Shown: positions 1-64,000, counted from the first letter of the stretch. The stretch is 64,000 nucleotides of DNA from an uncultured Flavobacteriaceae bacterium (GCA_905181615.1 CAJIYH010000006.1:1-64000), one strand, 5' to 3'. Notes: a model not told the origin generated them from the sequence alone. A program made the numbers and translations.

Positions 1-1
1 T

Positions 2-1255
2 CCTATTCCAGAAGGAGCTGTCGAAGGTACAGAAGCTGAAAAAGTAACCGTTGACAATATTGTCAATAATCCAAATCCTGCATGGACACAACTTCCTGCA
101 GATTTAAAAGAAGACGATTACAATTCATTTTATCGTGAATTGTACCCAATGCAGTTTGAAGAACCCTTGTTTAATATCCACTTAAATGTAGACTACCCGT
201 TTAACTTAACCGGGATTTTATACTTTCCAAAGCTGAGTAACGACCTCAGTATTCAGAAAGACCGAATTCAACTGTACCAAAACCAAGTATTTGTAACGGA
301 TAATGTAGAAGGAATTGTGCCGGAATTTTTAACCATGTTACGTGGAGTAATTGATTCTCCAGACATTCCTCTTAACGTTTCTAGAAGTTACCTTCAAGCA
401 GATGGTGCTGTCAAAAAAATAAGCAATTACATTACTCGAAAAGTTGCTGATAAACTAGCCAGTCTTTTCAAGAAAGATAGAGCTGCTTTTGAGCAAAAGT
501 GGAATGATATTAAAGTTGTTATAGAATATGGAATGCTTTCTGAAGATAAGTTCTTTGAAAAGTCTGACAAATTTGCTCTTTACCCAACAGTAGACGGAAA
601 TTACTTTACTTTCGATGAACTTAAAGAAGCTGTCAAAGATTTACAAACAGACAAAGACGATAAACTCGTTATTCTTTATGCTTCAAATCAAGACGAGCAA
701 CACTCCTATATTGAAGCTGCAAAAGAAAAAGGATATCAAGTATTGCTCTTAGATTCTCCTATTGTCCCTCACTTGATTCAAAAACTAGAAGGTGCCAACG
801 ATAAACTTTCTTTTGCCAGGGTAGATGGTGATGCAATTGAAAACCTCATCAAAAAAGATGAAGTAACAGTTTCTAAATTATCTGATCAAGAAAAAGAAAC
901 ACTAACTCCTTTGATCGAAGCGGTAGTTCCAAAAGAAAAATACACCATTCAATTAGAAGCGCTTAGCAGCTCTCAACTTCCTTTCGTATTAACTCAGCCT
1001 GAGTTTATGCGAAGAATGAAAGAGATGCAGCAAACTGGAGGTGCAGGTAGTATGTTTGGGAATTTCCCGGAAATGCACACCCTGGTAGTTAACACCAACC
1101 ACCCGCTTGTTAGTCAAATTTTAAACACAAAAACCGAAAAGAAGAGAGAACGGCTAATTCAACAGACATTAGATTTGGCTCGATTATCTCAAAACCTTCT
1201 AAAAGGGGAAGAACTCACCCAGTTCATTGTCCGAAGTGTTGACTTAATTAAATAA
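2..1255 (+). CDS. htpG: Molecular chaperone HtpG (Hsp90 family), 5' end outside window
   Basis: Cytosolic ATP-dependent chaperone of the Hsp90 family. The reading frame is open from base 2, well before the ORF-track start, and 417 residues are visible; the family is usually a little over 600, so the N-terminal ATPase domain is cut off by the window edge. What is seen is the middle domain, with the family-typical stretch FYRELYPMQFEEPLFNIH and the RGVIDSPDIPLNVSRSYLQ segment, followed by the C-terminal dimerisation domain. The C terminus lacks the MEEVD tail, as in other bacterial HtpG. A strong terminator follows the stop. Identification is secure; only the start is unknown. Confidence 0.97.
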   Translation, partial: PIPEGAVEGTEAEKVTVDNIVNNPNPAWTQLPADLKEDDYNSFYRELYPMQFEEPLFNIHLNVDYPFNLTGILYFPKLSNDLSIQKDRIQLYQNQVFVTDNVEGIVPEFLTMLRGVIDSPDIPLNVSRSYLQADGAVKKISNYITRKVADKLASLFKKDRAAFEQKWNDIKVVIEYGMLSEDKFFEKSDKFALYPTVDGNYFTFDELKEAVKDLQTDKDDKLVILYASNQDEQHSYIEAAKEKGYQVLLLDSPIVPHLIQKLEGANDKLSFARVDGDAIENLIKKDEVTVSKLSDQEKETLTPLIEAVVPKEKYTIQLEALSSSQLPFVLTQPEFMRRMKEMQQTGGAGSMFGNFPEMHTLVVNTNHPLVSQILNTKTEKKRERLIQQTLDLARLSQNLLKGEELTQFIVRSVDLIK

Positions 1256-1265
1256 ACTTTATTCT

Positions 1266-1297
1266 AAAGGCTGTTTTTAAAAGACAGCCTTTTTTTT
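1266..1297 (+). terminator. Rho-independent terminator of htpG
   Basis: An inverted repeat AAAGGCTGT / ACAGCCTTT with a 9-base loop is followed directly by a run of eight T. It lies 10 bases after the htpG stop and ends that transcript before the GNAT gene. Confidence 0.9.
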
Positions 1298-1340
1298 AAA
1301 ACTCTTTTAACTTAGCAACATTCATTATACCCCAAAGCTG

Positions 1341-2024
1341 ATGATTAAGGAAGAATTTAAATTAGACAATCCCATATGGTACGCACTAAGCGAGACCCAT
1401 AAGGAATATGCAGTTGAATTTAATGGTTGTAAGTTTTATAAACCAGAATACAGTCCTTTTGGCGGAGTTGGAGCAGTATCTAATGAACCTTTGGCAATAG
1501 ATCAATATAGTAAGCTTACTACTAGTTTTTATATGGTTGGCGGACCACCAAAAATAAGTAAGAACACAAAAGTAATAATCCAGCTGAATGGACATCAGAT
1601 GATTAGTTACAAGCCACTTGAAGTAGAAATCAAAGAATCAATTGTAGAACTAAAATTTGAATTTCAGAAAAAAGAACTTTTCGATTTAGTCAACCTTGTG
1701 CAGCCTGGATTCATGCGAAAAAAAACAGCGGAGATGGGAACTTACTTTGGAATTTATGCCGACGGGAATTTAATTGCTGCCTCTGGAGAACGCATACAAA
1801 TGAATTCTTATTGCGAAGTAAGTGCAGTGGTTACGCATCCCAATTTTAGAAACAGAGGCTATGCAAAACAACTCTTGAAAAGGACTACTGACAAAATCTT
1901 TGCAGATAACAAAATACCAATACTCCACGTAGACCAGCGGAATCTAAACGCAATAAAGCTTTATGAGCAATTGGGTTTCATAACCAGACGTAAAATAGGG
2001 TTCTGTTTGCTAGAAACCATTTAA
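1341..2024 (+). CDS. GNAT-family N-acetyltransferase
   Basis: Predicted acyl-CoA-dependent N-acyltransferase; the substrate cannot be told from sequence. The 227 residues have a poorly conserved N-terminal half and a GNAT fold in the C-terminal half (about residues 130-225). The acetyl-CoA-binding motif A is visible as VTHPNFRNRGYAKQLL (the R/Q-x-x-G-x-G/A loop), followed by the motif B segment NLNAIKLYEQLGF. This layout is that of the FR47-like subgroup. The gene stands alone between the htpG terminator and the convergent glutamate-synthase-like gene, with 17 bases between the two stops. Family call is firm, function open. Confidence 0.85.
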   Translation: MIKEEFKLDNPIWYALSETHKEYAVEFNGCKFYKPEYSPFGGVGAVSNEPLAIDQYSKLTTSFYMVGGPPKISKNTKVIIQLNGHQMISYKPLEVEIKESIVELKFEFQKKELFDLVNLVQPGFMRKKTAEMGTYFGIYADGNLIAASGERIQMNSYCEVSAVVTHPNFRNRGYAKQLLKRTTDKIFADNKIPILHVDQRNLNAIKLYEQLGFITRRKIGFCLLETI

Positions 2025-2041
2025 AACTACCTCACATGCTT

Positions 2042-3568
2042 TTACAACAAAGCATTCTTTTCTGTATAAGGGAAAATCTCGTCATATTTTTTAATGAGGT
2101 TCATTCCAATGCGGCGATTAATGTGCTTTCGTTCTAACTTTTCGGGAGACTTAACTCCTGCAGCAGCTATTAATTCCGTAAAACTTTTGAGGGTTTTTCT
2201 GTGAAAATTTGCAACTCGAACAGACTTATCATTCACATCCAATCCGCTCATCAGAGTTTTGTCCTGAGTAGCAACTCCAACCGGACAAGAATTCGTATTA
2301 CACTCTAAGGCTTGAATACAACCAATTGCCATCATCATAGCACGAGCACAGCTAACCATATCGGCTCCTAAAGCCAAGGCGCGAGCAATATGAAATCCTG
2401 TAAATATTTTACCCGATGCTATTAATTTTATTTCATCCTTAAGACCGAAACCAACCAGCGTATCGTGAACAAAAGCAAGTCCATCGCGGAGTGGCATTCC
2501 AAGAGAATTTGAAAATTCGACCGGCGCAGCTCCTGTTCCTCCTTCACCTCCATCGACCGTTATAAAGTCTGGAGTAATACCTGTTTTGAGCATGGTTTTA
2601 CAGATGTCTATAAATTCTTGTTTTTTACCAACACACAGTTTTATACCAATGGGTTTACCGTTAGCGCGTTCACGTAATAAAGAAATAAAGTCAATTAATT
2701 CGGCTGGGTTTGAAAAAGCAGAATGACTGGGCGGAGAATGTACATCGGTATGAGGTTCAACATCTCGAATAGCGGCAATTTCTGGGGTGTTTTTGGCGGC
2801 TGGTAAAATTCCTCCATGACCTGGCTTTGCTCCTTGAGAAATTTTTATTTCTATCATTTTTACAGAATCTAAGCTTGCTTTTTCAGCAAAAGTATCGGGA
2901 CAAAAATTACCCGCTTTGGTTCGACATCCGAAATAACCTGTTCCTATTTGCCAGATCAAATCGCCTTCTGGCTCCAAATGAAAAGGACTGATCGACCCCT
3001 CTCCCGTGTTTTGTGCAAAATCTCCCATTTTAGCGCCTTTATTTAAGGCCAATACAGCGTTTTTACTCAAAGAACCATAGCTCATTGCAGAAACGTTTAA
3101 TAGACTAGCTGAATAAGGCTGAGAACAGCCTTTCCCTCCTACGGATATTCTTGGTTTGTTATTTACTTGAGATTCATCAATTGCATACATAGAATGATCC
3201 ATCCATTCATAACCTGAACGATATACATCCATTTGGGTTCCAAAAGGAACTGTATCGGTAACATCCTTGGCACGTTGATATATTAAACTTCTAAACATTC
3301 GGTTAATTGGTCGTCCTTGGGTATCTGTTTCCACAAAATACTGCATAATCTCTGGACGTATCGATTCTAATAAATATCGAAAATGCCCCAAAACAGGAAA
3401 GTTTCTAAGAATGGTTTGTCTCCTTTGTGTTAAATCATAAAACCCAATAAAAATAATAGGGCCAGTAATTATTAAACTCCATAATCCAGGTTTCCAATAG
3501 AAATAACTAGCTGCAGTAAGGAATAGAGTTAAAATGGATAAATAAATAAAACCTGTACGTACTTTCAT
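2042..3568 (-). CDS. FMN-binding glutamate synthase family protein
   Basis: Resembles the FMN-binding central domain of glutamate synthase (GltB), as a stand-alone 508-residue protein. Two hydrophobic segments lie at about residues 7-45, so the protein is probably membrane-anchored with its catalytic barrel in the cytosol. The TIM-barrel part carries the signatures GGEGGTGAAP and the cysteine motif C-x5-C-x4-C (CIQALECNTNSC) which binds a 3Fe-4S cluster in true glutamate synthases. The glutaminase domain of GltB is absent, so ammonia would have to come from elsewhere or the substrate is different. The gene is monocistronic. The family is common in flavobacteria; its physiological reaction is not established. 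Confidence 0.88.
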   Translation of the reverse strand: MKVRTGFIYLSILTLFLTAASYFYWKPGLWSLIITGPIIFIGFYDLTQRRQTILRNFPVLGHFRYLLESIRPEIMQYFVETDTQGRPINRMFRSLIYQRAKDVTDTVPFGTQMDVYRSGYEWMDHSMYAIDESQVNNKPRISVGGKGCSQPYSASLLNVSAMSYGSLSKNAVLALNKGAKMGDFAQNTGEGSISPFHLEPEGDLIWQIGTGYFGCRTKAGNFCPDTFAEKASLDSVKMIEIKISQGAKPGHGGILPAAKNTPEIAAIRDVEPHTDVHSPPSHSAFSNPAELIDFISLLRERANGKPIGIKLCVGKKQEFIDICKTMLKTGITPDFITVDGGEGGTGAAPVEFSNSLGMPLRDGLAFVHDTLVGFGLKDEIKLIASGKIFTGFHIARALALGADMVSCARAMMMAIGCIQALECNTNSCPVGVATQDKTLMSGLDVNDKSVRVANFHRKTLKSFTELIAAAGVKSPEKLERKHINRRIGMNLIKKYDEIFPYTEKNALL

Positions 3569-3703
3569 GGTGATTTAAGTTTTTTTAAATATAATAAATC
3601 CCTTCTTATGTATTCTAAATCAGTTCAAGTCATTTGATAGACTTTTTGGTACAGTATTTTTTTAACAGAAAGGAAATCATTAAAATAACTCGTATTTTTG
3701 AAA

Positions 3704-4315
3704 ATGATTGAACTTTTTTCAGACAACAATACCCCTTGGCTACCAAAACTACCAGATGCAGCGTTACGCTACTACCCTTGTTTCTGGTCAAAAAGGGAAG
3801 CTGATATGATTTTTATAAAACTACTTGATGAAATTCCTTGGAGGCAAGATCCCATTACTGTTTTCGGAAAAACCTACCCGCAACCAAGACTTACTTCTCT
3901 TCATAGTATAAATAAGGAACCCTATCGCTATTCTGGAATTCAAATGAATCCAGAGCCCATGAGTCATGAACTAATTTCTTTGCTAACTGAGATTAAAAGT
4001 GTTGAGAAGAATGAGTTTACTTCCGTGTTATTAAACCAATATCGTGACGGAAAAGACAGTAACGGATGGCATTCTGATGATGAAAAAGAACTAGGAATAA
4101 ATCCTGTAATCGCTTCTGTTAGCTTAGGGGAAGAACGATTTTTTCATCTCAAACATAAGCATGATAAATCCCAGCGGCTAAAAATTAAGCTCGAACATGG
4201 AAGTTTATTAATTATGGGAGGAGCCATGCAAACCCATTGGCAACATCAAATTGCCAAAACAAAGCGCCAAATACGCCCGCGAATTAATTTGACTTTTAGA
4301 AAAATAATATCATAG
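3704..4315 (+). CDS. AlkB-like 2-oxoglutarate/Fe(II)-dependent dioxygenase
   Basis: Predicted DNA/RNA dealkylation repair enzyme of the AlkB superfamily, which oxidatively removes alkyl groups from bases using Fe(II) and 2-oxoglutarate. The iron ligands are visible as the HxD motif in GWHSDDE (His about residue 123) and the distal His in THWQHQI; the 2-oxoglutarate-binding RxxxxxR motif appears as RPRINLTFR at the C terminus. At 203 residues it matches the short single-domain ALKBH2-like bacterial type. The track begins at TTG (3698), but the ATG two codons later is preferred here. Its last 20 bases overlap convergently the 3' end of the next lipoprotein gene. Confidence 0.9.
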   Translation: MIELFSDNNTPWLPKLPDAALRYYPCFWSKREADMIFIKLLDEIPWRQDPITVFGKTYPQPRLTSLHSINKEPYRYSGIQMNPEPMSHELISLLTEIKSVEKNEFTSVLLNQYRDGKDSNGWHSDDEKELGINPVIASVSLGEERFFHLKHKHDKSQRLKIKLEHGSLLIMGGAMQTHWQHQIAKTKRQIRPRINLTFRKIIS

Positions 4316-4934
4316 AGGTTTGGTTTTCTCCGTCATAAACAGAAGAAACAAGTGTCCATGATTTTATGATTTTAGCATGATTTGTATCTGCAGTAGCAGA
4401 TTCACTTCCTTCCATTGGATCATCTTTAGCAGCAAAATAATCGCCCTCTAGCGCATTGCAGGCATCAAAATCAGCTTCATCAGGAATGTTCAATTTAACA
4501 CTAAAAGTTGCAGAAAGATTATCACCATTGACAACAACAACTATATTAGTTAAAGTAGCTATTGTAACTTCTAATGTTCCTAAATTGAAATTTAAATCAA
4601 CACTCGAAACATTACCCGAAGCATCCTCGTTCATGTCATAAGTTCCAAAAGCAACAACGCTATAACCGTCGACAATTAAAGCCATAACGTAAGCATAGTC
4701 TGTGAATTCTATAAAATCAAATGCACAGGCATTCGATTTAGCAGAAGAATATGATCTACCGGAATTGGCAATGTCCCATTTTCCATAAATGGTTTTCTTA
4801 GCTTGGGCAACTGTTTGCTCAGCAACTGAACCTGTTGCGGTTAGGTCCGTTAGGGCTAATTCTGGAGCAGCGTCATCGTCACTACCACACGAAATAACAA
4901 ATGCAAAAGCAATAAAGTATATTAAATTTTTTAT
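4296..4934 (-). CDS. Putative outer-surface lipoprotein without an ATG/GTG/TTG start
   Basis: The ORF track begins only at 4685, but the frame is open to 4977 and the upstream part clearly encodes a lipoprotein signal peptide: a hydrophobic run ending in AFAFVISC followed by GSDDD, a textbook Bacteroidota lipobox and export signal. No ATG, GTG, TTG or CTG occurs in frame there. The best starts are ATA codons followed by AAA, at 4934 (giving IKNLIYFIAF, as if MKNL) or 4952. About 212 residues; the mature part has a GKW motif near its start, suggestive of a lipocalin-like fold but not proof. Function unknown. Either an ATA start is used, or an ATG recently mutated to ATA in an otherwise intact gene. 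Confidence 0.7.
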   Translation of the reverse strand: MKNLIYFIAFAFVISCGSDDDAAPELALTDLTATGSVAEQTVAQAKKTIYGKWDIANSGRSYSSAKSNACAFDFIEFTDYAYVMALIVDGYSVVAFGTYDMNEDASGNVSSVDLNFNLGTLEVTIATLTNIVVVVNGDNLSATFSVKLNIPDEADFDACNALEGDYFAAKDDPMEGSESATADTNHAKIIKSWTLVSSVYDGENQTSMILFF

Positions 4935-5049
4935 AAAATTATATAGTTTTATATCAAATAAGGTTTTAATTGAGATTTATTCAGGTTTTAAGAGTTTAAT
5001 TCAGAAATCAATACTTATTTTCGTAATCCAAAACATTAAAAAAATTGAA

Positions 5050-7260
5050 TTGAATAAAAGGTTTGTTTTTATATTAACGCCGTTTTTATTTTCCCAGCTA
5101 AACTATGGACAAGATTCCATGCAAGCTGAGGTGAAATTTTCAACACAAGAAATCGTGATTGATGGTTATGGAAATGAAGATGTATGGGAAAAAGCCGATA
5201 AGATTGATGACTTTTGGCAATGGTTTCCGTCGGACAAATTAAAGGCTGAACAACGAACAGTTGCAAAGTTCTTAGTTGATGATGTGAACCTATATGTTTT
5301 AATAAAATCCTATTCCAAAACCCCAGATTATATTGTCCCTTCACTTAGACGAGATTATTCCGGGGCAGGGAACGATAATGTAACTCTTATTTTAGACACT
5401 TTTATGGATGGTACAAACGGATTTATGTTTGGCACAAATCCACTAGGAGTAAAAAGAGAGTCTCTTATTTCTAACGGGGGTAATAGCTACGAAAGAGACT
5501 TTAATAAAAGTTGGGATGTTAAATGGGAAACAGAAGCTACTCAACAAGAGGGCTTTACAGTTTCTGAGATTAAAATTCCATTGAAATCAATACAATATCC
5601 AGAAGGTGCTACGCAGTGGAGGGTTAATATTTACCGTCATGATACCGACACCAAACAATGGTACACTTGGGCAAACATACCCCAAAACCAAACCATCGCT
5701 GGTTTAGCGTATGCTGGAATTCTAAATTTCGAAAAGCCTTTAACTAAATCCAGTAAAACAGTCGCACTCATTCCTTACATTGGGGGTTCTGTTCAGAAAG
5801 ACTTCGAAGCTGATACAAGTAAAAGCATATTCAACTACGGGGGTGATGCAAAACTATCTATTGGAAGCGGGATGAACTTAGATTTGACAATCAACCCTGA
5901 TTTCTCTCAAGTAGAAGTAGATGACCAAGTAATTAACTTGACCCGATTTGAAGTTACCCTCCCAGAAAAAAGACAATTCTTTATTCAAAATAGTGATTTG
6001 TTTGTGAACTTTGGAGATCGTAGAGAAGCACAACCTTTTTTCTCAAGAAGAATTGGTGTTGCAAAAGACACAACCGGAGCAACTTTTGAAAATAAAATTA
6101 TAGCAGGGGTTCGACTAAGTGGAAAAGTAAACAACAACCTTCGCCTTGGGTTTTTAAACATGCAGACCGATCAAGACCAAGCAAATCAAATTGCTTCAAA
6201 TAACAATACCGTGTTTACCTTACAACAAAAAGTATTGGATCGTTCAAATCTAAATTTCATATTTGTAAACAGGCAAACTACAGGAGATCCCGATTTTGAA
6301 CATGCACAAGATAGTTTTAATCGTGTGGTAGGAGTTGATTTTAATTTAGCCTCCAAGAGTAACAAATGGACCGGTAGGGCATTTCTTCATAACTCCTTTA
6401 GTCCAGATCAAAAAAACGATACCTACGCCTCTGGCTTAAGTATTGACTATAACGCAAGATCTCATTCTTTTTCATATGGGGGTATTCGAATAGGAGATAA
6501 TTATCAGTCTGACCTTGGGTTTATTAGAAGAACTGGAATCTTAAAAAACTACATGCGATATACCTATCGAATTTGGCTTGACTCAAAATCACTTCGATCC
6601 ATTAACCTATCTCAAACATTCTATTACATAGGGAGACCAAAAGATGATAATTTAACAACGGATCGCGGACTTTGGTCTAGTGCTGAATTTTCTTTTACAA
6701 ACCAATCGAGAATTCAATTGCGATACAGCAACCGATACACTTATCTGTTAAACTCTTTTGACCCAACCGGAAGTCTCGATGATAATCCATTGAAGGCAGA
6801 TACTGGTTATAGCTATGATGATGTTGACCTGTCATTTCGATCGGATCCAACCAGTGTATTTACGTATAATTTAAGAAGTACTTATGGAAGTTTTTATAAC
6901 GGAACTAAGCTCTCTTTTTCCACACAAATGAATTATCGTATTCAGCCCTATTTTACTGCTAGTATGCGCTTTAACTACGACAAAATAAAACTTCCAACTC
7001 ATGACCCTGTAAGCCTAATATTAGTAGGACCTAAGGTTGATATAACGTTTAATAAAAAATTATTCTGGGGTACTTTTTTCCAATACAGTTCTCAATCTGA
7101 TGTCTTTGGTATTAACTCAAGACTGCAATGGAGGTTTAGTCCTTTGTCCGATTTTTATCTAGTTTATAATGATAATTACTTTATCACAGATGCTTTTGCT
7201 ACTTTTGCACCTAAAGTGCGAAGTTTAACTTTCAAATTAACCTACTGGTTTAATAAATAA
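5050..7260 (+). CDS. DUF5916-domain outer-membrane-type protein with CBM9-like N domain
   Basis: The track starts at 4789, but residues encoded before 5050 are antisense to the neighbouring lipoprotein and look like noise. A TTG at 5050 gives a convincing signal peptide (LNKRFVFILTPFLFSQLNYGQ). The mature protein (736 residues with signal) begins with a carbohydrate-binding-family-9-like domain (DGYGNEDVWEKADKI, about residues 30-220) and continues as the DUF5916 region, rich in alternating aromatic residues and ending in aromatic/basic KLTYWFNK, consistent with an outer-membrane beta barrel. Ligand unknown. It precedes the DUF4369 lipoprotein by 11 bases and probably forms an operon with it. 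Confidence 0.85.
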   Translation: MNKRFVFILTPFLFSQLNYGQDSMQAEVKFSTQEIVIDGYGNEDVWEKADKIDDFWQWFPSDKLKAEQRTVAKFLVDDVNLYVLIKSYSKTPDYIVPSLRRDYSGAGNDNVTLILDTFMDGTNGFMFGTNPLGVKRESLISNGGNSYERDFNKSWDVKWETEATQQEGFTVSEIKIPLKSIQYPEGATQWRVNIYRHDTDTKQWYTWANIPQNQTIAGLAYAGILNFEKPLTKSSKTVALIPYIGGSVQKDFEADTSKSIFNYGGDAKLSIGSGMNLDLTINPDFSQVEVDDQVINLTRFEVTLPEKRQFFIQNSDLFVNFGDRREAQPFFSRRIGVAKDTTGATFENKIIAGVRLSGKVNNNLRLGFLNMQTDQDQANQIASNNNTVFTLQQKVLDRSNLNFIFVNRQTTGDPDFEHAQDSFNRVVGVDFNLASKSNKWTGRAFLHNSFSPDQKNDTYASGLSIDYNARSHSFSYGGIRIGDNYQSDLGFIRRTGILKNYMRYTYRIWLDSKSLRSINLSQTFYYIGRPKDDNLTTDRGLWSSAEFSFTNQSRIQLRYSNRYTYLLNSFDPTGSLDDNPLKADTGYSYDDVDLSFRSDPTSVFTYNLRSTYGSFYNGTKLSFSTQMNYRIQPYFTASMRFNYDKIKLPTHDPVSLILVGPKVDITFNKKLFWGTFFQYSSQSDVFGINSRLQWRFSPLSDFYLVYNDNYFITDAFATFAPKVRSLTFKLTYWFNK

Positions 7261-7271
7261 CATCCTGTTTT

Positions 7272-7982
7272 ATGAAAACTGTTTTTTCACTATTACTTTT
7301 AAGTTTACTGATTTCTTGTGGGACTCCAAGTAAAAAGGCAATGAATATTACTGGAACAATAGACGGCCTTAGGAAAGGTACTTTATATCTTCAGAAATTT
7401 TTAGATACTACACTGGTATCAATAGACTCTTTTACAGTTCAAAAAGACAAACCTTTCAGCCTTGGTGACGATATAGATTACCCTCAAATATATTATCTAT
7501 ACCTTGACAAAGAAGATGGAGACACCTTAAATGATCGCATTACGTTCTTTGGAGAAAAAGGAGACATCACAATCAATTCTTTATTAAAAACATTTGAAAG
7601 CAGTGCACAAATTTCAGGCTCTGAAAATCATGTTTTATGGGAAGATTATCAAGCAATGCTTAGACGTTTTAATGCTAAAAGTTTGGATCTTGTTAAAAAT
7701 TATCTTGAAGAAGATTCCTTGAGTTTAGATGTCAGAGAGGCTAAGTTTGATAAGGATTCTAAGAATTTATTGAAAAGACGTTATCTGTTTGCTCTAAACT
7801 ATGCTACCAACAATGCAGATAAAGAAATAGCGGCATATATTGGATTATACGAAATCAGTAATGTAAATCCAAAACTCTTGGATACATTGTACAGTAAAAT
7901 GTCTGAAAACGTAAAAAACTCAACCTATGGGGTTGAGTTTAATAAATTTCTTTCCTCCCTTAAGGAAGATAAAAAGGAATAA
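7272..7982 (+). CDS. DUF4369-domain lipoprotein
   Basis: 236-residue predicted lipoprotein: signal peptide with lipobox LLISC followed by GTPSKK. The segment MNITGTIDGLRKGTLYLQK at about residues 24-45 is the start of a DUF4369 domain, a beta-rich module found in Bacteroidota, usually ahead of a thioredoxin-like domain. Here no CxxC thioredoxin motif follows; the C-terminal half is helical and charged instead. Function unknown. The gene lies 11 bases after the DUF5916 gene in the same direction, so the two envelope proteins are probably co-expressed. Confidence 0.8.
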   Translation: MKTVFSLLLLSLLISCGTPSKKAMNITGTIDGLRKGTLYLQKFLDTTLVSIDSFTVQKDKPFSLGDDIDYPQIYYLYLDKEDGDTLNDRITFFGEKGDITINSLLKTFESSAQISGSENHVLWEDYQAMLRRFNAKSLDLVKNYLEEDSLSLDVREAKFDKDSKNLLKRRYLFALNYATNNADKEIAAYIGLYEISNVNPKLLDTLYSKMSENVKNSTYGVEFNKFLSSLKEDKKE

Positions 7983-7987
7983 CTTTT

Positions 7988-8260
7988 TTATTTAAGCTTA
8001 TCAATTTTTGCGGAAATAGAGGCTGAAGTTTTATTCAACTCATCTACAATTGAATTGAAGTGTTTCTTTGCTGATGTTCCTTCTTGAAAAGAATGAATTT
8101 TAATAATCAATTCATCAAATAAAATAATAGCTTCATCAATTAATTTTTCACTTTTCTTGAAATCACCTTTTGGGTTCATTAACTCCCACACATAGATTTC
8201 TTCTATTAGAGCACCAACGCTGTTATTGATATCTTTCTTAAGTTGTTTTTTACTAGCCAT
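7988..8260 (-). CDS. Small conserved helical protein of unknown function
   Basis: 90 residues, predicted all-helical and cytosolic, rich in Lys, Glu and Ile, with no signal peptide and no recognised motif (MASKKQLKKDIN at the start). It resembles short hypothetical proteins that are widespread in flavobacterial genomes, but this is from memory of the general pattern and not from a search. Its stop is 5 bases from the convergent stop of the DUF4369 gene. The gene is a plausible single-gene unit. Confidence 0.7.
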   Translation of the reverse strand: MASKKQLKKDINNSVGALIEEIYVWELMNPKGDFKKSEKLIDEAIILFDELIIKIHSFQEGTSAKKHFNSIVDELNKTSASISAKIDKLK

Positions 8261-8360
8261 AATGCTTTTTTATTTTTGGTAAAGGTATTGAAATTAAATT
8301 TGTTTTAAGAGCCTCAAATTGAAATGAAATTATCAAAACTATTCGTTTGTTATTTTCGGC

Positions 8361-8807
8361 TTACTTTAACTGTTGTAGTGCTTTCTTTATGTGGGTATCG
8401 GGCATAAGACTGCTGTGAACGTAAGAAACTTTTCCTTTTTTATCGACTACAAAAGTGATTCGCTTGGTGTATAAACCAAATAAAAATTTAGGTAACTTAA
8501 ATAAACGCTGAACTTTCTTGTCTGAATCGGCTAACAAAATAAAAGGAAGGTGATGCCTTTTTGCAAATTTCTGGTGACTTTTAACTCCATCTGAACTGAT
8601 CCCTATAACTTCTGCTCCTAATTCCAAAAACTCTTCGTAGCGATCCCTAAAGCTACAAGCCTCGGCGGTACAGCCTGGAGTTTGATCTTTGGGATAAAAA
8701 TAAACTACGACTGGCTTTTTACCAATAACGGTCCCACTATCAAAAGGCTCCCCGTGTTGGTTTAACAATTCGAATTTTGGAATACTGTCCCCTACTTTTA
8801 GACTCAT
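8361..8807 (-). CDS. bcp: Thioredoxin-dependent peroxiredoxin (PrxQ/BCP type)
   Basis: Thiol peroxidase that reduces hydrogen peroxide and organic hydroperoxides, re-reduced by thioredoxin. The 148 residues contain the PrxQ/BCP active site TPGCTAEAC, with the peroxidatic cysteine at residue 46 and the resolving cysteine five residues later (51), the arrangement of the two-Cys BCP subclass. The FRD following the motif and GISSDGVKSHQKFAKRH are also family-typical. The start overlaps the end of queD by 4 bases (ATGA type), so queD-bcp are translationally coupled and probably transcribed with idi. Confidence 0.95.
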   Translation of the reverse strand: MSLKVGDSIPKFELLNQHGEPFDSGTVIGKKPVVVYFYPKDQTPGCTAEACSFRDRYEEFLELGAEVIGISSDGVKSHQKFAKRHHLPFILLADSDKKVQRLFKLPKFLFGLYTKRITFVVDKKGKVSYVHSSLMPDTHIKKALQQLK

Positions 8808-9217
8808 AATTTTTCGGAATAAGTGACAAAGTTTCGAGGGGTTTCGTAAAGAACAACCTCCATACTTTGATCAACACTAAGGATTTTTTTTAATTTGTTG
8901 TAAATCACTACAACTATATTTTCTGCTGTTGGAATGGTATCAAAAAATTCTGGAACTTCTAAATTCAAATTTTTATGATCAAAAGCATCTTCTACTTCAG
9001 ATTTAATGTAATCTTTCAGAATCTTCATATCCATTACATAACCCGTATCCGGATCAATGGGTCCAGTTACACTAACAATTAGTTCGTAGTTATGTCCATG
9101 AAAATTAGGGTTAGAACATTTCCCAAAGACAGAGTCGTTTTTTTTATCGGTCCAGTCCTTACGATACAAACGGTGTGCCGCATTGAAATGTGCTTTTCTA
9201 CTTACAGTTACCCTCAT
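8804..9217 (-). CDS. queD: 6-carboxytetrahydropterin synthase (QueD/PTPS family)
   Basis: Converts 7,8-dihydroneopterin triphosphate to 6-carboxy-5,6,7,8-tetrahydropterin in queuosine/7-deazaguanine synthesis (or a pyruvoyl-tetrahydropterin reaction in related enzymes). 137 residues. The zinc ligands are the histidines in FNAAH near residue 16 and in FHGHNYE near residues 40-42, and the catalytic cysteine sits just before as GKCSNPNF. The acidic catalytic segment and C-terminal YETPRNFV follow the family pattern. It overlaps idi and bcp by 4 bases on each side, giving an idi-queD-bcp operon. No other queuosine gene is in the window. Confidence 0.92.
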   Translation of the reverse strand: MRVTVSRKAHFNAAHRLYRKDWTDKKNDSVFGKCSNPNFHGHNYELIVSVTGPIDPDTGYVMDMKILKDYIKSEVEDAFDHKNLNLEVPEFFDTIPTAENIVVVIYNKLKKILSVDQSMEVVLYETPRNFVTYSEKL

Positions 9218-9738
9218 GAATTTAATTTTAAATGATTATAAAAACGATCGAATATTATTGCAAACCAAACAGTATACGATGCTGAGTTTTCTTTTAAATC
9301 AATGTTTATTTGCTCAATATCCATCCATTTCCACAAAGCTACTTCATCTGGATTTATGGTTGGTACTCCTTCATATCGACCCAGCATTACATGATCTAAT
9401 TCATGCTCTGTTAATCCATTATCAAAGGGAGCTTTATAGATGAAATTAAATAGATATTCTAAAGGTGTTTCGAAACCCATTTCTTCTTCAAGCCTTCTAA
9501 GGCCTGCTTCAATATTACCCTCCCCCTCGCGTTGATGACTGCAACAAGTGTTGGTCCATAGACCTGGAGAATGATATTTCTGAAGAGCACGTTGCTGAAG
9601 CATCAATTCATTTTTGCTGTTTACAACAAAAACAGAAAAGGCTCTATGAAGAACTGCCTTTTCGTGAGCTTCCATTTTTGGCATCAAACCAATTGGTTCG
9701 TCATTCGAGTTAACCAGTATAACTTTCTCTTCTTCCAT
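9214..9738 (-). CDS. idi: Isopentenyl-diphosphate delta-isomerase, type 1
   Basis: Interconverts isopentenyl and dimethylallyl diphosphate in isoprenoid synthesis, in the cytosol, using a divalent metal. The 174-residue Nudix-fold protein has the catalytic cysteine in WTNTCCSHQ and the Nudix-like helix GNIEAGLRRLEEEMGFE; the catalytic glutamate is in the segment GLTEHELDHV. Length fits type 1 enzymes. It is the first gene of a leftward cluster with queD (4-base overlap) and bcp. The region to prfC (9739-9832) is the shared divergent promoter region. Confidence 0.95.
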   Translation of the reverse strand: MEEEKVILVNSNDEPIGLMPKMEAHEKAVLHRAFSVFVVNSKNELMLQQRALQKYHSPGLWTNTCCSHQREGEGNIEAGLRRLEEEMGFETPLEYLFNFIYKAPFDNGLTEHELDHVMLGRYEGVPTINPDEVALWKWMDIEQINIDLKENSASYTVWFAIIFDRFYNHLKLNS

Positions 9739-9832
9739 CGGGTTAAAATTACAAAATTATTTTATCAAAAACCTACTTTGAAATGAAACACACTTCCTAT
9801 ATATATTTGTATTTTTGATCAAAATTTAATTC

Positions 9833-11416
9833 ATGTTTTTAGAAGAAATTGCAAGAAGGAGAACCTTTGGAATTATTTCACATCCAGATGCTGGAAAAAC
9901 AACCTTAACAGAAAAGCTACTTCTTTTTGGAGGTGCTATTCAAGAGGCTGGTGCAGTAAAATCAAACAAAATAAAAAAAGGCGCTACCAGTGATTTCATG
10001 GAAATTGAACGTCAACGTGGTATTTCTGTTGCTACATCCGTTCTTGCTTTTATTTATAAAAATAAAAAAATAAACATTCTAGACACCCCTGGACATAAGG
10101 ATTTTGCTGAAGATACATTCAGAACGCTTACCGCGGTGGATAGTGTGATTGTAGTTATTGATGTTGCAAAAGGTGTTGAAGAGCAAACCGAAAAATTAGT
10201 TGAAGTTTGCCGCATGAGGAGCATTCCAATCATTGTATTCATAAACAAACTGGACCGTGAAGGGAAAGATTCTTTTGACCTGCTTGATGAAATAGAAACC
10301 AAATTAGGATTACGCGTTACTCCCTTATCCCATCCAATTGGTATGGGTTATGATTTCAAAGGTATTTATAACATCTGGAGTAAAAATGCAAAACTCTTTC
10401 TAGAAGACACCAAAACATCTAAAGGAAATACAGTTTCTTTCGACAACCTCGAAGACCCAGAATTGGAGCGTTTAATTGGAACAAAGTCATTAGAAACTTT
10501 AAAAGAAGAATTAGGACTGGTTGCTGGAGTTTACCCTCCCTTTTCTCAAGAAGAATATTTAGATGGTGCCTTACACCCCGTGTTTTTTGGTTCAGCTTTA
10601 AACAACTTTGGTGTACAAGAATTGTTAGACTGCTTTATTGACATTGCTCCCGCTCCATTAAAAAAACAATCAGAGGAACGCTTAATAAAACCTGACGAGA
10701 AAGATTTTAGTGGCTTTGTATTTAAAATACATGCTAATATGGATCCAAATCACCGAGATCGCTTAGCATTTATTAAAATAGTTTCTGGGACTTTTGAAAG
10801 AAACACACCCTACCTACACGTTCGAAATAATAAGAAAGTTAAATTTTCTAGTCCCAATGCGTTTTTTGCAGAGCGTAAAGAAATTGTAGACATCTCCTAT
10901 CCTGGTGATATTGTTGGACTTCACGATACTGGAAATTTCAAAATCGGAGATTCATTGACTTCTGGGGAACAAATACATTTTAAAGGAATTCCGAGTTTTT
11001 CACCAGAACATTTTAGGTACATCAACAATGCCGATCCTATGAAGTCAAAACAACTGAACAAAGGAATTGATCAGTTAATGGACGAAGGGGTAGCGCAGTT
11101 ATTTACCATGTCTATGAACAACCGTAAAATCATCGGTACCGTTGGAGCACTTCAGTTTGAAGTTATTCAATACCGATTAGAACATGAATACGGTGCAATT
11201 TGTTCCTATGAAAATTTGAATGTCTTCAAAGCGTGTTGGGTGCAACCAAAAGACGAAAAAAACCAAGAGTTCACCGACTTCAAACGTGTGAAACAAAAAT
11301 TCTTAGCAACAGACAAGCAAGGGCAGTTAGTGTTTTTAGCAGATTCTAGTTTTTCATTGCAAATGACACAACAGAAATATCCTTCTATTAAATTTCATTT
11401 AACTTCGGAGTTTTAA
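9833..11416 (+). CDS. prfC: Peptide chain release factor 3
   Basis: Translational GTPase that recycles class-I release factors RF1/RF2 from the ribosome after termination. 527 residues, the normal RF3 length. G motifs are visible in order: P-loop SHPDAGKTTLTEK (G1), the RGISV switch region (G2), DTPGHKDF (G3) and NKLD (G4). After the G domain come the two beta-barrel-containing domains and the C-terminal domain with the family-typical GTVGALQFEVIQYRLEHEYGA. Starts at an ATG in an AT-rich context without a Shine-Dalgarno sequence. Monocistronic. Confidence 0.97.
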   Translation: MFLEEIARRRTFGIISHPDAGKTTLTEKLLLFGGAIQEAGAVKSNKIKKGATSDFMEIERQRGISVATSVLAFIYKNKKINILDTPGHKDFAEDTFRTLTAVDSVIVVIDVAKGVEEQTEKLVEVCRMRSIPIIVFINKLDREGKDSFDLLDEIETKLGLRVTPLSHPIGMGYDFKGIYNIWSKNAKLFLEDTKTSKGNTVSFDNLEDPELERLIGTKSLETLKEELGLVAGVYPPFSQEEYLDGALHPVFFGSALNNFGVQELLDCFIDIAPAPLKKQSEERLIKPDEKDFSGFVFKIHANMDPNHRDRLAFIKIVSGTFERNTPYLHVRNNKKVKFSSPNAFFAERKEIVDISYPGDIVGLHDTGNFKIGDSLTSGEQIHFKGIPSFSPEHFRYINNADPMKSKQLNKGIDQLMDEGVAQLFTMSMNNRKIIGTVGALQFEVIQYRLEHEYGAICSYENLNVFKACWVQPKDEKNQEFTDFKRVKQKFLATDKQGQLVFLADSSFSLQMTQQKYPSIKFHLTSEF

Positions 11417-11512
11417 AAAATTGACTATACTCCTTAGCCATTCGATTAATTCCTTTTATTTATTTTTTAGAAAAAGAATTGTTCAGTCATGGCAAACTTT
11501 GGAAGATATAGT

Positions 11513-11842
11513 CTAATCTTTAGTAGCATCAAAACCACGCCTACCTATAAGAATATCCAAGAAAAGGGTGAAATCGCCTCGTAGACTCCATAGTGGATGT
11601 TTAAAAGTTGCTGGTTTGTTTTTTTCGAAAAATGCATGTCCGACCCAGGCAAAACCATAACCTGTCAGTGGAAGAGCAATCCAAAATTGAGCTTCTTTCT
11701 GAGCTACCGCAAGAAAAATAAGCAATCCGAAAACCAAAAATGTACCAATAAAATGGAGCATACGACTGGTTTTATTTTTATGTTCAGAGAGGTAAAAAGG
11801 ATAAAATTCCTTGAAGTTTTTAAAAGAAGAGTCTGACATCAT
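11513..11842 (-). CDS. DUF962 / Mpo1-like membrane protein
   Basis: 109 residues with two to four hydrophobic segments (around residues 28-48, 53-70 and 93-103), predicted to sit in the inner membrane. The segments FYLSEHKNKTSRMLHFIGT and YGFAWVGHAFFEKNKPATF carry the conserved histidines of the DUF962 family, whose yeast member Mpo1 is an Fe(II)-dependent dioxygenase of 2-hydroxy fatty acids. Whether the bacterial form does the same reaction is inference. Begins with two consecutive ATG codons; either may be used. Convergent with prfC, with 96 bases between. Confidence 0.82.
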   Translation of the reverse strand: MMSDSSFKNFKEFYPFYLSEHKNKTSRMLHFIGTFLVFGLLIFLAVAQKEAQFWIALPLTGYGFAWVGHAFFEKNKPATFKHPLWSLRGDFTLFLDILIGRRGFDATKD

Positions 11843-11948
11843 TTTTATTTTTCACTAAAGTAATAAATTTAAAATTCATCAGGAAAACAAAATATTAGAT
11901 CAGTAGGAATCAAAAAAAATCCCCAATATTGATGTTGAGGATTGTTTA

Positions 11949-12260
11949 TTATGCTTCGCCGGTAGGGCCAAAATTTAATGGAATCGGAGGTTGTTCTTGA
12001 AATTGAATTTCTCCGTTTGCATTTTCAAATCGTTGAATGTTTTCACTCAGCGCTTTTTGTAATCTTTTAGCGTGTTGCGGAGTTAAAATGATTCTAGATT
12101 TAACCTTGGCCTTAGGAGCTCCAGGCATCATTGAAATAAAATCAACGATGAACTCAGATACCGAATGATTGATGATGGCTAGGTTGGAATAGGTTCCCTC
12201 TGCCGTAGCTTCATCTAATTCAATATTGATTTTCTGTTCTTCTTTCTTTGAATCACTCAT
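11949..12260 (-). CDS. DUF3467 protein following rpoC
   Basis: 103-residue soluble protein with the DUF3467 pattern: EGTYSNLAIINHSVSEFIVDF, then PGAPKAKVKSRIILTPQHAKR. Function unknown; the family is found in many Bacteroidota and regularly sits directly after rpoC, as here with 3 bases between the stop of rpoC and this start. That position suggests it is transcribed at the end of the rplKAJL-rpoBC operon and may act in transcription or translation, but this is inference from context only. Short acidic N terminus and a proline-rich C-terminal tail (EQPPIPLNFGP). Confidence 0.88.
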   Translation of the reverse strand: MSDSKKEEQKINIELDEATAEGTYSNLAIINHSVSEFIVDFISMMPGAPKAKVKSRIILTPQHAKRLQKALSENIQRFENANGEIQFQEQPPIPLNFGPTGEA

Positions 12261-12263
12261 AAC

Positions 12264-15200
12264 TTATGCTTCTACTTCCGTTTCTGCTTCTTCTTTATCA
12301 ATTAACAAGCTTGTATATTCTTCTTTAGAACCTACAATCACGTCGTTATACTCTCTAAGACCAGTTCCTGCAGGTATTTTGTGACCTACAATTACATTTT
12401 CTTTCAATCCTTCAAGCGTATCTACTTTACCGCTTACAGCGGCTTCGTTTAATACTTTAGTTGTCTCTTGGAAAGAGGCAGCTGAGATGAATGACTTGGT
12501 TTGAAGAGATGCTCTGGTAATTCCCTGAAGCTCAGTAGTTGCAGTTGCAGAACGTGCATCACGAGCAACAACTAGCGCTTTATCTTCGCGTTTAAGGATT
12601 GAATTCTCATCTCTAAGGTCTCTTGAGGTAATCAATTGTCCTTCTTTTAAGATCTCAGAATCTCCTGCTTCTTCAACAACTTTTTTACCAAATAAATCAT
12701 CGTTCTCGGATATAAAGTCATATTTATGAATCAATTGATTTTCTAAGAAAATGGTATCTCCTGGATCGTTAATTTTAACTTTACGCATCATCTGACGGAC
12801 TACTACTTCAAAATGCTTATCGTTAATTTTCACTCCTTGCAATCGATATACTTCCTGTACTTCGTTTACTAGATATTGTTGAACAGCCGATGGGCCTTTA
12901 ATTTTCAAAATATCAATTGGAGTAATAGAACCATCTGATAAGGGCATCCCTGCTTTTACGAAGTCATTCTCTTGTACTAAGATCTGACTAGATAATTTAA
13001 CTAGATATTTTCTGATATCACCAAATTTAGATTCTACGATAATTTCTCGGTTACCTCTTTTGATTTTACCAAAAGAAACAACACCATCAATTTCAGAAAC
13101 TACAGCTGGATTAGAAGGGTTACGTGCTTCGAAAAGTTCAGTTACACGAGGTAAACCTCCAGTAATATCACCTGAACGAGCAGATTTTCTTGGAATTTTC
13201 ACCAAGATTTTTCCTTCTTCTATTTGCTCATTGTCATCTACCATGATGTGAGCTCCAACAGGCAGGTTATAAGAACGCAATACAGTTCCTTTTTTATCTT
13301 GAATCAATAAAGTAGGAATTACTTTTCTGTTTCTAGATTCTGAAATAACTTTTTCTTGGAAACCAGTTTGCTCATCAATCTCTACTTGATATGTAACACC
13401 TTGTTCTACATTTTCGTATACGATCTTACCTGTAAATTCAGAAACGATAACTCCGTTGAAAGGATCCCAAAGGCAAATCAGATCATCCTTCTTAACTGTA
13501 CTTCCGTTTTTGATCATTAAGGTTGATCCGTAAGGTATATTGTTTGTGCTTAAAACAACTTTAGTTTTCTTATCAGACAATTTGATTTCGGAAGTCCTTG
13601 AAATCACAATATTGATTTCATTTCCTTCTGTATCTTTTCCTTTAACCGTCTTAAGGTCTTCAATTTCTGCAACTCCGTTAAATTTAACACGAAGTTCATT
13701 TTCTTGAGAGCTACCACCTGCTACCCCACCCACGTGGAATGTTCTTAGGGTTAACTGTGTTCCAGGCTCTCCAATAGACTGCGCAGCAACTACACCTACA
13801 GCTTCACCTTTTTGAACCATTTTACCGGTTGCAAGGTTACGTCCGTAACAAGATGCACAAATTCCTTTTTTAGCTTCACAAGTAAGCGGAGATCGAACCT
13901 CAATTGTTTCGATTGGAAGTTGGTCAATACTGTCGGCAAGTAAATCAGAAATCTCTTGTCCACCTTCGATAATAACCTCACCATCTAAAGGATTGATTAC
14001 ATCAAATAAAGCAACTCTACCTCGGATACGATCCGACATAGATTCAACAATTTCTTCATTTTTACGCAACGGCTTAACGTCAATTCCTCTTAATGTACCA
14101 CAATCAACTTCGTTGATAATTACATCTTGAGAAACATCTACTAAACGACGTGTCAGATATCCTGCATCTGCAGTTTTAAGAGCGGTATCAGCTAATCCTT
14201 TACGCGCCCCGTGAGTAGAAATAAAGTATTCTAGAATCGAAAGACCTTCTTTAAAATTTGAAAGAATTGGATTTTCAATAATTTCTCCACCACCTGAAGT
14301 AGATTTTTTAGGCTTCGCCATTAATCCACGCATTCCTGTTAACTGACGAATCTGTTCTTTAGATCCACGAGCTCCTGAGTCTAACATCATATATACAGAG
14401 TTAAATCCTTGCTGGTCTTCACTAATTCTCTTCATCGCAAGGTTGGTTAGACGCGAATTGGTATTTGTCCAAATATCAATAATCTGATTATAACGTTCGT
14501 TATTGGTAATCAGACCCATATTATAATTTCCTTTAATACCATCAACTAAAGCATTTGCTTCGTCAATTAAAGGTTGCTTTTCTGGTGGAATAATAATATC
14601 TCCTAAACTAAAGGATAGTCCTCCTTTAAATGCAAAACCATACCCCATACTTTTGATCTTATCTAAGAAGTCAGCGGTTACAGGTACACTCGTTACTTTA
14701 AGGATTTTTCCGATAATTTCACGTAAGTTTTTCTTGGTAAGGACTTCATTGAAGAACCCTGCATTTTCAGGAACTACTTCGTTGAACAATACGCGACCTA
14801 TGGTAGTATCAATAATTTGGTATTCTAAAACACCTTCTTCATTGAAATCTTTTGCTCTAATCTTAATGGTTGCATTAAGATCAACACGCTTTTCGTTATA
14901 TGCAATATGAACTTCTTCTACCGAGTAAAAAGTAAGTCCTTCGCCAATCACTTTATGATCTGGAGTAGAAACTCGTGCTTTAGTCATGTAGTATAATCCC
15001 AATACCATATCCTGAGAAGGAACCGTTACCGGTGATCCATTAGCAGGATTCAAAATATTGTGAGAAGCAAGCATTAAAATTTGTGATTCTAAAATAGCTT
15101 CAGGTCCTAGAGGTAAGTGAACAGCCATTTGGTCACCATCAAAATCGGCGTTAAATGCAGTACAAACCAACGGGTGCAATTGAATTGCTTTTCCTTCGAT

Positions 15201-16574
15201 TAATTTAGGCTGAAATGCTTGAATACCAAGTCTGTGTAATGTAGGGGCACGGTTCAATAGTACCGGATGTCCTTTCAATACACTTTCTAAAATATCCCAA
15301 ACTACAGGCTCTTTTCGGTCTATAATTTTCTTTGCAGATTTTACCGTTTTAACAATACCACGTTCAATTAATTTACGTGTAATAAACGGCTTGTATAATT
15401 CTGCAGCCATATCCTTAGGAAGACCACATTCAAATAATTTTAATTCAGGTCCAACAACAATTACAGAACGTGCTGAATAATCAACTCGTTTTCCTAGTAA
15501 GTTTTGTCTGAAACGACCTTGCTTTCCTTTTAATGAATCGGAAAGAGATTTTAACGGACGGTTAGAATCTGTTTTTACAGCAGAAGATTTTCTCGTATTA
15601 TCGAATAATGAATCAACAGATTCTTGAAGCATTCGCTTCTCATTTCTTAAGATTACTTCTGGTGCTTTAATTTCAACCAATCGTTTTAAACGATTGTTAC
15701 GAATAATTACACGACGGTAAAGATCATTTAAATCAGACGTCGCAAAACGACCCCCATCTAAAGGAACTAAAGGACGTAATTCTGGTGGAATTACGGGAAC
15801 CGCTTTAATAATCATCCATTCTGGAAGATTTTCTTTACGTAAGTTAGCATCACGGAAAGCTTCAACAACTTGAAGTCTTTTAAGTGCCTCTGTTTTACGC
15901 TGTTTAGAGGTTTCATTATTAGCTTTGTGACGTAATTCGTAAGAAAGCTCTTCTAAGTTAATTCTTGAAAGCAAATCGATCAAACACTCAGCTCCCATTT
16001 TCGCAATGAATTTGGTAGGGTCAGTATCATCAAGATATTGGTTTTCAATCGGTAATTTTTCGAGTGCATTTAGATACTCTTCTTCCGAAAGGAAATCCAT
16101 TTTCTCAAGAGATTCACCTTCTTCGTTTTTAGCATCACCTGCTTGAATTACAACATATCGTTCATAATAAATGATCATGTCTAATTTCTTGGAAGGTAAT
16201 CCAAGTAAGTATCCAATTTTGTTAGGTAAAGAACGGAAGTACCAAATGTGAGCAACAGGCACCACTAAGTTGATGTGACCAACACGGTCTCTTCTTACTT
16301 TCTTTTCTGTAACTTCTACACCACAGCGATCACAAACAATTCCTTTATATCGGATTCTTTTGTATTTACCACAAGCACATTCAAAATCTTTTACTGGGCC
16401 AAAAATTCGCTCACAGAAAAGACCATCACGTTCCGGTTTGTGGGTACGGTAATTGATTGTTTCAGGTTTTAAAACTTCTCCACGTGAGTTTCCTAAAATT
16501 ACTTCAGGAGAAGATAATCCAATAGAAATTTTATTGAATTTTTTTTGAGTAACAATTTCGTTATTTCTTGCCAT
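12264..16574 (-). CDS. rpoC: DNA-directed RNA polymerase subunit beta'
   Basis: Largest catalytic subunit of RNA polymerase. 1436 residues, normal for Bacteroidota. The N-terminal zinc-binding motif is present ([13 protein letters not shown]...CDRCG, about residues 66-85), the catalytic Mg-binding loop [15 protein letters not shown] is intact, and the second zinc site [15 protein letters not shown] with its partner cysteine upstream (VDCGT) lies near residue 890. The bridge-helix/trigger-loop region [16 protein letters not shown] is seen. It follows rpoB by 52 bases and precedes the DUF3467 gene. All track ORFs on the opposite strand inside this gene are shadows. Confidence 0.99.
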
Positions 16575-16626
16575 AACTACCTGCTGATTTATTTTATAAT
16601 ATTTATAAAAGAAGTAAACTTCTTTA

Positions 16627-19600
16627 TTATTCTTCTAAACGAATATCAAGACCTAGACCTTTCAATTCATGCATCAATACATTAAACGATTCAGGTAAAC
16701 CTGGTTCCGGAAGTGTATCTCCCTTTACAATCGCTTCATATGTTTTTGCTCTACCTACAACATCATCCGACTTAACGGTTAAGATTTCTTGAAGTGTACT
16801 TGAAGCGCCATATGCTTCTAGTGCCCATACTTCCATCTCTCCAAAACGTTGTCCGCCAAATTGCGCTTTTCCTCCAAGAGGTTGTTGCGTAATAAGGGAG
16901 TAAGGTCCAATCGAACGTGAATGCATTTTATCATCAACCATGTGACCTAATTTCAGCATGTAAATAATACCTACTGTAGCCGGTTGATCAAAACGCTCCC
17001 CTGTTCCTCCATCATAAAGATAGGTGTGACCATATCTAGGGATTCCTGCTTCGTCTGTAAGTGTGTCTATTTGACTTGCACTTGCTCCATCAAAAATCGG
17101 TGTAGCATATTTTTGATCTAACTTTTGACCAGCCCATCCAAGAACTGTTTCATAAATCTGACCAATGTTCATACGAGAAGGGACTCCTAATGGGTTTAGA
17201 ACAATATCAACAGGAGTTCCGTCTTCCAAGAAAGGCATTTCTTCGTGACGTACAATACGTGCAACGATACCTTTATTTCCATGACGTCCTGCCATCTTAT
17301 CTCCTACTTTCAGCTTACGTTTTTTAGCGATATACACTTTTGCTAAACGCTTAATTCCAGCTGGAAGTTCATCTCCAACACTAATCGTAAATTTCTCACG
17401 ACGAAGTGCTCCTTGAAGATCGTTTTCTTTTATCTTATAGTTGTGAATTAAATCTGCTATTAATGCATTAATAGCATCTGTTGTAGTCCATGTACCCTTA
17501 GTTAAGTGAGTATAATCCTCTACTGCAGTTAGCATCTTTAACGTGAACTTTTTACCTTTTGGTAAAATCTCTTCACCTAAATCATTTTGTACACCTTGAC
17601 AAGTTTTTCCGTTAACAATGGTAAATAGTTTTTCAACCATAATCGTTCGGAGTTCATCAAACTTTATAACAAATTGATTTTCTAATTCTTCTAGTTCTTG
17701 TTTGTCTTGATTTCGTTTACGCTTATCTTTTACAGAACGCGTAAATAATTTTTTATCAATAACAACCCCATGAAGTGATGGTGGTGCTTTTAAAGAAGCA
17801 TCCTTTACATCTCCAGCTTTGTCTCCAAAAATGGCACGTAATAGTTTTTCTTCTGGTGTTGGATCTGATTCTCCTTTTGGGGTAATTTTTCCAATCAATA
17901 TATCACCAGGATGAACTTCAGCTCCGATTCGAATCATTCCAAATTCATCTAGATCTTTAGTAGCCTCTTCACTTACGTTAGGAATATCGTTTGTAAGTTC
18001 TTCTGACCCTAATTTAGTGTCTCGAACATCTAAAGAGTATTCATCAATATGGATAGAAGTAAATACATCTTCACGAACAACACGTTCAGAAATCACAATC
18101 GCATCCTCAAAGTTATAACCTTTCCAAGGCATAAAGGCTACTTTCATATTTCTTCCTAAAGCAAGCTCCCCATCTTGAGTAGCATATCCTTGAGAAAGTA
18201 CTTGTCCTTTTTCAACACGATCGCCTTTTTTAACGATAGGTTTAAGGTTAATACAAGTTCCTTGATTTGTTTTTCTAAATTTAATTAAGTTGTATGTTTT
18301 TGTATCGCTTTCAAATCGAACCAAATGCTGGTTATCAGTAAGGTCGTATTTGATTGTAATTTTATTAGCATCAACATATTCAACAACACCCTTACCTTCT
18401 GCGTTTATAAGTACTCTTGAATCCGAAGCAACTTGGCGTTCAAGACCTGTACCAACGATAGGAGATTCAGGACGCAATAAAGGCACTGCCTGACGCATCA
18501 TGTTTGATCCCATCAAAGCGCGGTTAGCATCATCATGTTCCAAGAAAGGAATTAAGGATGCAGAAATCGACGCAATTTGGTTTGGTGCTACATCCGTATA
18601 ATCAACCATATTTGGGTCGATTACTGGATAATCAGCTTCTTGGCGTGCAATAATTTTATCGGCCGTGATGTTTCCTTTTTCATCAAAAGGAATATTCGCT
18701 TGAGCAATTAATTTATTTTCTTCTTCTTCTGCACTTAAATAAATTGTTTCCTCGAGGTTTATTTTTCCATCGGTTACCTTACGATAAGGAGTTTCGATAA
18801 ATCCAAGGTTATTAACTTTTGCAAAAACACCTAAGGAAGATATCAACCCAATGTTTGGTCCTTCAGGAGTTTCAATAGGACATAAGCGTCCGTAATGAGT
18901 ATAATGTACATCTCGTACCTCAAAACCAGCTCGTTCTCTTGAAAGTCCACCAGGTCCAAGTGCAGATAAACGTCTCTTGTGAGTTATTTCTGCTAATGGA
19001 TTGGTTTGGTCCATAAACTGAGACAACTGGTTTGTTCCAAAGAATGTATTAATTACTGAGGATAGTGTTTTGGCATTAATAAGGTCGATTGGAGTAAACA
19101 CTTCGTTGTCACGAACATTCATTCGTTCACGAATTGTTCTAGCCATACGAGCTAAACCTACACCAAACTGGGAAGAAAGTTGCTCTCCAACAGTACGTAC
19201 TCTTCGGTTAGATAAGTGATCAATATCATCAATCTCAGCCTTAGAATTTATTAGTTCAATAAGGTATTTTACAATAGTAATGATGTCTTGTTTAGTTAAA
19301 ACAAGCTTGTCCATTCCTTCGTTGTTCCCTAATTTTTTATTCATTCGGTAACGACCAACCTCTCCTAGGTTATAACGTTGATCCGAGAAAAATAATTTAT
19401 CAATTATACCTCGCGCAGTTTCTTCATCTGGCGGCTCAGCATTTCTTAATTGACGGTATATGTGTTCAACGGCTTCTTTTTCAGAGTTTGTTGGATCTTT
19501 TTGAAGGGTGTTGTGAATGATTGCATAATCAGACATGTGAGCGTCTTCTTTGTGCAATAGAATTGTTTTCACATTAGCTTCAAGAATTTCTTCGATGTGG

Positions 19601-20436
19601 TCTTTTTCAACTACAGTATCACGATCAATGATGATTTCGTTACGTTCGATAGAGATTACTTCTCCCGTATCTTCATCAACAAAATCTTCATGCCATGAAT
19701 TCAATACACGAGCTGCTAGTTTTCGTCCAAGAATTTTCTTGAGTGCAGTTTTTGAAACTTTAATCTCTTCAGCAAGATCAAATATTTCAAGAATATCTTT
19801 ATCACTTTCATATCCGATTGCTCGAAAAAGTGTAGTTACTGGTAATTTTTTCTTACGATCAATGTATGCGTACATTACATTGTTAATGTCTGTAGCAAAT
19901 TCAATCCAAGAACCTTTAAAAGGAATTACACGAGCAGAGTACAATTTAGTGCCATTTGCATGGAATGACTGTCCAAAGAACACACCAGGTGATCTGTGTA
20001 ACTGAGAAACAACGATACGTTCAGCACCATTGATTACAAAGGTTCCACTAGGAGTCATGTATGGAATTGTTCCTAAGAATACGTCTTGAACTATAGTTTC
20101 GAAATCCTCATGTTCAGGATCTGTACAATATAATTTCAATCGCGCCTTTAAAGGAACAGAATAAGTTAATCCTCGCTCAATACATTCTTGTATAGAATAT
20201 CTTGGAGGATCAACGAAATAGTCAATAAATTCTAAAACAAACTGATTACGGGTGTCCGTAATTGGAAAGTTCTCTTTGAACGTATTAAAAAGACCTTCCT
20301 CTGCACGTTCGGCAGATTTGGTCTCGAGTTGAAAGAAATCTTGAAAAGATTTAATTTGAATATCTAGAAAATCTGGATAATCGGGTGTCTTCTTGGCAGA
20401 AGCGAAATTTACTCTATTCTTTAATATACTCGGCAT
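16627..20436 (-). CDS. rpoB: DNA-directed RNA polymerase subunit beta
   Basis: Second catalytic subunit of RNA polymerase, 1269 residues as usual for Bacteroidota. The rifampicin-pocket region reads [20 protein letters not shown] and then [13 protein letters not shown] with the standard residues, so nothing in it suggests rifampicin resistance. Also seen are [15 protein letters not shown] and the C-terminal [19 protein letters not shown] clamp-contact region. It lies 124 bases downstream of rplL across a hairpin and just upstream of rpoC. Opposite-strand ORFs within it are shadows. Confidence 0.99.
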
Positions 20437-20509
20437 CAGGAGTGGTTTTATATTAATTTCAACAACGATACAAGACTAGGGGAGTCTATAAACTATAAAA
20501 GGATTAAAG

Positions 20510-20532
20510 CCTCTAGACATAATCTAGAGGCA
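20510..20532 (-). promoter_or_regulatory. Perfect hairpin between rplL and rpoB
   Basis: GCCTCTAGA and TCTAGAGGC form a 9-bp perfect stem around a 5-base loop. On the transcribed strand it is followed by TTTAATCCTTTT, an interrupted U-rich tract. It sits in the 124-base gap between rplL and rpoB, where many bacteria have a partial attenuator and RNase processing site that lowers rpoBC relative to ribosomal protein expression. That role is inferred from position and form. Confidence 0.7.
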
Positions 20533-20560
20533 ATAACCTTATTTATTTGGGTTAAGTGAA

Positions 20561-20935
20561 CTACTTAACTTCAACCTCAGCTCCAGCTTCTTCTAAAGAA
20601 GTTTTTAGACCTTCAGCTTCATCTTTAGACACAGCTTCTTTTACATTAGCTGGTGCACTATCAACTAATCCTTTAGCCTCTTTAAGACCAAGACCAGTAA
20701 GTTCTTTAACAAGTTTTACAACTGCTAATTTAGAACCACCTGCTGCTTTAAGAACAACAGTAAATTCTGTTTGCTCTTCTTTTGCTTCTGCTCCACCAGC
20801 TGCTGGACCTGCCGCTGCAACTGCTGCTGCTGCTGGCTCGATACCATACTCATCTTTTAAGATAGTAGCTAATTCATTAACTTCTTTTACTGTTAGATTA
20901 ACTAGTTGTTCTGCGAATTCTTTTAAATCTGCCAT
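20561..20935 (-). CDS. rplL: 50S ribosomal protein L7/L12
   Basis: Stalk protein of the large ribosomal subunit that recruits translational GTPases; 124 residues. N-terminal dimerisation domain (residues 1-35), an Ala/Gly-rich hinge ([20 protein letters not shown]), and the C-terminal domain with [20 protein letters not shown] and the ending [10 protein letters not shown]. It is the fourth gene of rplK-rplA-rplJ-rplL, separated from rplJ by 63 bases. The opposite-strand ORF at 20556-20957 is a mirror of the Ala-rich hinge. Confidence 0.98.
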
Positions 20936-20998
20936 TTTCTATAGTTTTAAAATTTAATTTAATTTAATTGTTTGGGTGCGTACACCGATTATATCAGA

Positions 20999-21514
20999 TT
21001 ATCGTTCTGATAAAGTTTTAATAATACCAGCAAGTTTCCCGCCTCCAGACTTAAGTCCAGAAACAACATTGTTAGCAGGCGATTTTAATAAGGTAATAAT
21101 ATCTCCAATAAGTTCTTCTTTCGATTTGATTGCTACCAAAAAATCAATTTGATCATCACCTACATAAACAGCTTCTTCAATATAAGCGCCCTTTAATACC
21201 GGTTTATCAGATTTCTTGCGGAAATCTTTGATTACTTTTGCTGGAGCATTTCCAACCTCAGAAAACATTAAGGATGTATTTCCCTTCAATACTTCTTTTA
21301 AGTCACCGAACTCTTTATCAGAAGCATCCATTGCTTTAGATAAAAGTGTATTCTTAACTACGGATAGTCTAATACCGGCCTTAAAACAAGCACGTCTAAG
21401 CGCAGTTGTATCTTTAGCATTTAAACCAGCTGTATCGGTAAGATACAAGGTTTTAGCTTCAGATAGCTCTGCAGTTAGTGTTCCAATTACTTGCGATTTT
21501 TCTTCTCTTGTCAT
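20999..21514 (-). CDS. rplJ: 50S ribosomal protein L10
   Basis: Base of the ribosomal stalk, binding 23S rRNA and L7/L12 dimers; 171 residues. The N-terminal RNA-binding part includes LYLTDTAGLNAKDTTALRR and SVVKNTLLSKA, typical of the family, and the C-terminal helix that holds L12 dimers ends in KLAGIIKTLSER. L10 in complex with L12 usually represses its own operon by binding the rplJ leader; the 21-base gap from rplA here leaves little room for a separate leader. Starts with ATG. Confidence 0.97.
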   Translation of the reverse strand: MTREEKSQVIGTLTAELSEAKTLYLTDTAGLNAKDTTALRRACFKAGIRLSVVKNTLLSKAMDASDKEFGDLKEVLKGNTSLMFSEVGNAPAKVIKDFRKKSDKPVLKGAYIEEAVYVGDDQIDFLVAIKSKEELIGDIITLLKSPANNVVSGLKSGGGKLAGIIKTLSER

Positions 21515-21535
21515 TCGAATTAGTTTTAAAAAATC

Positions 21536-22225
21536 TTAAGCGATTTTAGTGTCAATTGAAATACTAGGACTCATTGTGCTGGACATAAAAATGCTCTTCA
21601 CATAGATCCCTTTGGTCGTAGATGGTTTTAGCTTCATAATTGTATTCAACAATTCTGCAGCATTATCCATAATCTTGTCAGCTGTAAATGAAGATTTACC
21701 TACAGAAGCATGAATGATTCCAGTTTTGTCAACTTTAAAATCAATCTTACCTCCTTTTACATCACTAACAGCTTTTTTAACGTCCATAGTTACTGTACCA
21801 GTCTTTGGGTTGGGCATTAAACCACGAGGGCCTAATACACGTCCTAAAGGACCTAATTTACCCATAACGCTAGGCATAGTAACAATTACATCAACATCGG
21901 TCCAACCGTCTTTGATTTTTTGTAAATATTCATCTAGTCCAACGAAGTCTGCCCCACCTTCTAATGCTTCAGCTTCCTTATCAGGAGTTACTAAGGCGAG
22001 TACTCGAATATTTTTTCCAGTACCATGTGGAAGGGTTACTACTCCGCGAACCATTTCATTAGCTTTTCTAGGATCAACTCCTAAACGTATTGCTAAATCA
22101 ACAGAAGCATCAAATTTTACATTAGTAATTTCCTTTACTAATGTGGAAGCTTCTTCAAGAGAGTAGACCCTATTTGGTTCTACTTTAGCTCTTGATTCTT
22201 TTTGCTTTTTTGTAAGTCGTGCCAT
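21536..22225 (-). CDS. rplA: 50S ribosomal protein L1
   Basis: L1 stalk protein of the large subunit, 229 residues as usual. The family signatures [18 protein letters not shown] and [14 protein letters not shown] are present. It lies 17 bases after rplK and 21 before rplJ in the leftward ribosomal operon. In other bacteria L1 also represses translation of the L11 operon mRNA; a target site was not looked for in detail here. Confidence 0.98.
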
Positions 22226-22242
22226 TTTCTTTCTTTATAAAA

Positions 22243-22683
22243 TTAAAAAGGGGACTTTCCTCCTGATACAGTGAATCCCATAGATCGTGCGGTACCCGCA
22301 ACCATTTTCATTGCCGATTCGATAGTAAATGCATTTAAATCTTGCATTTTATCTTCAGCAATTACTTTAACTTGGTCCCAAGATACTGTCGCAACTTTTA
22401 CTCTATTAGGTTCTCCTGAACCTTTCTTGGCCTTAGCTGCTTCCATCAATTGAATGGCCGCCGGAGGTGTTTTAATGATAAAGTCAAACGACTTATCTTT
22501 ATATACAGAGATCACGACTGGTAAAACTTTACCAGGCTTATCTTGAGTTCGAGCATTAAATTGCTTACAAAACTCCATGATATTAACCCCTGCAGCACCT
22601 AGCGCGGGTCCAACCGGTGGCGACGGATTCGCTGCACCTCCCCTTACTTGTAATTTGACTAGCTTGTCTACTTCTTTTGCCAT
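22243..22683 (-). CDS. rplK: 50S ribosomal protein L11
   Basis: Protein of the GTPase-associated centre of the large subunit, binding the thiostrepton region of 23S rRNA. 146 residues. The N-terminal proline-rich segment [20 protein letters not shown] and the C-terminal rRNA-binding domain with [10 protein letters not shown] are unmistakable. It follows nusG by 69 bases and is the first of the rplKAJL genes. Confidence 0.98.
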
Positions 22684-22752
22684 TGTTTCAATTTACGATT
22701 AAGAATAATCTAGAGTGGAAGCTCTAAACCATTCGATATATATATGTAACAT

Positions 22753-23304
22753 TTAAATTTTATCTACTTGCATGTAACTCAATTCTAATGGTGTTTTTCT
22801 TCCGAAAATCTTAACCATTACCTGAAGCTTGCGTTTTTCTTCGTTAACACTTTCAATGGTTCCTGTGAAACCGTTGAAAGGACCATCGATAACTTTTATT
22901 GTTTCTCCTGTTGAATAAGGAATAGCTGCATGTTCTTCTGTAAGAGCAAGTTCATCTACCTTACCTAACATACGGCTAACTTCAGATGACCTTAAAGGAA
23001 TTGGTTCTCCTCCTTTTGTTTCACCCAAAAAGCCAATTACATTAGTAACTGATTTAATGATGTGGGGAATCTCTCCTACCAAATCAGCTTTTACCATTAT
23101 ATATCCAGGAAAATAAACTTTTTCTTTATTGACTTTCTTTCCGTTACGGATTTGAACAACTTTTTCAGTTGGAACAAGAATGTCTTCTAAATGGTGATCA
23201 TACCCTAAACGAGTAATTTCAGATGCTATATAATCTTTGATCTTAGCTTCCTGACCACTCACCGCACGTACTACGTACCATTTTTTTTCGCTTACCTCAG
23301 ACAT
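22753..23304 (-). CDS. nusG: Transcription termination/antitermination factor NusG
   Basis: Binds the RNA polymerase clamp and couples transcription to translation or Rho. 183 residues. The NGN domain starts at WYVVRAVSGQEAKIKDYI and includes the VYFPGYIMVKADL core; the C-terminal KOW domain (about residues 128-183) includes GETIKVIDGPFNGFTGTIE. Starts directly after the secE stop (no gap), so both are co-translated. Position between secE and rplK is the usual one. Confidence 0.98.
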   Translation of the reverse strand: MSEVSEKKWYVVRAVSGQEAKIKDYIASEITRLGYDHHLEDILVPTEKVVQIRNGKKVNKEKVYFPGYIMVKADLVGEIPHIIKSVTNVIGFLGETKGGEPIPLRSSEVSRMLGKVDELALTEEHAAIPYSTGETIKVIDGPFNGFTGTIESVNEEKRKLQVMVKIFGRKTPLELSYMQVDKI

Positions 23305-23502
23305 TTATCCGTTGATTAATTTAAAGAAACCATTAATAACTTTAGACAGTACTGTATCTGCTCCCCATATCGCTAATGAAAAAAGGAGTGAAAATACAAG
23401 AACAACAACAGTTAAACGTTGTAATTCTGCACCTGGTGTCCACGAGACATGGTTTGTTAACTCTTCGTAAGACTCTCTTATATAGGATATAATTGCTGAC
23501 AT
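23305..23502 (-). CDS. secE: Preprotein translocase subunit SecE
   Basis: Essential small subunit of the SecYEG channel; 65 residues with the single transmembrane helix of the short SecE type. The conserved cytoplasmic amphipathic helix ESYEELTNHVSWTPGAELQ precedes the membrane helix VVVLVFSLLFSLAIWGAD. It lies between tRNA-Trp and nusG, in the classic order. The tRNA ends only about 21 bases upstream, so both are likely cut from one transcript. Confidence 0.96.
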   Translation of the reverse strand: MSAIISYIRESYEELTNHVSWTPGAELQRLTVVVLVFSLLFSLAIWGADTVLSKVINGFFKLING

Positions 23503-23523
23503 CGGATGCTATTATTATTTATG

Positions 23524-23596
23524 CACGGGTTGAGAGGCTCGAACTCCCGACACCTGGTTTTGGAGACCAGTGCTCTACCAACTGAGCTAAACCCGT
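23524..23596 (-). tRNA. trnW: tRNA-Trp (CCA)
   Basis: A 73-base cloverleaf with acceptor stem ACGGGTT/AACCCGT, D arm, anticodon stem CTGGT/ACCAG with loop CTCCAAA giving anticodon CCA, and T arm with GTTCGAG. The 3' CCA is not encoded. It stands between tuf and secE, the position seen in many bacteria. Confidence 0.97.
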
Positions 23597-23610
23597 TTTT
23601 ATTTGACACA

Positions 23611-23638
23611 AAAGGCATCCGTCAAAAACGGACACCTT
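23611..23638 (-). terminator. Hairpin after tuf (partial terminator or processing site)
   Basis: On the minus strand, AAGG and TCCGT pair with ACGGA and CCTT around a TTTTG loop, with a 2x2 internal mismatch, followed by TTTTGTG. It lies between the tuf stop and tRNA-Trp. It may reduce read-through or mark RNA processing before the tRNA; the weak T tract argues against complete termination. Confidence 0.45.
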
Positions 23639-23665
23639 GAAGTATCATATTAAAAACTTTTTTTC

Positions 23666-24853
23666 TTAGTCTAAAATCTCTGTAACCTGACCAGCACCTA
23701 CAGTTCTACCACCTTCACGGATAGCAAAACGAAGTCCAAGGCTTAATGCGATTGGGCTGATTAGATCTACATGGATAGTTAAGTTATCTCCAGGCATAAC
23801 CATCTCTACGCCATCAGGAAGAGAAATATTTCCTGTTACGTCAGTTGTACGAACGTAAAACTGTGGGCGATAGTTATTGTGGAATGGAGTGTGACGTCCA
23901 CCTTCTTCTTTTTTAAGAACGTATACCTCTGCTTTGAATTTAGCATGGGGAGTTACAGAACCTGGCTTACAGATTACCATTCCTCTTTTGATATCAGCTT
24001 TCTCGATACCTCTTAGTAGAATCCCTACGTTATCTCCAGCTTCACCTCGGTCTAATATTTTTCTAAACATTTCAACTCCAGTTACTGTAGACTTTAATTT
24101 CTCAGCACCCATACCAATAATATCAACTTCGTCTCCGGAGTTAAATACACCAGTTTCAATTCTACCCGTAGCAACTGTACCACGACCAGTAATTGAGAAT
24201 ACATCTTCAACAGGCATTAATGCGTCTTTTTCAACATCACGCTTAGGAAGTTCGATCCAAGAATCAACTTCTTTCATAAGTTCTAATACGCTATCTACCC
24301 ATTTAGCTTCTCCGTTAAGAGCGCCAAGAGCAGAACCTTGAACTACAGGAGTGTTATCTCCATCGTAATCGTAGAAAGAAAGTAATTCTCTTACTTCCAT
24401 ATCAACTAATTCTAAAAGTTCTTCATCGTCAACCATGTCAACTTTGTTAAGAAACACAACAATACGAGGTACACCAACCTGACGTCCTAAAAGGATGTGC
24501 TCTCTGGTTTGTGGCATTGGCCCGTCTGTTGCAGCAACTACTAGAATTGCTCCATCCATCTGTGCAGCACCAGTAACCATGTTCTTTACGTAATCGGCGT
24601 GACCTGGACAGTCTACGTGAGCGTAATGACGATTTTCTGTTTGATACTCAACGTGTGATGTGTTGATAGTAATACCACGCTCTTTTTCTTCAGGAGCGTT
24701 GTCGATTTGGTCAAAACTTCTCGCTTCAGAGTAACCAGCGTCTGACATTACTTTAGTAATTGCAGCAGTTAGTGTAGTTTTACCGTGATCTACGTGACCG
24801 ATGGTTCCAATATTTAAGTGGGGTTTTGACCGATCAAATGTTTCTTTAGCCAT
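23666..24853 (-). CDS. tuf: Elongation factor Tu
   Basis: GTPase delivering aminoacyl-tRNA to the ribosome; 395 residues. G1 [10 protein letters not shown], the switch region RGITI, G3 DCPGHADY, G4 NKVD and G5 SAL are all standard, followed by domains 2 and 3 ending in [17 protein letters not shown]. The only tuf in the window. In many bacteria the tRNA genes Thr-Tyr-Gly-Thr lie just upstream; here they are 21 kb away, and this gene has its own promoter-like sequence. Confidence 0.99.
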
Positions 24854-24886
24854 AATACAGGTTTTTCTTTAATGTTTTAAGAGGTG

Positions 24887-24894
24887 CAAATTTA
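24887..24894 (-). promoter_or_regulatory. Bacteroidota -7 promoter element of tuf
   Basis: The minus strand reads TAAATTTG, matching the Bacteroidota TAnnTTTG consensus, 33 bases before the tuf ATG and followed by GCACC. No clear TTTG -33 box was found 19-20 bases upstream; instead there is an A/T-rich tract. Confidence 0.55.
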
Positions 24895-25066
24895 TAAATT
24901 TTTTTATTTAAAAATTACTTTTCTAGACTTTTTTGATTATTTTTTTTATACAAGGTGTTTTGGAACCCTTTTTTTGGCTCAAATATTGAGATTAAAACCA
25001 ATAAAAACTACTAAAAATTAAAGCCTCAAAACCATCAAATGAAACCTCATATTCCCTAAATATAAA

Positions 25067-26380
25067 TTACTTTTTACGGTTCATTTCAAGAACAGCTTCT
25101 TCGATACCTTTGGGTGTGAGTGGATACATCGGTAAAAGTTCTTTTATGATTTGTGTAGAGAGGGTTCCATTCCAGAACTTAATAGGTTCAGGATTTAGCC
25201 AGGCAACTTTCTTAAAATGGTCTTTAATGTCAGCATAGGTATTCAAGCTTGTACGATCTAGTTCGTAAGGTGCCATTGCCGCATCTCCTATAAAAAATAC
25301 ATGATAATTTGGGTCTTTCGATAAAAGACGCTCTATTGGAAGTACTTTTCGACGCTGAGAATCTGAAAATACTTGACGATAAACCGTATTGTGGAAATAA
25401 TAGGTTTCCAGATCATGAGCAAATCGCGTTTTCATTTTTCTAAACAAAGTCTGAACCGCTTTAATGTAGGGATGCATTGAATAACCTCCATTATCAATAA
25501 CTAGAAGGACTTGTAATTTATCAAAGGTTTCGTTTTTGATTTCAGGAATGAATAAACCTCCACGTTCCAATCCTTTTTCAATGGTCTCTTTAACATCCAA
25601 AATTTCTTGAGCCGTTTCTTCTACAATTCCTTTTAAAGAAGCTAAAGCTGCATCTATGTTGTTGTCATTCAAAACGGCATCTAAATCTACTGGAAAGTAA
25701 TTTGAATCTCCTAAAACTTTACGTGCCATTTTGCCACCTCCAGAACCACCAACTCGAATTCCATCTTTAGCAGCACCACCATGACCATATGGTGATATAC
25801 CTCCGGTACCTACCCAATGACTTCCGCCACTATGCTGCGACTGCTGCTGCTTCATTACTTCTTCCATCCGTTGCATCAGCTCTTCTAAACTGAGATCAGA
25901 ATAATCTGCCATTCGATCTAAAGGTCTGTTGGGTGTTTCTTCTTGGTTTTGTTCTTGCTCGTCTGCAAGGTCGCCCTTGTCTTTGTCCCAAAGTTCTTTC
26001 CCGTCTAACACTTCTTTAATGTCATAATGTGTAAGATGAACTTGATCTAAAAATCGATTCACCCATTCTTCAGGGGTTATGTCTTCTTCGATACGGCCAA
26101 AATTAACTTCTTTCCATTGTTCGAAAGTTTGTGACCTCAGAATTGCATCGTTTAATCTTTCGTTAGGTCGGATGTTAATGTCCAAGAAATAAGAATAAAA
26201 AGCCTTAGTATATGGTCCTATATGTTCCGGATCTTTTATGATAAAAGTTCGAAGCACATTATATAAATCGCCTATGGTTTTAACAAGCCCACGATCCATT
26301 GCCTTTTGCAATAATAAAAGAGCACGGACATCTACAGATAAATCAAATTTCTTAAACGCTTCTGGGAGTTTTGTAAACAT
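25067..26380 (-). CDS. VWA-domain protein partnered with MoxR ATPase
   Basis: 437 residues. The C-terminal half (about residues 260-430) is a von Willebrand A-like domain of the type paired with MoxR ATPases; the metal-binding site reads VIDNGGYSMHPY, the D-x-G-G-x-S variant of this subfamily and not the classic DxSxS. The N-terminal half is helical and charged, with a Gln/Glu-rich linker and a Gly-rich patch (GGAAKDGIRVGGSGGG). It follows the MoxR gene by 4 bases. Such pairs are thought to act as chaperones that activate or insert metal cofactors into client enzymes; the client here is unknown. Confidence 0.87.
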   Translation of the reverse strand: MFTKLPEAFKKFDLSVDVRALLLLQKAMDRGLVKTIGDLYNVLRTFIIKDPEHIGPYTKAFYSYFLDINIRPNERLNDAILRSQTFEQWKEVNFGRIEEDITPEEWVNRFLDQVHLTHYDIKEVLDGKELWDKDKGDLADEQEQNQEETPNRPLDRMADYSDLSLEELMQRMEEVMKQQQSQHSGGSHWVGTGGISPYGHGGAAKDGIRVGGSGGGKMARKVLGDSNYFPVDLDAVLNDNNIDAALASLKGIVEETAQEILDVKETIEKGLERGGLFIPEIKNETFDKLQVLLVIDNGGYSMHPYIKAVQTLFRKMKTRFAHDLETYYFHNTVYRQVFSDSQRRKVLPIERLLSKDPNYHVFFIGDAAMAPYELDRTSLNTYADIKDHFKKVAWLNPEPIKFWNGTLSTQIIKELLPMYPLTPKGIEEAVLEMNRKK

Positions 26381-26384
26381 ACAA

Positions 26385-27293
26385 CTAGTTTAAAGTTCCA
26401 AAGCTCTGCTCAGATGCATTCCCAAATTGACGCTGAACACGTTCTAAATCTGCTTGGGTTTTAATTAAGGTTCCTAGACCGTCTAAGGCGTTGATTTTAG
26501 ACAAAGCTTCTTGAGTCGAAAACGTCTTTACATAACGCAACCAATTGAGTAATTCTCTGGTTGTTGGAGCGCGCTCCAGACCAATCCTTCTTAATTGGTA
26601 AAATATATCTAAACAGGACTCTACAATTTTATTAGAAACTTTAGGGTGGTGTTTACTAACAATCAATCGCATTTTTTCGGCATCTGGGAATTGAATGTAA
26701 TGGTAAATACATCTTCCCTTAAAGGCGGTTGGTAATTCTTGCTCCCTATTTGATGTTATTACAATAGTAGGCATGTCTTTTTCTGTAGTTTCGATTACTT
26801 TTCCAGATTCTGGTAAAATAAACTTACGGTGGCTTAAGGCATAAAGTAAGTCGTTTGGAAATTCTCGGGGGGCCTTGTCAATTTCATCTATTAGCAAAAC
26901 CGAATTGGGCTGACTAAATGCTTTAGTTGCAGGTCCCATTACAACATAATCTGATAAATTCTCTGTATCTCTTCCGCCTGAAGAAAGCTTGGTGTCTAAC
27001 CCTTTCTCATTTCGTTGAGCATTGAGAATTTCAATCTGTGAATCTCTTAAATACTTAACGTGATCAAACTTGGCAACAAACTGCTCCACATTACTTTTAG
27101 ATCCAGCTGGGTAAACAAACATTTCTGTTTGCTGACTTGCTGCATATTGAAGTGGTAACTCTGTTTTTCCAGTTCCGGGTTCCCCTTCTATAAGTAAAGG
27201 CATTCCTAAGGTTCGTGCTATATGAAATGCTTGAGCTAATTCTTTATCACATAAATAGTGATCTGATCCATCCCAAAATGTAGTGTCTGCCAT
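26385..27293 (-). CDS. MoxR-family AAA+ ATPase
   Basis: 302-residue AAA+ ATPase. Walker A is GEPGTGKTEL (about residue 37), Walker B is LLIDEIDKAP, and the sensor-1 asparagine is in TIVITSNRE, followed by an arginine-finger region FKGRCIYHYIQFP. The small helical lid with PTTRELLNWLRYV follows. Soluble. Together with the downstream VWA protein it forms a typical MoxR/VWA chaperone pair, with only 4 bases between. Nothing nearby is an obvious metalloenzyme client. Confidence 0.93.
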   Translation of the reverse strand: MADTTFWDGSDHYLCDKELAQAFHIARTLGMPLLIEGEPGTGKTELPLQYAASQQTEMFVYPAGSKSNVEQFVAKFDHVKYLRDSQIEILNAQRNEKGLDTKLSSGGRDTENLSDYVVMGPATKAFSQPNSVLLIDEIDKAPREFPNDLLYALSHRKFILPESGKVIETTEKDMPTIVITSNREQELPTAFKGRCIYHYIQFPDAEKMRLIVSKHHPKVSNKIVESCLDIFYQLRRIGLERAPTTRELLNWLRYVKTFSTQEALSKINALDGLGTLIKTQADLERVQRQFGNASEQSFGTLN

Positions 27294-27305
27294 AAACTAT
27301 AATTA

Positions 27306-27971
27306 TTATTTTTCTTCAATATACTGTTTAAATATCTTTTTCAACTGCTTTTTATCTACTCGGTGATCTCCAGGGTAAGCCTCGATATTGAAATCTAAAT
27401 TACCTCGCTCACAAATTTCTTTAATTTCATTTATTCTTTTTTCATTCAAGAACTGGTCTTGTTCTCCGTAGGTGAAAATTTTACAAATCTGACCCCAATT
27501 CGTTTTTGCAATTTCGTAGTCAATATCCTCTGGAATCCATGAGGCATATGGAATTAAAAAATCAACGCTAACTTCAATGTGATGAAGCCAACGCATGGCT
27601 GTTATTCCTCCTTGAGAAAAACCCATAATTATAGTCTTACATGTCGCCGGAATTTTTTGAACATGCAAATCAAATAAGGTCGAACAATAGACCGAAAAAT
27701 CATGAATCTCTTCTAAGCGATCACGCTTGGTCATCCAAGAAGAAACAACGTCACCTCCAAATCCGTTTAAATAAAATCGAGATAAGCCTTCTGGCGCGAC
27801 TACAAAATGAGTTTCCGGGTCAAACTCTTTGAATTTATAAAGCATTTGCTCCGCTAACATATTAGATCCGTGGAGCACAAACCAAAAATATTTAGTCTTC
27901 GTACTCATTTTTCCATAAGTTGAGTAGCGGGCTGTTTTGGGTGTTATTAGATGATGTGTATTGAGTTTCAT
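27306..27971 (-). CDS. Alpha/beta-hydrolase of the carboxylesterase/phospholipase type
   Basis: 221-residue single-domain alpha/beta hydrolase without a signal peptide. The nucleophile elbow is GFSQGG at about residue 117; the acid is probably the Asp in YGEQDQFL and the histidine the one in PGDHRVD near the C terminus, completing a catalytic triad in the usual order. Closest in form to the small carboxylesterase/lysophospholipase (YpfH-like) group. Substrate unknown. It lies 12 bases after the MoxR start region in the same direction as its neighbours, so it may be transcribed with the LTA-synthase-like gene upstream. Confidence 0.85.
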   Translation of the reverse strand: MKLNTHHLITPKTARYSTYGKMSTKTKYFWFVLHGSNMLAEQMLYKFKEFDPETHFVVAPEGLSRFYLNGFGGDVVSSWMTKRDRLEEIHDFSVYCSTLFDLHVQKIPATCKTIIMGFSQGGITAMRWLHHIEVSVDFLIPYASWIPEDIDYEIAKTNWGQICKIFTYGEQDQFLNEKRINEIKEICERGNLDFNIEAYPGDHRVDKKQLKKIFKQYIEEK

Positions 27972-27978
27972 TTATGTT

Positions 27979-29844
27979 TTACTTTTCAAGAAAATCTTGA
28001 TATGTGGTTTGTAAAATAGCTTTACCAAGTCTTATTAAAGATTCTTCTTCTTTTCCTTCCGACTGAACAACATCTTGACTTATAAAATCATAAACCATAA
28101 AACCTGAATTGTTTATGGTTCCAAATCCTTCGTTAAAAACATAATGAGCAAAGCGATTTTTATTGGAATTAAAAAGGTGGGTTCCAAATTCAAAGGAACT
28201 GTTATCTGCATCTAGTAAGTCTAAAAGCGTGAATGCAAGGTCGACCTGCGAGCCTAAATTTGGATTGATTGTTCCCGGAGTTTCGAGGGCCCCTCCTAAC
28301 CAAAGCATAGGAATTTTAAACCTGCTGGGAGTATTAAAGTTTTGACCCGGAGTTTTTGGTAAGGGATGTCCATGGTCTGCCGAAATGATAACCAATGTGT
28401 TTTTCCACCAGGGCTGATTTTTTGCAAATGCAATAAAATCTCCAACCGCTTTGTCGGTATAAGCCATGGAGCTTTTAAATTTATTCAATTCTGTGTTTTT
28501 ACCAAACTTATACTCACCAGGAAATTCATAGGGCTCATGACTCGTTAGAGTTAGGATGGTCTTAAAGAAAGGCTCTTGTTCTTGTTTATTAAAATCTGTA
28601 GTTACCCGATCAAAAAGCACATGATCATGAACCCCCCATTTGGAATTCCAATCTTTACTTTCAAATATCTCCGAGCCATAAATTTGATCAATTCCTTTTC
28701 CGGTGAGGTAAGTATTCATATTTCCAAAATTCAAATCTCCTCCGTAATAAAAGAAGTTTTGATAGCCACTTGTTTTCATTTCCTGAAACAACAATGGAAG
28801 CTTTTTAGACTTTACAGGTATTTTAATAATACTTTGTTTGGGCTGAGGATAATAACCGCTCAACAAGGCCACTAAGCCTTTGTCTGTTCGGTCTCCGTTT
28901 GCATAGAAATTGGTAAACAGAATTCCTTCGTCTGATAGCTGATTTATGTTTGGTGTTATGGTTTTATCTCCTCCTAAGGGGCCAACAACTTTAGATGTTA
29001 GTCCTTCCCAAATAATAAATATCACATTCGGTTTTTTTACTTTTAAAATATTAATGAGAATAGAATCCTTCGCAAGCAAAGGTTTTTTTGAAGATTCATA
29101 AATTGCTTCAGCCTCAAGCTGTTTATAGGTTAAAAAGGGATGTTCGTAAGGATCTACAAGTTTTGTGTAGGCATGCATAAAGTTCCAAGCATAATTTATT
29201 GCCGCGTGATTAGCAAACATCTTTTTAGAAAAATACACATTACTCTGGTTAATCGGTATGGTTTGAAAACCTCCGCGCATCGGAAGAATTAAAAGTCCCA
29301 AAATAACAATTAGTATTGGAGCACCATAATACGACAGCTTTTCTGACTCATTATAGTTCTTGTAAAAGAAAAAATTAAATATGCGAAATAACGCAAAGGT
29401 TGAGGCAACAAGTAGTCCTAAAAATAAAATAATTTCAGCTGTTGTAGCAGAAGCAAACATAAGCTCTGGTGTATTGAGGTATCGAATAAAGGTAGTATCT
29501 AGGCGTGTATTCCAGTATGAATACAAAAACAAGTCAGCTAAAAACAGACCATTTAACACTAAAATAATTCCAAAAGAATATGCTTTATGAAGTATGCGTA
29601 TTAGTTTTCCATAAATGAAAACTCTCAAAAAAGATAAAATAAATGGGATTACTACAATATAAGCAGCTATAGATAAATCAAGTCTTAGACCGAAAGCAAT
29701 TAGAGATAATGTCTCGTTTGCTTCTAATAATTTTGTTGAATCAAAATAATATATCAAGAATAAAAAGCGAGCAATAATAAAATACATTACCCAGACGCCG
29801 TAGTACTTTAAATTGAAAAGAATTAAACGGTATATAGCTTGCAT
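27979..29844 (-). CDS. LTA-synthase-family membrane phosphatase/sulfatase-fold protein
   Basis: 621 residues from the ATG at 29844 (the track's TTG start adds 23 unlikely residues). Five transmembrane helices occupy about residues 1-220; the rest is an exported alkaline-phosphatase-superfamily domain. IFIIWEGLTSKVVG provides the metal-binding glutamate, ANGDRTDKGL the catalytic threonine, and SADHGHPLP the distal metal ligands. The family includes lipoteichoic acid synthase and periplasmic phosphoglycerol or phosphoethanolamine transferases. Gram-negative Bacteroidota lack lipoteichoic acid, so it more likely transfers a phospho-group to a glycan or lipid in the periplasm; the substrate is unknown. 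Confidence 0.9.
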   Translation of the reverse strand: MQAIYRLILFNLKYYGVWVMYFIIARFLFLIYYFDSTKLLEANETLSLIAFGLRLDLSIAAYIVVIPFILSFLRVFIYGKLIRILHKAYSFGIILVLNGLFLADLFLYSYWNTRLDTTFIRYLNTPELMFASATTAEIILFLGLLVASTFALFRIFNFFFYKNYNESEKLSYYGAPILIVILGLLILPMRGGFQTIPINQSNVYFSKKMFANHAAINYAWNFMHAYTKLVDPYEHPFLTYKQLEAEAIYESSKKPLLAKDSILINILKVKKPNVIFIIWEGLTSKVVGPLGGDKTITPNINQLSDEGILFTNFYANGDRTDKGLVALLSGYYPQPKQSIIKIPVKSKKLPLLFQEMKTSGYQNFFYYGGDLNFGNMNTYLTGKGIDQIYGSEIFESKDWNSKWGVHDHVLFDRVTTDFNKQEQEPFFKTILTLTSHEPYEFPGEYKFGKNTELNKFKSSMAYTDKAVGDFIAFAKNQPWWKNTLVIISADHGHPLPKTPGQNFNTPSRFKIPMLWLGGALETPGTINPNLGSQVDLAFTLLDLLDADNSSFEFGTHLFNSNKNRFAHYVFNEGFGTINNSGFMVYDFISQDVVQSEGKEEESLIRLGKAILQTTYQDFLEK

Positions 29845-30027
29845 ATAGTAAAAGTATGGATTAATATGCTCAAAAAGAACAGAAACAAAAGTCAATAAAA
29901 AATAGTAATTCAAGAAATTATAGCAGCATAGCTTTTGAAAATATTTACATTAAAAAACTATACTGATCTGTTATTAAAAATTTTATGTGCATTTAAAATG
30001 ATTATTATAAGCTGTAAAGAACAAATC

Positions 30028-30153
30028 ATGAAAAAAATATTTGCCTGGCAATTTAATTTCATTCGAAAAAAAACAGTTCTATGGGCTTATCTTAGTTTTG
30101 TGAAAGGGATTTTGATTACCCTTATAGCTCTTTACTTTCTTGAAACTATTTAA
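30028..30153 (+). CDS. Small single-helix membrane peptide 1 (41 aa)
   Basis: An ATG at 30028 inside the longer track ORF (29935-30153) encodes 41 residues beginning MKKIFAWQFNFIRKK and ending in a hydrophobic helix LSFVKGILITLIALYFLETI. A basic N terminus followed by one membrane helix predicts an inner-membrane microprotein with its N terminus inside. First of three tiny same-strand ORFs. No family recognised. Evidence is only the composition and the clustering. Confidence 0.45.
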   Translation: MKKIFAWQFNFIRKKTVLWAYLSFVKGILITLIALYFLETI

Positions 30154-30189
30154 ACATCAAAAAACTCAAAACAAATAAATGTATTTTTA

Positions 30190-30294
30190 ATGAGAAAAAA
30201 AATAATTTTGCTTCTAGTTGTACTTATCTTACTTTACCTATGGGCAGAATTAGCTGTTGGAGTTTTTTTTCAAGACAGCTGGGGAGGCAGCTAG
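30190..30294 (+). CDS. Small membrane peptide 2 (34 aa, LYLWAELAVGVF motif)
   Basis: Too short for the ORF track: ATG at 30190, stop TAG at 30292-30294. The 34 residues start MRKK, continue with an 18-residue hydrophobic helix, and end with LYLWAELAVGVFFQDSWGGS. The WAELAVG(I/V)F ending resembles short Bacteroidota proteins of unknown function that I recall, but this has not been checked. It lies 36 bases downstream of peptide 1 on the same strand. Confidence 0.5.
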   Translation: MRKKIILLLVVLILLYLWAELAVGVFFQDSWGGS

Positions 30295-30344
30295 TTATTT
30301 AAACTAAATTTAGAAAAGTTTCAACTGAAGGCCAACGAACAACT

Positions 30345-30443
30345 ATGGGTTTAAAGATTTACAAGTACTTTATAATTACAACGGTATTAGTCGTTATCGT
30401 TTTTAAACTTTATAATGACCTAAGTGTATGGCTTTTTTTTTGA
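30345..30443 (+). CDS. Small membrane peptide 3 (32 aa)
   Basis: ATG at 30345, TGA at 30441-30443. The 32 residues (MGLKIYKYFIITTVLVVIV...) consist of a short basic start, one hydrophobic helix and an aromatic end WLFF. It follows peptide 2 by 50 bases. It could be chance, since AT-rich DNA readily encodes hydrophobic stretches, but three in a row with proper basic-then-hydrophobic order is suggestive. Confidence 0.35.
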   Translation: MGLKIYKYFIITTVLVVIVFKLYNDLSVWLFF

Positions 30444-30457
30444 ATAGCAAATCACTC

Positions 30458-31093
30458 CTACCCTTCTTGATGTTTTCTGTGAAAATATAGTGCCACTAAG
30501 TATATTATTGGAGTCATAATAATCCAACTGGATTGTGCCTGTATAGTAATTGGACTGCCTGATATTTTAAATAGGGTTGGATTTATCCATGATCCTAGGG
30601 GATGCATCGGAGCCCAAGAAAGATCTCCATTACTACCCAGCTGAAATTTATAAAAGAAACCTTCGACATAAATATTTTGAGCAATAAACCAAAATAATAA
30701 AATTAAAAAAGCACTCCAATTCCATTTCAAAAACGGTGAAGGTTTTTTTTTGTAAAGCAACTTCACAAACGCTATTCCAATCCAGACAATAAGAACATCT
30801 GCTAATGAATTCAAAATCCAGTTTAAATTAAAAGGAATGGCACAACTAAGAGCTACACTTCTTCTCTCGTTCACTGGAAGTCCTCCAGCCAAACCATATG
30901 TTAACCAAAGCTCCCACCCAATTGCGGCTATTATAAAAGCGGCAACTAACGTTGATGCAAGTCTAATAGTCATTTTCTTTTTAAAGAGAAGATAAATTGA
31001 TAAAAAAACGGGAATCAAGGCAGCTGTATAAAGACGAATTACCAGCCAATATTCAAAATCTGACAAGGCACAACTTTTTAAACCATCAAGCAT
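30458..31093 (-). CDS. Polytopic membrane protein of unknown function
   Basis: 211 residues with about six predicted transmembrane helices. Notable segments are IGWELWLTYGLAGG at about residues 58-71 and a loop with PMHPLGSWINPT between the last helices. No recognised catalytic or transporter motif. ATG start at 31093. It runs leftward with the small secreted protein upstream (34 bases away), with which it may form an operon. I do not recognise the family. Confidence 0.65.
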   Translation of the reverse strand: MLDGLKSCALSDFEYWLVIRLYTAALIPVFLSIYLLFKKKMTIRLASTLVAAFIIAAIGWELWLTYGLAGGLPVNERRSVALSCAIPFNLNWILNSLADVLIVWIGIAFVKLLYKKKPSPFLKWNWSAFLILLFWFIAQNIYVEGFFYKFQLGSNGDLSWAPMHPLGSWINPTLFKISGSPITIQAQSSWIIMTPIIYLVALYFHRKHQEG

Positions 31094-31127
31094 AAAAATT
31101 GTTTTGATTTGTTATTAGGTAAAACAA

Positions 31128-31472
31128 CTATTCTTTTTTATTAATTCGATAAAGGGCTTTAGTTTTTACACCATCAAAATGGTTTACTTTATTTTTCTTT
31201 AAAATTTCAAAGTATTGAGTCTCCCTGGCGGTACCGACAATTCTCCAAAATATTTTTTTATTTATATCATCGTACTTTAAGATTTCAACTCCTGCAATAT
31301 ACCCTCCATCTGGAATTGCAAACATTAAAAGTCCATCTTGAGAAATCAAATCAAAGCATTCCTCATTACCTTTTTGACACCATGTGCCGTTTAGATATTT
31401 ATCTATATCAAACTCCTGTGAAAAGCAATAACTTGTAATAATCAATAATAAAATAGTTAGTATGTTTTTCAT
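31128..31472 (-). CDS. Small secreted protein of unknown function
   Basis: 114 residues with a clear signal peptide (MKNILTILLLIITSYCFSQ, cleavage expected after SQ). The mature part has two cysteines near its start (GTWCQKGNEECFDL), which could form a disulfide, and is beta-rich with a GKW-like beginning (LNGTWCQ) reminiscent of lipocalin-like small proteins. No family recognised. Probably co-transcribed with the membrane protein downstream. Confidence 0.65.
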   Translation of the reverse strand: MKNILTILLLIITSYCFSQEFDIDKYLNGTWCQKGNEECFDLISQDGLLMFAIPDGGYIAGVEILKYDDINKKIFWRIVGTARETQYFEILKKNKVNHFDGVKTKALYRINKKE

Positions 31473-31580
31473 ATTATGTAAAATTTAAAAAAATTTACAT
31501 AAATATAAATAAATAAGTTGTATTTGATAATTAAAAAAACCTCAAATAAAAAACTAAAATTTTAATGTATCTTGAATGCT

Positions 31581-31835
31581 ATGAAAAAAATAAACCAATA
31601 CATGCCAATCAAAATCGTATTAATTATAAGCATAAGTTGTCTTTTGTTTTCTTGTTCTTCACAAGATAATTCGACTCCTTCCGAAAAATGTATAGACGCA
31701 TCTCAAATCGATGATTCGGCAATTTGTTATGAGATTTACAGCCCAGTTTGCGGCTGTGACAACAAAACCTATTCAAACGACTGTAAGGCAAACTCTAAAG
31801 GAGTTTTGAGTTTTACTTCGGGTGCGTGTTCTTAA
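31581..31835 (+). CDS. Kazal-type protease-inhibitor lipoprotein
   Basis: 84 residues from the ATG at 31581 (track starts at a TTG 9 bases earlier). A lipoprotein signal ends in LLFSCSSQDNS. The mature part is one Kazal-like domain with the conserved spacing around SPVCGCDNKTYSNDC and a final GAC. Kazal domains inhibit serine proteases by inserting a loop into the active site; the P1 residue cannot be assigned safely. It lies just upstream of an exported M28 metallopeptidase and a CocE-type hydrolase, but Kazal inhibitors target serine proteases, so a direct pairing is not implied. Confidence 0.85.
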   Translation: MKKINQYMPIKIVLIISISCLLFSCSSQDNSTPSEKCIDASQIDDSAICYEIYSPVCGCDNKTYSNDCKANSKGVLSFTSGACS

Positions 31836-31956
31836 AACAAACATTAAGATTTTTTTGAAATTAAATCTCATAAAGCCTTGTCTAGCAACTGACTATTATG
31901 TCATTGGGCTATTCGATTGATTTGACTATCTTTAAACAAGATAAAAAATATTAATT

Positions 31957-33504
31957 ATGAAAAAAATATTTTTATTACTATCACTAGGGTTTCTAGTGAT
32001 TAGTTTCAACGGTAACGCACAAGATCAACAAGTAATAGAACGGATTGTTACAGAGGCAAATGAGAACTCTCAGTTAGAGGATTTAGGACAGCAATTATTA
32101 GACGGCATTGGGCCCAGACTAGTGGGTACTCCACAAATGAAACAGGCGCATGATTGGGCAGTTGCAACCTATTCCAAATGGGGAATTTCTGCGCGAAACG
32201 AATCTTATGGTACTTGGAGGGGATGGGAACGAGGTATTACCCACGTAGACATGCTTTCCCCTAGAGTTCAAAGTCTAAAAGGAACTCAATTGGCCTGGAA
32301 CCCTTCTACTTCTAAAAAAGGTGTTACTGCAGAAGTTGTAATTCTTCCTATGATAAAAGATTCCTTAGAATTTGCTAAATGGTTACCTTCTGTAAAAGGA
32401 AAGTTAGTTATGGTTTCTAAATTAGAAGCTTCAGGTAGACCCGATTATAATTGGGAAGAGTTTGCAACAGAAGAATCTTTTGAGAAAATGAAATCTGAAA
32501 GAGATGCTGCAAATAAGTCCTGGAGAGCAAACATGAGAAATACTGGCTATACTTCGAGAACCATTAACCAAGCAATAGAAGAAGCTGGAGCAGTTGGAAT
32601 TGTTACCTCTTACTGGTCAAAAGGTTTTGGTGTAAGTAAAATTTTCAGCGCTAGAACAAAGAAAATCCCAACAGTTGACCTCGAGTTAGAAGATTATTCT
32701 TTGGTTTATAGATTAGCTACTAGGGGAGAAAAACCAACATTGAATATAGTTGCTCGATCTAAAGAATTGGGAGAAGTGCCTACATTTAACACCATAGCAA
32801 AGATTAAAGGAAGTGAAAAGCCAGAGGAGTATGTTATACTTTCTGCACACTTTGACTCTTGGGATGGTGGAACTGGAGCAACAGACAACGGAACAGGTTC
32901 TTTGGTTATGATGGAAGCAATGCGAATCCTTAAAAAAGTATATCCAAATCCAAAGAGAACAATATTAGTTGGACATTGGGGAAGCGAAGAACAGGGTCTA
33001 AATGGATCAAGAGCCTTTGTTGAAGATAATCCTGAGATTGTAAAAAATGTACAAGTAGTGTTTAATCAAGATAATGGAACCGGAAGAGTTGTCAATATAT
33101 CTGGGCAAGGTTTTCTTCATTCCTACGATTATATTGGCAGATGGTTACACGAAGTGCCGGCTGATATTACCAAACATATAGAAACTAACTTCCCTGGAAC
33201 TCCAGGTCGTGGAGGATCTGATTATGCTGCATTTGTTGCAGCGGGTGCTCCTGCTTTTAGTTTAAGTTCATTAAGCTGGTCATATTGGAATTACACTTGG
33301 CACACCAATAGAGATACGTATGATAAAATTATTTTTGATGATGTTAGAAACAATGCTATTCTTACAGCAGTTTTAGCTTATATGGCTTCTGAAGATCCAG
33401 AAACCACTTCAAGAGATCAGATTATCTTACCTGTAAGTAAAAGAACAGGTAGGCAAATGGAATGGCCTACTCCTAGGTCTCCAAACAGAAAAGGGGGAAT
33501 GTAA
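31957..33504 (+). CDS. Exported M28-family zinc peptidase (carboxypeptidase Q-like)
   Basis: 515 residues with a signal peptide (LLSLGFLVISFNGNAQ). An inserted PA-type domain lies at about residues 125-260. The two-zinc catalytic core is visible: ILSAHFDSWDGG (first His and Asp), TDNGTG (bridging Asp region), GSEEQGLNGS (catalytic Glu pair), VFNQDNGTG (Asp) and the late His in WHTNRDTYDK. This follows the plasma glutamate carboxypeptidase-like branch of M28, which removes unsubstituted N- or C-terminal residues from short peptides. Periplasmic or secreted. Followed by a terminator shared with the convergent hydrolase gene. Confidence 0.92.
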   Translation: MKKIFLLLSLGFLVISFNGNAQDQQVIERIVTEANENSQLEDLGQQLLDGIGPRLVGTPQMKQAHDWAVATYSKWGISARNESYGTWRGWERGITHVDMLSPRVQSLKGTQLAWNPSTSKKGVTAEVVILPMIKDSLEFAKWLPSVKGKLVMVSKLEASGRPDYNWEEFATEESFEKMKSERDAANKSWRANMRNTGYTSRTINQAIEEAGAVGIVTSYWSKGFGVSKIFSARTKKIPTVDLELEDYSLVYRLATRGEKPTLNIVARSKELGEVPTFNTIAKIKGSEKPEEYVILSAHFDSWDGGTGATDNGTGSLVMMEAMRILKKVYPNPKRTILVGHWGSEEQGLNGSRAFVEDNPEIVKNVQVVFNQDNGTGRVVNISGQGFLHSYDYIGRWLHEVPADITKHIETNFPGTPGRGGSDYAAFVAAGAPAFSLSSLSWSYWNYTWHTNRDTYDKIIFDDVRNNAILTAVLAYMASEDPETTSRDQIILPVSKRTGRQMEWPTPRSPNRKGGM

Positions 33505-33517
33505 AATAGACTCCAAT

Positions 33518-33556
33518 AAAAAAAGTCCTGTAAGGATCTTAAAGGACTTTTTATTT
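33518..33556. terminator. Bidirectional terminator
   Basis: AAAAAAAGTCCT and AGGACTTTTTA form an inverted repeat with A and T runs on the outer sides, so it can act for transcripts from both directions. It lies between the convergent stops of the M28 peptidase (33504) and the CocE-like hydrolase (33569). Confidence 0.85.
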
Positions 33557-33568
33557 TAAATATGTTTC

Positions 33569-35467
33569 TTATTTAATAAGTGGCAATACAATTTTTGACA
33601 AGTGCTTACTGTTATGATGTACATTGTTGTTTGCAATAACTGATTTAGATTCGTCAAAGTTATCTCCGCCCGTATTTAAGTTTCGAGCAAACCTAGGAAA
33701 ATTAGAACTTGATATTTCTATTCGAATGCTATGCCCCGGTTTAAAGTAATTTGAAGTAGCTAGTTTAGAAATCTCTAAAGCATATACTTTTTCTTCTTCC
33801 ATAAAAACTTCCTTATCATATCCTTCTCTATATCGAGCTCTTTGGATGGTTTCGTCCAAATTATATGCAGTCCCATCTGGAGCTACATCAATTAACTTAA
33901 CCGTAAAATCAGTGTCCTTGGCATCAGAAGAAACGTATAGAGTTGTTTCTACAAAACCACTCAAGGTTACTCCTTTTTCAAAAGGTTCAGATGTATAGAC
34001 TAAGATGTCATTTCTAGTCTCAAGCTCTTGTTGGTCAAAGGCACCTCCTTTAACAGCATTACCTGTACAACAAACGTTTCCACCATAGGAAGGAACTGCG
34101 TCCATGGGGTCATAGACAAAACTATCTTTTGGGCTATTCTTAGCTGGTTTTTTTCTACTCAGTTTACCATCTCCAAAGCGGCTGTTTGCTTTTCCTTTAG
34201 AATGCAAGTAGTAAGTAGTCATTTTAGATTCTTTTGGAGGCCATACTTCCGAGAAATTCCAAGTGTTACTTCCCATAGTGAAGTATTGAACCCGAGGTGT
34301 GTTTTCTTTAAAATCATTGGGCTGGTCTTTTAGCCAGAGATCAAACCATTTATAGATTTGTTCATTATAATTTAAAGTTGCATCGCCCATGCTTCTTTCA
34401 CCTACAACAGTGTTTTCTGTAGCGCGGGTATAAGCACAATGTAGTGTTGGTGAAATAACCAAGTATTGGTTGTCTCTAATTTCTAAATCTTTAGCATTTT
34501 CACGCAAGTGATTAAACAGTGTAATGTTAGGACCTACCGAAACGTCATACCAAGAAGCAAACCAAAAGCTTGGAACACCAAAATCCATGGTGTCGTGGTA
34601 AAGACCTCCTTCGAACCAAGCGGGATCATTAGGTTTTCTAATTACCATTTGATCGAATACCTCACTTTTACCCTTCATGTTCTTTAACATGTCTTTTATG
34701 GGTAAATGAGCCAAGGCTTCTGACATGTCAACTTTAGGATTTTCAGGAGCTAAATCATAATATCTAGAAATTCTTAATAAATCTTCTTGGGAAGCACCCG
34801 CTGGTATTCTAGGCTTAAACGTATCGTGTTCCACTCCATATAACCAGGAGAAAAAAAGCAGTTGCTCTGCTCCTCCTTTATACCAGTTTCCTTGTTCAAA
34901 AAAATCACCTACAGTACCTACACCAGCTCCAAAGCCCTGAGGCACCATAGCAGCATGCGATGGGTGGTCTAAAGCAGCAACAGCCATTTGCCATTCTGCA
35001 GTAGAAGAACAACCCAGCGTTCCTATTTTCCCATTAGACCATTCTTGGTCTTTAATCCATGTAAATGCATCGTAGCCGTCTGTTAAGGGTATTCCCAGAA
35101 TATCCCATTCTCCTTCCGAGTAATAACGTCCTCTTTCGTTCTGTATTACATAAGCATAACCGCGTTTTACTGCCTCTAATGCTTTTTTAATTGCTCGAGT
35201 ATTAACTTTTCCATCCCTCCAGTTATTGAAATTATAAGGGGTTCTTGAAAAAATAATAGGAACTGGTTTATCTGTCTTTGGTCTGTAAATATCTGTAGAC
35301 AAACGGATCCCATCACGCATAGGCATCATGACTTTTTGGTCAATAATTCCTATTTCTAAAAACTCCTTAACTAGGGGGTCATCTTCCGGATAAGCATGTT
35401 TTCCCTGTGCGTTTACTTGAATTGCAGAAACTAAAAATAATAAAGATAATAGTGTGTTTTTTAACAT
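33569..35467 (-). CDS. CocE/NonD-family exported hydrolase (S15-like)
   Basis: 632 residues with a signal peptide ending in SAIQVNAQG. The alpha/beta-hydrolase domain of the X-Pro dipeptidyl-peptidase/cocaine-esterase group is followed by the C-terminal galactose-binding-like jelly roll (about residues 430-620). Conserved segments include [14 protein letters not shown] near the N terminus, the nucleophile region [12 protein letters not shown] (expected Ser in G-x-S) and [11 protein letters not shown] before the jelly roll. It hydrolyses esters or amides, possibly N-acyl or proline-containing substrates. Exported, so probably part of peptide scavenging with the adjacent M28 peptidase. Confidence 0.88.
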
Positions 35468-35714
35468 AATAATAGCTTGTATTGTAGAGCTTTAGCAAAG
35501 AGAACTCTTATTATTACACTAAATATACAAAGTTTAAATTCAAGTCTGATTTTCTGAAACAAAAAATATTTCTAAAAGCTAGCCTCCTCAAACCAAAACT
35601 ACAATAGAACACCCCAAAATGAAGCTTTTTTAGCTAAGTTATTGGCGAAAATATTTAATAACACAAATCAAAAAGGCTTAAAAATCTCTGAACTTAGAGA
35701 AGAGGATATGCTTG

Positions 35715-38700
35715 TTATTGAACTGTAATCGTTCCATACATACCATTGTGAGCTGAACATTGATAGTAATACGTTCCTGCAGCTGTAGGTGTCCAATTTA
35801 CTACTCCACTTGTAGCTCCATTATTAGTTACATTAGAAACTTGATTATCTGTACCTGTCCCTTGAACTGTTTTAATATAGAATGGATGACTAGCAGCATT
35901 TACAATAAAGTTAACCTCGTCTCCTACATTAATAGTTATTGAAGGGTCGTTTCCTGATACTGCACCATTTCTGTCAGAACCTGCTAGGGTATAATCAGAA
36001 TTAGAAGATGCTGTGACGTTTATATTGTAATTAGGACAAGTTCCCCAGATGGGTTTGTTTGTATTTGTTAAGGCTGAAGCTTCATTGGTGAAAAGTTCAG
36101 GTTCAGATGAAATATTTATAACACACCAGTCTTTTAGATTTTGGTTAAAAAGAGGAGCCCCACGAAACATTCTGTCCATATTTGTTACACTTGACGTATC
36201 CCAACCTCCTATATTTTGATTAAATACACCAGCATCTCTAAACAAACTTTCCATATTTGTTACACTTGACGTATCCCAACCTCCTATGTTTTCATCAAAA
36301 TAGTTTGCATTGTAAAACATTCCACCCATATCAGTTACGTTTGAAACATCCCAACCTCCTATATTTGGAGATGAATTTGTACTGACAAACATAGAACTCA
36401 TATTAGTAACATTTGAAGTGTTCCAACTACCTATATCTTGATTAAATGAAGTTGCATTGTAAAACATGCCACTCATATCTGTAACATTTGAAGTGTTCCA
36501 GCTGCCAATATCTTGATTGAAAGCAATAGCATTTTGAAACATACTTTCCATATTGTTAACACTAGATGTGTTCCAGTTACTTATGTCTCTATTAAAATTA
36601 CCATTAGCAAACACTCCTGCCATTCCTAAAACATTTGAAGTATCCCAACTGCCAATATCTTGATTGAATGCAGTTGCTCCATTGAATAAATTATGAATGT
36701 AAGTTACATTAGAAACATCCCAATTACTTATATCCTTATTAAACGAAGTTGCATTGAAAAACATATAATTTAATGATATCATTGAAGATAAATCCCAACT
36801 ACTTATATCTTGATTAAATGAACTTGCTCCGTTGAACATATCCGTCATTCCGGTTACTTTTGAAATATCCCAAAAACTAATATCAGTATTAAACGAGGAA
36901 TTATCTTTAAAAAGTTCACTCATATCAGTAACCAACGTAGTACACAGATTAACATTACCATTCGCAATCTTTCCTGCTATAGTTGAGTTATCTACTGCGG
37001 TATACGTTACCCCATTAATAACATCTATATCTCCCACTGTTGCATTAGGGCATTGACAAGTTCCATTTATAAATGAGATTGAACCTGTTGATGTATTTGT
37101 TGATGCATTAACAGTTATGGTCCCTGAAAGGGTTATGGAGTTAGTAGTTGATGATTCAGCTACCGTTACATCATAATTATAAGTCCCCGATGCAGTTGTT
37201 GTTCCAGATATATTAACAATATTATTACTGAAAGTCATACTAACTCCAGGAGGAAGATTATATGCATTAGCAGACAATGATTGACAATCGGTAGTTATAT
37301 CATATCCAATATTGGCGATTGCTTCTCCTGCAGTAACAGTTTGAGAAGCTTGACCATTAATTAATGAACTAGTAATGGTACAACTAGATGTATTTGTTGT
37401 AGAAGTACTTGTTGTACTTTCTTGAACAATTATTTGACCAAATACTACCGCAGAAACCGTTGAGCTTTGAAGTGTTTGATTATTATAATATTCTAGATAG
37501 TAATCAAAAGTTCCTTGAGTAGATGGAGTACCACTAATAATTATGGTATTATTTTGACTAGAGAAACTGTATTTCACTCCTTCTGGAAGACCATTGGCTG
37601 AAGAATTAAGCGCATTACCATTAGCATCTGGTGGACAATCTGTAGTTAGCTGGTAGTTTATTGCAGCAATAGAATTTCCTAGGGTTATGGTTTGATTGTT
37701 TGAGCCATTTCCTACTGTATTATTTTGTTCATAAATTAACTCAATTGTAGCCGAAGTACATACTTCATTAACAATTACAGTTCTAGTCGTTGAAACGATA
37801 TTACTTGCACTATCAGAAACACTATAAGTCAAAGTATATGTTCCTACTGTTGAGGTATCAACTGTTCCAGTAGTGATTATTGAAGAAGTGAGGTCACCAT
37901 CTAAATCATCTGTAGCAGTTGCCCCAGGGTCTGTGAAAGTGTCTCCCACTAGAAGAGTAATAGTTGAAGAACCTGTTAAGGTAATCGTTGGAGGTAAATC
38001 TAAACTTACAATTACTGTTCTGGTTATTGAAACAGAGTTACCTGCTGCATCAGAGACTGTGTAAGTAATTAAATAAGTTCCCTCGGTTGCTGTATCAACA
38101 GTTCCAGAAGATGTAATTGAAGAGGTAATGTCTCCGTCTATACTATCCTCTGCAGTAGCTCCTGCATCTGTAAAAGTATCTCCTACTCCTAAATAGATTG
38201 TAGAAGAACCCACAAGTGATATAACAGGTGGTAAAGAAGTGTCTGTAGCTTCATCATAAGTGTCATCTCTATCTCCTGTAGCATCCTCTGTACATCCGCT
38301 ATTTAGACTAATTGAAAAACTAATATATCCATTGGTAAGAACAAGGTTTGTAATAGCTCCAAAAGGAGATTCCTCTTGGGTTAAGGTAATTGTTGTATTT
38401 GAATCTACGTTAAACTGACCTGTAACGGTAATAGTTCCAGTGGCTATTGTAAATGTACCATCTGTTCTAAATATGATTTCTGACACTTCACAATCTGTAA
38501 ACTTACTAGTATCAGTTCCACCTGTTTTTTTCCTAATCTTCCACTTTCCAACTCCTAGAAAAGTATCATTAGCAGCTAAAACTTGACTTATCGTTTCTTC
38601 AAAGGTTGCAGTAACTGATTTTGTTCCATCAATAGTAACATCAATCTGGTTTGTTGTTTCAGTTGAAGACCCAGACCAACTATTAAATATAGAACCACCA

Positions 38701-39137
38701 GAAGGTGTTGCAATTAAACGAACTACGTCTCCTGAATTATACTCTTCAGATGTTTTATCCGAACTGATTACTTCTTGTGTTATTGTACCTTCTCCTATCT
38801 TACCTACACTAAGAGTATACTGTGTTCTTATGAAGTTAGCAGTAATTGTCTTATTGCTATTCATTGAAACAGTTAATGGATTGTCTGTGCCAGAAGCATC
38901 TCCAGACCAACTAGTAAATTCATACCCAGCATCAGCAGTAGCTGTTATTGAAACATTAGAGTTTTCGTTGTAAGTTCCACCCGTATTGTTTACAGTCCCT
39001 CCTTCAGAAGCTGTAGCTGTTAAAGTATAGGTTATCGTTGGTGTTGGTGCATCTGGAAGAGGACTATCCTTTGAACAAGAGTTTATAAATAGAAATAAAG
39101 AAAATATAAGTAGAGAGCTTTTAAGAAGAAATTTCAT
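35715..39137 (-). CDS. Mosaic surface lipoprotein: InlB-like, DUF5011, BspA repeats, cupredoxin (copy A)
   Basis: 1140 residues from the ATG at 39137 (the track's upstream start adds 16 residues). Lipobox LFLFINSC followed by SKDSP. In order: two InlB-B-type repeats (GYEFTSWSGDASGTDNP and a second copy), a lipocalin-like unit, two DUF5011-like Ig repeats (GDTFTDAGATAEDSIDGDIT), two further Ig-like units, the cap module GTCQCPNATVGD, 11 BspA/DUF285 25-residue repeats (MFYNATSFNQDIGSWNTSNV), and a C-terminal cupredoxin with ligands His (ASHPFY) and C-x2-H-x2-M (YQCSAHNGMYG), the amicyanin-like spacing. Probably surface-exposed and adhesive, with a possible type-1 copper site. No type IX secretion tail. 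Near-identical in large parts to copy B at 42180. Confidence 0.85.
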   Translation of the reverse strand: MKFLLKSSLLIFSLFLFINSCSKDSPLPDAPTPTITYTLTATASEGGTVNNTGGTYNENSNVSITATADAGYEFTSWSGDASGTDNPLTVSMNSNKTITANFIRTQYTLSVGKIGEGTITQEVISSDKTSEEYNSGDVVRLIATPSGGSIFNSWSGSSTETTNQIDVTIDGTKSVTATFEETISQVLAANDTFLGVGKWKIRKKTGGTDTSKFTDCEVSEIIFRTDGTFTIATGTITVTGQFNVDSNTTITLTQEESPFGAITNLVLTNGYISFSISLNSGCTEDATGDRDDTYDEATDTSLPPVISLVGSSTIYLGVGDTFTDAGATAEDSIDGDITSSITSSGTVDTATEGTYLITYTVSDAAGNSVSITRTVIVSLDLPPTITLTGSSTITLLVGDTFTDPGATATDDLDGDLTSSIITTGTVDTSTVGTYTLTYSVSDSASNIVSTTRTVIVNEVCTSATIELIYEQNNTVGNGSNNQTITLGNSIAAINYQLTTDCPPDANGNALNSSANGLPEGVKYSFSSQNNTIIISGTPSTQGTFDYYLEYYNNQTLQSSTVSAVVFGQIIVQESTTSTSTTNTSSCTITSSLINGQASQTVTAGEAIANIGYDITTDCQSLSANAYNLPPGVSMTFSNNIVNISGTTTASGTYNYDVTVAESSTTNSITLSGTITVNASTNTSTGSISFINGTCQCPNATVGDIDVINGVTYTAVDNSTIAGKIANGNVNLCTTLVTDMSELFKDNSSFNTDISFWDISKVTGMTDMFNGASSFNQDISSWDLSSMISLNYMFFNATSFNKDISNWDVSNVTYIHNLFNGATAFNQDIGSWDTSNVLGMAGVFANGNFNRDISNWNTSSVNNMESMFQNAIAFNQDIGSWNTSNVTDMSGMFYNATSFNQDIGSWNTSNVTNMSSMFVSTNSSPNIGGWDVSNVTDMGGMFYNANYFDENIGGWDTSSVTNMESLFRDAGVFNQNIGGWDTSSVTNMDRMFRGAPLFNQNLKDWCVINISSEPELFTNEASALTNTNKPIWGTCPNYNINVTASSNSDYTLAGSDRNGAVSGNDPSITINVGDEVNFIVNAASHPFYIKTVQGTGTDNQVSNVTNNGATSGVVNWTPTAAGTYYYQCSAHNGMYGTITVQ

Positions 39138-39321
39138 AAACAAAGTATATAACTCAAATATATGTAAAAGCACTTCGACAAACAAATGTACTTCAAAGCA
39201 TGAGGGAAAAATGCAGTAATAGAAAAAATTAGTGAATCGATTAAATTTGTAGAATTAGAAATCTAGCATAGTCTTTTAAGCTATTTAAGAGGGTTAGATA
39301 TCCCTGAACTTACTTAACTTG

Positions 39322-39336
39322 ACATGCCTCTGGTTT
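39322..39336 (+). repeat. R1 core fragment
   Basis: ACATGCCTCTGGTTT repeats the 3' end of the R1 repeat (41531-41614), here preceded by CCCTGAACTTACTTAACTTG, a degraded form of the CTGAACTTAAT part. It lies between the copy A lipoprotein and the Gly-tailed protein. Confidence 0.6.
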
Positions 39337-39375
39337 AAAAGAAAACGCTAATAAAGTTCATTTTACGCTATTTTA

Positions 39376-40008
39376 TCACCCTGCATCTCCTCCTCCGCCT
39401 GCATCTCCACCACCTACATCACCTACGCCTGAATCTCCAAAACCTGCATCACTCATAATCATATGACCAGAATCACTTGACGGAATATTATTTATGTTAA
39501 TTTGAAATTCATCTAATATAAAACCTGCTATTAAATCTTTAGCATCTAATCTGTCTGGAAGTTTTGATTCGGTTAGCTTACCATTATCTAAATTAAGAAG
39601 ATAAATTGTCTTTGATGAAAAAAGATAAAATTTACCATTCAATAAAAATGTTTTTGGTGTTGACCATCTAAAAGGTGATTTTAAACTAAACTTTTCAATA
39701 CCACTATTTATATCAATAGCTGTAAATTTATTTGTCCTATTTTTAAAAATCAATATATTCTTAATTATATGTATAGAATAAAATATTTCTTTTAAATCCC
39801 AAGTTTTTTTGCCAGATTTAAAGTCAATTAAGCTTGTGAAATTTGAAGTTCCCCAATTATTTCGGGTTGTTACAAAAACATAGTCATCTATTCTTGATAT
39901 ACCATAAATATGTTTATCAAAATCTACTTTCCAATCAATTGAATTATTTGACCCATTATATTTAGTAATACTTTTTCCTTTAGTGAATAAAACTGAATTA
40001 GATTTCAT
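39376..40008 (-). CDS. PQQ-propeller-like protein with Gly/Asp-rich tail
   Basis: 210 residues, no signal peptide. Repeated strands with alternating hydrophobic residues and motifs such as SIDWKVDFDKHIYG, SLIDFKSGKKTW and TAIDINSGIEKF look like the DxxSG-x-x-x-W/F blades of PQQ-like beta propellers; about four blades, fewer than a full ring. The last 25 residues change abruptly to a low-complexity tail (DSGVGDVGGGDAGGGGDAG) of 12-base DNA repeats. Function unknown; a four-blade fragment may need partners or be a remnant. Low GC and flanking repeats suggest accessory origin. Confidence 0.55.
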   Translation of the reverse strand: MKSNSVLFTKGKSITKYNGSNNSIDWKVDFDKHIYGISRIDDYVFVTTRNNWGTSNFTSLIDFKSGKKTWDLKEIFYSIHIIKNILIFKNRTNKFTAIDINSGIEKFSLKSPFRWSTPKTFLLNGKFYLFSSKTIYLLNLDNGKLTESKLPDRLDAKDLIAGFILDEFQININNIPSSDSGHMIMSDAGFGDSGVGDVGGGDAGGGGDAG

Positions 40009-40057
40009 ATTAATTAATTTATGGTTACTGCTAATATAATAAATCCCTGAACTTAAT

Positions 40058-40110
40058 ACACAAACAGAGGCAAGTCATTGACCTCATCTACTTCGTGTTT
40101 CAACTAAGGC
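40058..40110 (+). repeat. R2 intergenic repeat, copy 1
   Basis: A 53-base segment beginning ACACAAACAGAGGCAAG that recurs at 42124-42176 with 4 mismatches and no gaps (49 of 53 by hand count). It lies between the Gly-tailed protein and the DUF6090-like gene. It is preceded by CTGAACTTAAT, which is also part of R1. No inverted-repeat ends or coding sense seen. Confidence 0.75.
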
Positions 40111-40224
40111 AAAGTTTATTTTAAGGCTATTTGTACAAAACTGTTTTTAAAGCAACTGAAATCAATGAATAGGATGTTTTGAGTAGTAAAAATAAATTAA
40201 GTAAACCTTCGGAAAGGCACAGAT

Positions 40225-40920
40225 TTATTCCTCAAGCTCTTGTTTTATAAGAAGTTGTGCTTGTCTATAGGTTTTTAAAATATCACTTAATTGACGTTTG
40301 TACATATTTGAATAGAGTTTTGCTTGAGATAACATTCCATAAAACTCATTTGAAAAGTAATAATCCTTGTTAAATTTGAACCTTGTTAATTGTCTACTGC
40401 CATAAAATTCTCCCTTCAATAAATTGTAGTCAAACCTTATTCTAAATTTGGTATAAGGCTTTTGTCTAAATCCTATATTAAAATTATCAATCTCTAATGA
40501 TGTTGCATAATTTCGAGCCTTTTGATGGTTATATATCTCAAGTAAATTGTTTTTTAAGTCATTATTTGAAATTAATTCAAAAGAGCCCGTTGCAATCATT
40601 TGATTAAAGATTCCATCTTTAGGGAAAAAAGAAAAACCTACTTCAATTCCAATGAGTGTTTTTATAGATTCCTCATCCTTCAAAATAGAATGTCTTTCGT
40701 CAATATCAGTTTGAATACTCGATATCATTTCTTCTGAAGCATATAAGGTTTTCAGAAGTGATTCTATTTGTAGAATATCATCTTTTATTGTTTTTGACAA
40801 ATCAAGAATGTATCCATTTTTTTTAGCTTTTTCTGATGATATATCATTTAGATTCCCTATATAAAGTGAAAATAAAACACTAGAAAAAATAACAATTCCC
40901 TCAAAAAAGTACTTTTTCAT
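40225..40920 (-). CDS. Membrane-anchored protein resembling DUF6090
   Basis: 231 residues with one N-terminal hydrophobic helix (EGIVIFSSVLFSLYIGN) and a long, mostly helical periplasmic or cytosolic part. The segments FFPKDGIFNQMIATGSFELI and NDLKNNLLEIYNHQKARN resemble the DUF6090 family of flavobacterial proteins of unknown function; this is a recall-level match. It is in the repeat-bounded accessory zone with its own 120-base upstream gap. Confidence 0.6.
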   Translation of the reverse strand: MKKYFFEGIVIFSSVLFSLYIGNLNDISSEKAKKNGYILDLSKTIKDDILQIESLLKTLYASEEMISSIQTDIDERHSILKDEESIKTLIGIEVGFSFFPKDGIFNQMIATGSFELISNNDLKNNLLEIYNHQKARNYATSLEIDNFNIGFRQKPYTKFRIRFDYNLLKGEFYGSRQLTRFKFNKDYYFSNEFYGMLSQAKLYSNMYKRQLSDILKTYRQAQLLIKQELEE

Positions 40921-41042
40921 TTTAATATATTCATAGTTATAATCTTCAATTTATAACTTTTATTAAAAAAAACTTGTTTAAAGTAAGCAATGATTTTATT
41001 TTTTTAAAAAATCTAGTGATAGCTTAAAATTACCTTAACTTA

Positions 41043-41525
41043 CTAAAAGGGTATGCCTCTGGTTTTGTTGCCTAGAAATATTTTCTTTAGTTCAGCTGCT
41101 TTCCTGTCAAAATCTTCTTGGGTTATTATTCCCATTTCGAGGTACTCTTTAAGTTCTTTGATTTTATCTAATGCGTGGTTTTTTGCCATTTCAGCATTAG
41201 GGATTAAATAGATTCTTGTTAACTTAGGAGGTGTGTTATGAGCTGGAGGTTTCCAGAATTCATTTTCAAATTCAATTTCAATACCTTTCCTTTTAATATA
41301 TTCAGCAACCTTCTTTTCAAGTCTCCTCGCAATAGATTTTTTAGTCTTAAAACCATTCAATGAAGTTTCAACAGCATATAATTTACCATCGTGTTCACGA
41401 AGTCCCTCTTCATAAAGCCAACCCAAAGAATTATCTTGCATTTTAATATCCGCATTCAAATTAATTGTTTGTGCAGATAATCCAAAATAAAATTGTAAGA
41501 ACAAGAAAGCAAGTAACTTTTTCAT
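41043..41525 (-). CDS. Secreted protein with C-terminal SHOCT domain
   Basis: 160 residues. A signal peptide (LLAFLFLQFYFGLSAQ) is followed by a central region of unknown fold. Near the C terminus, DKIKELKEYLEMGIITQEDF is a clear SHOCT motif (short helical-hairpin oligomerisation domain, usually at protein ends). The final residues NKTRGIPF are encoded by the R1 repeat core, so the stop codon is supplied by a repeat. Function unknown; the SHOCT domain suggests oligomer formation. Confidence 0.7.
   Translation of the reverse strand: MKKLLAFLFLQFYFGLSAQTINLNADIKMQDNSLGWLYEEGLREHDGKLYAVETSLNGFKTKKSIARRLEKKVAEYIKRKGIEIEFENEFWKPPAHNTPPKLTRIYLIPNAEMAKNHALDKIKELKEYLEMGIITQEDFDRKAAELKKIFLGNKTRGIPF
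41051..41065 (+). repeat. R1 core fragment inside the SHOCT gene 3' end
   Basis: GTATGCCTCTGGTTT matches the R1 end ATATGCCTCTGGTTT in 14 of 15 bases. Read on the minus strand it encodes the last residues of the SHOCT protein, just before its stop. Confidence 0.6.
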
Positions 41526-41530
41526 ATATC

Positions 41531-41614
41531 TAATTTATCAATACAATGTACGAAACTGTTTTCAAAGCTTGTTTTGATTAACTGAACTTAATGAACAGGA
41601 TATGCCTCTGGTTT
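41531..41614 (+). repeat. R1 intergenic repeat, copy 1
   Basis: An 84-base segment from TAATTTATCAATACAATGTA to the end CCTCTGGTTT. It matches 45606-45689 over the full 84 bases without gaps, with about 10 differences by hand count. It lies directly between the divergent SHOCT and DUF1569 genes. A shorter relative with TGTACAAAACTGTTTTTAAAG lies at about 40130-40175. Confidence 0.8.
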
Positions 41615-41656
41615 CAAGTAAATATACTTTTTAATAAAAAATCTTTATATTTAAAA

Positions 41657-42112
41657 ATGGAATTAAATTCTACTAAAATTTATTTAAATAAACTCAATGA
41701 AGATAGTAATCCGAGTTGGGGAATTATGAATTCTAGCCAAATGCTATACCATTGTAATAAATACATAGACGTATCTTTTGGAATTAAAAAAATATATGTC
41801 GTAAACAGAATTTTATTTAGAGTTTTTTTTAGATACTTTTTTTTACAATATTTAAAACATCTAGAATTTGATATTACAAAATTTAAAAAAAATTCAACAA
41901 CATTAAAAATTTTTAAATCATACCCTTTATCAATTGATTTTAATAATGAGAAAGAAATATTAATTCAAAATTTAAACAAAGTTCAAAATATTAATGTTAA
42001 AATAATTCATCATCAACTCTATGGAAATATATCATCTAATTTATTTAAAAAATTAATTGCTTTTCACACTTCATATCATTTTAGTCAATTTGGGATATTA
42101 AGTGATTTATAA
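41657..42112 (+). CDS. DUF1569 / DinB-like protein
   Basis: 151 residues from the ATG at 41657; the track's earlier ATG is inside the R1 repeat. The pattern NPSWGIMNSSQMLYHCNKYI near the N terminus and HTSYHFSQFGIL at the C terminus matches DUF1569, a four-helix DinB-like family, with the histidines of the putative metal site. The gene is unusually AT-rich (long runs of A and T), even for this genome, and most Lys/Asn codons are AAA/AAT, pointing to acquisition or relaxed selection. Function unknown. Confidence 0.72.
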   Translation: MELNSTKIYLNKLNEDSNPSWGIMNSSQMLYHCNKYIDVSFGIKKIYVVNRILFRVFFRYFFLQYLKHLEFDITKFKKNSTTLKIFKSYPLSIDFNNEKEILIQNLNKVQNINVKIIHHQLYGNISSNLFKKLIAFHTSYHFSQFGILSDL

Positions 42113-42123
42113 CCTAATCTATC

Positions 42124-42176
42124 ACACAAACAAAGGCAAGTCTTTGACCTCATCTATTTCGTGTTTCAACTTAGGC
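42124..42176 (+). repeat. R2 intergenic repeat, copy 2
   Basis: 53 bases matching 40058-40110 with 4 differences. It ends four bases before the stop codon of the copy B lipoprotein gene, between it and the DUF1569 gene. Confidence 0.75.
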
Positions 42177-42179
42177 CTA

Positions 42180-45100
42180 TTATTGAACTGTAATTATTCC
42201 ATACATACCGTTATGAACTGAACATTGGTAGTAATACGTTCCTGCAGCTGTAGGTGTCCAATTTACTACTCCGCTTGTAGCTCCATTATTAGTTACATTG
42301 GAAACTTGATTATCTGTACCTGTCCCTTGAACTGTTTTAATATAGAATGGATGACTAGCAGCATTTACAATAAAGTTAACCTCGTCTCCTACATTAATAG
42401 TTATTGAAGGGTCGTTTCCTGATACTGCACCATTTCTGTCAGAACCTGCTAGGGTATAATCAGAATTAGAAGATGCTGTGACGTTTATATTGTAATTAGG
42501 ACAAGTTCCCCAAACAGGTTTGTTGGCATCTGTTAGGGCAGAACTAAACAAAAAGTTTATGGGCTCTGAATTAATGTTAGAAACACACCAACCCGAAATA
42601 TCCTGATTAAATGAGGATGCATTTTCAAACATTCTGTCCATATTAGTTACATTAGAGGTGTCCCAGAAACCAATATCAGAGTTAAAGTTTGCTTTGCCAG
42701 AAAATAAATTTTGCATACTAGTAACCAATGTAGTACAAAGATTAACATTACTATTCGCTATTTGCCCTGCTATAGTTGAATTATCCACTGCGGCATAAGT
42801 TACCCCATTAATTACATCTGTATCTCCTGCCGTTGCATTTGGACATTGACAAGTTCCATTTATAAATGAGATGCTTCCTGAATTATTAGTTGTAGCTGCT
42901 GAATTTACCGTAATTGTTCCTGTAACTACTTGTGATGTTGAAGCCCCTGAAATAGTTACTGTATAGTTAAATGTTCCTGTTGCGTTAGCACTACCTGATA
43001 TAGTGGCTACATTATTACCAAAGGCTAAGGTTACTCCAGATGGAAAGCCTGATGCAGATGCAGATAATGTTCCTGTACAAATAGGTGCTGCCGTATATAC
43101 TATATCTGTAGTTGCGTTAGTAGCTGTTACTGTCTGTGAGTTAGAGCCACTTGTAAGTGCTACTGTAAATTCTTTTCCCCAGAGAGGTTTATTGGCTTCT
43201 ATTAGGGCTGATGACAAGTTAACAAATTCAGTCGGTTCAGATGTAATACTAGATACACACCAACCTGTTAAGTCTTGATTAAATACCTCAGCGGCTTTAA
43301 ATTGTTTAGACATATCTGTAACATTAGAAGTATCCCAATTACCAATATTTTGATTGAATGCAAATGCCGATGCGAACATATTAACCATACTGGATACATT
43401 AGAAGTATCCCAACTACCTATATTCTTATTGAATGCCCAGGCATTCCTAAACATTTCGTTCATATTAGTAACACTAGAAGTATTCCAATTACCAATATTT
43501 TGGTTGAATATATTTGCAGCCCTAAACATAAGAGTCATATCTGTGACATTTAGAGTATCCCAAGAGGAAATATCAGAGTTAAAAGATGTTGCACCATAAA
43601 ACATACTCTGCATATTTGTCACGTTGGAGGTATCCCAAAAACTTATATCTGAATTGAAAGAATCATTTGCTCGAAATAGTTCACTCATATCAGTAACCAA
43701 TGTTGTACACAGATTAACATTCCCATTCGCTATCTGACCTGCTATTGTTGAATTATTTACTGCAGTATAGGTAGTCCCATTAATTACAACTGTATCTCCT
43801 ACTGTTGCGTTAGGGCATTGACACGTTCCGTTTACAAATGAGATATTTCCTGAATTAGAAACAGCAGCACTTACAATAACTGTTCTACGAACTACTGTTG
43901 CAGCATTACCCGCAGCATCCGAAACGTTATACGATATTGTATATGTTCCTGCCGAAGATGTATCAACTGAACCAGATATTAATACTGATGATGTAATATC
44001 ACCATCAATATTATCAGTAGCTATTGCTCCTGGGTCTGTGAAGGTATCCCCTACGGTTAAATTGACGGTAGAAGAACCTGTTAATGTAATTGTTGGTGGT
44101 GTTGTATCTGGGAGTGGGTCAACAATGACTGTTCTTGTTACCGAAACGAAGTTATTCCCACTATCCGAAACAGAATAGACTAAGGTGTACGATCCTGCAT
44201 TAGAAACATCAACTGTTCCTGAAGTTGTTATAGAAGCTGTGATATCTCCATCCTCTTGGTCTGTTGCAACACATCCATCCTCTATGTAAGTGTCTCCCAC
44301 TAGAAGAGTAATAGTTGAAGAACCTGTTAAGGTAATCGTTGGAGGTAAATCTAAACTTACAATTACTGTTCTGGTTATTGAAACAGAGTTACCTGCTGCA
44401 TCAGAGACTGTGTAAGTAATTAAATAAGTTCCCTCGGTTGCTGTATCAACAGTTCCAGAAGATGTAATTGAAGAGGTAATGTCTCCGTCTATACTATCCT
44501 CTGCAGTAGCTCCTGCATCTGTAAAAGTATCTCCTACTCCTAAATAGATTGTAGAAGAACCCACAAGTGATATAACAGGTGGTAAAGAAGTGTCTGTAGC
44601 TTCATCATAAGTGTCATCTCTATCTCCTGTAGCATCCTCTGTACATCCGCTATTTAGACTAATTGAAAAACTAATATATCCATTGGTAAGAACAAGGTTT
44701 GTAATAGCTCCAAAAGGAGATTCCTCTTGGGTTAAGGTAATTGTTGTATTTGAATCTACGTTAAACTGACCTGTAACGGTAATAGTTCCAGTGGCTATTG
44801 TAAATGTACCATCTGTTCTAAATATGATTTCTGACACTTCACAATCTGTAAACTTACTAGTATCAGTTCCACCTGTTCGTTTTCTTATTTTCCACTTTCC
44901 AACTCCTAGAAACTCATTATTATCAGATAGGACTTGACTTATAGTTTCTTCAAATGTTGCAGTAACTGATTTTGTTCCATCAATAGTAACATCAATCTGG
45001 TTTGTTGTTTCAGTTGAAGACCCAGACCAACTATTAAATATAGAACCACCAGAAGGTGTTGCAATTAAACGAACTACGTCTCCTGAATTATATTCTTCAG

Positions 45101-45473
45101 AGGTTTTATCCGAACTGATTACTTCTTGTGTTATTGTACCTTCTCCTATCTTACCTACACTAAGAGTATACTGTGTTCTTATAAAGTTAGCAGTAATTGT
45201 CTTATTGCTATTCATTGAAACAGTTAATGGATTGTCTGTGCCAGAAGCATCTCCAGACCAACTAGTAAATTCATACCCAGCATCAGCAGTAGCTGTTATT
45301 GAAACATTAGAGTTTTCGTTGTAAGTTCCACCCGTATTGTTTACAGTCCCTCCTTCAGAAGCTATAGCTGTTAAAGTATAGGTTATCGTTGGTGTTGGTG
45401 CAGGAAGAGGACTATCCTTTGAACAGGATAAAAGAATAAAAAAAGCAAATAGAGTAGGACTAAAATTTTTCAA
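42180..45473 (-). CDS. Mosaic surface lipoprotein: InlB-like, DUF5011, BspA repeats, cupredoxin (copy B)
   Basis: 1097 residues; lipobox FFILLSC followed by SKDSP. Domain order: two InlB-B-type repeats and lipocalin-like unit nearly identical to copy A, three DUF5011-like Ig units, a cap module with six BspA/DUF285 repeats, an Ig-like unit, a second cap module with two BspA repeats, and a C-terminal cupredoxin with His (ASHPFY) and C-x2-H-x2-M (YQCSVHNGMYG). The first about 370 mature residues and the last about 105 match copy A almost perfectly; the middle and the signal peptide differ. Probably a variable surface adhesin with a putative copper site; the ligand is unknown. Confidence 0.85.
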   Translation of the reverse strand: MKNFSPTLFAFFILLSCSKDSPLPAPTPTITYTLTAIASEGGTVNNTGGTYNENSNVSITATADAGYEFTSWSGDASGTDNPLTVSMNSNKTITANFIRTQYTLSVGKIGEGTITQEVISSDKTSEEYNSGDVVRLIATPSGGSIFNSWSGSSTETTNQIDVTIDGTKSVTATFEETISQVLSDNNEFLGVGKWKIRKRTGGTDTSKFTDCEVSEIIFRTDGTFTIATGTITVTGQFNVDSNTTITLTQEESPFGAITNLVLTNGYISFSISLNSGCTEDATGDRDDTYDEATDTSLPPVISLVGSSTIYLGVGDTFTDAGATAEDSIDGDITSSITSSGTVDTATEGTYLITYTVSDAAGNSVSITRTVIVSLDLPPTITLTGSSTITLLVGDTYIEDGCVATDQEDGDITASITTSGTVDVSNAGSYTLVYSVSDSGNNFVSVTRTVIVDPLPDTTPPTITLTGSSTVNLTVGDTFTDPGAIATDNIDGDITSSVLISGSVDTSSAGTYTISYNVSDAAGNAATVVRRTVIVSAAVSNSGNISFVNGTCQCPNATVGDTVVINGTTYTAVNNSTIAGQIANGNVNLCTTLVTDMSELFRANDSFNSDISFWDTSNVTNMQSMFYGATSFNSDISSWDTLNVTDMTLMFRAANIFNQNIGNWNTSSVTNMNEMFRNAWAFNKNIGSWDTSNVSSMVNMFASAFAFNQNIGNWDTSNVTDMSKQFKAAEVFNQDLTGWCVSSITSEPTEFVNLSSALIEANKPLWGKEFTVALTSGSNSQTVTATNATTDIVYTAAPICTGTLSASASGFPSGVTLAFGNNVATISGSANATGTFNYTVTISGASTSQVVTGTITVNSAATTNNSGSISFINGTCQCPNATAGDTDVINGVTYAAVDNSTIAGQIANSNVNLCTTLVTSMQNLFSGKANFNSDIGFWDTSNVTNMDRMFENASSFNQDISGWCVSNINSEPINFLFSSALTDANKPVWGTCPNYNINVTASSNSDYTLAGSDRNGAVSGNDPSITINVGDEVNFIVNAASHPFYIKTVQGTGTDNQVSNVTNNGATSGVVNWTPTAAGTYYYQCSVHNGMYGIITVQ

Positions 45474-45605
45474 AACATAAAATTTTTGAAATGTAAAGCT
45501 AAAACTTTAAATTAAATAATCATCTACTGCATTATCACTTCAGCATAGGGGCGAAAGTCTTTTCTATTATAAAGCATTATTTATTGAGTAGCTTTTCATA
45601 ATATC

Positions 45606-45689
45606 TTATTTATCAGTACAATGTACAAAACTGTTTTTAGAGCTTGTTTTCATTATCTGAACTTAATAAACAGGATATGCCTTGGGTTT
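45606..45689 (+). repeat. R1 intergenic repeat, copy 2
   Basis: 84-base counterpart of 41531-41614, from TTATTTATCAGTACAATGTA to CCTTGGGTTT. As with copy 1, it lies just upstream of a rightward small gene (45723). Confidence 0.8.
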
Positions 45690-45722
45690 AGTATATTTAA
45701 CTTGAAAATTAAAACCTAAAAA

Positions 45723-45953
45723 ATGAAGAAAATTCTATTACTACTTATTGGACTAACGATTCTGTATAGTTGTGATAAAAGAGATGATTGCTTTACAATA
45801 GGAGAAAAGTTTATTGCGGAAGGACAATATTATTTTCTAGATGATGAATTAGGAAATAACAGATATGAGAACACACGCCCTAGTGGGCAGATTATCATAT
45901 CAGAAGAAGTTTACACTGAGTATTTGGTTGGAGATGAATTTTGTATTAATTAG
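45723..45953 (+). CDS. Small lipoprotein of unknown function
   Basis: 76 residues: lipoprotein signal with lipobox TILYSC followed by DKRDDC, then a short acidic beta-rich part ending GDEFCIN. Three cysteines in the mature form besides the lipidated one are not paired in any known pattern. Similar short lipoproteins occur in flavobacteria; I do not recognise a named family. Its first codons and leader (CTAAAAAATGAAGAAAATT) recur at 46069-46087 as an abortive copy. Confidence 0.6.
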   Translation: MKKILLLLIGLTILYSCDKRDDCFTIGEKFIAEGQYYFLDDELGNNRYENTRPSGQIIISEEVYTEYLVGDEFCIN

Positions 45954-46118
45954 AGCTTACAATTATAGAATTAAGTTAAATGTTAATTTCTTACTAGTCT
46001 GTTTTATTTTAAAATACGATGTAAACAGAATTAAACTTTAAGTTTAGAAATTTAACTATAATTAAAAATCTAAAAAATGAAGAAAATTGAATTAGTAAAC
46101 TTATGGTAAACTTTTAAG

Positions 46119-46154
46119 CAAAAAAAACACCTAAACTGATGTCTAAGTGTTTTT
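46119..46154. terminator. Terminator of the tRNA operon, bidirectional form
   Basis: On the minus strand AAACACTTAGAC and GTTTAGGTGTTT pair over 12 bp (with two G-T pairs) around ATCA and are followed by a run of eight T. The plus strand has TTTTTATATTTT on the other side. It ends the four-tRNA transcript about 38 bases after tRNA-Thr(GGT), so the tRNAs no longer lead into tuf. Confidence 0.85.
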
Positions 46155-46191
46155 ATATTTTGGTAACTTTCTGATTACTAGCATTAAGTTG

Positions 46192-46263
46192 AGCCAGCGA
46201 GCAGATTTGAACTGCCGACCTCTTCCTTACCAAGGAAACGCTCTACCCCTGAGCTACACCGGC
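46192..46263 (-). tRNA. trnT: tRNA-Thr (GGT)
   Basis: 72-base cloverleaf: acceptor GCCGGTG/CGCTGGC, anticodon stem TTTCC/GGAAG with loop TTGGTAA (anticodon GGT), T loop TTCAAAT. CCA not encoded. Last of four tRNAs on the leftward transcript. Confidence 0.95.
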
Positions 46264-46271
46264 AAAAAGAG

Positions 46272-46344
46272 AGCGAGAGACCGGGTTCGAACCGGCGACA
46301 TTCAGCTTGGAAGGCTGACGCTCTACCAACTGAGCTACTCTCGC
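46272..46344 (-). tRNA. trnG: tRNA-Gly (TCC)
   Basis: 73-base cloverleaf: acceptor GCGAGAG/CTCTCGC, anticodon stem TCAGC/GCTGA with loop CTTCCAA (anticodon TCC), T arm CCGGTTCGAACCCGG. Eight bases upstream of tRNA-Thr(GGT). Confidence 0.96.
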
Positions 46345-46373
46345 TTTTTAAAACCTTATAAAGGTTAGGGTTG

Positions 46374-46455
<82 letters not shown>

Positions 46456-46524
46456 AGAATATTTCAATAAACAAGAATGATGTTCTTGAATGAATCGACA
46501 ACGTATTCGATTCTTTTTTCTTTG

Positions 46525-46598
46525 AGCCGATGGAGGGACTCGAACCCACGACCTGCTGATTACAAATCAGCTGCTCTAGCCAGCTGAGCTACATCGGC
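46525..46598 (-). tRNA. trnT: tRNA-Thr (TGT)
   Basis: 74-base cloverleaf: acceptor GCCGATG/CATCGGC, anticodon stem GCTGA/TCAGC with loop TTTGTAA (anticodon TGT), T arm GTGGGTTCGAGTCCC. First gene of the tRNA transcript. Confidence 0.96.
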
Positions 46599-46636
46599 TT
46601 TTATTGGTATAAAACTACGTTCTTTTGAACGGTGTG

Positions 46637-46668
46637 CAAATGTAGATATTTATTTTTTTTGATTCAAA
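46637..46668 (-). promoter_or_regulatory. Bacteroidota promoter of the tRNA operon
   Basis: Minus strand: TTTG (46665-46668), 20 bases, then TACATTTG (46637-46644), a good match to TTTG-N19-TAnnTTTG. It starts 39 bases before tRNA-Thr(TGT). Confidence 0.75.
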
Positions 46669-46691
46669 CGAATTGAAGAAAAAAATATGAA

Positions 46692-46985
46692 TTATTTGAT
46701 AATTTCTTTATGCTTTTTCAAAACACGTTCTGCGGCCCTGACATTCAAATCAATAGCTTCCTCAAAGGATTTACATATTTTCTTCACTATAACATTATCT
46801 CCTACAATCCTTAGTTTAATCTCTGCAAACTTATTTATTCGATCGGAAGCATTCTCTACTTTGAATGTAACTTCTGCACTTAAAATTTTATCATAGAACT
46901 GTTCTAGCTTTTCAATTCTCTTTTTTGCGAATTCAATTAATTTAACGTCTGCTGTAAAATTGATGGATTGGATGTTGATTGTCAT
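46692..46985 (-). CDS. hpf: Ribosome hibernation promoting factor (short HPF/RaiA family)
   Basis: 97 residues of the S30AE family, which binds in the 30S A/P site region in stationary phase and blocks translation. Pattern: INIQSINFTADVKLIEFAKKR at the N terminus, central VTFKVENASDRINKFAEIKL, and the basic helix FEEAIDLNVRAAERVLKKHKE at the end. It is the short form without the dimerising C-terminal domain of long HPF. It lies 23 bases after the xerC-type gene, the usual flavobacterial order, ahead of the tRNA operon. Confidence 0.93.
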   Translation of the reverse strand: MTINIQSINFTADVKLIEFAKKRIEKLEQFYDKILSAEVTFKVENASDRINKFAEIKLRIVGDNVIVKKICKSFEEAIDLNVRAAERVLKKHKEIIK

Positions 46986-47008
46986 AATTATTAGTGTTTA
47001 AAGTAAAA

Positions 47009-47902
47009 CTATTTTTCAGTTCCTCTGGGATGTGCCTGAGCATAAACCTGCTTCATCTTATCAATACTGGTATGCGTATAGACTTGAGTAGCTGCTAAGG
47101 AAGCGTGCCCTAAAAGTTCTTTCACCGCATTTAAATTTGCTCCTTTATTTAGTAGGTGTGTTGCAAAACTATGTCGGAGCATGTGCGGACTTCGTTTAAC
47201 TTTTGTAGACACTATACCAATATAATCATTTACCGTTTTGTAAACAAAATTCTCCGAGATATTTTTGCCCTTTTCAGACTGAAGAAAGTTACCCTTTAAA
47301 ACATAGTTTGAATTTTGCTCTGCTAAACTAAAAAAATTCTTCATCGAATTATGCAAAGAATCTAACATCGGTATTATCCTTTCTTTATTTCTTTTGCCTA
47401 AAACACGGATGGTTTTAGAATCAAACGAGACATCGCTTTGCTTAAGCGATATTAACTCCGCACGACGCATCCCTGTTCCATACAAAAGCTCTATTACACT
47501 TCTTTGCAACCAACCCTTGTAAGAATCCTCAAAATGATCTCCTTCAAACAACTCTTTCATTTCTTTTTCTGAAAAGGGAATTTGCACTTTCTTGGACTGC
47601 TTTAGTGGAATGTGTTTTCGAAGAGGAGATGTTTTAATAACCTCTAGTCGTAATAAAAAATTGTAATAAGACCGTAATACTGAAATTTTACGATTAACTG
47701 TTCGGTTGCTTTTTCCTTTTTCTACCAATGCCACTAACCAAGAGCGAATATATGAATAGGGGGCTTTATCAATATCAGTGTCGTCAAAATTATCTTTACA
47801 GAATTGCTCAAAGCTAAGCAGATCATTAGAATAGGCGATTTGCGTATGTAACGAATATTTACGTTCATAGGTTATATACTCTATATATTTGGGTATGGAC
47901 AT
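47009..47902 (-). CDS. xerC: Tyrosine recombinase of the XerC/XerD family
   Basis: 297 residues, the length of chromosomal Xer recombinases that resolve chromosome dimers at dif. N-terminal SAM-like core-binding domain (residues 1-90) and C-terminal catalytic domain with Arg in GTGMRRAELISL, HMLRHSFATHLL (His-x-x-Arg), the second His in LLGHASLAATQ and nucleophile Tyr in VYTHTSIDKMKQVY. Its location next to hpf and rpsU, with no phage genes or att-like duplication around, argues for the resident Xer and not an element integrase. XerC versus XerD is not decided from sequence alone. Confidence 0.87.
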   Translation of the reverse strand: MSIPKYIEYITYERKYSLHTQIAYSNDLLSFEQFCKDNFDDTDIDKAPYSYIRSWLVALVEKGKSNRTVNRKISVLRSYYNFLLRLEVIKTSPLRKHIPLKQSKKVQIPFSEKEMKELFEGDHFEDSYKGWLQRSVIELLYGTGMRRAELISLKQSDVSFDSKTIRVLGKRNKERIIPMLDSLHNSMKNFFSLAEQNSNYVLKGNFLQSEKGKNISENFVYKTVNDYIGIVSTKVKRSPHMLRHSFATHLLNKGANLNAVKELLGHASLAATQVYTHTSIDKMKQVYAQAHPRGTEK

Positions 47903-47972
47903 AAATAAACGTTGATACTCAAAGTTATAAAACTTTAAACAACAACGCTTATATTTTAAGCAACAATTAAAA

Positions 47973-48167
47973 TTAAAGAGCTTCTGAGTCTCTCAATTTT
48001 TGGATGTATTGTGCTTTCTGAATTTTTACTCTGTTCTTGACAGAAGGTTTTGCAAACTGTTTACGAGAACGTAGCTGACGCATGCCTCCAGTTTTATCAA
48101 ATTTACGTTTAAAGCGCTTTAAAGCTCTATCGATATTTTCACCTTCTTTAATTGGTATAATTAACAT
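47973..48167 (-). CDS. rpsU: 30S ribosomal protein S21
   Basis: 64 residues from the ATG at 48167; the track start at 48212 lies upstream of the Shine-Dalgarno sequence. The sequence is IIPIKEGENIDRALKRFKRKF followed by a basic tail, typical of Bacteroidota bS21. bS21 sits beside the 3' end of 16S rRNA, and in Flavobacterium it is part of the pocket that hides the anti-Shine-Dalgarno sequence. The gene is preceded by a perfect Shine-Dalgarno sequence, otherwise rare here, which fits the reported autoregulation in Flavobacterium. Confidence 0.95.
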   Translation of the reverse strand: MLIIPIKEGENIDRALKRFKRKFDKTGGMRQLRSRKQFAKPSVKNRVKIQKAQYIQKLRDSEAL

Positions 48168-48174
48168 AATAATG

Positions 48175-48184
48175 CACCTCCTTT
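48175..48184 (-). promoter_or_regulatory. rpsU: Strong Shine-Dalgarno sequence of rpsU
   Basis: Minus strand AAAGGAGGTG with the GGAGG core 9 bases before the ATG at 48167. No other gene start examined here has a comparable site. It fixes the rpsU start and is the expected control site for bS21 levels. Confidence 0.9.
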
Positions 48185-48199
48185 CGTTAAAATAGGTCG

Positions 48200-48207
48200 C
48201 AAATATA
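48200..48207 (-). promoter_or_regulatory. -7 promoter element of rpsU
   Basis: TATATTTG on the minus strand, a perfect TAnnTTTG, 32 bases before the rpsU ATG. No clear -33 box was found. Confidence 0.6.
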
Positions 48208-48241
48208 AGCAACCTTTTATATAAATCTAATTTTTATTTAC

Positions 48242-49399
48242 TTAATCTTTCAAGAGTTCTCTTGAGATTACCAGTTTCTGAATTTCAGTTGTTCCCTCGC
48301 CTATAGTACAGAGTTTTGCGTCTCGATAAAACTTTTCGACAGGATAGTCTTTTGTAAACCCATAGCCTCCGTGAATCTGTAGGGCTTCGTTGGCAACTTT
48401 AACACAAACTTCAGAAGCATACATCTTTGCCATTGCCCCTATTTTAGTTATATTTTTGCCTTGGTTTTTATCAAAAGCTGCTTTGTGTAAGAGCAATTCA
48501 GAAGCTTCAATTTCTGTAGCCATTTCGGCTAGTTTAAACGAAATTCCCTGAAAAGAACTGATCGGCTTTCCAAACTGTTTTCGTTCTTTCGAATACTGAA
48601 GTGCTGCTTGGTAAGCTCCTTTAGCTAACCCTAAGGATAACGCTCCAATTGAAATCCGTCCACCATCTAATATTTTCATTGACTGAATGAATCCTTCGCC
48701 TACCGCTCCCAATCTATTTTCGTCTGATATTACGCAGTTATCAAAAACCATTTCTGCAGTTTCTGAAGCACGCATACCCAATTTATCTTCTTTTTTTCCA
48801 AAACCAAAACCAGGAGTTCCTCGCTCTACAACAAAAGCAGTCATACCTCGACTGTCTCCTTTTGATCCGTCACGAGCAATGACTACAGCAATGTGTCCAC
48901 TTTTTCCATGGGTTATGAAATTCTTAGTTCCGTTCAACACCCAGGTGTCTCGTACTTTTTTGGCGGTGGTGTTCATACATTTTGCATCGGATCCTGTACT
49001 GTGTTCTGTAAGCCCCCAAGCACCAATATATTCTCCAGAAGTTAATTTAGGTAGCCATTTTGAGCGTTGCGTATCGTTTCCAAAAAGGTAAATGTGGTTG
49101 GTGCAAAGCGAATTATGAGCTGCTACAGAAAGTCCAATAGAGGGATCTACAATAGATATTTGTTCAATTACAGAAATATACTCATGATAGCCTAAGCCTG
49201 AACCTCCGTAATCTTCTGGAATTAAAACTCCCAAAAAACCTAGTGCTCCAGCTTGACGCATTAAATCAATTGGAAAGTGCTGACTTTCATCCCATTCTTT
49301 TATATATGGTTTAATATACTTAACTGCAAAATCTCTTGCAGAATCAGTAATCATGTCTATTGACTCTGAGGTTTGATGTGAGAAGGAGTTTTCAATCAT
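48242..49399 (-). CDS. Acyl-CoA dehydrogenase
   Basis: FAD-dependent alpha,beta-dehydrogenation of acyl-CoA thioesters in fatty-acid or amino-acid breakdown. 385 residues. The FAD/substrate signatures GAWGLTEHSTGSDAKCMNTTA and RKQFGKPISSFQG are present, and the C-terminal segment ALQIHGGYGFTKDYPVEKFYRDAK, followed by the GEGTTEIQ motif, places the catalytic glutamate near residue 370. This is the short-/medium-chain type, and chain length cannot be told. Own promoter upstream. Confidence 0.95.
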   Translation of the reverse strand: MIENSFSHQTSESIDMITDSARDFAVKYIKPYIKEWDESQHFPIDLMRQAGALGFLGVLIPEDYGGSGLGYHEYISVIEQISIVDPSIGLSVAAHNSLCTNHIYLFGNDTQRSKWLPKLTSGEYIGAWGLTEHSTGSDAKCMNTTAKKVRDTWVLNGTKNFITHGKSGHIAVVIARDGSKGDSRGMTAFVVERGTPGFGFGKKEDKLGMRASETAEMVFDNCVISDENRLGAVGEGFIQSMKILDGGRISIGALSLGLAKGAYQAALQYSKERKQFGKPISSFQGISFKLAEMATEIEASELLLHKAAFDKNQGKNITKIGAMAKMYASEVCVKVANEALQIHGGYGFTKDYPVEKFYRDAKLCTIGEGTTEIQKLVISRELLKD

Positions 49400-49416
49400 A
49401 GGAGATTTATTTACTG

Positions 49417-49446
49417 CAAATATAACGCTAATCTTTCTAATTTCAA
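49417..49446 (-). promoter_or_regulatory. Bacteroidota promoter of the acyl-CoA dehydrogenase gene
   Basis: Minus strand: TTG (49444-49446), 19 bases, then TATATTTG (49417-49424). The start codon lies 18 bases downstream of the -7 box. Confidence 0.65.
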
Positions 49447-49529
49447 GGAATCAAATTCAGGTTCATTCAGAAGACTTTTCAACGTTATTTTTTTGTTTTT
49501 TGTTTGGAGTCCTATAATTTTTTTCGCTT

Positions 49530-50177
49530 TTTTTGTTAAAATAGAATCCTAAAAAGATCCTCCATGGTAGCCTCAGCTAATACTATTTTATTGCGTTTAG
49601 CGGGATTCAAAATTTGATATTGACTCTTTATCTTGCTGATTACCAAACTGTCTAATCCATAAACCTGATCGAGTTATTTCATAAGGTCAAATCCTTTAAT
49701 ACAGGCTCGATATTTAACGATTCACTTAGAAAGAACTGCTCCAATTCCGTGAATTTCTGTAAGCTCCTCCGCTGTTGCTGTGTTAATATCTTTTATTACT
49801 GAAATATTTAGATCTTTAGCTTTTAGCTTCTTCAAAGTTACCCATTCAGGGAATTTAAAATAAGGGCTCTATTTTATAATCCAATCCGACGAAACTTGAT
49901 TAACCACTTTGAATTCCGCAATGGAATTTGCGAATTTTCCTGAATTTCGAAACCGATACAAGCGCTCAATTTCTTATAAATAAAGATTTAATTGGAAGCC
50001 TTTTGATAAAAATATGTGGTTTGGATTGATTGGATAAATTTGATCTTTTCTTTCTCGTTGTTTCAAAGAATCAATTTGCTCATGTAAAACAAAGTCAAAA
50101 GCCATAATGTCCCTTAGTTCATTCTGAAGAGAGAAAAATTTAAGATAGATCTGAAAACCTATCAATATTGAAAACAA
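49530..50177 (-). pseudogene. Decayed ComEA-like helix-hairpin-helix protein gene
   Basis: The minus strand reads a continuous helix-hairpin-helix protein in one frame but with in-frame stops. The N part is the track ORF 49974-50177 (membrane helix, then IYPINPNHIFLSKGF). After a TAA at 49974 the frame continues with LYRFRNSGKFANSIAEFKVV, a TAG at 49869, FKFPEWV, then the ComEA-type NTATAEELTEIHGIGAVLSK, a TGA, IVKYRACIKGFDLMK, a TAA, and LDQVYGLDSLVISKIKSQY. At least four internal stops and no frameshift. In flavobacteria this family lies next to acyl-CoA dehydrogenase/rpsU, as here, so it is the resident gene, dead by point mutation. ComEA-type domains bind DNA in transformation. Confidence 0.88.
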
Positions 50178-50245
50178 AAAAAGGCCATTCGCTGTGTTCG
50201 GTATGAACGATAAGCGAATGAGCTTTTTTGTGGTATCAATTTTTT

Positions 50246-51799
50246 TTAACTTTCCAAAGTCTTAATAGCATTTATATATTTCTTAAGTTCTTTTTTCACA
50301 ACTGGGAACAAGAAGAATAAACCAATCATATTAGGGAATACCATTGCGAAAATCATTGCATCAGAGAATGCCCAAATTGAATTCATACTTGCAGAAGCTC
50401 CTATGATTACAAAAACTAAAAATAATAATTTGTAAGTTAAGTCTGCAACTTTTCCTCTTCCAAACAAGTATTTCCAAGACTGAAGTCCGTAATAAGACCA
50501 AGAAATCATCGTAGATACTGCAAAAAGAACAACGGCTATCGTTAAAAATATATTTGAATAAGGGATGTACTCACCGAATGCCATTGAAGTAATTCCAGCT
50601 CCTTCATAAGAAATACCATCAATCATAACAGCCCCTTCTCCTCCGTATTGAAAAGCACCTCCAAAATTAAAGATAATAATTACTAAAGCAGTCATTGTAC
50701 AAATCACTACGGTATCAATAAACGGCTCCAACAAAGCAACCAATCCTTCTGAGGCTGAATATTTTGTTTTTACTGCGGAATGAGCAATAGAAGCTGAACC
50801 AGCCCCTGCTTCGTTAGAGAAAGCAGCTCTTTTAAAACCTACCAATAAAACACCTATAACACCTCCAACTCCAATTGCTTTAGGGTTAAAAGCTTCTGAT
50901 ACAATCAAGGAAAATGCGTCATCAATTAACAAAAAGTTACTTAGTATTATGTAAAGACATGCTATTATATACATTACAGCCATAAAAGGAACAACTTTCT
51001 CAGTTACCTGAGCAATCCTTTTAATTCCTCCAATAATGATGATACCAACTAAAAAAGCTAAAATTATACCAATCCAAAAACCAGCGGCAGTACTTTCTAA
51101 GCTCATTAAATCTTTCAAAACAATTGTAGCTTGATTCGATTGTGCAGCATTACCACCTCCGAAAGATCCTCCAATACAGAATATTGCGAAAAAAACTGCG
51201 GCAACTTTACCAAGATTTGTAAAACCTCTTTCTTTAAGTCCTTTGCTTATATAGTACATTGGACCACCATAAATGGTTCCATCTTCTCCTACATCTCTAT
51301 ATTGGACTCCAAGGGTACATTCAACAAATTTTGAAGACATTCCTAACAACCCACAAATAACCATCCAAAAAGTAGCGCCTGGACCTCCGAGTGCAATAGC
51401 TAATGCAACACCAGCAATGTTACCGTTACCAACCGTACCAGAAACAGCAGTTGCAAGTGCTTGAAAATGTGTTACCTCTCCTTCTTTACTCTCCCCACTA
51501 TCACTTTTATCTAGTTCATCATATTTTCCGCGAACAACATTTATAGCTGTTGGAAATCTTCTAATGTTTACAAAACCAAAATAGATAGTGAAAAACAAAG
51601 CACTAGCTACTAAAAGGATCAGAACAAATGGAACCCCTAAAATTTCAAAAAACACGATTTCCGAAACTTTATCTGAAAAAGGCTTAAATGCCTGATCTAT
51701 TCGTTGGTCTAAGCCTTGCTTTTGGGCAAAGGTAGATGGAATCGAAAGGACCGATAATAGAAAAAATAGGAACTTGGATTTATTTGCAATAAATTTCAT
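50246..51799 (-). CDS. Alanine/glycine:cation symporter (AGCS family)
   Basis: 517 residues from the ATG at 51799 (the track start is 19 codons earlier). About 11 transmembrane helices carry AGCS signatures: SGTVGNGNIAGVALAIALGG, LLGMSSKFVECTLGVQYRD and FSNEAGAGSASIAHS. Imports alanine or glycine with sodium or protons across the inner membrane. The N terminus begins with an extra hydrophobic stretch ending in STFAQKQG that resembles a signal peptide, seen in many Bacteroidota AGCS proteins. Monocistronic. Confidence 0.93.
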   Translation of the reverse strand: MKFIANKSKFLFFLLSVLSIPSTFAQKQGLDQRIDQAFKPFSDKVSEIVFFEILGVPFVLILLVASALFFTIYFGFVNIRRFPTAINVVRGKYDELDKSDSGESKEGEVTHFQALATAVSGTVGNGNIAGVALAIALGGPGATFWMVICGLLGMSSKFVECTLGVQYRDVGEDGTIYGGPMYYISKGLKERGFTNLGKVAAVFFAIFCIGGSFGGGNAAQSNQATIVLKDLMSLESTAAGFWIGIILAFLVGIIIIGGIKRIAQVTEKVVPFMAVMYIIACLYIILSNFLLIDDAFSLIVSEAFNPKAIGVGGVIGVLLVGFKRAAFSNEAGAGSASIAHSAVKTKYSASEGLVALLEPFIDTVVICTMTALVIIIFNFGGAFQYGGEGAVMIDGISYEGAGITSMAFGEYIPYSNIFLTIAVVLFAVSTMISWSYYGLQSWKYLFGRGKVADLTYKLLFLVFVIIGASASMNSIWAFSDAMIFAMVFPNMIGLFFLFPVVKKELKKYINAIKTLES

Positions 51800-51876
51800 A
51801 TAAAATTTGTCTAAATTAGTAGATGACCAATATGCAAAAATTAGTCTAGAAATCAAATTTTAATACCAAGTCATTT

Positions 51877-52101
51877 CTACAAATCAAATACAGAAGTACG
51901 TTTAGTGTAGACCATATCTTTCAGTTTCATCCAGAAAGCTAAGGTCAAATAGAGACCAAAAAAACCGCCAAAAGTTGCAAAAGATGCATAAATAAAAAAT
52001 AGGCGGACATTTTTAACTTTCATTCCCAAAGCATCTGCAAAGCGACTACTCACCTCAAAACCGTATTTTTCAAACCAATGTCTTATTTTATTCATGCTCA
52101 T
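51877..52101 (-). CDS. PspC-domain small membrane protein
   Basis: 74 residues (two possible ATG codons, 52101 and 52095). One membrane hairpin, VRLFFIYASFATFGGFFGLYL, preceded by the family-typical FADALGMKVKN. PspC domains sense or support envelope stress responses; the short single-domain type in Bacteroidota is uncharacterised. In flavobacteria it is normally next to a DUF2851 gene, which survives here only as a remnant immediately upstream. Confidence 0.83.
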   Translation of the reverse strand: MSMNKIRHWFEKYGFEVSSRFADALGMKVKNVRLFFIYASFATFGGFFGLYLTLAFWMKLKDMVYTKRTSVFDL

Positions 52102-52179
52102 TTATTTGGTCTTAAAATAGAATATCCAATGCTGCAATTTAAGCATTTTTTTAAATCACAGTAATTCGTTTTTAACTCA

Positions 52180-52324
52180 ATTAAACTTTGTGAATCTAAG
52201 GCCCTGCATGTTTATTATGAATACATTAGTTTACAACCTGCAAGTCTACTCCTTGGGTTGTCTTTAGATTTGTTTGAAGAAACTTTTTTTGCTTCCACAA
52301 AAAGTGTAAAAAATCTTCTTTCAT
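52180..52324 (-). pseudogene. Remnant of a DUF2851-family gene (N-terminal part)
   Basis: From an ATG at 52324 the minus strand reads MKEDFLHFLWKQKKF followed by LKTTQGVDLQVVN, the beginning of DUF2851 proteins, which are normally about 420 residues. The frame then meets a stop, and the motif HNKHAGP continues at once (the family has HNxNAGPDFF there), with more stops after it. The rest of the gene is missing: the PspC gene begins within about 80 bases. Position beside PspC supports the call. Recognised by eye, without alignment. Confidence 0.75.
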
Positions 52325-52356
52325 AAGCTTTGGGCAATGAAAATATTTTAAAAAAA

Positions 52357-52668
52357 CTACGCTACTATATCCCCTGTCCAGGCTAATATTCCTCCTTTTA
52401 AATTATATGTTGACGCTATACCCAATTGACTTAACAACTGGCAAGCTTGACCACTACGAGCTCCTGAACGACAATAAACAAAATATGATTTACTTTTATC
52501 TAAAGCCTGAACCGCTTCCATAAATTCAGGAGGTTGTTTTATATCAATTAAATGCGCACCCGCAATATATCCCGACTCAAATTCCTCTTCTGTTCTAACA
52601 TCTAAGATGACAGCATTCGTTTTTTCTGCTTGTAAGGAAACCCATTCCTTTTGATCTAAATCATTCAT
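52357..52668 (-). CDS. Rhodanese-like sulfurtransferase
   Basis: 103-residue single rhodanese domain: NAVILDVRTEEEFESGYIAGA is the start of the domain, and YFVYCRSGARSGQA contains the active-site cysteine loop CRSGAR. Transfers sulfane sulfur to thiophilic acceptors such as thioredoxin or cyanide; short single-domain proteins usually serve cellular sulfur transfer. Cytosolic, no signal. It is divergent from the marR-type gene and shares the 125-base intergenic region with its promoter. Confidence 0.92.
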   Translation of the reverse strand: MNDLDQKEWVSLQAEKTNAVILDVRTEEEFESGYIAGAHLIDIKQPPEFMEAVQALDKSKSYFVYCRSGARSGQACQLLSQLGIASTYNLKGGILAWTGDIVA

Positions 52669-52735
52669 AGTACTTAATTTTAATCAAATGTATATCGATT
52701 TCATGGAGCTACAAAATATTACTTTCATTACCTGA

Positions 52736-52790
52736 TTTGGAAATATAAAAAATAGTATTATATTTGTACATACAAATGTTGTTTATACAA
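52736..52790 (+). promoter_or_regulatory. Promoter with two MarR-type operators
   Basis: TTTG (52736-52739), 19 bases, TATATTTG (52759-52766): an exact Bacteroidota promoter. The palindrome TTGTACATACAA (52764-52775) overlaps the -7 box, and a similar TTGTTTATACAA (52779-52790) follows 15 bases later, just before the ATG at 52794. Spacing and placement fit autorepression by the MarR protein, a predicted, untested role. Confidence 0.7.
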
Positions 52791-52793
52791 TAT

Positions 52794-53228
52794 ATGAGCG
52801 AGCAAATAACACGCAATACAGTAATTAGTATTCTGATCAGTGGATACCAAGTCAACGACGAATTATCTGCGCTGTTCAAGGTCTATGGAATTTCATTACC
52901 TCAGTTCAATGTGCTTAGAATTTTAAGGGGTCAAAATGGAACTGCTGCAAATTTATCAACCATACAAGAACGTATGATTCATAAAATGAGTAACACCACG
53001 CGCTTGATTGATAAGTTAATTGTTAAAGGCTATGTAAATCGATTTGTTTGTAAAAAAAACAGACGCAAGATTGAGCTTTTCATAACCGATCAAGGACTAA
53101 AGTTACTCAAATCATTAGACCATACTATAGACGATAAAGAAAAGGAATTACTCAAAAATCTAAACATAAAAGAAAAAGAAGAATTGATGCGAATTCTCTC
53201 TAAAATTAAAACAAAAAAAAGTCAATAA
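52794..53228 (+). CDS. MarR-family transcriptional regulator
   Basis: 144 residues from the ATG at 52794; the track's TTG start lies inside the operator region. Winged-helix fold with the MarR pattern: YGISLPQFNVLRILRGQNG, then IQERMIHKMSNTTRLIDKLIVKGYVNRFVCKKNRR with the wing, and a C-terminal dimerisation helix. Dimeric DNA-binding repressor, often released by a small molecule or oxidation. Followed by the yceI and CDGSH genes, its likely targets along with itself. Confidence 0.92.
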   Translation: MSEQITRNTVISILISGYQVNDELSALFKVYGISLPQFNVLRILRGQNGTAANLSTIQERMIHKMSNTTRLIDKLIVKGYVNRFVCKKNRRKIELFITDQGLKLLKSLDHTIDDKEKELLKNLNIKEKEELMRILSKIKTKKSQ

Positions 53229-53283
53229 CTTAATTATAACTCTTATGAAAAAAAACAATTCAATTATCTTAAAATCAAGTACC

Positions 53284-53907
53284 ATGAAAATCAACAAAAT
53301 TTTATTTGCATTATTCTTAACAACAGCTATAATAAGCTGTGGCTCAACAGAAGGTAAAAAAACAGAAGTTAAAGAAGTTGTTGCAAAAAGCTCAGAACTG
53401 GCTCAACAGAAAGCTGACATTAATATAACAGAAAGCTCAATTCACTGGTTGGCTAAAAAAGTAACTGGACAGCACGAAGGAAACATCAATTTGGTTTCTG
53501 GAAGTTTAATGATGAACGATGGAATCTTAACTGGTGGATCTTTTGTTGTTGACATGACTTCTTTGAACACCACAGACCTCCAAGGAAATTCTAAACAAAA
53601 GCTAGAAGGGCATTTAAAGTCAAACGATTTTTTTGGTGTAGCAACTTACCCTCAAGCGAAACTTGTATTTACTTCTGTTGAAAGTAAAGGGTCTGGCTTG
53701 TATACGGTAACTGGTGATTTTACAATCAAAGGAAAAACTAACCCTGCAACTTTTGATCTTCAAATGAGCGGAGGTTCTGCTACTGCAAAAGTAGTTATAG
53801 ACCGATCGAAATACGACATTCGTTATGGATCAAAATCATTTTTTGATGATCTTGGAGATAAAGTTATCTATGATAATTTTGACCTTGATGTAACTTTAAA
53901 ACTATAA
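53284..53907 (+). CDS. YceI-family lipoprotein
   Basis: 207 residues from the ATG at 53284 (another in-frame ATG lies at 53245). Lipobox ALFLTTAIISC followed by GSTEGKK, then a YceI lipocalin-like barrel: SIHWLAKKVTGQHEGNINLVSG, SFVVDMTSLNTTDLQGNSKQ and GDFTIKGKTNPATFDLQM. YceI proteins bind isoprenoid or fatty ligands in the periplasm. MarR-YceI pairing is a common flavobacterial arrangement. It lies 5 bases before the CDGSH gene. Confidence 0.92.
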   Translation: MKINKILFALFLTTAIISCGSTEGKKTEVKEVVAKSSELAQQKADINITESSIHWLAKKVTGQHEGNINLVSGSLMMNDGILTGGSFVVDMTSLNTTDLQGNSKQKLEGHLKSNDFFGVATYPQAKLVFTSVESKGSGLYTVTGDFTIKGKTNPATFDLQMSGGSATAKVVIDRSKYDIRYGSKSFFDDLGDKVIYDNFDLDVTLKL

Positions 53908-53912
53908 ATCAT

Positions 53913-53996
53913 ATGAAAGCTGAACGACCAAAATGTGGCTGTGGAAACACACAAAATCCTGAAGGTTTTTGTGATGGATCACACCTAAACAAATAA
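53913..53996 (+). CDS. 27-residue CDGSH iron-sulfur protein
   Basis: Too short for the ORF track. ATG at 53913, TAA at 53994-53996, five bases after yceI. The 27 residues consist almost entirely of one CDGSH motif: C-x-C (KCGCGN), then P and CDGSH with 9 residues between the second and third cysteine (mitoNEET has 8). CDGSH domains bind a 2Fe-2S cluster by three cysteines and one histidine and act in redox sensing or electron transfer. All four ligands are present. It is the third gene of the presumed marR-yceI-CDGSH operon. Confidence 0.8.
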   Translation: MKAERPKCGCGNTQNPEGFCDGSHLNK

Positions 53997-54009
53997 TTTG
54001 TGTTTCTTT

Positions 54010-54042
54010 TTTGGAATAAAAATATTTTTTCAACTATATTTG
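54010..54042 (+). promoter_or_regulatory. Putative trp operon promoter
   Basis: TTTG at 54010-54013 and TATATTTG at 54035-54042, 21 bases apart (usual spacing is 19-20). The -7 box ends 5 bases before the leader-peptide ATG, so the RNA would start at or next to that ATG. Confidence 0.6.
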
Positions 54043-54047
54043 ACCCA

Positions 54048-54089
54048 ATGAAACGATTAACAAATTTTACAGCTTGGTGGAACGAATAA
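54048..54089 (+). CDS. trpL: Trp operon leader peptide (MKRLTNFTAWWNE)
   Basis: A 13-codon ORF ending in TGG TGG AAC GAA TAA, with two adjacent Trp codons, which is the mark of an attenuator leader peptide. It lies about 120 bases before trpE and just before an RNA structure with a terminator. When charged tRNA-Trp is scarce, the ribosome would stall on the TGG pair and shift the RNA folding. It may be translated from a nearly leaderless transcript, given the promoter position. Confidence 0.88.
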   Translation: MKRLTNFTAWWNE

Positions 54090-54156
54090 ATTAATTTATT
54101 CGTGATCAACGCTATTTCAATATATCAAAGGCTTGTCATCACGACAAGCCTTTTTT
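54082..54156 (+). promoter_or_regulatory. Trp attenuator (pause, antiterminator and terminator hairpins)
   Basis: The palindrome CGAATAAATTAATTTATTCG covers the leader stop codon (1:2 pairing, pause hairpin). The terminator AAGGCTTGTC / GACAAGCCTTTTTT (54128-54156) has an 8-10 bp stem and a U run. The alternative pairing CGTGAT (54101-54106) with ATCACG (54138-54143) would break the terminator stem and allow read-through into trpE. This is the ribosome-mediated attenuation layout; the pairings were found by eye. Confidence 0.85.
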
Positions 54157-54168
54157 AATTTAAGACCT

Positions 54169-55569
54169 ATGGAAACATTCAAATTACATTCACAGCACAA
54201 AAAAATACTGGCAGATACCCTGACTCCAGTTAGTGCGTATCTAAAGATTAGAGATGTTTTTCCGCACAGCTTACTTCTAGAAAGTAGTGACTACCATGCA
54301 AACAACAAAAACTTTTCCTACATCTGCTGCAACCCTATTGCTTCTATGGAACTTAAAAACAAACACCTCACTATTAAATATCCAGATGGGACGTCCTCAT
54401 CAGAACAACTTACAAGTGGTGCTAATATTCCTGAGCGCATCCATCAATTTTCACAACAATTCAAAAGCGAAGACTATCCTTTTAAATTCATAAGCAACGG
54501 TATTTTTGGTTACATCGCTCATGATGCAGTTGAGCATTTCGAAAACTTAGAACTGAACCAGAAAAAAGAAGGACTCGATATTCCAGAAATATTTTATGCG
54601 GTATATCAAAACATCATTGCAATCAGCTTATTCAACCACGAAGCACATTTATTTTCTCATGTCTTCGATGGGGAGCATAATGTTGAAGACATCGAACAAT
54701 TACTTCAAGCTAAAAACAGCACCCGTTTTGCTTTCGAAAAAGTTGGCGAAAAAACATCCAACCTTACGGACTCAGATTTCATTGATTTTGTAAATAAAGG
54801 CAAGCAGCATTGTTACCGTGGTGATGTTTTTCAACTGGTACTTTCCCGAAGATTTTCACAGAAGTTCAAAGGGGATGAATTTAATGTTTACAGAACCTTA
54901 AGATCCATCAACCCCTCGCCTTACCTCTTCTTTTTTGACTATGGCGACTTTAAGATTTTTGGAAGCTCTCCCGAAGCTCAGATTATTGTAGAAGAGAGCA
55001 AAGCCGAAATACATCCGATTGCCGGAACGTTCAAAAGAACAGGCAACGATGCACAGGACAAACAAGCTGCATTGGAATTGGCAAAAGATCCAAAAGAAAA
55101 TAGCGAACACGTGATGCTGGTCGACTTAGCTCGAAACGATTTAAGTAGAAACGGCTCTAATGTAGTGGTAGAAAAAAATAGAGAAATTCAGTTTTTCTCC
55201 CATGTAATTCATTTGGTATCTAAAGTAACCTGTACCATGAAAAAAGCTGCAAAAACATTTCAGGTAGTTGCCGACACCTTTCCTGCTGGAACTTTGAGCG
55301 GAGCTCCAAAACACAATGCATTAAAGCTAATTGATCGATACGAAAAAACGAAACGTAATTTTTATGGGGGTGCTATCGGGTATATGGATTTTAAAGGAAA
55401 CTTTAATCACGCAATAATCATTCGATCGTTCTTGTCAAAAAATCAAGAATTACATTATCAGGCTGGGGCTGGAATAGTTGCAGACTCGGTTCCCAAAAAC
55501 GAATTACAAGAAGTATATAACAAATTAGGGGCTTTAGACAAAGCCTTAATCTTAGCCGAAGACGTATAA
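54169..55569 (+). CDS. trpE: Anthranilate synthase component I
   Basis: Forms anthranilate from chorismate with ammonia supplied by TrpG. 466 residues from the ATG at 54169 just after the attenuator (the track start lies within the terminator). Chorismate-binding-domain signatures: GDVFQLVLSRRFSQ, PSPYLFFFDYGDFKIFGSSPE, PIAGTFKR, then VDLARNDLSRNGSNV and FPAGTLSGAPK near the C terminus. The allosteric Trp-binding N-terminal region contains LLESS. It is the first structural gene of trpEGDCFBA and 1 base separates it from trpG. Confidence 0.97.
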   Translation: METFKLHSQHKKILADTLTPVSAYLKIRDVFPHSLLLESSDYHANNKNFSYICCNPIASMELKNKHLTIKYPDGTSSSEQLTSGANIPERIHQFSQQFKSEDYPFKFISNGIFGYIAHDAVEHFENLELNQKKEGLDIPEIFYAVYQNIIAISLFNHEAHLFSHVFDGEHNVEDIEQLLQAKNSTRFAFEKVGEKTSNLTDSDFIDFVNKGKQHCYRGDVFQLVLSRRFSQKFKGDEFNVYRTLRSINPSPYLFFFDYGDFKIFGSSPEAQIIVEESKAEIHPIAGTFKRTGNDAQDKQAALELAKDPKENSEHVMLVDLARNDLSRNGSNVVVEKNREIQFFSHVIHLVSKVTCTMKKAAKTFQVVADTFPAGTLSGAPKHNALKLIDRYEKTKRNFYGGAIGYMDFKGNFNHAIIIRSFLSKNQELHYQAGAGIVADSVPKNELQEVYNKLGALDKALILAEDV

Positions 55570-55570
55570 T

Positions 55571-56134
55571 ATGAAACGAATTTTTCTCATTGATAATTAC
55601 GATTCTTTCACCTATAATTTGGTGCATTATCTAGAAGAGTTGAACTGTGAAGTAATCGTAAAAAGAAACGACCAGTTTGACTTAGACGAACTCGAGGCAT
55701 ACGATTACATCGTGCTTTCTCCAGGCCCAGGTATTCCAAACGAATCTGGATTATTAAAAGCGGCGATTGAACGCTACGCTCCTACCAAAAAAATTCTAGG
55801 CGTTTGTTTGGGACAGCAAGCAATTGCAGAGGTATTTGGCGCTACACTAATCAACTTAGACAAAGTATATCATGGAGTTGCAACTCCCATAAACATTGTT
55901 CAAGAGGATGCACTTTTTAAAGGTCTTCCAAAAACATTCGAAGTTGGTCGTTACCATTCTTGGGTAGTTAAAACCCCACTACCCGATCAGCTTGTTGCCA
56001 CTTCCTTTGACAACGAGGGTCAGTTAATGTCTTTGCGGCATAAAGAGTATAATGTATGTGCGGTTCAATACCATCCGGAGTCTGTACTTACACCCGATGG
56101 GAAAAAAATAATCGAAAACTGGATTAATTCATAG
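55571..56134 (+). CDS. trpG: Anthranilate synthase component II (glutamine amidotransferase)
   Basis: 187-residue class-I glutamine amidotransferase that feeds ammonia to TrpE. The start is IDNYDSFTYNLVHYLEEL, the catalytic cysteine is in GVCLGQQAIAE and the His-x-Glu pair is in VQYHPESVLT, completing the triad. PGPGIP shapes the oxyanion site. It might also serve aminodeoxychorismate synthase, as in some bacteria, but no pabB is in the window. Adjacent to trpE and trpD with 1- and 3-base gaps. Confidence 0.96.
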   Translation: MKRIFLIDNYDSFTYNLVHYLEELNCEVIVKRNDQFDLDELEAYDYIVLSPGPGIPNESGLLKAAIERYAPTKKILGVCLGQQAIAEVFGATLINLDKVYHGVATPINIVQEDALFKGLPKTFEVGRYHSWVVKTPLPDQLVATSFDNEGQLMSLRHKEYNVCAVQYHPESVLTPDGKKIIENWINS

Positions 56135-56137
56135 GCT

Positions 56138-57130
56138 ATGAAAAAGATACTCAACCGTTTAATTCGTCACGAGCAACTTTCTAAAGAAGAGGCGCGCAAA
56201 ATGCTTATTAATATCGCTGACGATAAGTACAACAGCTGTCAAATTGCATCGTTCCTTACAGTATTCATGATGCGCAGTATTAGCTTAGATGAGCTAGAAG
56301 GATTCAGAGCAGCCTTGTTAGAACTTTGCCTCGCGGTTGACCTCAGCGAATTCGAAACCATTGACTTGTGTGGAACTGGAGGAGACGAAAAAGACACCTT
56401 CAATATCTCTACACTTTCCTCTTTTATAACCGCTGGAGCAGGGGTGAAAGTTGCCAAGCATGGAAACTACGGTGTTTCTTCGGGCTGTGGTTCTAGTAAT
56501 GTATTGGAACATTTAGGGATTCGTTTTTCTAACGAAGAAGATTTTTTAAAACGCTGCATTGATCAGGCTGGGATTTGCGTTTTACATGCCCCACTGTTTC
56601 ACCCAGCAATGAAAAACGTTGCACCTGTGCGCAAAGATCTGGGTGTTAAAACATTTTTTAACATGCTCGGGCCTTTGGTTAATCCGGCGTTTCCGAAAAA
56701 CCAATTGACGGGTGTTTTTAATTTAGAATTGGCTCGTTTGTACCACTATCTTTTTCAAAAAACAGAACAAAACGTTACCGTTTTATACGACCTAAAAGGG
56801 TACGACGAAATATCCTTAACAGGAACAACCAAAGCATTGAGTAGAAACAGCGAACGGGTTCTTACTCCTGCAGATTTTGGAGTAAAACAACTCCAAGCTA
56901 CTCAGATTTCTGGTGGATCAAGTCTGGCTTCTTCTGCAGAAATTTTTATGAATATAATTCAAAACAAAGGAACCGAAGCACAACAAAATGTAGTTTGTGC
57001 AAATGCCGGAATGGCACTTGCAACTGCTTTAAACTTAAGTCCAATCGAAGGCTTCGAGAAAGCAAAAGAATCCCTTCTTAGCGGCAAGGCTTTTATTGCT
57101 TTATCAACACTTCAAAATCTGAGCAAGTAA
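56138..57130 (+). CDS. trpD: Anthranilate phosphoribosyltransferase
   Basis: Adds phosphoribosyl from PRPP to anthranilate. 330 residues, the normal length. Signatures: DLCGTGGDEKDTFNISTLSSF (PRPP-binding GTGGD), KHGNYGVSSGCGSSNVLEHLG and KTFFNMLGPLVNPA. Separate from trpG, unlike the fused proteobacterial form. Its stop shares one base with the trpC start (TAATG). Confidence 0.97.
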   Translation: MKKILNRLIRHEQLSKEEARKMLINIADDKYNSCQIASFLTVFMMRSISLDELEGFRAALLELCLAVDLSEFETIDLCGTGGDEKDTFNISTLSSFITAGAGVKVAKHGNYGVSSGCGSSNVLEHLGIRFSNEEDFLKRCIDQAGICVLHAPLFHPAMKNVAPVRKDLGVKTFFNMLGPLVNPAFPKNQLTGVFNLELARLYHYLFQKTEQNVTVLYDLKGYDEISLTGTTKALSRNSERVLTPADFGVKQLQATQISGGSSLASSAEIFMNIIQNKGTEAQQNVVCANAGMALATALNLSPIEGFEKAKESLLSGKAFIALSTLQNLSK

Positions 57131-57921
57131 TGACTATTTTAGATAAAATAATCGCAGACAAAAAAATTGAAGTTGCTTTACGCAAACAACTGTTTCCATT
57201 TAAATACTGGGAAGCCTCTCCTGTATTCGAAAGAACCACAAACTCCTTAGCTAAAGAACTCCGAGCGAGTAAATCGGGGATTATTGCAGAACACAAAAGA
57301 CGCTCTCCATCCAAGCAAAACATCAACAGCTCCCTTTCGGTAATCGATGTGGCAAAAGGATATGAAGACGCAGGCGTATGCGGCATGTCCGTTTTGACCG
57401 ATGGTAAGTATTTTGGTGGATCGCTAGAAGATTTAAACGTTGCTCGAGCAGTAACCAATTTTCCATTGCTCAGAAAAGATTTTATAATAAACGAATATCA
57501 ACTCATCGAAGCCAAAGCTCACGGTGCAGATGTCATTCTTCTGATCGCCTCCGTATTGACTCGCGAAGAAATAAAAAAGCTGTCAACTTTTGCTCAAAGT
57601 TTGGGACTCGAAGTTTTACTAGAAGTACATAACCGAGAAGAATTAGAAAAATCAATCATGCCTTCTTTGGATATTTTTGGAGTGAACAACCGCAACCTTA
57701 AAACATTTGAAGTAGACCTCAATACCAGCCGAACCTTAGTCGAAAAGATACCTACCGATTTCGTCAAAATATCAGAAAGCGGTATCAGCGATTCAGCTGC
57801 CATTTTAGATCTAAAAACCTATGGTTTTGAAGGGTTTTTGGTTGGCGAAAATTTCATGAAAACAAACAACCCGGGTGCAAGCGCTGCTGCATTCATTAAA
57901 GAAATTGAAGATGAAGCTTAA
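57130..57921 (+). CDS. trpC: Indole-3-glycerol phosphate synthase
   Basis: TIM-barrel enzyme that closes the indole ring from CdRP. 263 residues. Conserved segments include SGIIAEHKRRSPSKQNIN (catalytic Lys/Glu), VLTDGKYFGGSLEDL, LLRKDFIINEYQLIEAKAHG and the phosphate site KISESGISD, GFLVGENFM. Starts one base inside trpD and overlaps trpF by 11 bases, so the cluster is translationally coupled. Confidence 0.97.
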   Translation: MTILDKIIADKKIEVALRKQLFPFKYWEASPVFERTTNSLAKELRASKSGIIAEHKRRSPSKQNINSSLSVIDVAKGYEDAGVCGMSVLTDGKYFGGSLEDLNVARAVTNFPLLRKDFIINEYQLIEAKAHGADVILLIASVLTREEIKKLSTFAQSLGLEVLLEVHNREELEKSIMPSLDIFGVNNRNLKTFEVDLNTSRTLVEKIPTDFVKISESGISDSAAILDLKTYGFEGFLVGENFMKTNNPGASAAAFIKEIEDEA

Positions 57922-58528
57922 GGTTTGCGGCATGAGAACACCCGAAAACATCGAAGCTCTTGCAGCTTTGAATCCCGATTATATGGGCTTTATTTTTTGG
58001 GCGTCCTCTTCCCGTTTTGTAAATAAAATCACCCCTTTGTTGCCAAACAAAATAAAGAAAACTGGAGTTTTTGTTGATGCTACAATCGATTATATCGAAA
58101 CTATAATCAAAGAGCACAAACTACAGGCGGTGCAATTACATGGAAAAGAAGCTCCCGAATTTTGTGCTTACATCAAAACCTTAGACGTTGAAGTAATCAA
58201 AGCATTCAGCATGAAAGAGGCATTTGATTTTAAATCTTTAGAACCTTACGAAATTGCTTGTGACTTTTATTTATTCGACACCAAAGGAGAACTGCCGGGA
58301 GGAAATGGATATGGATTTGATTGGAGTATTTTAAAAAACTACCCCTCGGTAAAACCATTCTTTTTGAGCGGTGGAATTGGCAAAGAAGAAGTGTCCCAAA
58401 TTTTAGAATTAAGAAATACAGATTTACCCCTTTATGCAATTGATGTAAATAGTAAATTCGAAAGCGCACCTGGAGTAAAAAAAATAGATGAATTAGAACA
58501 ATTTAAAAATGAATTGTATGAACTATAA
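57911..58528 (+). CDS. trpF: Phosphoribosylanthranilate isomerase
   Basis: Amadori-type isomerase, step between TrpD and TrpC. 205 residues from the ATG at 57911 (overlap of 11 bases with trpC); the track start lies farther inside trpC. The signature [14 protein letters not shown] at the N terminus carries the catalytic cysteine, the [19 protein letters not shown] helix and the VQLHG strand follow, and the aspartate strand [16 protein letters not shown] and GGIGKEEV end the barrel. Overlaps the trpB start. Confidence 0.96.
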
Positions 58529-59699
58529 TGTAGATGAAAAAGGATATTACGGTGATTTTGGAGGAGCATTCATCCCCGAGATGTTATATCCTAATGTCGC
58601 TGAGCTTAAAGAAAATTACCTTAAAATAACGGCAGAACCTGAGTTCAAAAAAGAATTCGATGCCTTACTTAAAAATTATGTAGGAAGACCTACGCCCCTT
58701 TATTTCGCAAAACGCTTATCCAAAAAATACAACACCAAAATTTATCTCAAACGAGAAGATTTATGTCATACTGGAGCGCATAAAGTAAACAACACCATCG
58801 GTCAAATTCTATTGGCAAAACGCCTGGGTAAAAACCGAGTAATTGCCGAAACTGGAGCTGGACAACACGGTGTTGCAACTGCAACGGTTTGTGCTTTAAT
58901 GGGAATTGAGTGTATCGTATATATGGGAGCATTAGACATCAAGCGTCAAGCTCCGAATGTTGCTCGAATGAAAATGCTTGGGGCAGAAGTTAGACCTGCT
59001 CTCTCGGGAAGCAAAACCCTAAAAGATGCCACAAACGAGGCCATTCGGGACTGGATTAACAATCCCGTAGACACACACTACATCATTGGATCTGTAGTTG
59101 GACCACACCCCTACCCGGATATGGTTGCTCGTTTTCAATCGGTTATTAGTGAAGAAATAAAAATACAACTCCAAGAATTAGAAGGCCGCGACTATCCCGA
59201 TCATGTAATAGCTTGTGTTGGTGGTGGAAGTAACGCTGCTGGGTTATACTACCATTACCTAAACGACGAACGTGTAAACATCATTGCAGTAGAAGCTGCC
59301 GGAAAGGGAATTGATTCTGGTGAGAGTGCTGCTACTTCAGTTCTTGGAAAAGAAGGAATTATACACGGAAGTAAAACCTTGCTGATGCAAACCCCCGACG
59401 GTCAAATTACAGAACCCTATTCTATTTCGGCAGGACTAGATTACCCAGGCGTTGGACCCATGCATGCCCATTTGTTCAGAACCAAGAGAGCCGAATTTAT
59501 TTCTGTTCCCGACAAAGAAGCCATGGATTGGGGATTAACTCTTTCTCAAATGGAAGGAATTATTCCTGCCATAGAAACTGCCCATGCATTCGCAGCACTA
59601 GATGTCCGTAAATTTGGACCCGATGAAGTGGTGGTATTTAACTGCTCGGGGCGTGGAGACAAAGATTTAGAAACCTACATCGATTATTTTAAGTTGTAA
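58518..59699 (+). CDS. trpB: Tryptophan synthase beta chain
   Basis: PLP enzyme that joins indole and serine. 393 residues from the ATG at 58518 (the track uses one 9 bases earlier); that start gives the family-typical [20 protein letters not shown]. The PLP lysine is in [13 protein letters not shown] and the phosphate-binding glycine loop is GGGSNAAG. This is the standard TrpB1 with the usual KREDL segment. Overlaps trpF by 11 bases. Confidence 0.97.
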
Positions 59700-59723
59700 A
59701 AACAACAAGCAAGATTTTAGAAC

Positions 59724-60494
59724 ATGAAACAAAATAGAATAGACCTCAAATTCAAAGAAGACAAAAAACTATTGTCCATCTATTTTTCTGCTGGGTTCCC
59801 GAACCTAGAAGATACCGTACCAATTTTAAAAAACCTTCAAGCCTCGGGCGCAGATATGGTCGAAATTGGACTTCCTTTTTCCGACCCGCTTGCCGATGGA
59901 CCTACCATTCAAGAAAGCTCTACCAAGGCGCTTCAAAACGGAATGACCACTCAAAAACTCTTCGATCAGCTGCAAGGCATTCGCAAGCATATCGACATTC
60001 CTTTGGTGCTTATGGGCTATTTCAATCCGATGATGCAGTACGGAATACAGAAATTCTGTGAGCAGTGCGAAGCGATTGGCATTGATGGACTTATTATTCC
60101 TGACTTGCCCGTAGATGTGTATCACGAAGAATATAAAAACCTCTTCGAAAAACACGGACTCTACAATATGTTTTTGATTACCCCACAAACTTCAGATGAA
60201 CGCATCCGCTACATCGATGATGTTTCGAACGGATTCATTTATATGGTTTCTAGTGCCGCCGTTACAGGAGCGCAAGGCTCTTTTGGAGCAACCCAAGCGG
60301 ACTACTTTAAACGAGTTGCCAATATGAACCTAAAAACAGAAACAGTGGTTGGGTTTGGGATCAGCAATGCCGATACATACCAAGCTGCAACAGCCTATTC
60401 TAGGGGAGCAATTATTGGTTCTGCTTTTATTAAATTCCTTGAAAAAGATGGGGTTGATAACATCAAAGACTTTGTAGCCCAGATTAGGAAATAA
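59724..60494 (+). CDS. trpA: Tryptophan synthase alpha chain
   Basis: Cleaves indole-3-glycerol phosphate to indole, which is channelled to TrpB. 256 residues. The catalytic glutamate and aspartate appear in MVEIGLPFSDPLADGPTIQ and GLIIPDLPVD; the barrel continues with FLITPQTSDERIR and the phosphate site GFGISNA / IIGSAFIK. Last gene of the trp operon, 24 bases after trpB. Confidence 0.97.
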   Translation: MKQNRIDLKFKEDKKLLSIYFSAGFPNLEDTVPILKNLQASGADMVEIGLPFSDPLADGPTIQESSTKALQNGMTTQKLFDQLQGIRKHIDIPLVLMGYFNPMMQYGIQKFCEQCEAIGIDGLIIPDLPVDVYHEEYKNLFEKHGLYNMFLITPQTSDERIRYIDDVSNGFIYMVSSAAVTGAQGSFGATQADYFKRVANMNLKTETVVGFGISNADTYQAATAYSRGAIIGSAFIKFLEKDGVDNIKDFVAQIRK

Positions 60495-60721
60495 CAACAT
60501 TTTGTCTTTATATATATATTAGTGAAAGCATAACTTCCCTAGCCTTATCAAAATATGGTTCTTCTGTTAAAAAAAATAAATGCTATTGCTAGCCTACTTA
60601 CAAAAAATACTCGTGAATTTTCTATTTGGTTTGTATTTGCTAAATTAGTTGCTTAATCAACGTAACAACTCATACACAAACACGTTGTATCCCAATACAA
60701 AAAAAACTGAAATTAATTATA

Positions 60722-62071
60722 ATGGAAATAATATTTATACTAATCGGATTAATGTTGGGAGGTCTAATAACGTTCTTATGGACTTTAAATAATAAAAAGC
60801 TAAAAGACAAAATTCATACTATTAAAAATGAACAATCTGAATTAAAAGTAAAAAAGGAAGGTTTAGAAAATGAGAATAAATTAAAAGAAGAGAAAATTAA
60901 CAAAACTACTCAGCTTTTGAATGACAAGACATTAGATTATAACTCTCTGAATAAACAATTAGCGACAGAGTTAGCAAATAATAAAGCATTAAGAGAAAAA
61001 CTTGAAACACAAAAACAAGAAATTGAAAATTTAGGAAAAAAATTCAATATTGAGTTTCAGAATATCGCTAATAAAATATTAGAGGAAAAAACTGAAAAAT
61101 TCACGAATGTAAATAAGAAAAGCCTTGAAGTAATATTGAAACCTCTAGCTGACAATATAGATAAGTTTAAAAAACAAGTAGAAGATAGTTATAATAATGA
61201 ATCTAAAGAACGCTTCTCGCTGGGGGAACAAGTCAAAGAGATGGCTAAGCTAAACAAGATCATTAGTGATGAAGCACGGAATCTTACTACTGCTTTAAAA
61301 GGAGAAGCAAAAACACAGGGTAATTGGGGAGAAATGATTCTTGAAAGTATTCTTGAAAAATCAGGTTTGCGAAAAAATGAAACCTATTTTACAGAACATC
61401 AATTACTAGATGATGATGGTAATCCTTTACGAACTGATTCTGAAAATAAAAAAATGCGCCCAGATGTAGTAATTAAATATCCTGATAATAGAAGCGTAAT
61501 AATTGATTCAAAAGTATCATTGAATGCCTTTACTCGATATTTATCATCATCTGATAAAGATGAGCAAGAGCGTGAATTACAGCTACACGTTATTGCTATA
61601 AAAAATCATATAGTTTCGTTAAGCACAAAAGGTTATGACGATTACGACAAAGCCTTAGATTTTGTTATGATGTTCATCCCTAGTGAACCAGCTTACATTG
61701 CCGCTATGCAAGGTGATTCAAACCTATGGAATTACGCATATGACAAGAGAATTTTATTAATGAACCCAACTAATTTAATAACTTCTTTAAAACTCATAGT
61801 TGACTTGTGGAAAAGAGAATATCAAAATGAAAATGCCATAGAAATTGCTAATAGAGGTGCTAAACTTTATGATAAATTTGTAGGATTCGTGATGAACCTT
61901 AAAGATGTAGGAACTCATTTAGTTAAAGCACAAGGAAAATATGAAGATGCTTATAAACAACTGAGAACAGGAAACGACAATTTAGTATTACAGGCGACAA
62001 AACTAAAAAACTTAGGTGTAAAGAATAAAAAAGATTTACCGAACGAATTTAAAACCATAAAAAATGAATAA
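60722..62071 (+). CDS. rmuC: DNA recombination protein RmuC
   Basis: 449 residues: an N-terminal membrane helix (IFILIGLMLGGLITFLW), a long coiled coil (about residues 25-130, Lys/Glu/Asn-rich) and the RmuC domain, seen as EAKTQGNWGEMILESILEKSGL, then RPDVVIKYPDNRSVIIDSKVSLNAF and FVMMFIPSEPAYIAA. The D-x(n)-D-x-K pattern is that of a nuclease fold. RmuC limits inversions between short repeats. Codon use is more A/T-rich than in the trp genes next to it. Its stop overlaps the start of the DoxX remnant. Confidence 0.92.
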   Translation: MEIIFILIGLMLGGLITFLWTLNNKKLKDKIHTIKNEQSELKVKKEGLENENKLKEEKINKTTQLLNDKTLDYNSLNKQLATELANNKALREKLETQKQEIENLGKKFNIEFQNIANKILEEKTEKFTNVNKKSLEVILKPLADNIDKFKKQVEDSYNNESKERFSLGEQVKEMAKLNKIISDEARNLTTALKGEAKTQGNWGEMILESILEKSGLRKNETYFTEHQLLDDDGNPLRTDSENKKMRPDVVIKYPDNRSVIIDSKVSLNAFTRYLSSSDKDEQERELQLHVIAIKNHIVSLSTKGYDDYDKALDFVMMFIPSEPAYIAAMQGDSNLWNYAYDKRILLMNPTNLITSLKLIVDLWKREYQNENAIEIANRGAKLYDKFVGFVMNLKDVGTHLVKAQGKYEDAYKQLRTGNDNLVLQATKLKNLGVKNKKDLPNEFKTIKNE

Positions 62072-62300
62072 AAACACAGATTTAGGATTATTAATCCATC
62101 GCATGCAGTTGGTGGATTAATGTTGTAGCTTGGTATTGCAAAATTAAATGGGGTATCCAACATTGAAGGAATGTTAATTGCAACAGGCCTACGGCATTTT
62201 CAGCTTATGGCGTGTACATCACAGAAATTGTTGCACCCATTTAATTCTTATTGGGTTTAGAACACGTTTGGCTTCTGCTGTTTTTGTATATGGTGCATTG
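62064..62300 (+). pseudogene. Decayed, truncated DoxX-family gene
   Basis: The ATG at 62064 overlaps the rmuC stop. The first frame reads MNKNTDLGLLIHR; then the frame changes to VGGLML, an in-frame TAG and LGIAKLNGVSNIEGMLIA; another change gives FSAYGVYITEIVAPI and a stop; a further one gives GFRTRLASAVFVYG. Put together this is the first about 90 residues of a DoxX-type membrane protein (about 130-140 normally), with several frameshifts and stops. Sequence related to the convergent UDG-family remnant begins near 62300, so the 3' end is missing. Recognition is by eye. Confidence 0.8.
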
Positions 62301-62623
62301 TTTGCGCAACTGAACATCTTGCATTCCTATATCTAAAGCGTCTATTTTGTCTCGATAGGCTCCATCTACAACATCACATATTCCAAATTGTTCTCGTTTC
62401 AAAAAAGACTTACGCTGCTCTATCGCTTGGGTTGTGTTTTTGATAACTGATTTTAAATCATAGAGGCGATTCCAAATTTTCCAAAGCATTCCGTTACTAC
62501 TTCCGTAACAAAAATCTATATCTTGATCGTTATCGCTTCAGTCGAAGATCATGGCGGAGGTAATGTGCCAACAATTAAGCGAGTTGAGTTTTCGAGAATA
62601 TAAGGATGCTTATGGAACCACAT
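62241..62623 (-). pseudogene. Decayed, 3'-truncated uracil-DNA-glycosylase-family gene
   Basis: From an ATG at 62623 the minus strand reads a start like MWFHKHPY and STRLIVGTLPPP, the conserved beginning of a UDG-family subgroup, then a TGA at 62549. In another frame it continues as DIDFCYGSSNGMLWKI, ending about EQFGICDVVDGAYRDKIDALD and IGMQDVQLRK near 62300; the track lists this part as the 82-residue ORF at 62241-62489. The remaining half, with the rest of the fold, is gone. So one premature stop, one frameshift and a 3' deletion. Bases 62241-62300 may belong to the DoxX remnant. Confidence 0.75.
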
Positions 62624-62677
62624 AATAGGAATTTGCACTAAAAATAGATATATTAGTTAAAAGTAAATCAACTAGTT

Positions 62678-62782
62678 ATGGGAAAAGGAGATAAAAAAAC
62701 ACGACGAGGAAAAATTAATCTTGGCACTTCTGGTGTAACACGTAACCGAAAAGACAGCAAGAAAAAACGCGCTAAATCTTAG
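62678..62782 (+). CDS. 30S ribosomal protein bTHX
   Basis: Not in the ORF track (34 residues). ATG at 62678, TAG at 62780-62782. Highly basic, starting MGKGDKKTRRGKI and ending KKKRAKS, the pattern of bTHX, a small peptide that sits in the head of the 30S subunit. The 3' end overlaps the convergent yaaA stop by 4 bases. Confidence 0.82.
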   Translation: MGKGDKKTRRGKINLGTSGVTRNRKDSKKKRAKS

Positions 62783-63540
62783 CGAATAAAGACAGGCTGC
62801 ATCTCGTTTGTTGTATACTCTTCGCTGTACTGATAACCAGCTACATCAAAATCTTGTAAATCGGATAGGCTTTGGCAGTCGTTATCCAAAACATAGCGTA
62901 CCATAATTCCACGGGCTTTTTTGGCAAAGAAGGAAATTATTTTGAGCTTTCCGTTTTTAAAATCTTTGAACTGCGGAGTTACTATCGGAGCTTCTAATGC
63001 TTTGGTATCGATTGCAGCAAAATATTCGTTGCTGGCAAGGTTTACAAAAAGTTCGTCTTTCTTAAATTCTTCGTTCAACAAACTAGTAACCTTAGTTTTC
63101 CAAAAGTCAGGTAAATTTTTCTTAGTTCCTACGGGGAATTTTGTTCCCATTTCTAAACGGTAGGGTTGAATTAAATCCAAAGGTTTTAATAAACCATACA
63201 AACCCGAAAGAATGCGAAGTTGGCTTTGTAATGCCTCAATTTTTTTTGAATCAAGAGAATAAACATCAAGGCCTGTATAGACATCCCCATCAAAAGCATA
63301 AATTGCAGGGCGGGCATTTTTTGGTGTAAAAGGAAGTTCAAATGCTTGGTTGCGCTCCCAGTTTAGTTGAGATAATTTTTGGGAAATTCCCATCAAGTTG
63401 CCTAAACCAGCAACCGATTTTTTCTTTAGCAATTTATTGATGCGTTCAGATTCAGACAAAAAAACAGACTGAGATGCTTTTGAAGTTGGGAGTTCCTTTT
63501 CAAAATTCAAGGATTTGGCGGGTGAAATAATCATTTTCAT
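62779..63540 (-). CDS. yaaA: YaaA / DUF328 peroxide stress protein
   Basis: 253 residues, the family length. Begins MKMIISPAKSLNFE, continues with MGISQKLSQLNWERNQAF and ends near the conserved ...GYQYSEEYTTNEMQPVFIR. The phrase AIYAFDGDVYTGLD is also diagnostic. YaaA lowers free iron under peroxide stress in E. coli and binds DNA; helix-hairpin-helix-like features were described in the family. Monocistronic and convergent with bTHX. Confidence 0.95.
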   Translation of the reverse strand: MKMIISPAKSLNFEKELPTSKASQSVFLSESERINKLLKKKSVAGLGNLMGISQKLSQLNWERNQAFELPFTPKNARPAIYAFDGDVYTGLDVYSLDSKKIEALQSQLRILSGLYGLLKPLDLIQPYRLEMGTKFPVGTKKNLPDFWKTKVTSLLNEEFKKDELFVNLASNEYFAAIDTKALEAPIVTPQFKDFKNGKLKIISFFAKKARGIMVRYVLDNDCQSLSDLQDFDVAGYQYSEEYTTNEMQPVFIR

Positions 63541-63619
63541 AGTCCTACAATTTTAATCTAAAGTAAGGGGCTTATTTGAAAAACACAAATGAAATGGATT
63601 TCAACTCTTTATACCTTCA

Positions 63620-64000
63620 TTATAAATTTTTATGAACGGCGTATTGACGCCATTTTTCAAGTGCTAATTCCATGTCGTTTGGAATTTCAGAATCGAACTG
63701 CATCCACTTTCCAGTAACAGGGTGTTCAAAACCAAGAGTCTTTGCATGCAACGCCTGACGGGGTATTAACTTAAAACAATTGTCAACAAATTGCTTGTAT
63801 TTTGTAAAACTCGTCCCTTTAAGAATCGAATCACCACCATACCGTTCGTCGTTAAATAAGGTATGTCCAATGTGTTTCATATGTGCACGAATTTGGTGTG
63901 TTCGTCCCGTTTCTAATTGACATTCCAGAAAGGTCACATAACCCAAACGCTCCAATACTTTGTAATGAGTAACCGCGTTTTTTCCAGCTTCTCCCTCTTC
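63620..64000 (-). CDS. RluA/RluD-family pseudouridine synthase, 5' end outside window
   Basis: The frame is open to the window edge, 126 residues visible, C-terminal part only. The signature LETGRTHQIRAHMKHIGHTLFNDERYGG is that of RluA-family 23S rRNA pseudouridine synthases, and RQALHAKTLGFEHPVTGKWMQF follows. The track's start at a TTG is only an internal codon. The catalytic aspartate lies upstream, outside the window. Which subfamily (RluD is most common here) cannot be settled. Confidence 0.92.
   Translation of the reverse strand, partial: EEGEAGKNAVTHYKVLERLGYVTFLECQLETGRTHQIRAHMKHIGHTLFNDERYGGDSILKGTSFTKYKQFVDNCFKLIPRQALHAKTLGFEHPVTGKWMQFDSEIPNDMELALEKWRQYAVHKNL

Follow-up and report, generated by a model that had tools for sequence, protein, structure and literature searches.

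A clade-wide split between tuf and its tRNA operon, and a repeatedly used insertion site, in marine Flavobacteriaceae

In one clade of Flavobacteriaceae the tuf gene, encoding elongation factor Tu, has been uncoupled from the tRNA operon to which it is joined elsewhere in the family; the uncoupling is old and clade-wide, and the tRNA-tuf junction is a repeatedly used insertion site. The locus was analyzed in a window of 64,000 nucleotides (the whole stretch of DNA studied), which is part of contig C6 of a 2.19 Mb genome in seven contigs (G000). The genus of this genome, Candidatus Arcticimaribacter, is a member of the NS5 marine group (PMC9122927). A sequence-only reading of the window, taken in its simplest form, had the operon split by one 21 kb insertion or rearrangement in this genome. 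The operon is indeed split, but a single insertion of 21 kb does not explain it: the split is common to all resolvable members of the genus and to about ten further genera. Our confidence in a clade-level split accompanied by a tuf promoter is high. In the literature searched we found no paper on a tRNA-tuf split in Bacteroidetes, which is a weak negative.

In E. coli the tRNAs for Thr, Tyr, Gly, and Thr lie directly ahead of tuf in the order thrU-tyrU-glyT-thrT-tufB. In the window the four tRNA genes, tRNA-Thr(TGT) (46524-46598), tRNA-Tyr(GTA) (46373-46455), tRNA-Gly(TCC) (46271-46344), and tRNA-Thr(GGT) (46191-46263), form a minus-strand cluster (46191..46598) that is not contiguous with tuf, the distance from the last tRNA, tRNA-Thr(GGT), to tuf being 21.3 kb. 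ARAGORN, with Rfam in agreement, placed these genes and tRNA-Trp (23523-23596, minus strand) where the sequence-only reading had put them. It had also correctly put tuf (23666..24853, minus strand; PF00009) on the same strand further to the left, followed by tRNA-Trp, nusG, rplKAJ, and rpoB. The conserved upstream border is hpf (46692..46985, minus strand; Pfam S30AE, E=2.7e-15), which encodes a short ribosome hibernation factor and neighbors the tRNA cluster in almost every genome of the family. The putative promoter of the tRNA operon has a -7 box, TACATTTG, at 46637..46644 (minus strand), and a TAnnTT[TC]G box was present within 60 nt upstream of tRNA-Thr(TGT) in 37 of 48 genomes. The tRNAs are followed by an intrinsic terminator of their own (46123..46154, minus strand), a 14-pair stem and then T's, which resembles that of the congener G010 and differs from the AGGCT type that other members of the genus have. 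This terminator had been noted earlier, as had a -7 element belonging to tuf itself, TAAATTTG at 24887..24894 (minus strand), 41 nt upstream of the tuf start; both were found. The description of the block between tRNAs and tuf as holding surface proteins, peptidase, and small unknown genes likewise agrees with the Pfam assignments (two DUF285/Ig-like proteins, an M28 peptidase, and others).

Both hpf and tuf were located in an initial set of 60 relatives and afterward in 251 genomes of the family. In 92 of the 100 family genomes having both coordinates listed, the hpf-tuf distance was 457-1164 bp (median 692); two of the other eight are contig ends and the remainder all come from one group. 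tRNA calls on these loci placed Thr-Tyr-Gly-Thr between hpf and tuf in the contiguous relatives. The tRNA-tuf link is thus the family norm, which bears out the earlier claim that an ancestral link is broken in the window.

All genus members with both ends on one contig are split, with hpf-tuf gaps of 6.3, 6.5, 8.3, 12, 21.8, and 29 kb. About ten further related genera are also split: G163, G061, G195, G200, G091, G202, G248, G102, and G075 either are split or at least have no tRNA in the several kb of available sequence upstream of tuf. tRNA and tuf lie about 11.6 kb apart on one contig of G228, and the short contig upstream of tuf in G022 carries no intact tRNA. The cargo varies between genera, with glycosyltransferases plus aconitase in one set and GH43, a DEAD helicase, and others elsewhere. 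A maximum-likelihood tree of 60 genomes was built from six linked proteins encoded next to tuf (tuf, nusG, rplK, rplA, rplJ, and rpoB). In this tree all split family genomes having the markers fell into one clade (UFBoot 99), with G075 and G228 on long branches. The same node holds G083 and G272, in which the tRNAs still adjoin tuf with no inserted genes and a spacer of 212-215 bp, versus the usual 50-70 bp. These two genomes nest in the clade beside the split G022 and G248 (UFBoot 96). A separate split was found outside the clade in an order-level family, f5 (G040 and G053).

Other departures from the usual arrangement were seen at these loci. In the f5 loci (L075 and L076) five conserved genes occupy the split, tuf likewise has a -7 box of its own, and tRNA Thr-Tyr-Gly is duplicated in tandem. 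Some members of the genus, forming a subclade (L069 of G008, also L095, L096, and L097), have a second insertion, between hpf and tRNA-Thr(TGT), made up of two genes coding for about 305 and 245 aa. Several small-genome clade members lacked an hpf match; in G248 (L125) xerC leads directly into the tRNAs and hpf seems to have been lost. At the end of contig C20 of G258 (L177), a tRNA-Thr(GGT) lies near tuf in reverse orientation, which hints at an inversion or a second copy.

The putative tuf promoter occurs throughout the clade, with and without inserted genes. A TAnnTT[TC]GC box lies 40-42 nt upstream of the tuf start in 25 of 25 clade genomes tested, including the gene-free G083 and G272; G228 also has the box, and hence all 26 clade genomes examined were positive. 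In flavobacteria the sigma-A -7 consensus reads TAnnTTTG (PMC9723704). Outside the clade the box was missing at this place in 55 of 57 genomes, the two positives being the f5 genomes with the independent split. The contiguous relatives instead have a common leader between tRNA and tuf, GAACACTAATATATAACTAAGATTAAA or a sequence near it, with no -7 box. The contrast between the 25 of 25 plus G228 within the clade and the 2 of 57 outside indicates that the presence of a tuf promoter is associated with the loss of contiguity. As judged from this motif, the putative tuf promoter is a clade-wide trait that is present even where no genes have been inserted.

The block in the window is layered. Next to tuf is a genus core (25067..27971, minus strand) encoding an alpha/beta hydrolase, a MoxR-like AAA ATPase, and a 437-aa protein with a VWA-like DNGGYSM motif, and in every genus genome whose assembly covers this end the trio stands beside tuf in the same order. 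Among 150 genera sampled, only Arcticimaribacter yielded the 437-aa protein, and a three-sequence structural model of it (pLDDT 35) was not usable. Adjoining the core is a sulfatase-domain protein gene (27979..29913, minus strand) that occupies the same place in G010 and G008 and is degraded in G018. The remaining 15.8 kb (30318..46119) is specific to this genome, as blastn homology to G010 ends at 46120 and 30317 and G010 has only about 310 bp in its place. The layers are thus genus-wide from 25.0 to 28.0 kb, subclade-wide from 28.0 to 29.9 kb, and genome-specific from 30.3 to 46.1 kb. The sequence-only reading had held that conserved genes between tRNAs and tuf in close relatives would speak against an insertion: such genes exist genus-wide at 25067-27971, whereas about 30318-46119 is genome-specific. 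Upstream of the sulfatase gene, 30190-30294 (plus strand) encodes a 34-aa membrane peptide ending in ...FFQDSWGGS, which has a clear counterpart in G010 and is possibly a conserved microprotein.

The genome-specific segment contains two paralogous DUF285/Ig-like surface protein genes (42180..45473 and 35715..39185, both minus strand; Pfam). Their 300-nt 3' ends (35707-36006 and 42172-42471) are 96% identical and the remainder has diverged, which suggests recent gene conversion or duplication. A foreign origin of these proteins was rejected because the family is genus-wide, occurring in 17 of 19 genomes. Between the paralogue at 35715 and an M28 peptidase gene (31957..33504, plus strand; Pfam) lies a CocE/NonD (S15) hydrolase gene (33569..35467, minus strand; TIGR00976, E=1.3e-107). 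No CocE hydrolase was found in the 18 other genus genomes, several of which are incomplete. Proteins 74% and 71% identical are encoded in two other genera of larger genome size, at loci that are unrelated and have none of the remaining block genes in their vicinity. Given its absence from the 18 congeners and the 71-74% identity in the two other genera, the hydrolase was probably acquired laterally. The earlier expectation that the block is partly foreign and partly not is in keeping with this gene and with the genus-wide genes proximal to tuf. Several further block genes are small and have no assigned function. GC content was discarded as a sign of foreign origin, the values (0.335 for the variable segment versus 0.361) being too close to inform.

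Traces of how genes entered this site are visible in relatives. In G013 a 51 nt copy of tRNA-Thr(GGT) (96% identity) lies 22.5 kb from the intact tRNA. G008 has a displaced copy between the tRNA and tuf that, like that of G013, starts at nt 27 or 23 and extends through the 3' end (the two copies are 47-51 nt, with 98% identity in G008). Eroded or partial copies were found in G061 and G022. The scar in G013 is followed by a terminator and small genes that directly follow the tRNA in G003. G003 represents the empty site: 776 bp across its tRNA and flank match the far, displaced end of the island in G013, and only 76 bp match the tRNA end of that island. The start of each of the five scars coincides with or adjoins CTTGGTAAGG, the anticodon loop, which is one known crossover point of tRNA islands (PMC4383910). 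When the 251 family genomes were searched for further copies of the 3' half of this tRNA, only G000, G013, and G102 had one, all being members of the clade (3 of 16 clade genomes versus 0 of 235 others; Fisher p=2e-4). These alignments show tRNA-targeted integration in G013 and support it in G008, G061, and G022, a reading in which we have good confidence. Catabolic genes are carried on the G013 island, which also encodes, at a distance of 150 bp from the scar, a 539-aa candidate recombinase having R...HNTRH...Y, the motif order expected of tyrosine recombinases. This protein gave no significant match in Pfam, NCBIfam, PHROGs, or PDB sequences, nor in 250 family genomes, viral contigs, or local recombinase profiles.

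In the window genome the scar lies elsewhere. No 3' copy of tRNA-Thr(GGT) was found within 24854-46190 by blastn-short, ungapped scan, or exact words, and the best ungapped match in the block was within the range given by shuffles. The block also has no integrase: both PF00589 matches of the genome lie outside it, and one of these is the conserved xerC-like gene beside hpf. However, contig C4 of the same genome (L223) carries at 124703-124750 a displaced tRNA-Thr(GGT) 3' half identical to the window tRNA. Like the G008 scar (81% identity over 140 bp), it is followed by a tRNA-type terminator. The C4 scar adjoins DUF285 fragments and leader repeats of about 100 bp that are common to the window block; the repeats are found at 41512-41614 and 45587-45689 of the window and at 118.3, 118.9, 120.0, 120.5, and 123.5 kb of C4. 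Each repeat covers the leader of a small gene together with its start-codon region, the genes themselves being unrelated, and occurs almost only in G000 among the loci compared. The repeat is possibly a shared promoter that aids recombination. Integron-like cassette ends were rejected as an explanation of the repeats, since these are gene leaders with start codons, and informal inspection saw no attC-like feature.

The explanation that we consider probable is that an ancestral gain of a promoter by tuf was followed by repeated use of the tRNA-tuf junction as an insertion site, with cargo differing from genus to genus. The ancestor of this clade of small-genome marine Flavobacteriaceae would have gained a tuf promoter just upstream of the start codon. 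On the evidence of the motif, tuf would then no longer have needed the tRNA promoter, and DNA between the last tRNA and tuf could have been tolerated from that time on. Integrative elements would have used the anticodon loop of tRNA-Thr(GGT) as their crossover point and restored the tRNA, each integration displacing the tRNA terminator and everything behind it toward tuf. Deletion, decay, and rearrangement may then have left a different gene set in each genus. In the window this would have produced the old genus core (25.0-28.0 kb) and the subclade gene (to 29.9 kb) beside tuf, and the genome-specific segment of 30.3-46.1 kb beside the tRNAs. The 15.8 kb segment may have entered via the tRNA and later parted from the scar now on C4. 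Points that speak against this explanation are the lack of scar and integrase in the window block, the G013 candidate recombinase matching its presumed family in motif order only, and a tree drawn from proteins encoded beside tuf with two clade members on long branches. A stronger formulation, in which promoter gain by an essential gene turned the operon interior into a lasting site of gene exchange and tRNA-Thr(GGT) islands came only after tuf had been freed, is more tentative, and we place it a little short of an even chance.

The single 21 kb insertion of the sequence-only reading is very improbable. It would agree with the restriction of 30.3-46.1 kb to this genome and with the lack of a CocE hydrolase in the rest of the genus, but the split is genus-wide and clade-wide, so that relatives with split loci refute it, and the 25.0-28.0 kb core is conserved in the genus. 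The order of promoter and insertion is less settled. Promoter first and insertion later would be the simpler reading. Since G083 and G272 nest beside the split G022 and G248, they may have lost an insert, and so promoter-first is not the sole possible order. An early insertion could have parted tuf from the tRNAs, the promoter then having been fixed by selection and the gene-free state of these two genomes being due to later deletion of the insert; their nesting and their long spacer speak for this order. We regard this order as unlikely, as no cargo gene common to the whole clade was found and a promoterless insertion would cut off an essential gene.

Two other readings concern the window itself. 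The 15.8 kb segment might be old in the Arcticimaribacter subclade and have been lost from G010 and G018 rather than gained in G000, and the decayed DUF285 fragments at the same place in G008, together with the genus-wide distribution of DUF285 genes, fit such a history. The CocE hydrolase, absent from all 18 congeners yet 71-74% identical in two larger-genome genera, weighs against it, and we think it possible although rather doubtful. Alternatively, homologous exchange among dispersed repeats (DUF285 genes and the leader repeats) could have supplied the block content with no involvement of the tRNA in this genome; the recurrence of the window leader repeats beside DUF285 fragments at 118-124 kb of C4 speaks for it. 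We hold this to be unlikely, because the same stretch of C4 ends in the tRNA-Thr(GGT) scar and its tRNA-type terminator, indicating that a tRNA-targeted event did occur in this lineage. A tRNA-targeted element is likely to have entered the window site, with repeat recombination later moving its far end to C4, and we attach moderate confidence to a role for tRNA-targeted integration in the window block. Note that the placement of the C4 scar could be an assembly misjoin.

The locus offers a checkable case of a widespread operon coming apart, with a clade-wide promoter seen both with and without inserted genes and with insertion ends that can be located to single-base precision. Operon decay, tRNA-targeted islands, and niche genes (surface proteins and catabolic genes) are connected here in an abundant marine group. 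If the proposed explanation is true, each genus of this marine clade carries its own cargo inside a formerly conserved translation operon.

The arrangement can be compared with three known systems. Most Flavobacteriaceae tested have the arrangement of the E. coli and Salmonella thrU-tyrU-glyT-thrT-tufB operon, whereas in this clade tuf is parted from the tRNAs and has its own -7 box and, in the window, the tRNAs have their own terminator. The islands of G013 and G008 resemble tRNA-targeted islands of the Islander type (PMC4383910) in having the intact tRNA at one end and a displaced 3' fragment of the same orientation at the other, and in the crossover at the anticodon loop. The window block differs from such islands in lacking a displaced fragment (one being on C4) and a recognizable integrase, and the target tRNA belongs to a translation operon, where it immediately precedes tuf. 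Like chromosomal integration hotspots, the site has fixed borders (xerC-hpf-tRNAs and tuf-tRNA-Trp-nusG) and variable content. Unlike them, it seems to owe its opening to an essential gene having gained a promoter within one clade, and it is closed in nearly all other members of the family.
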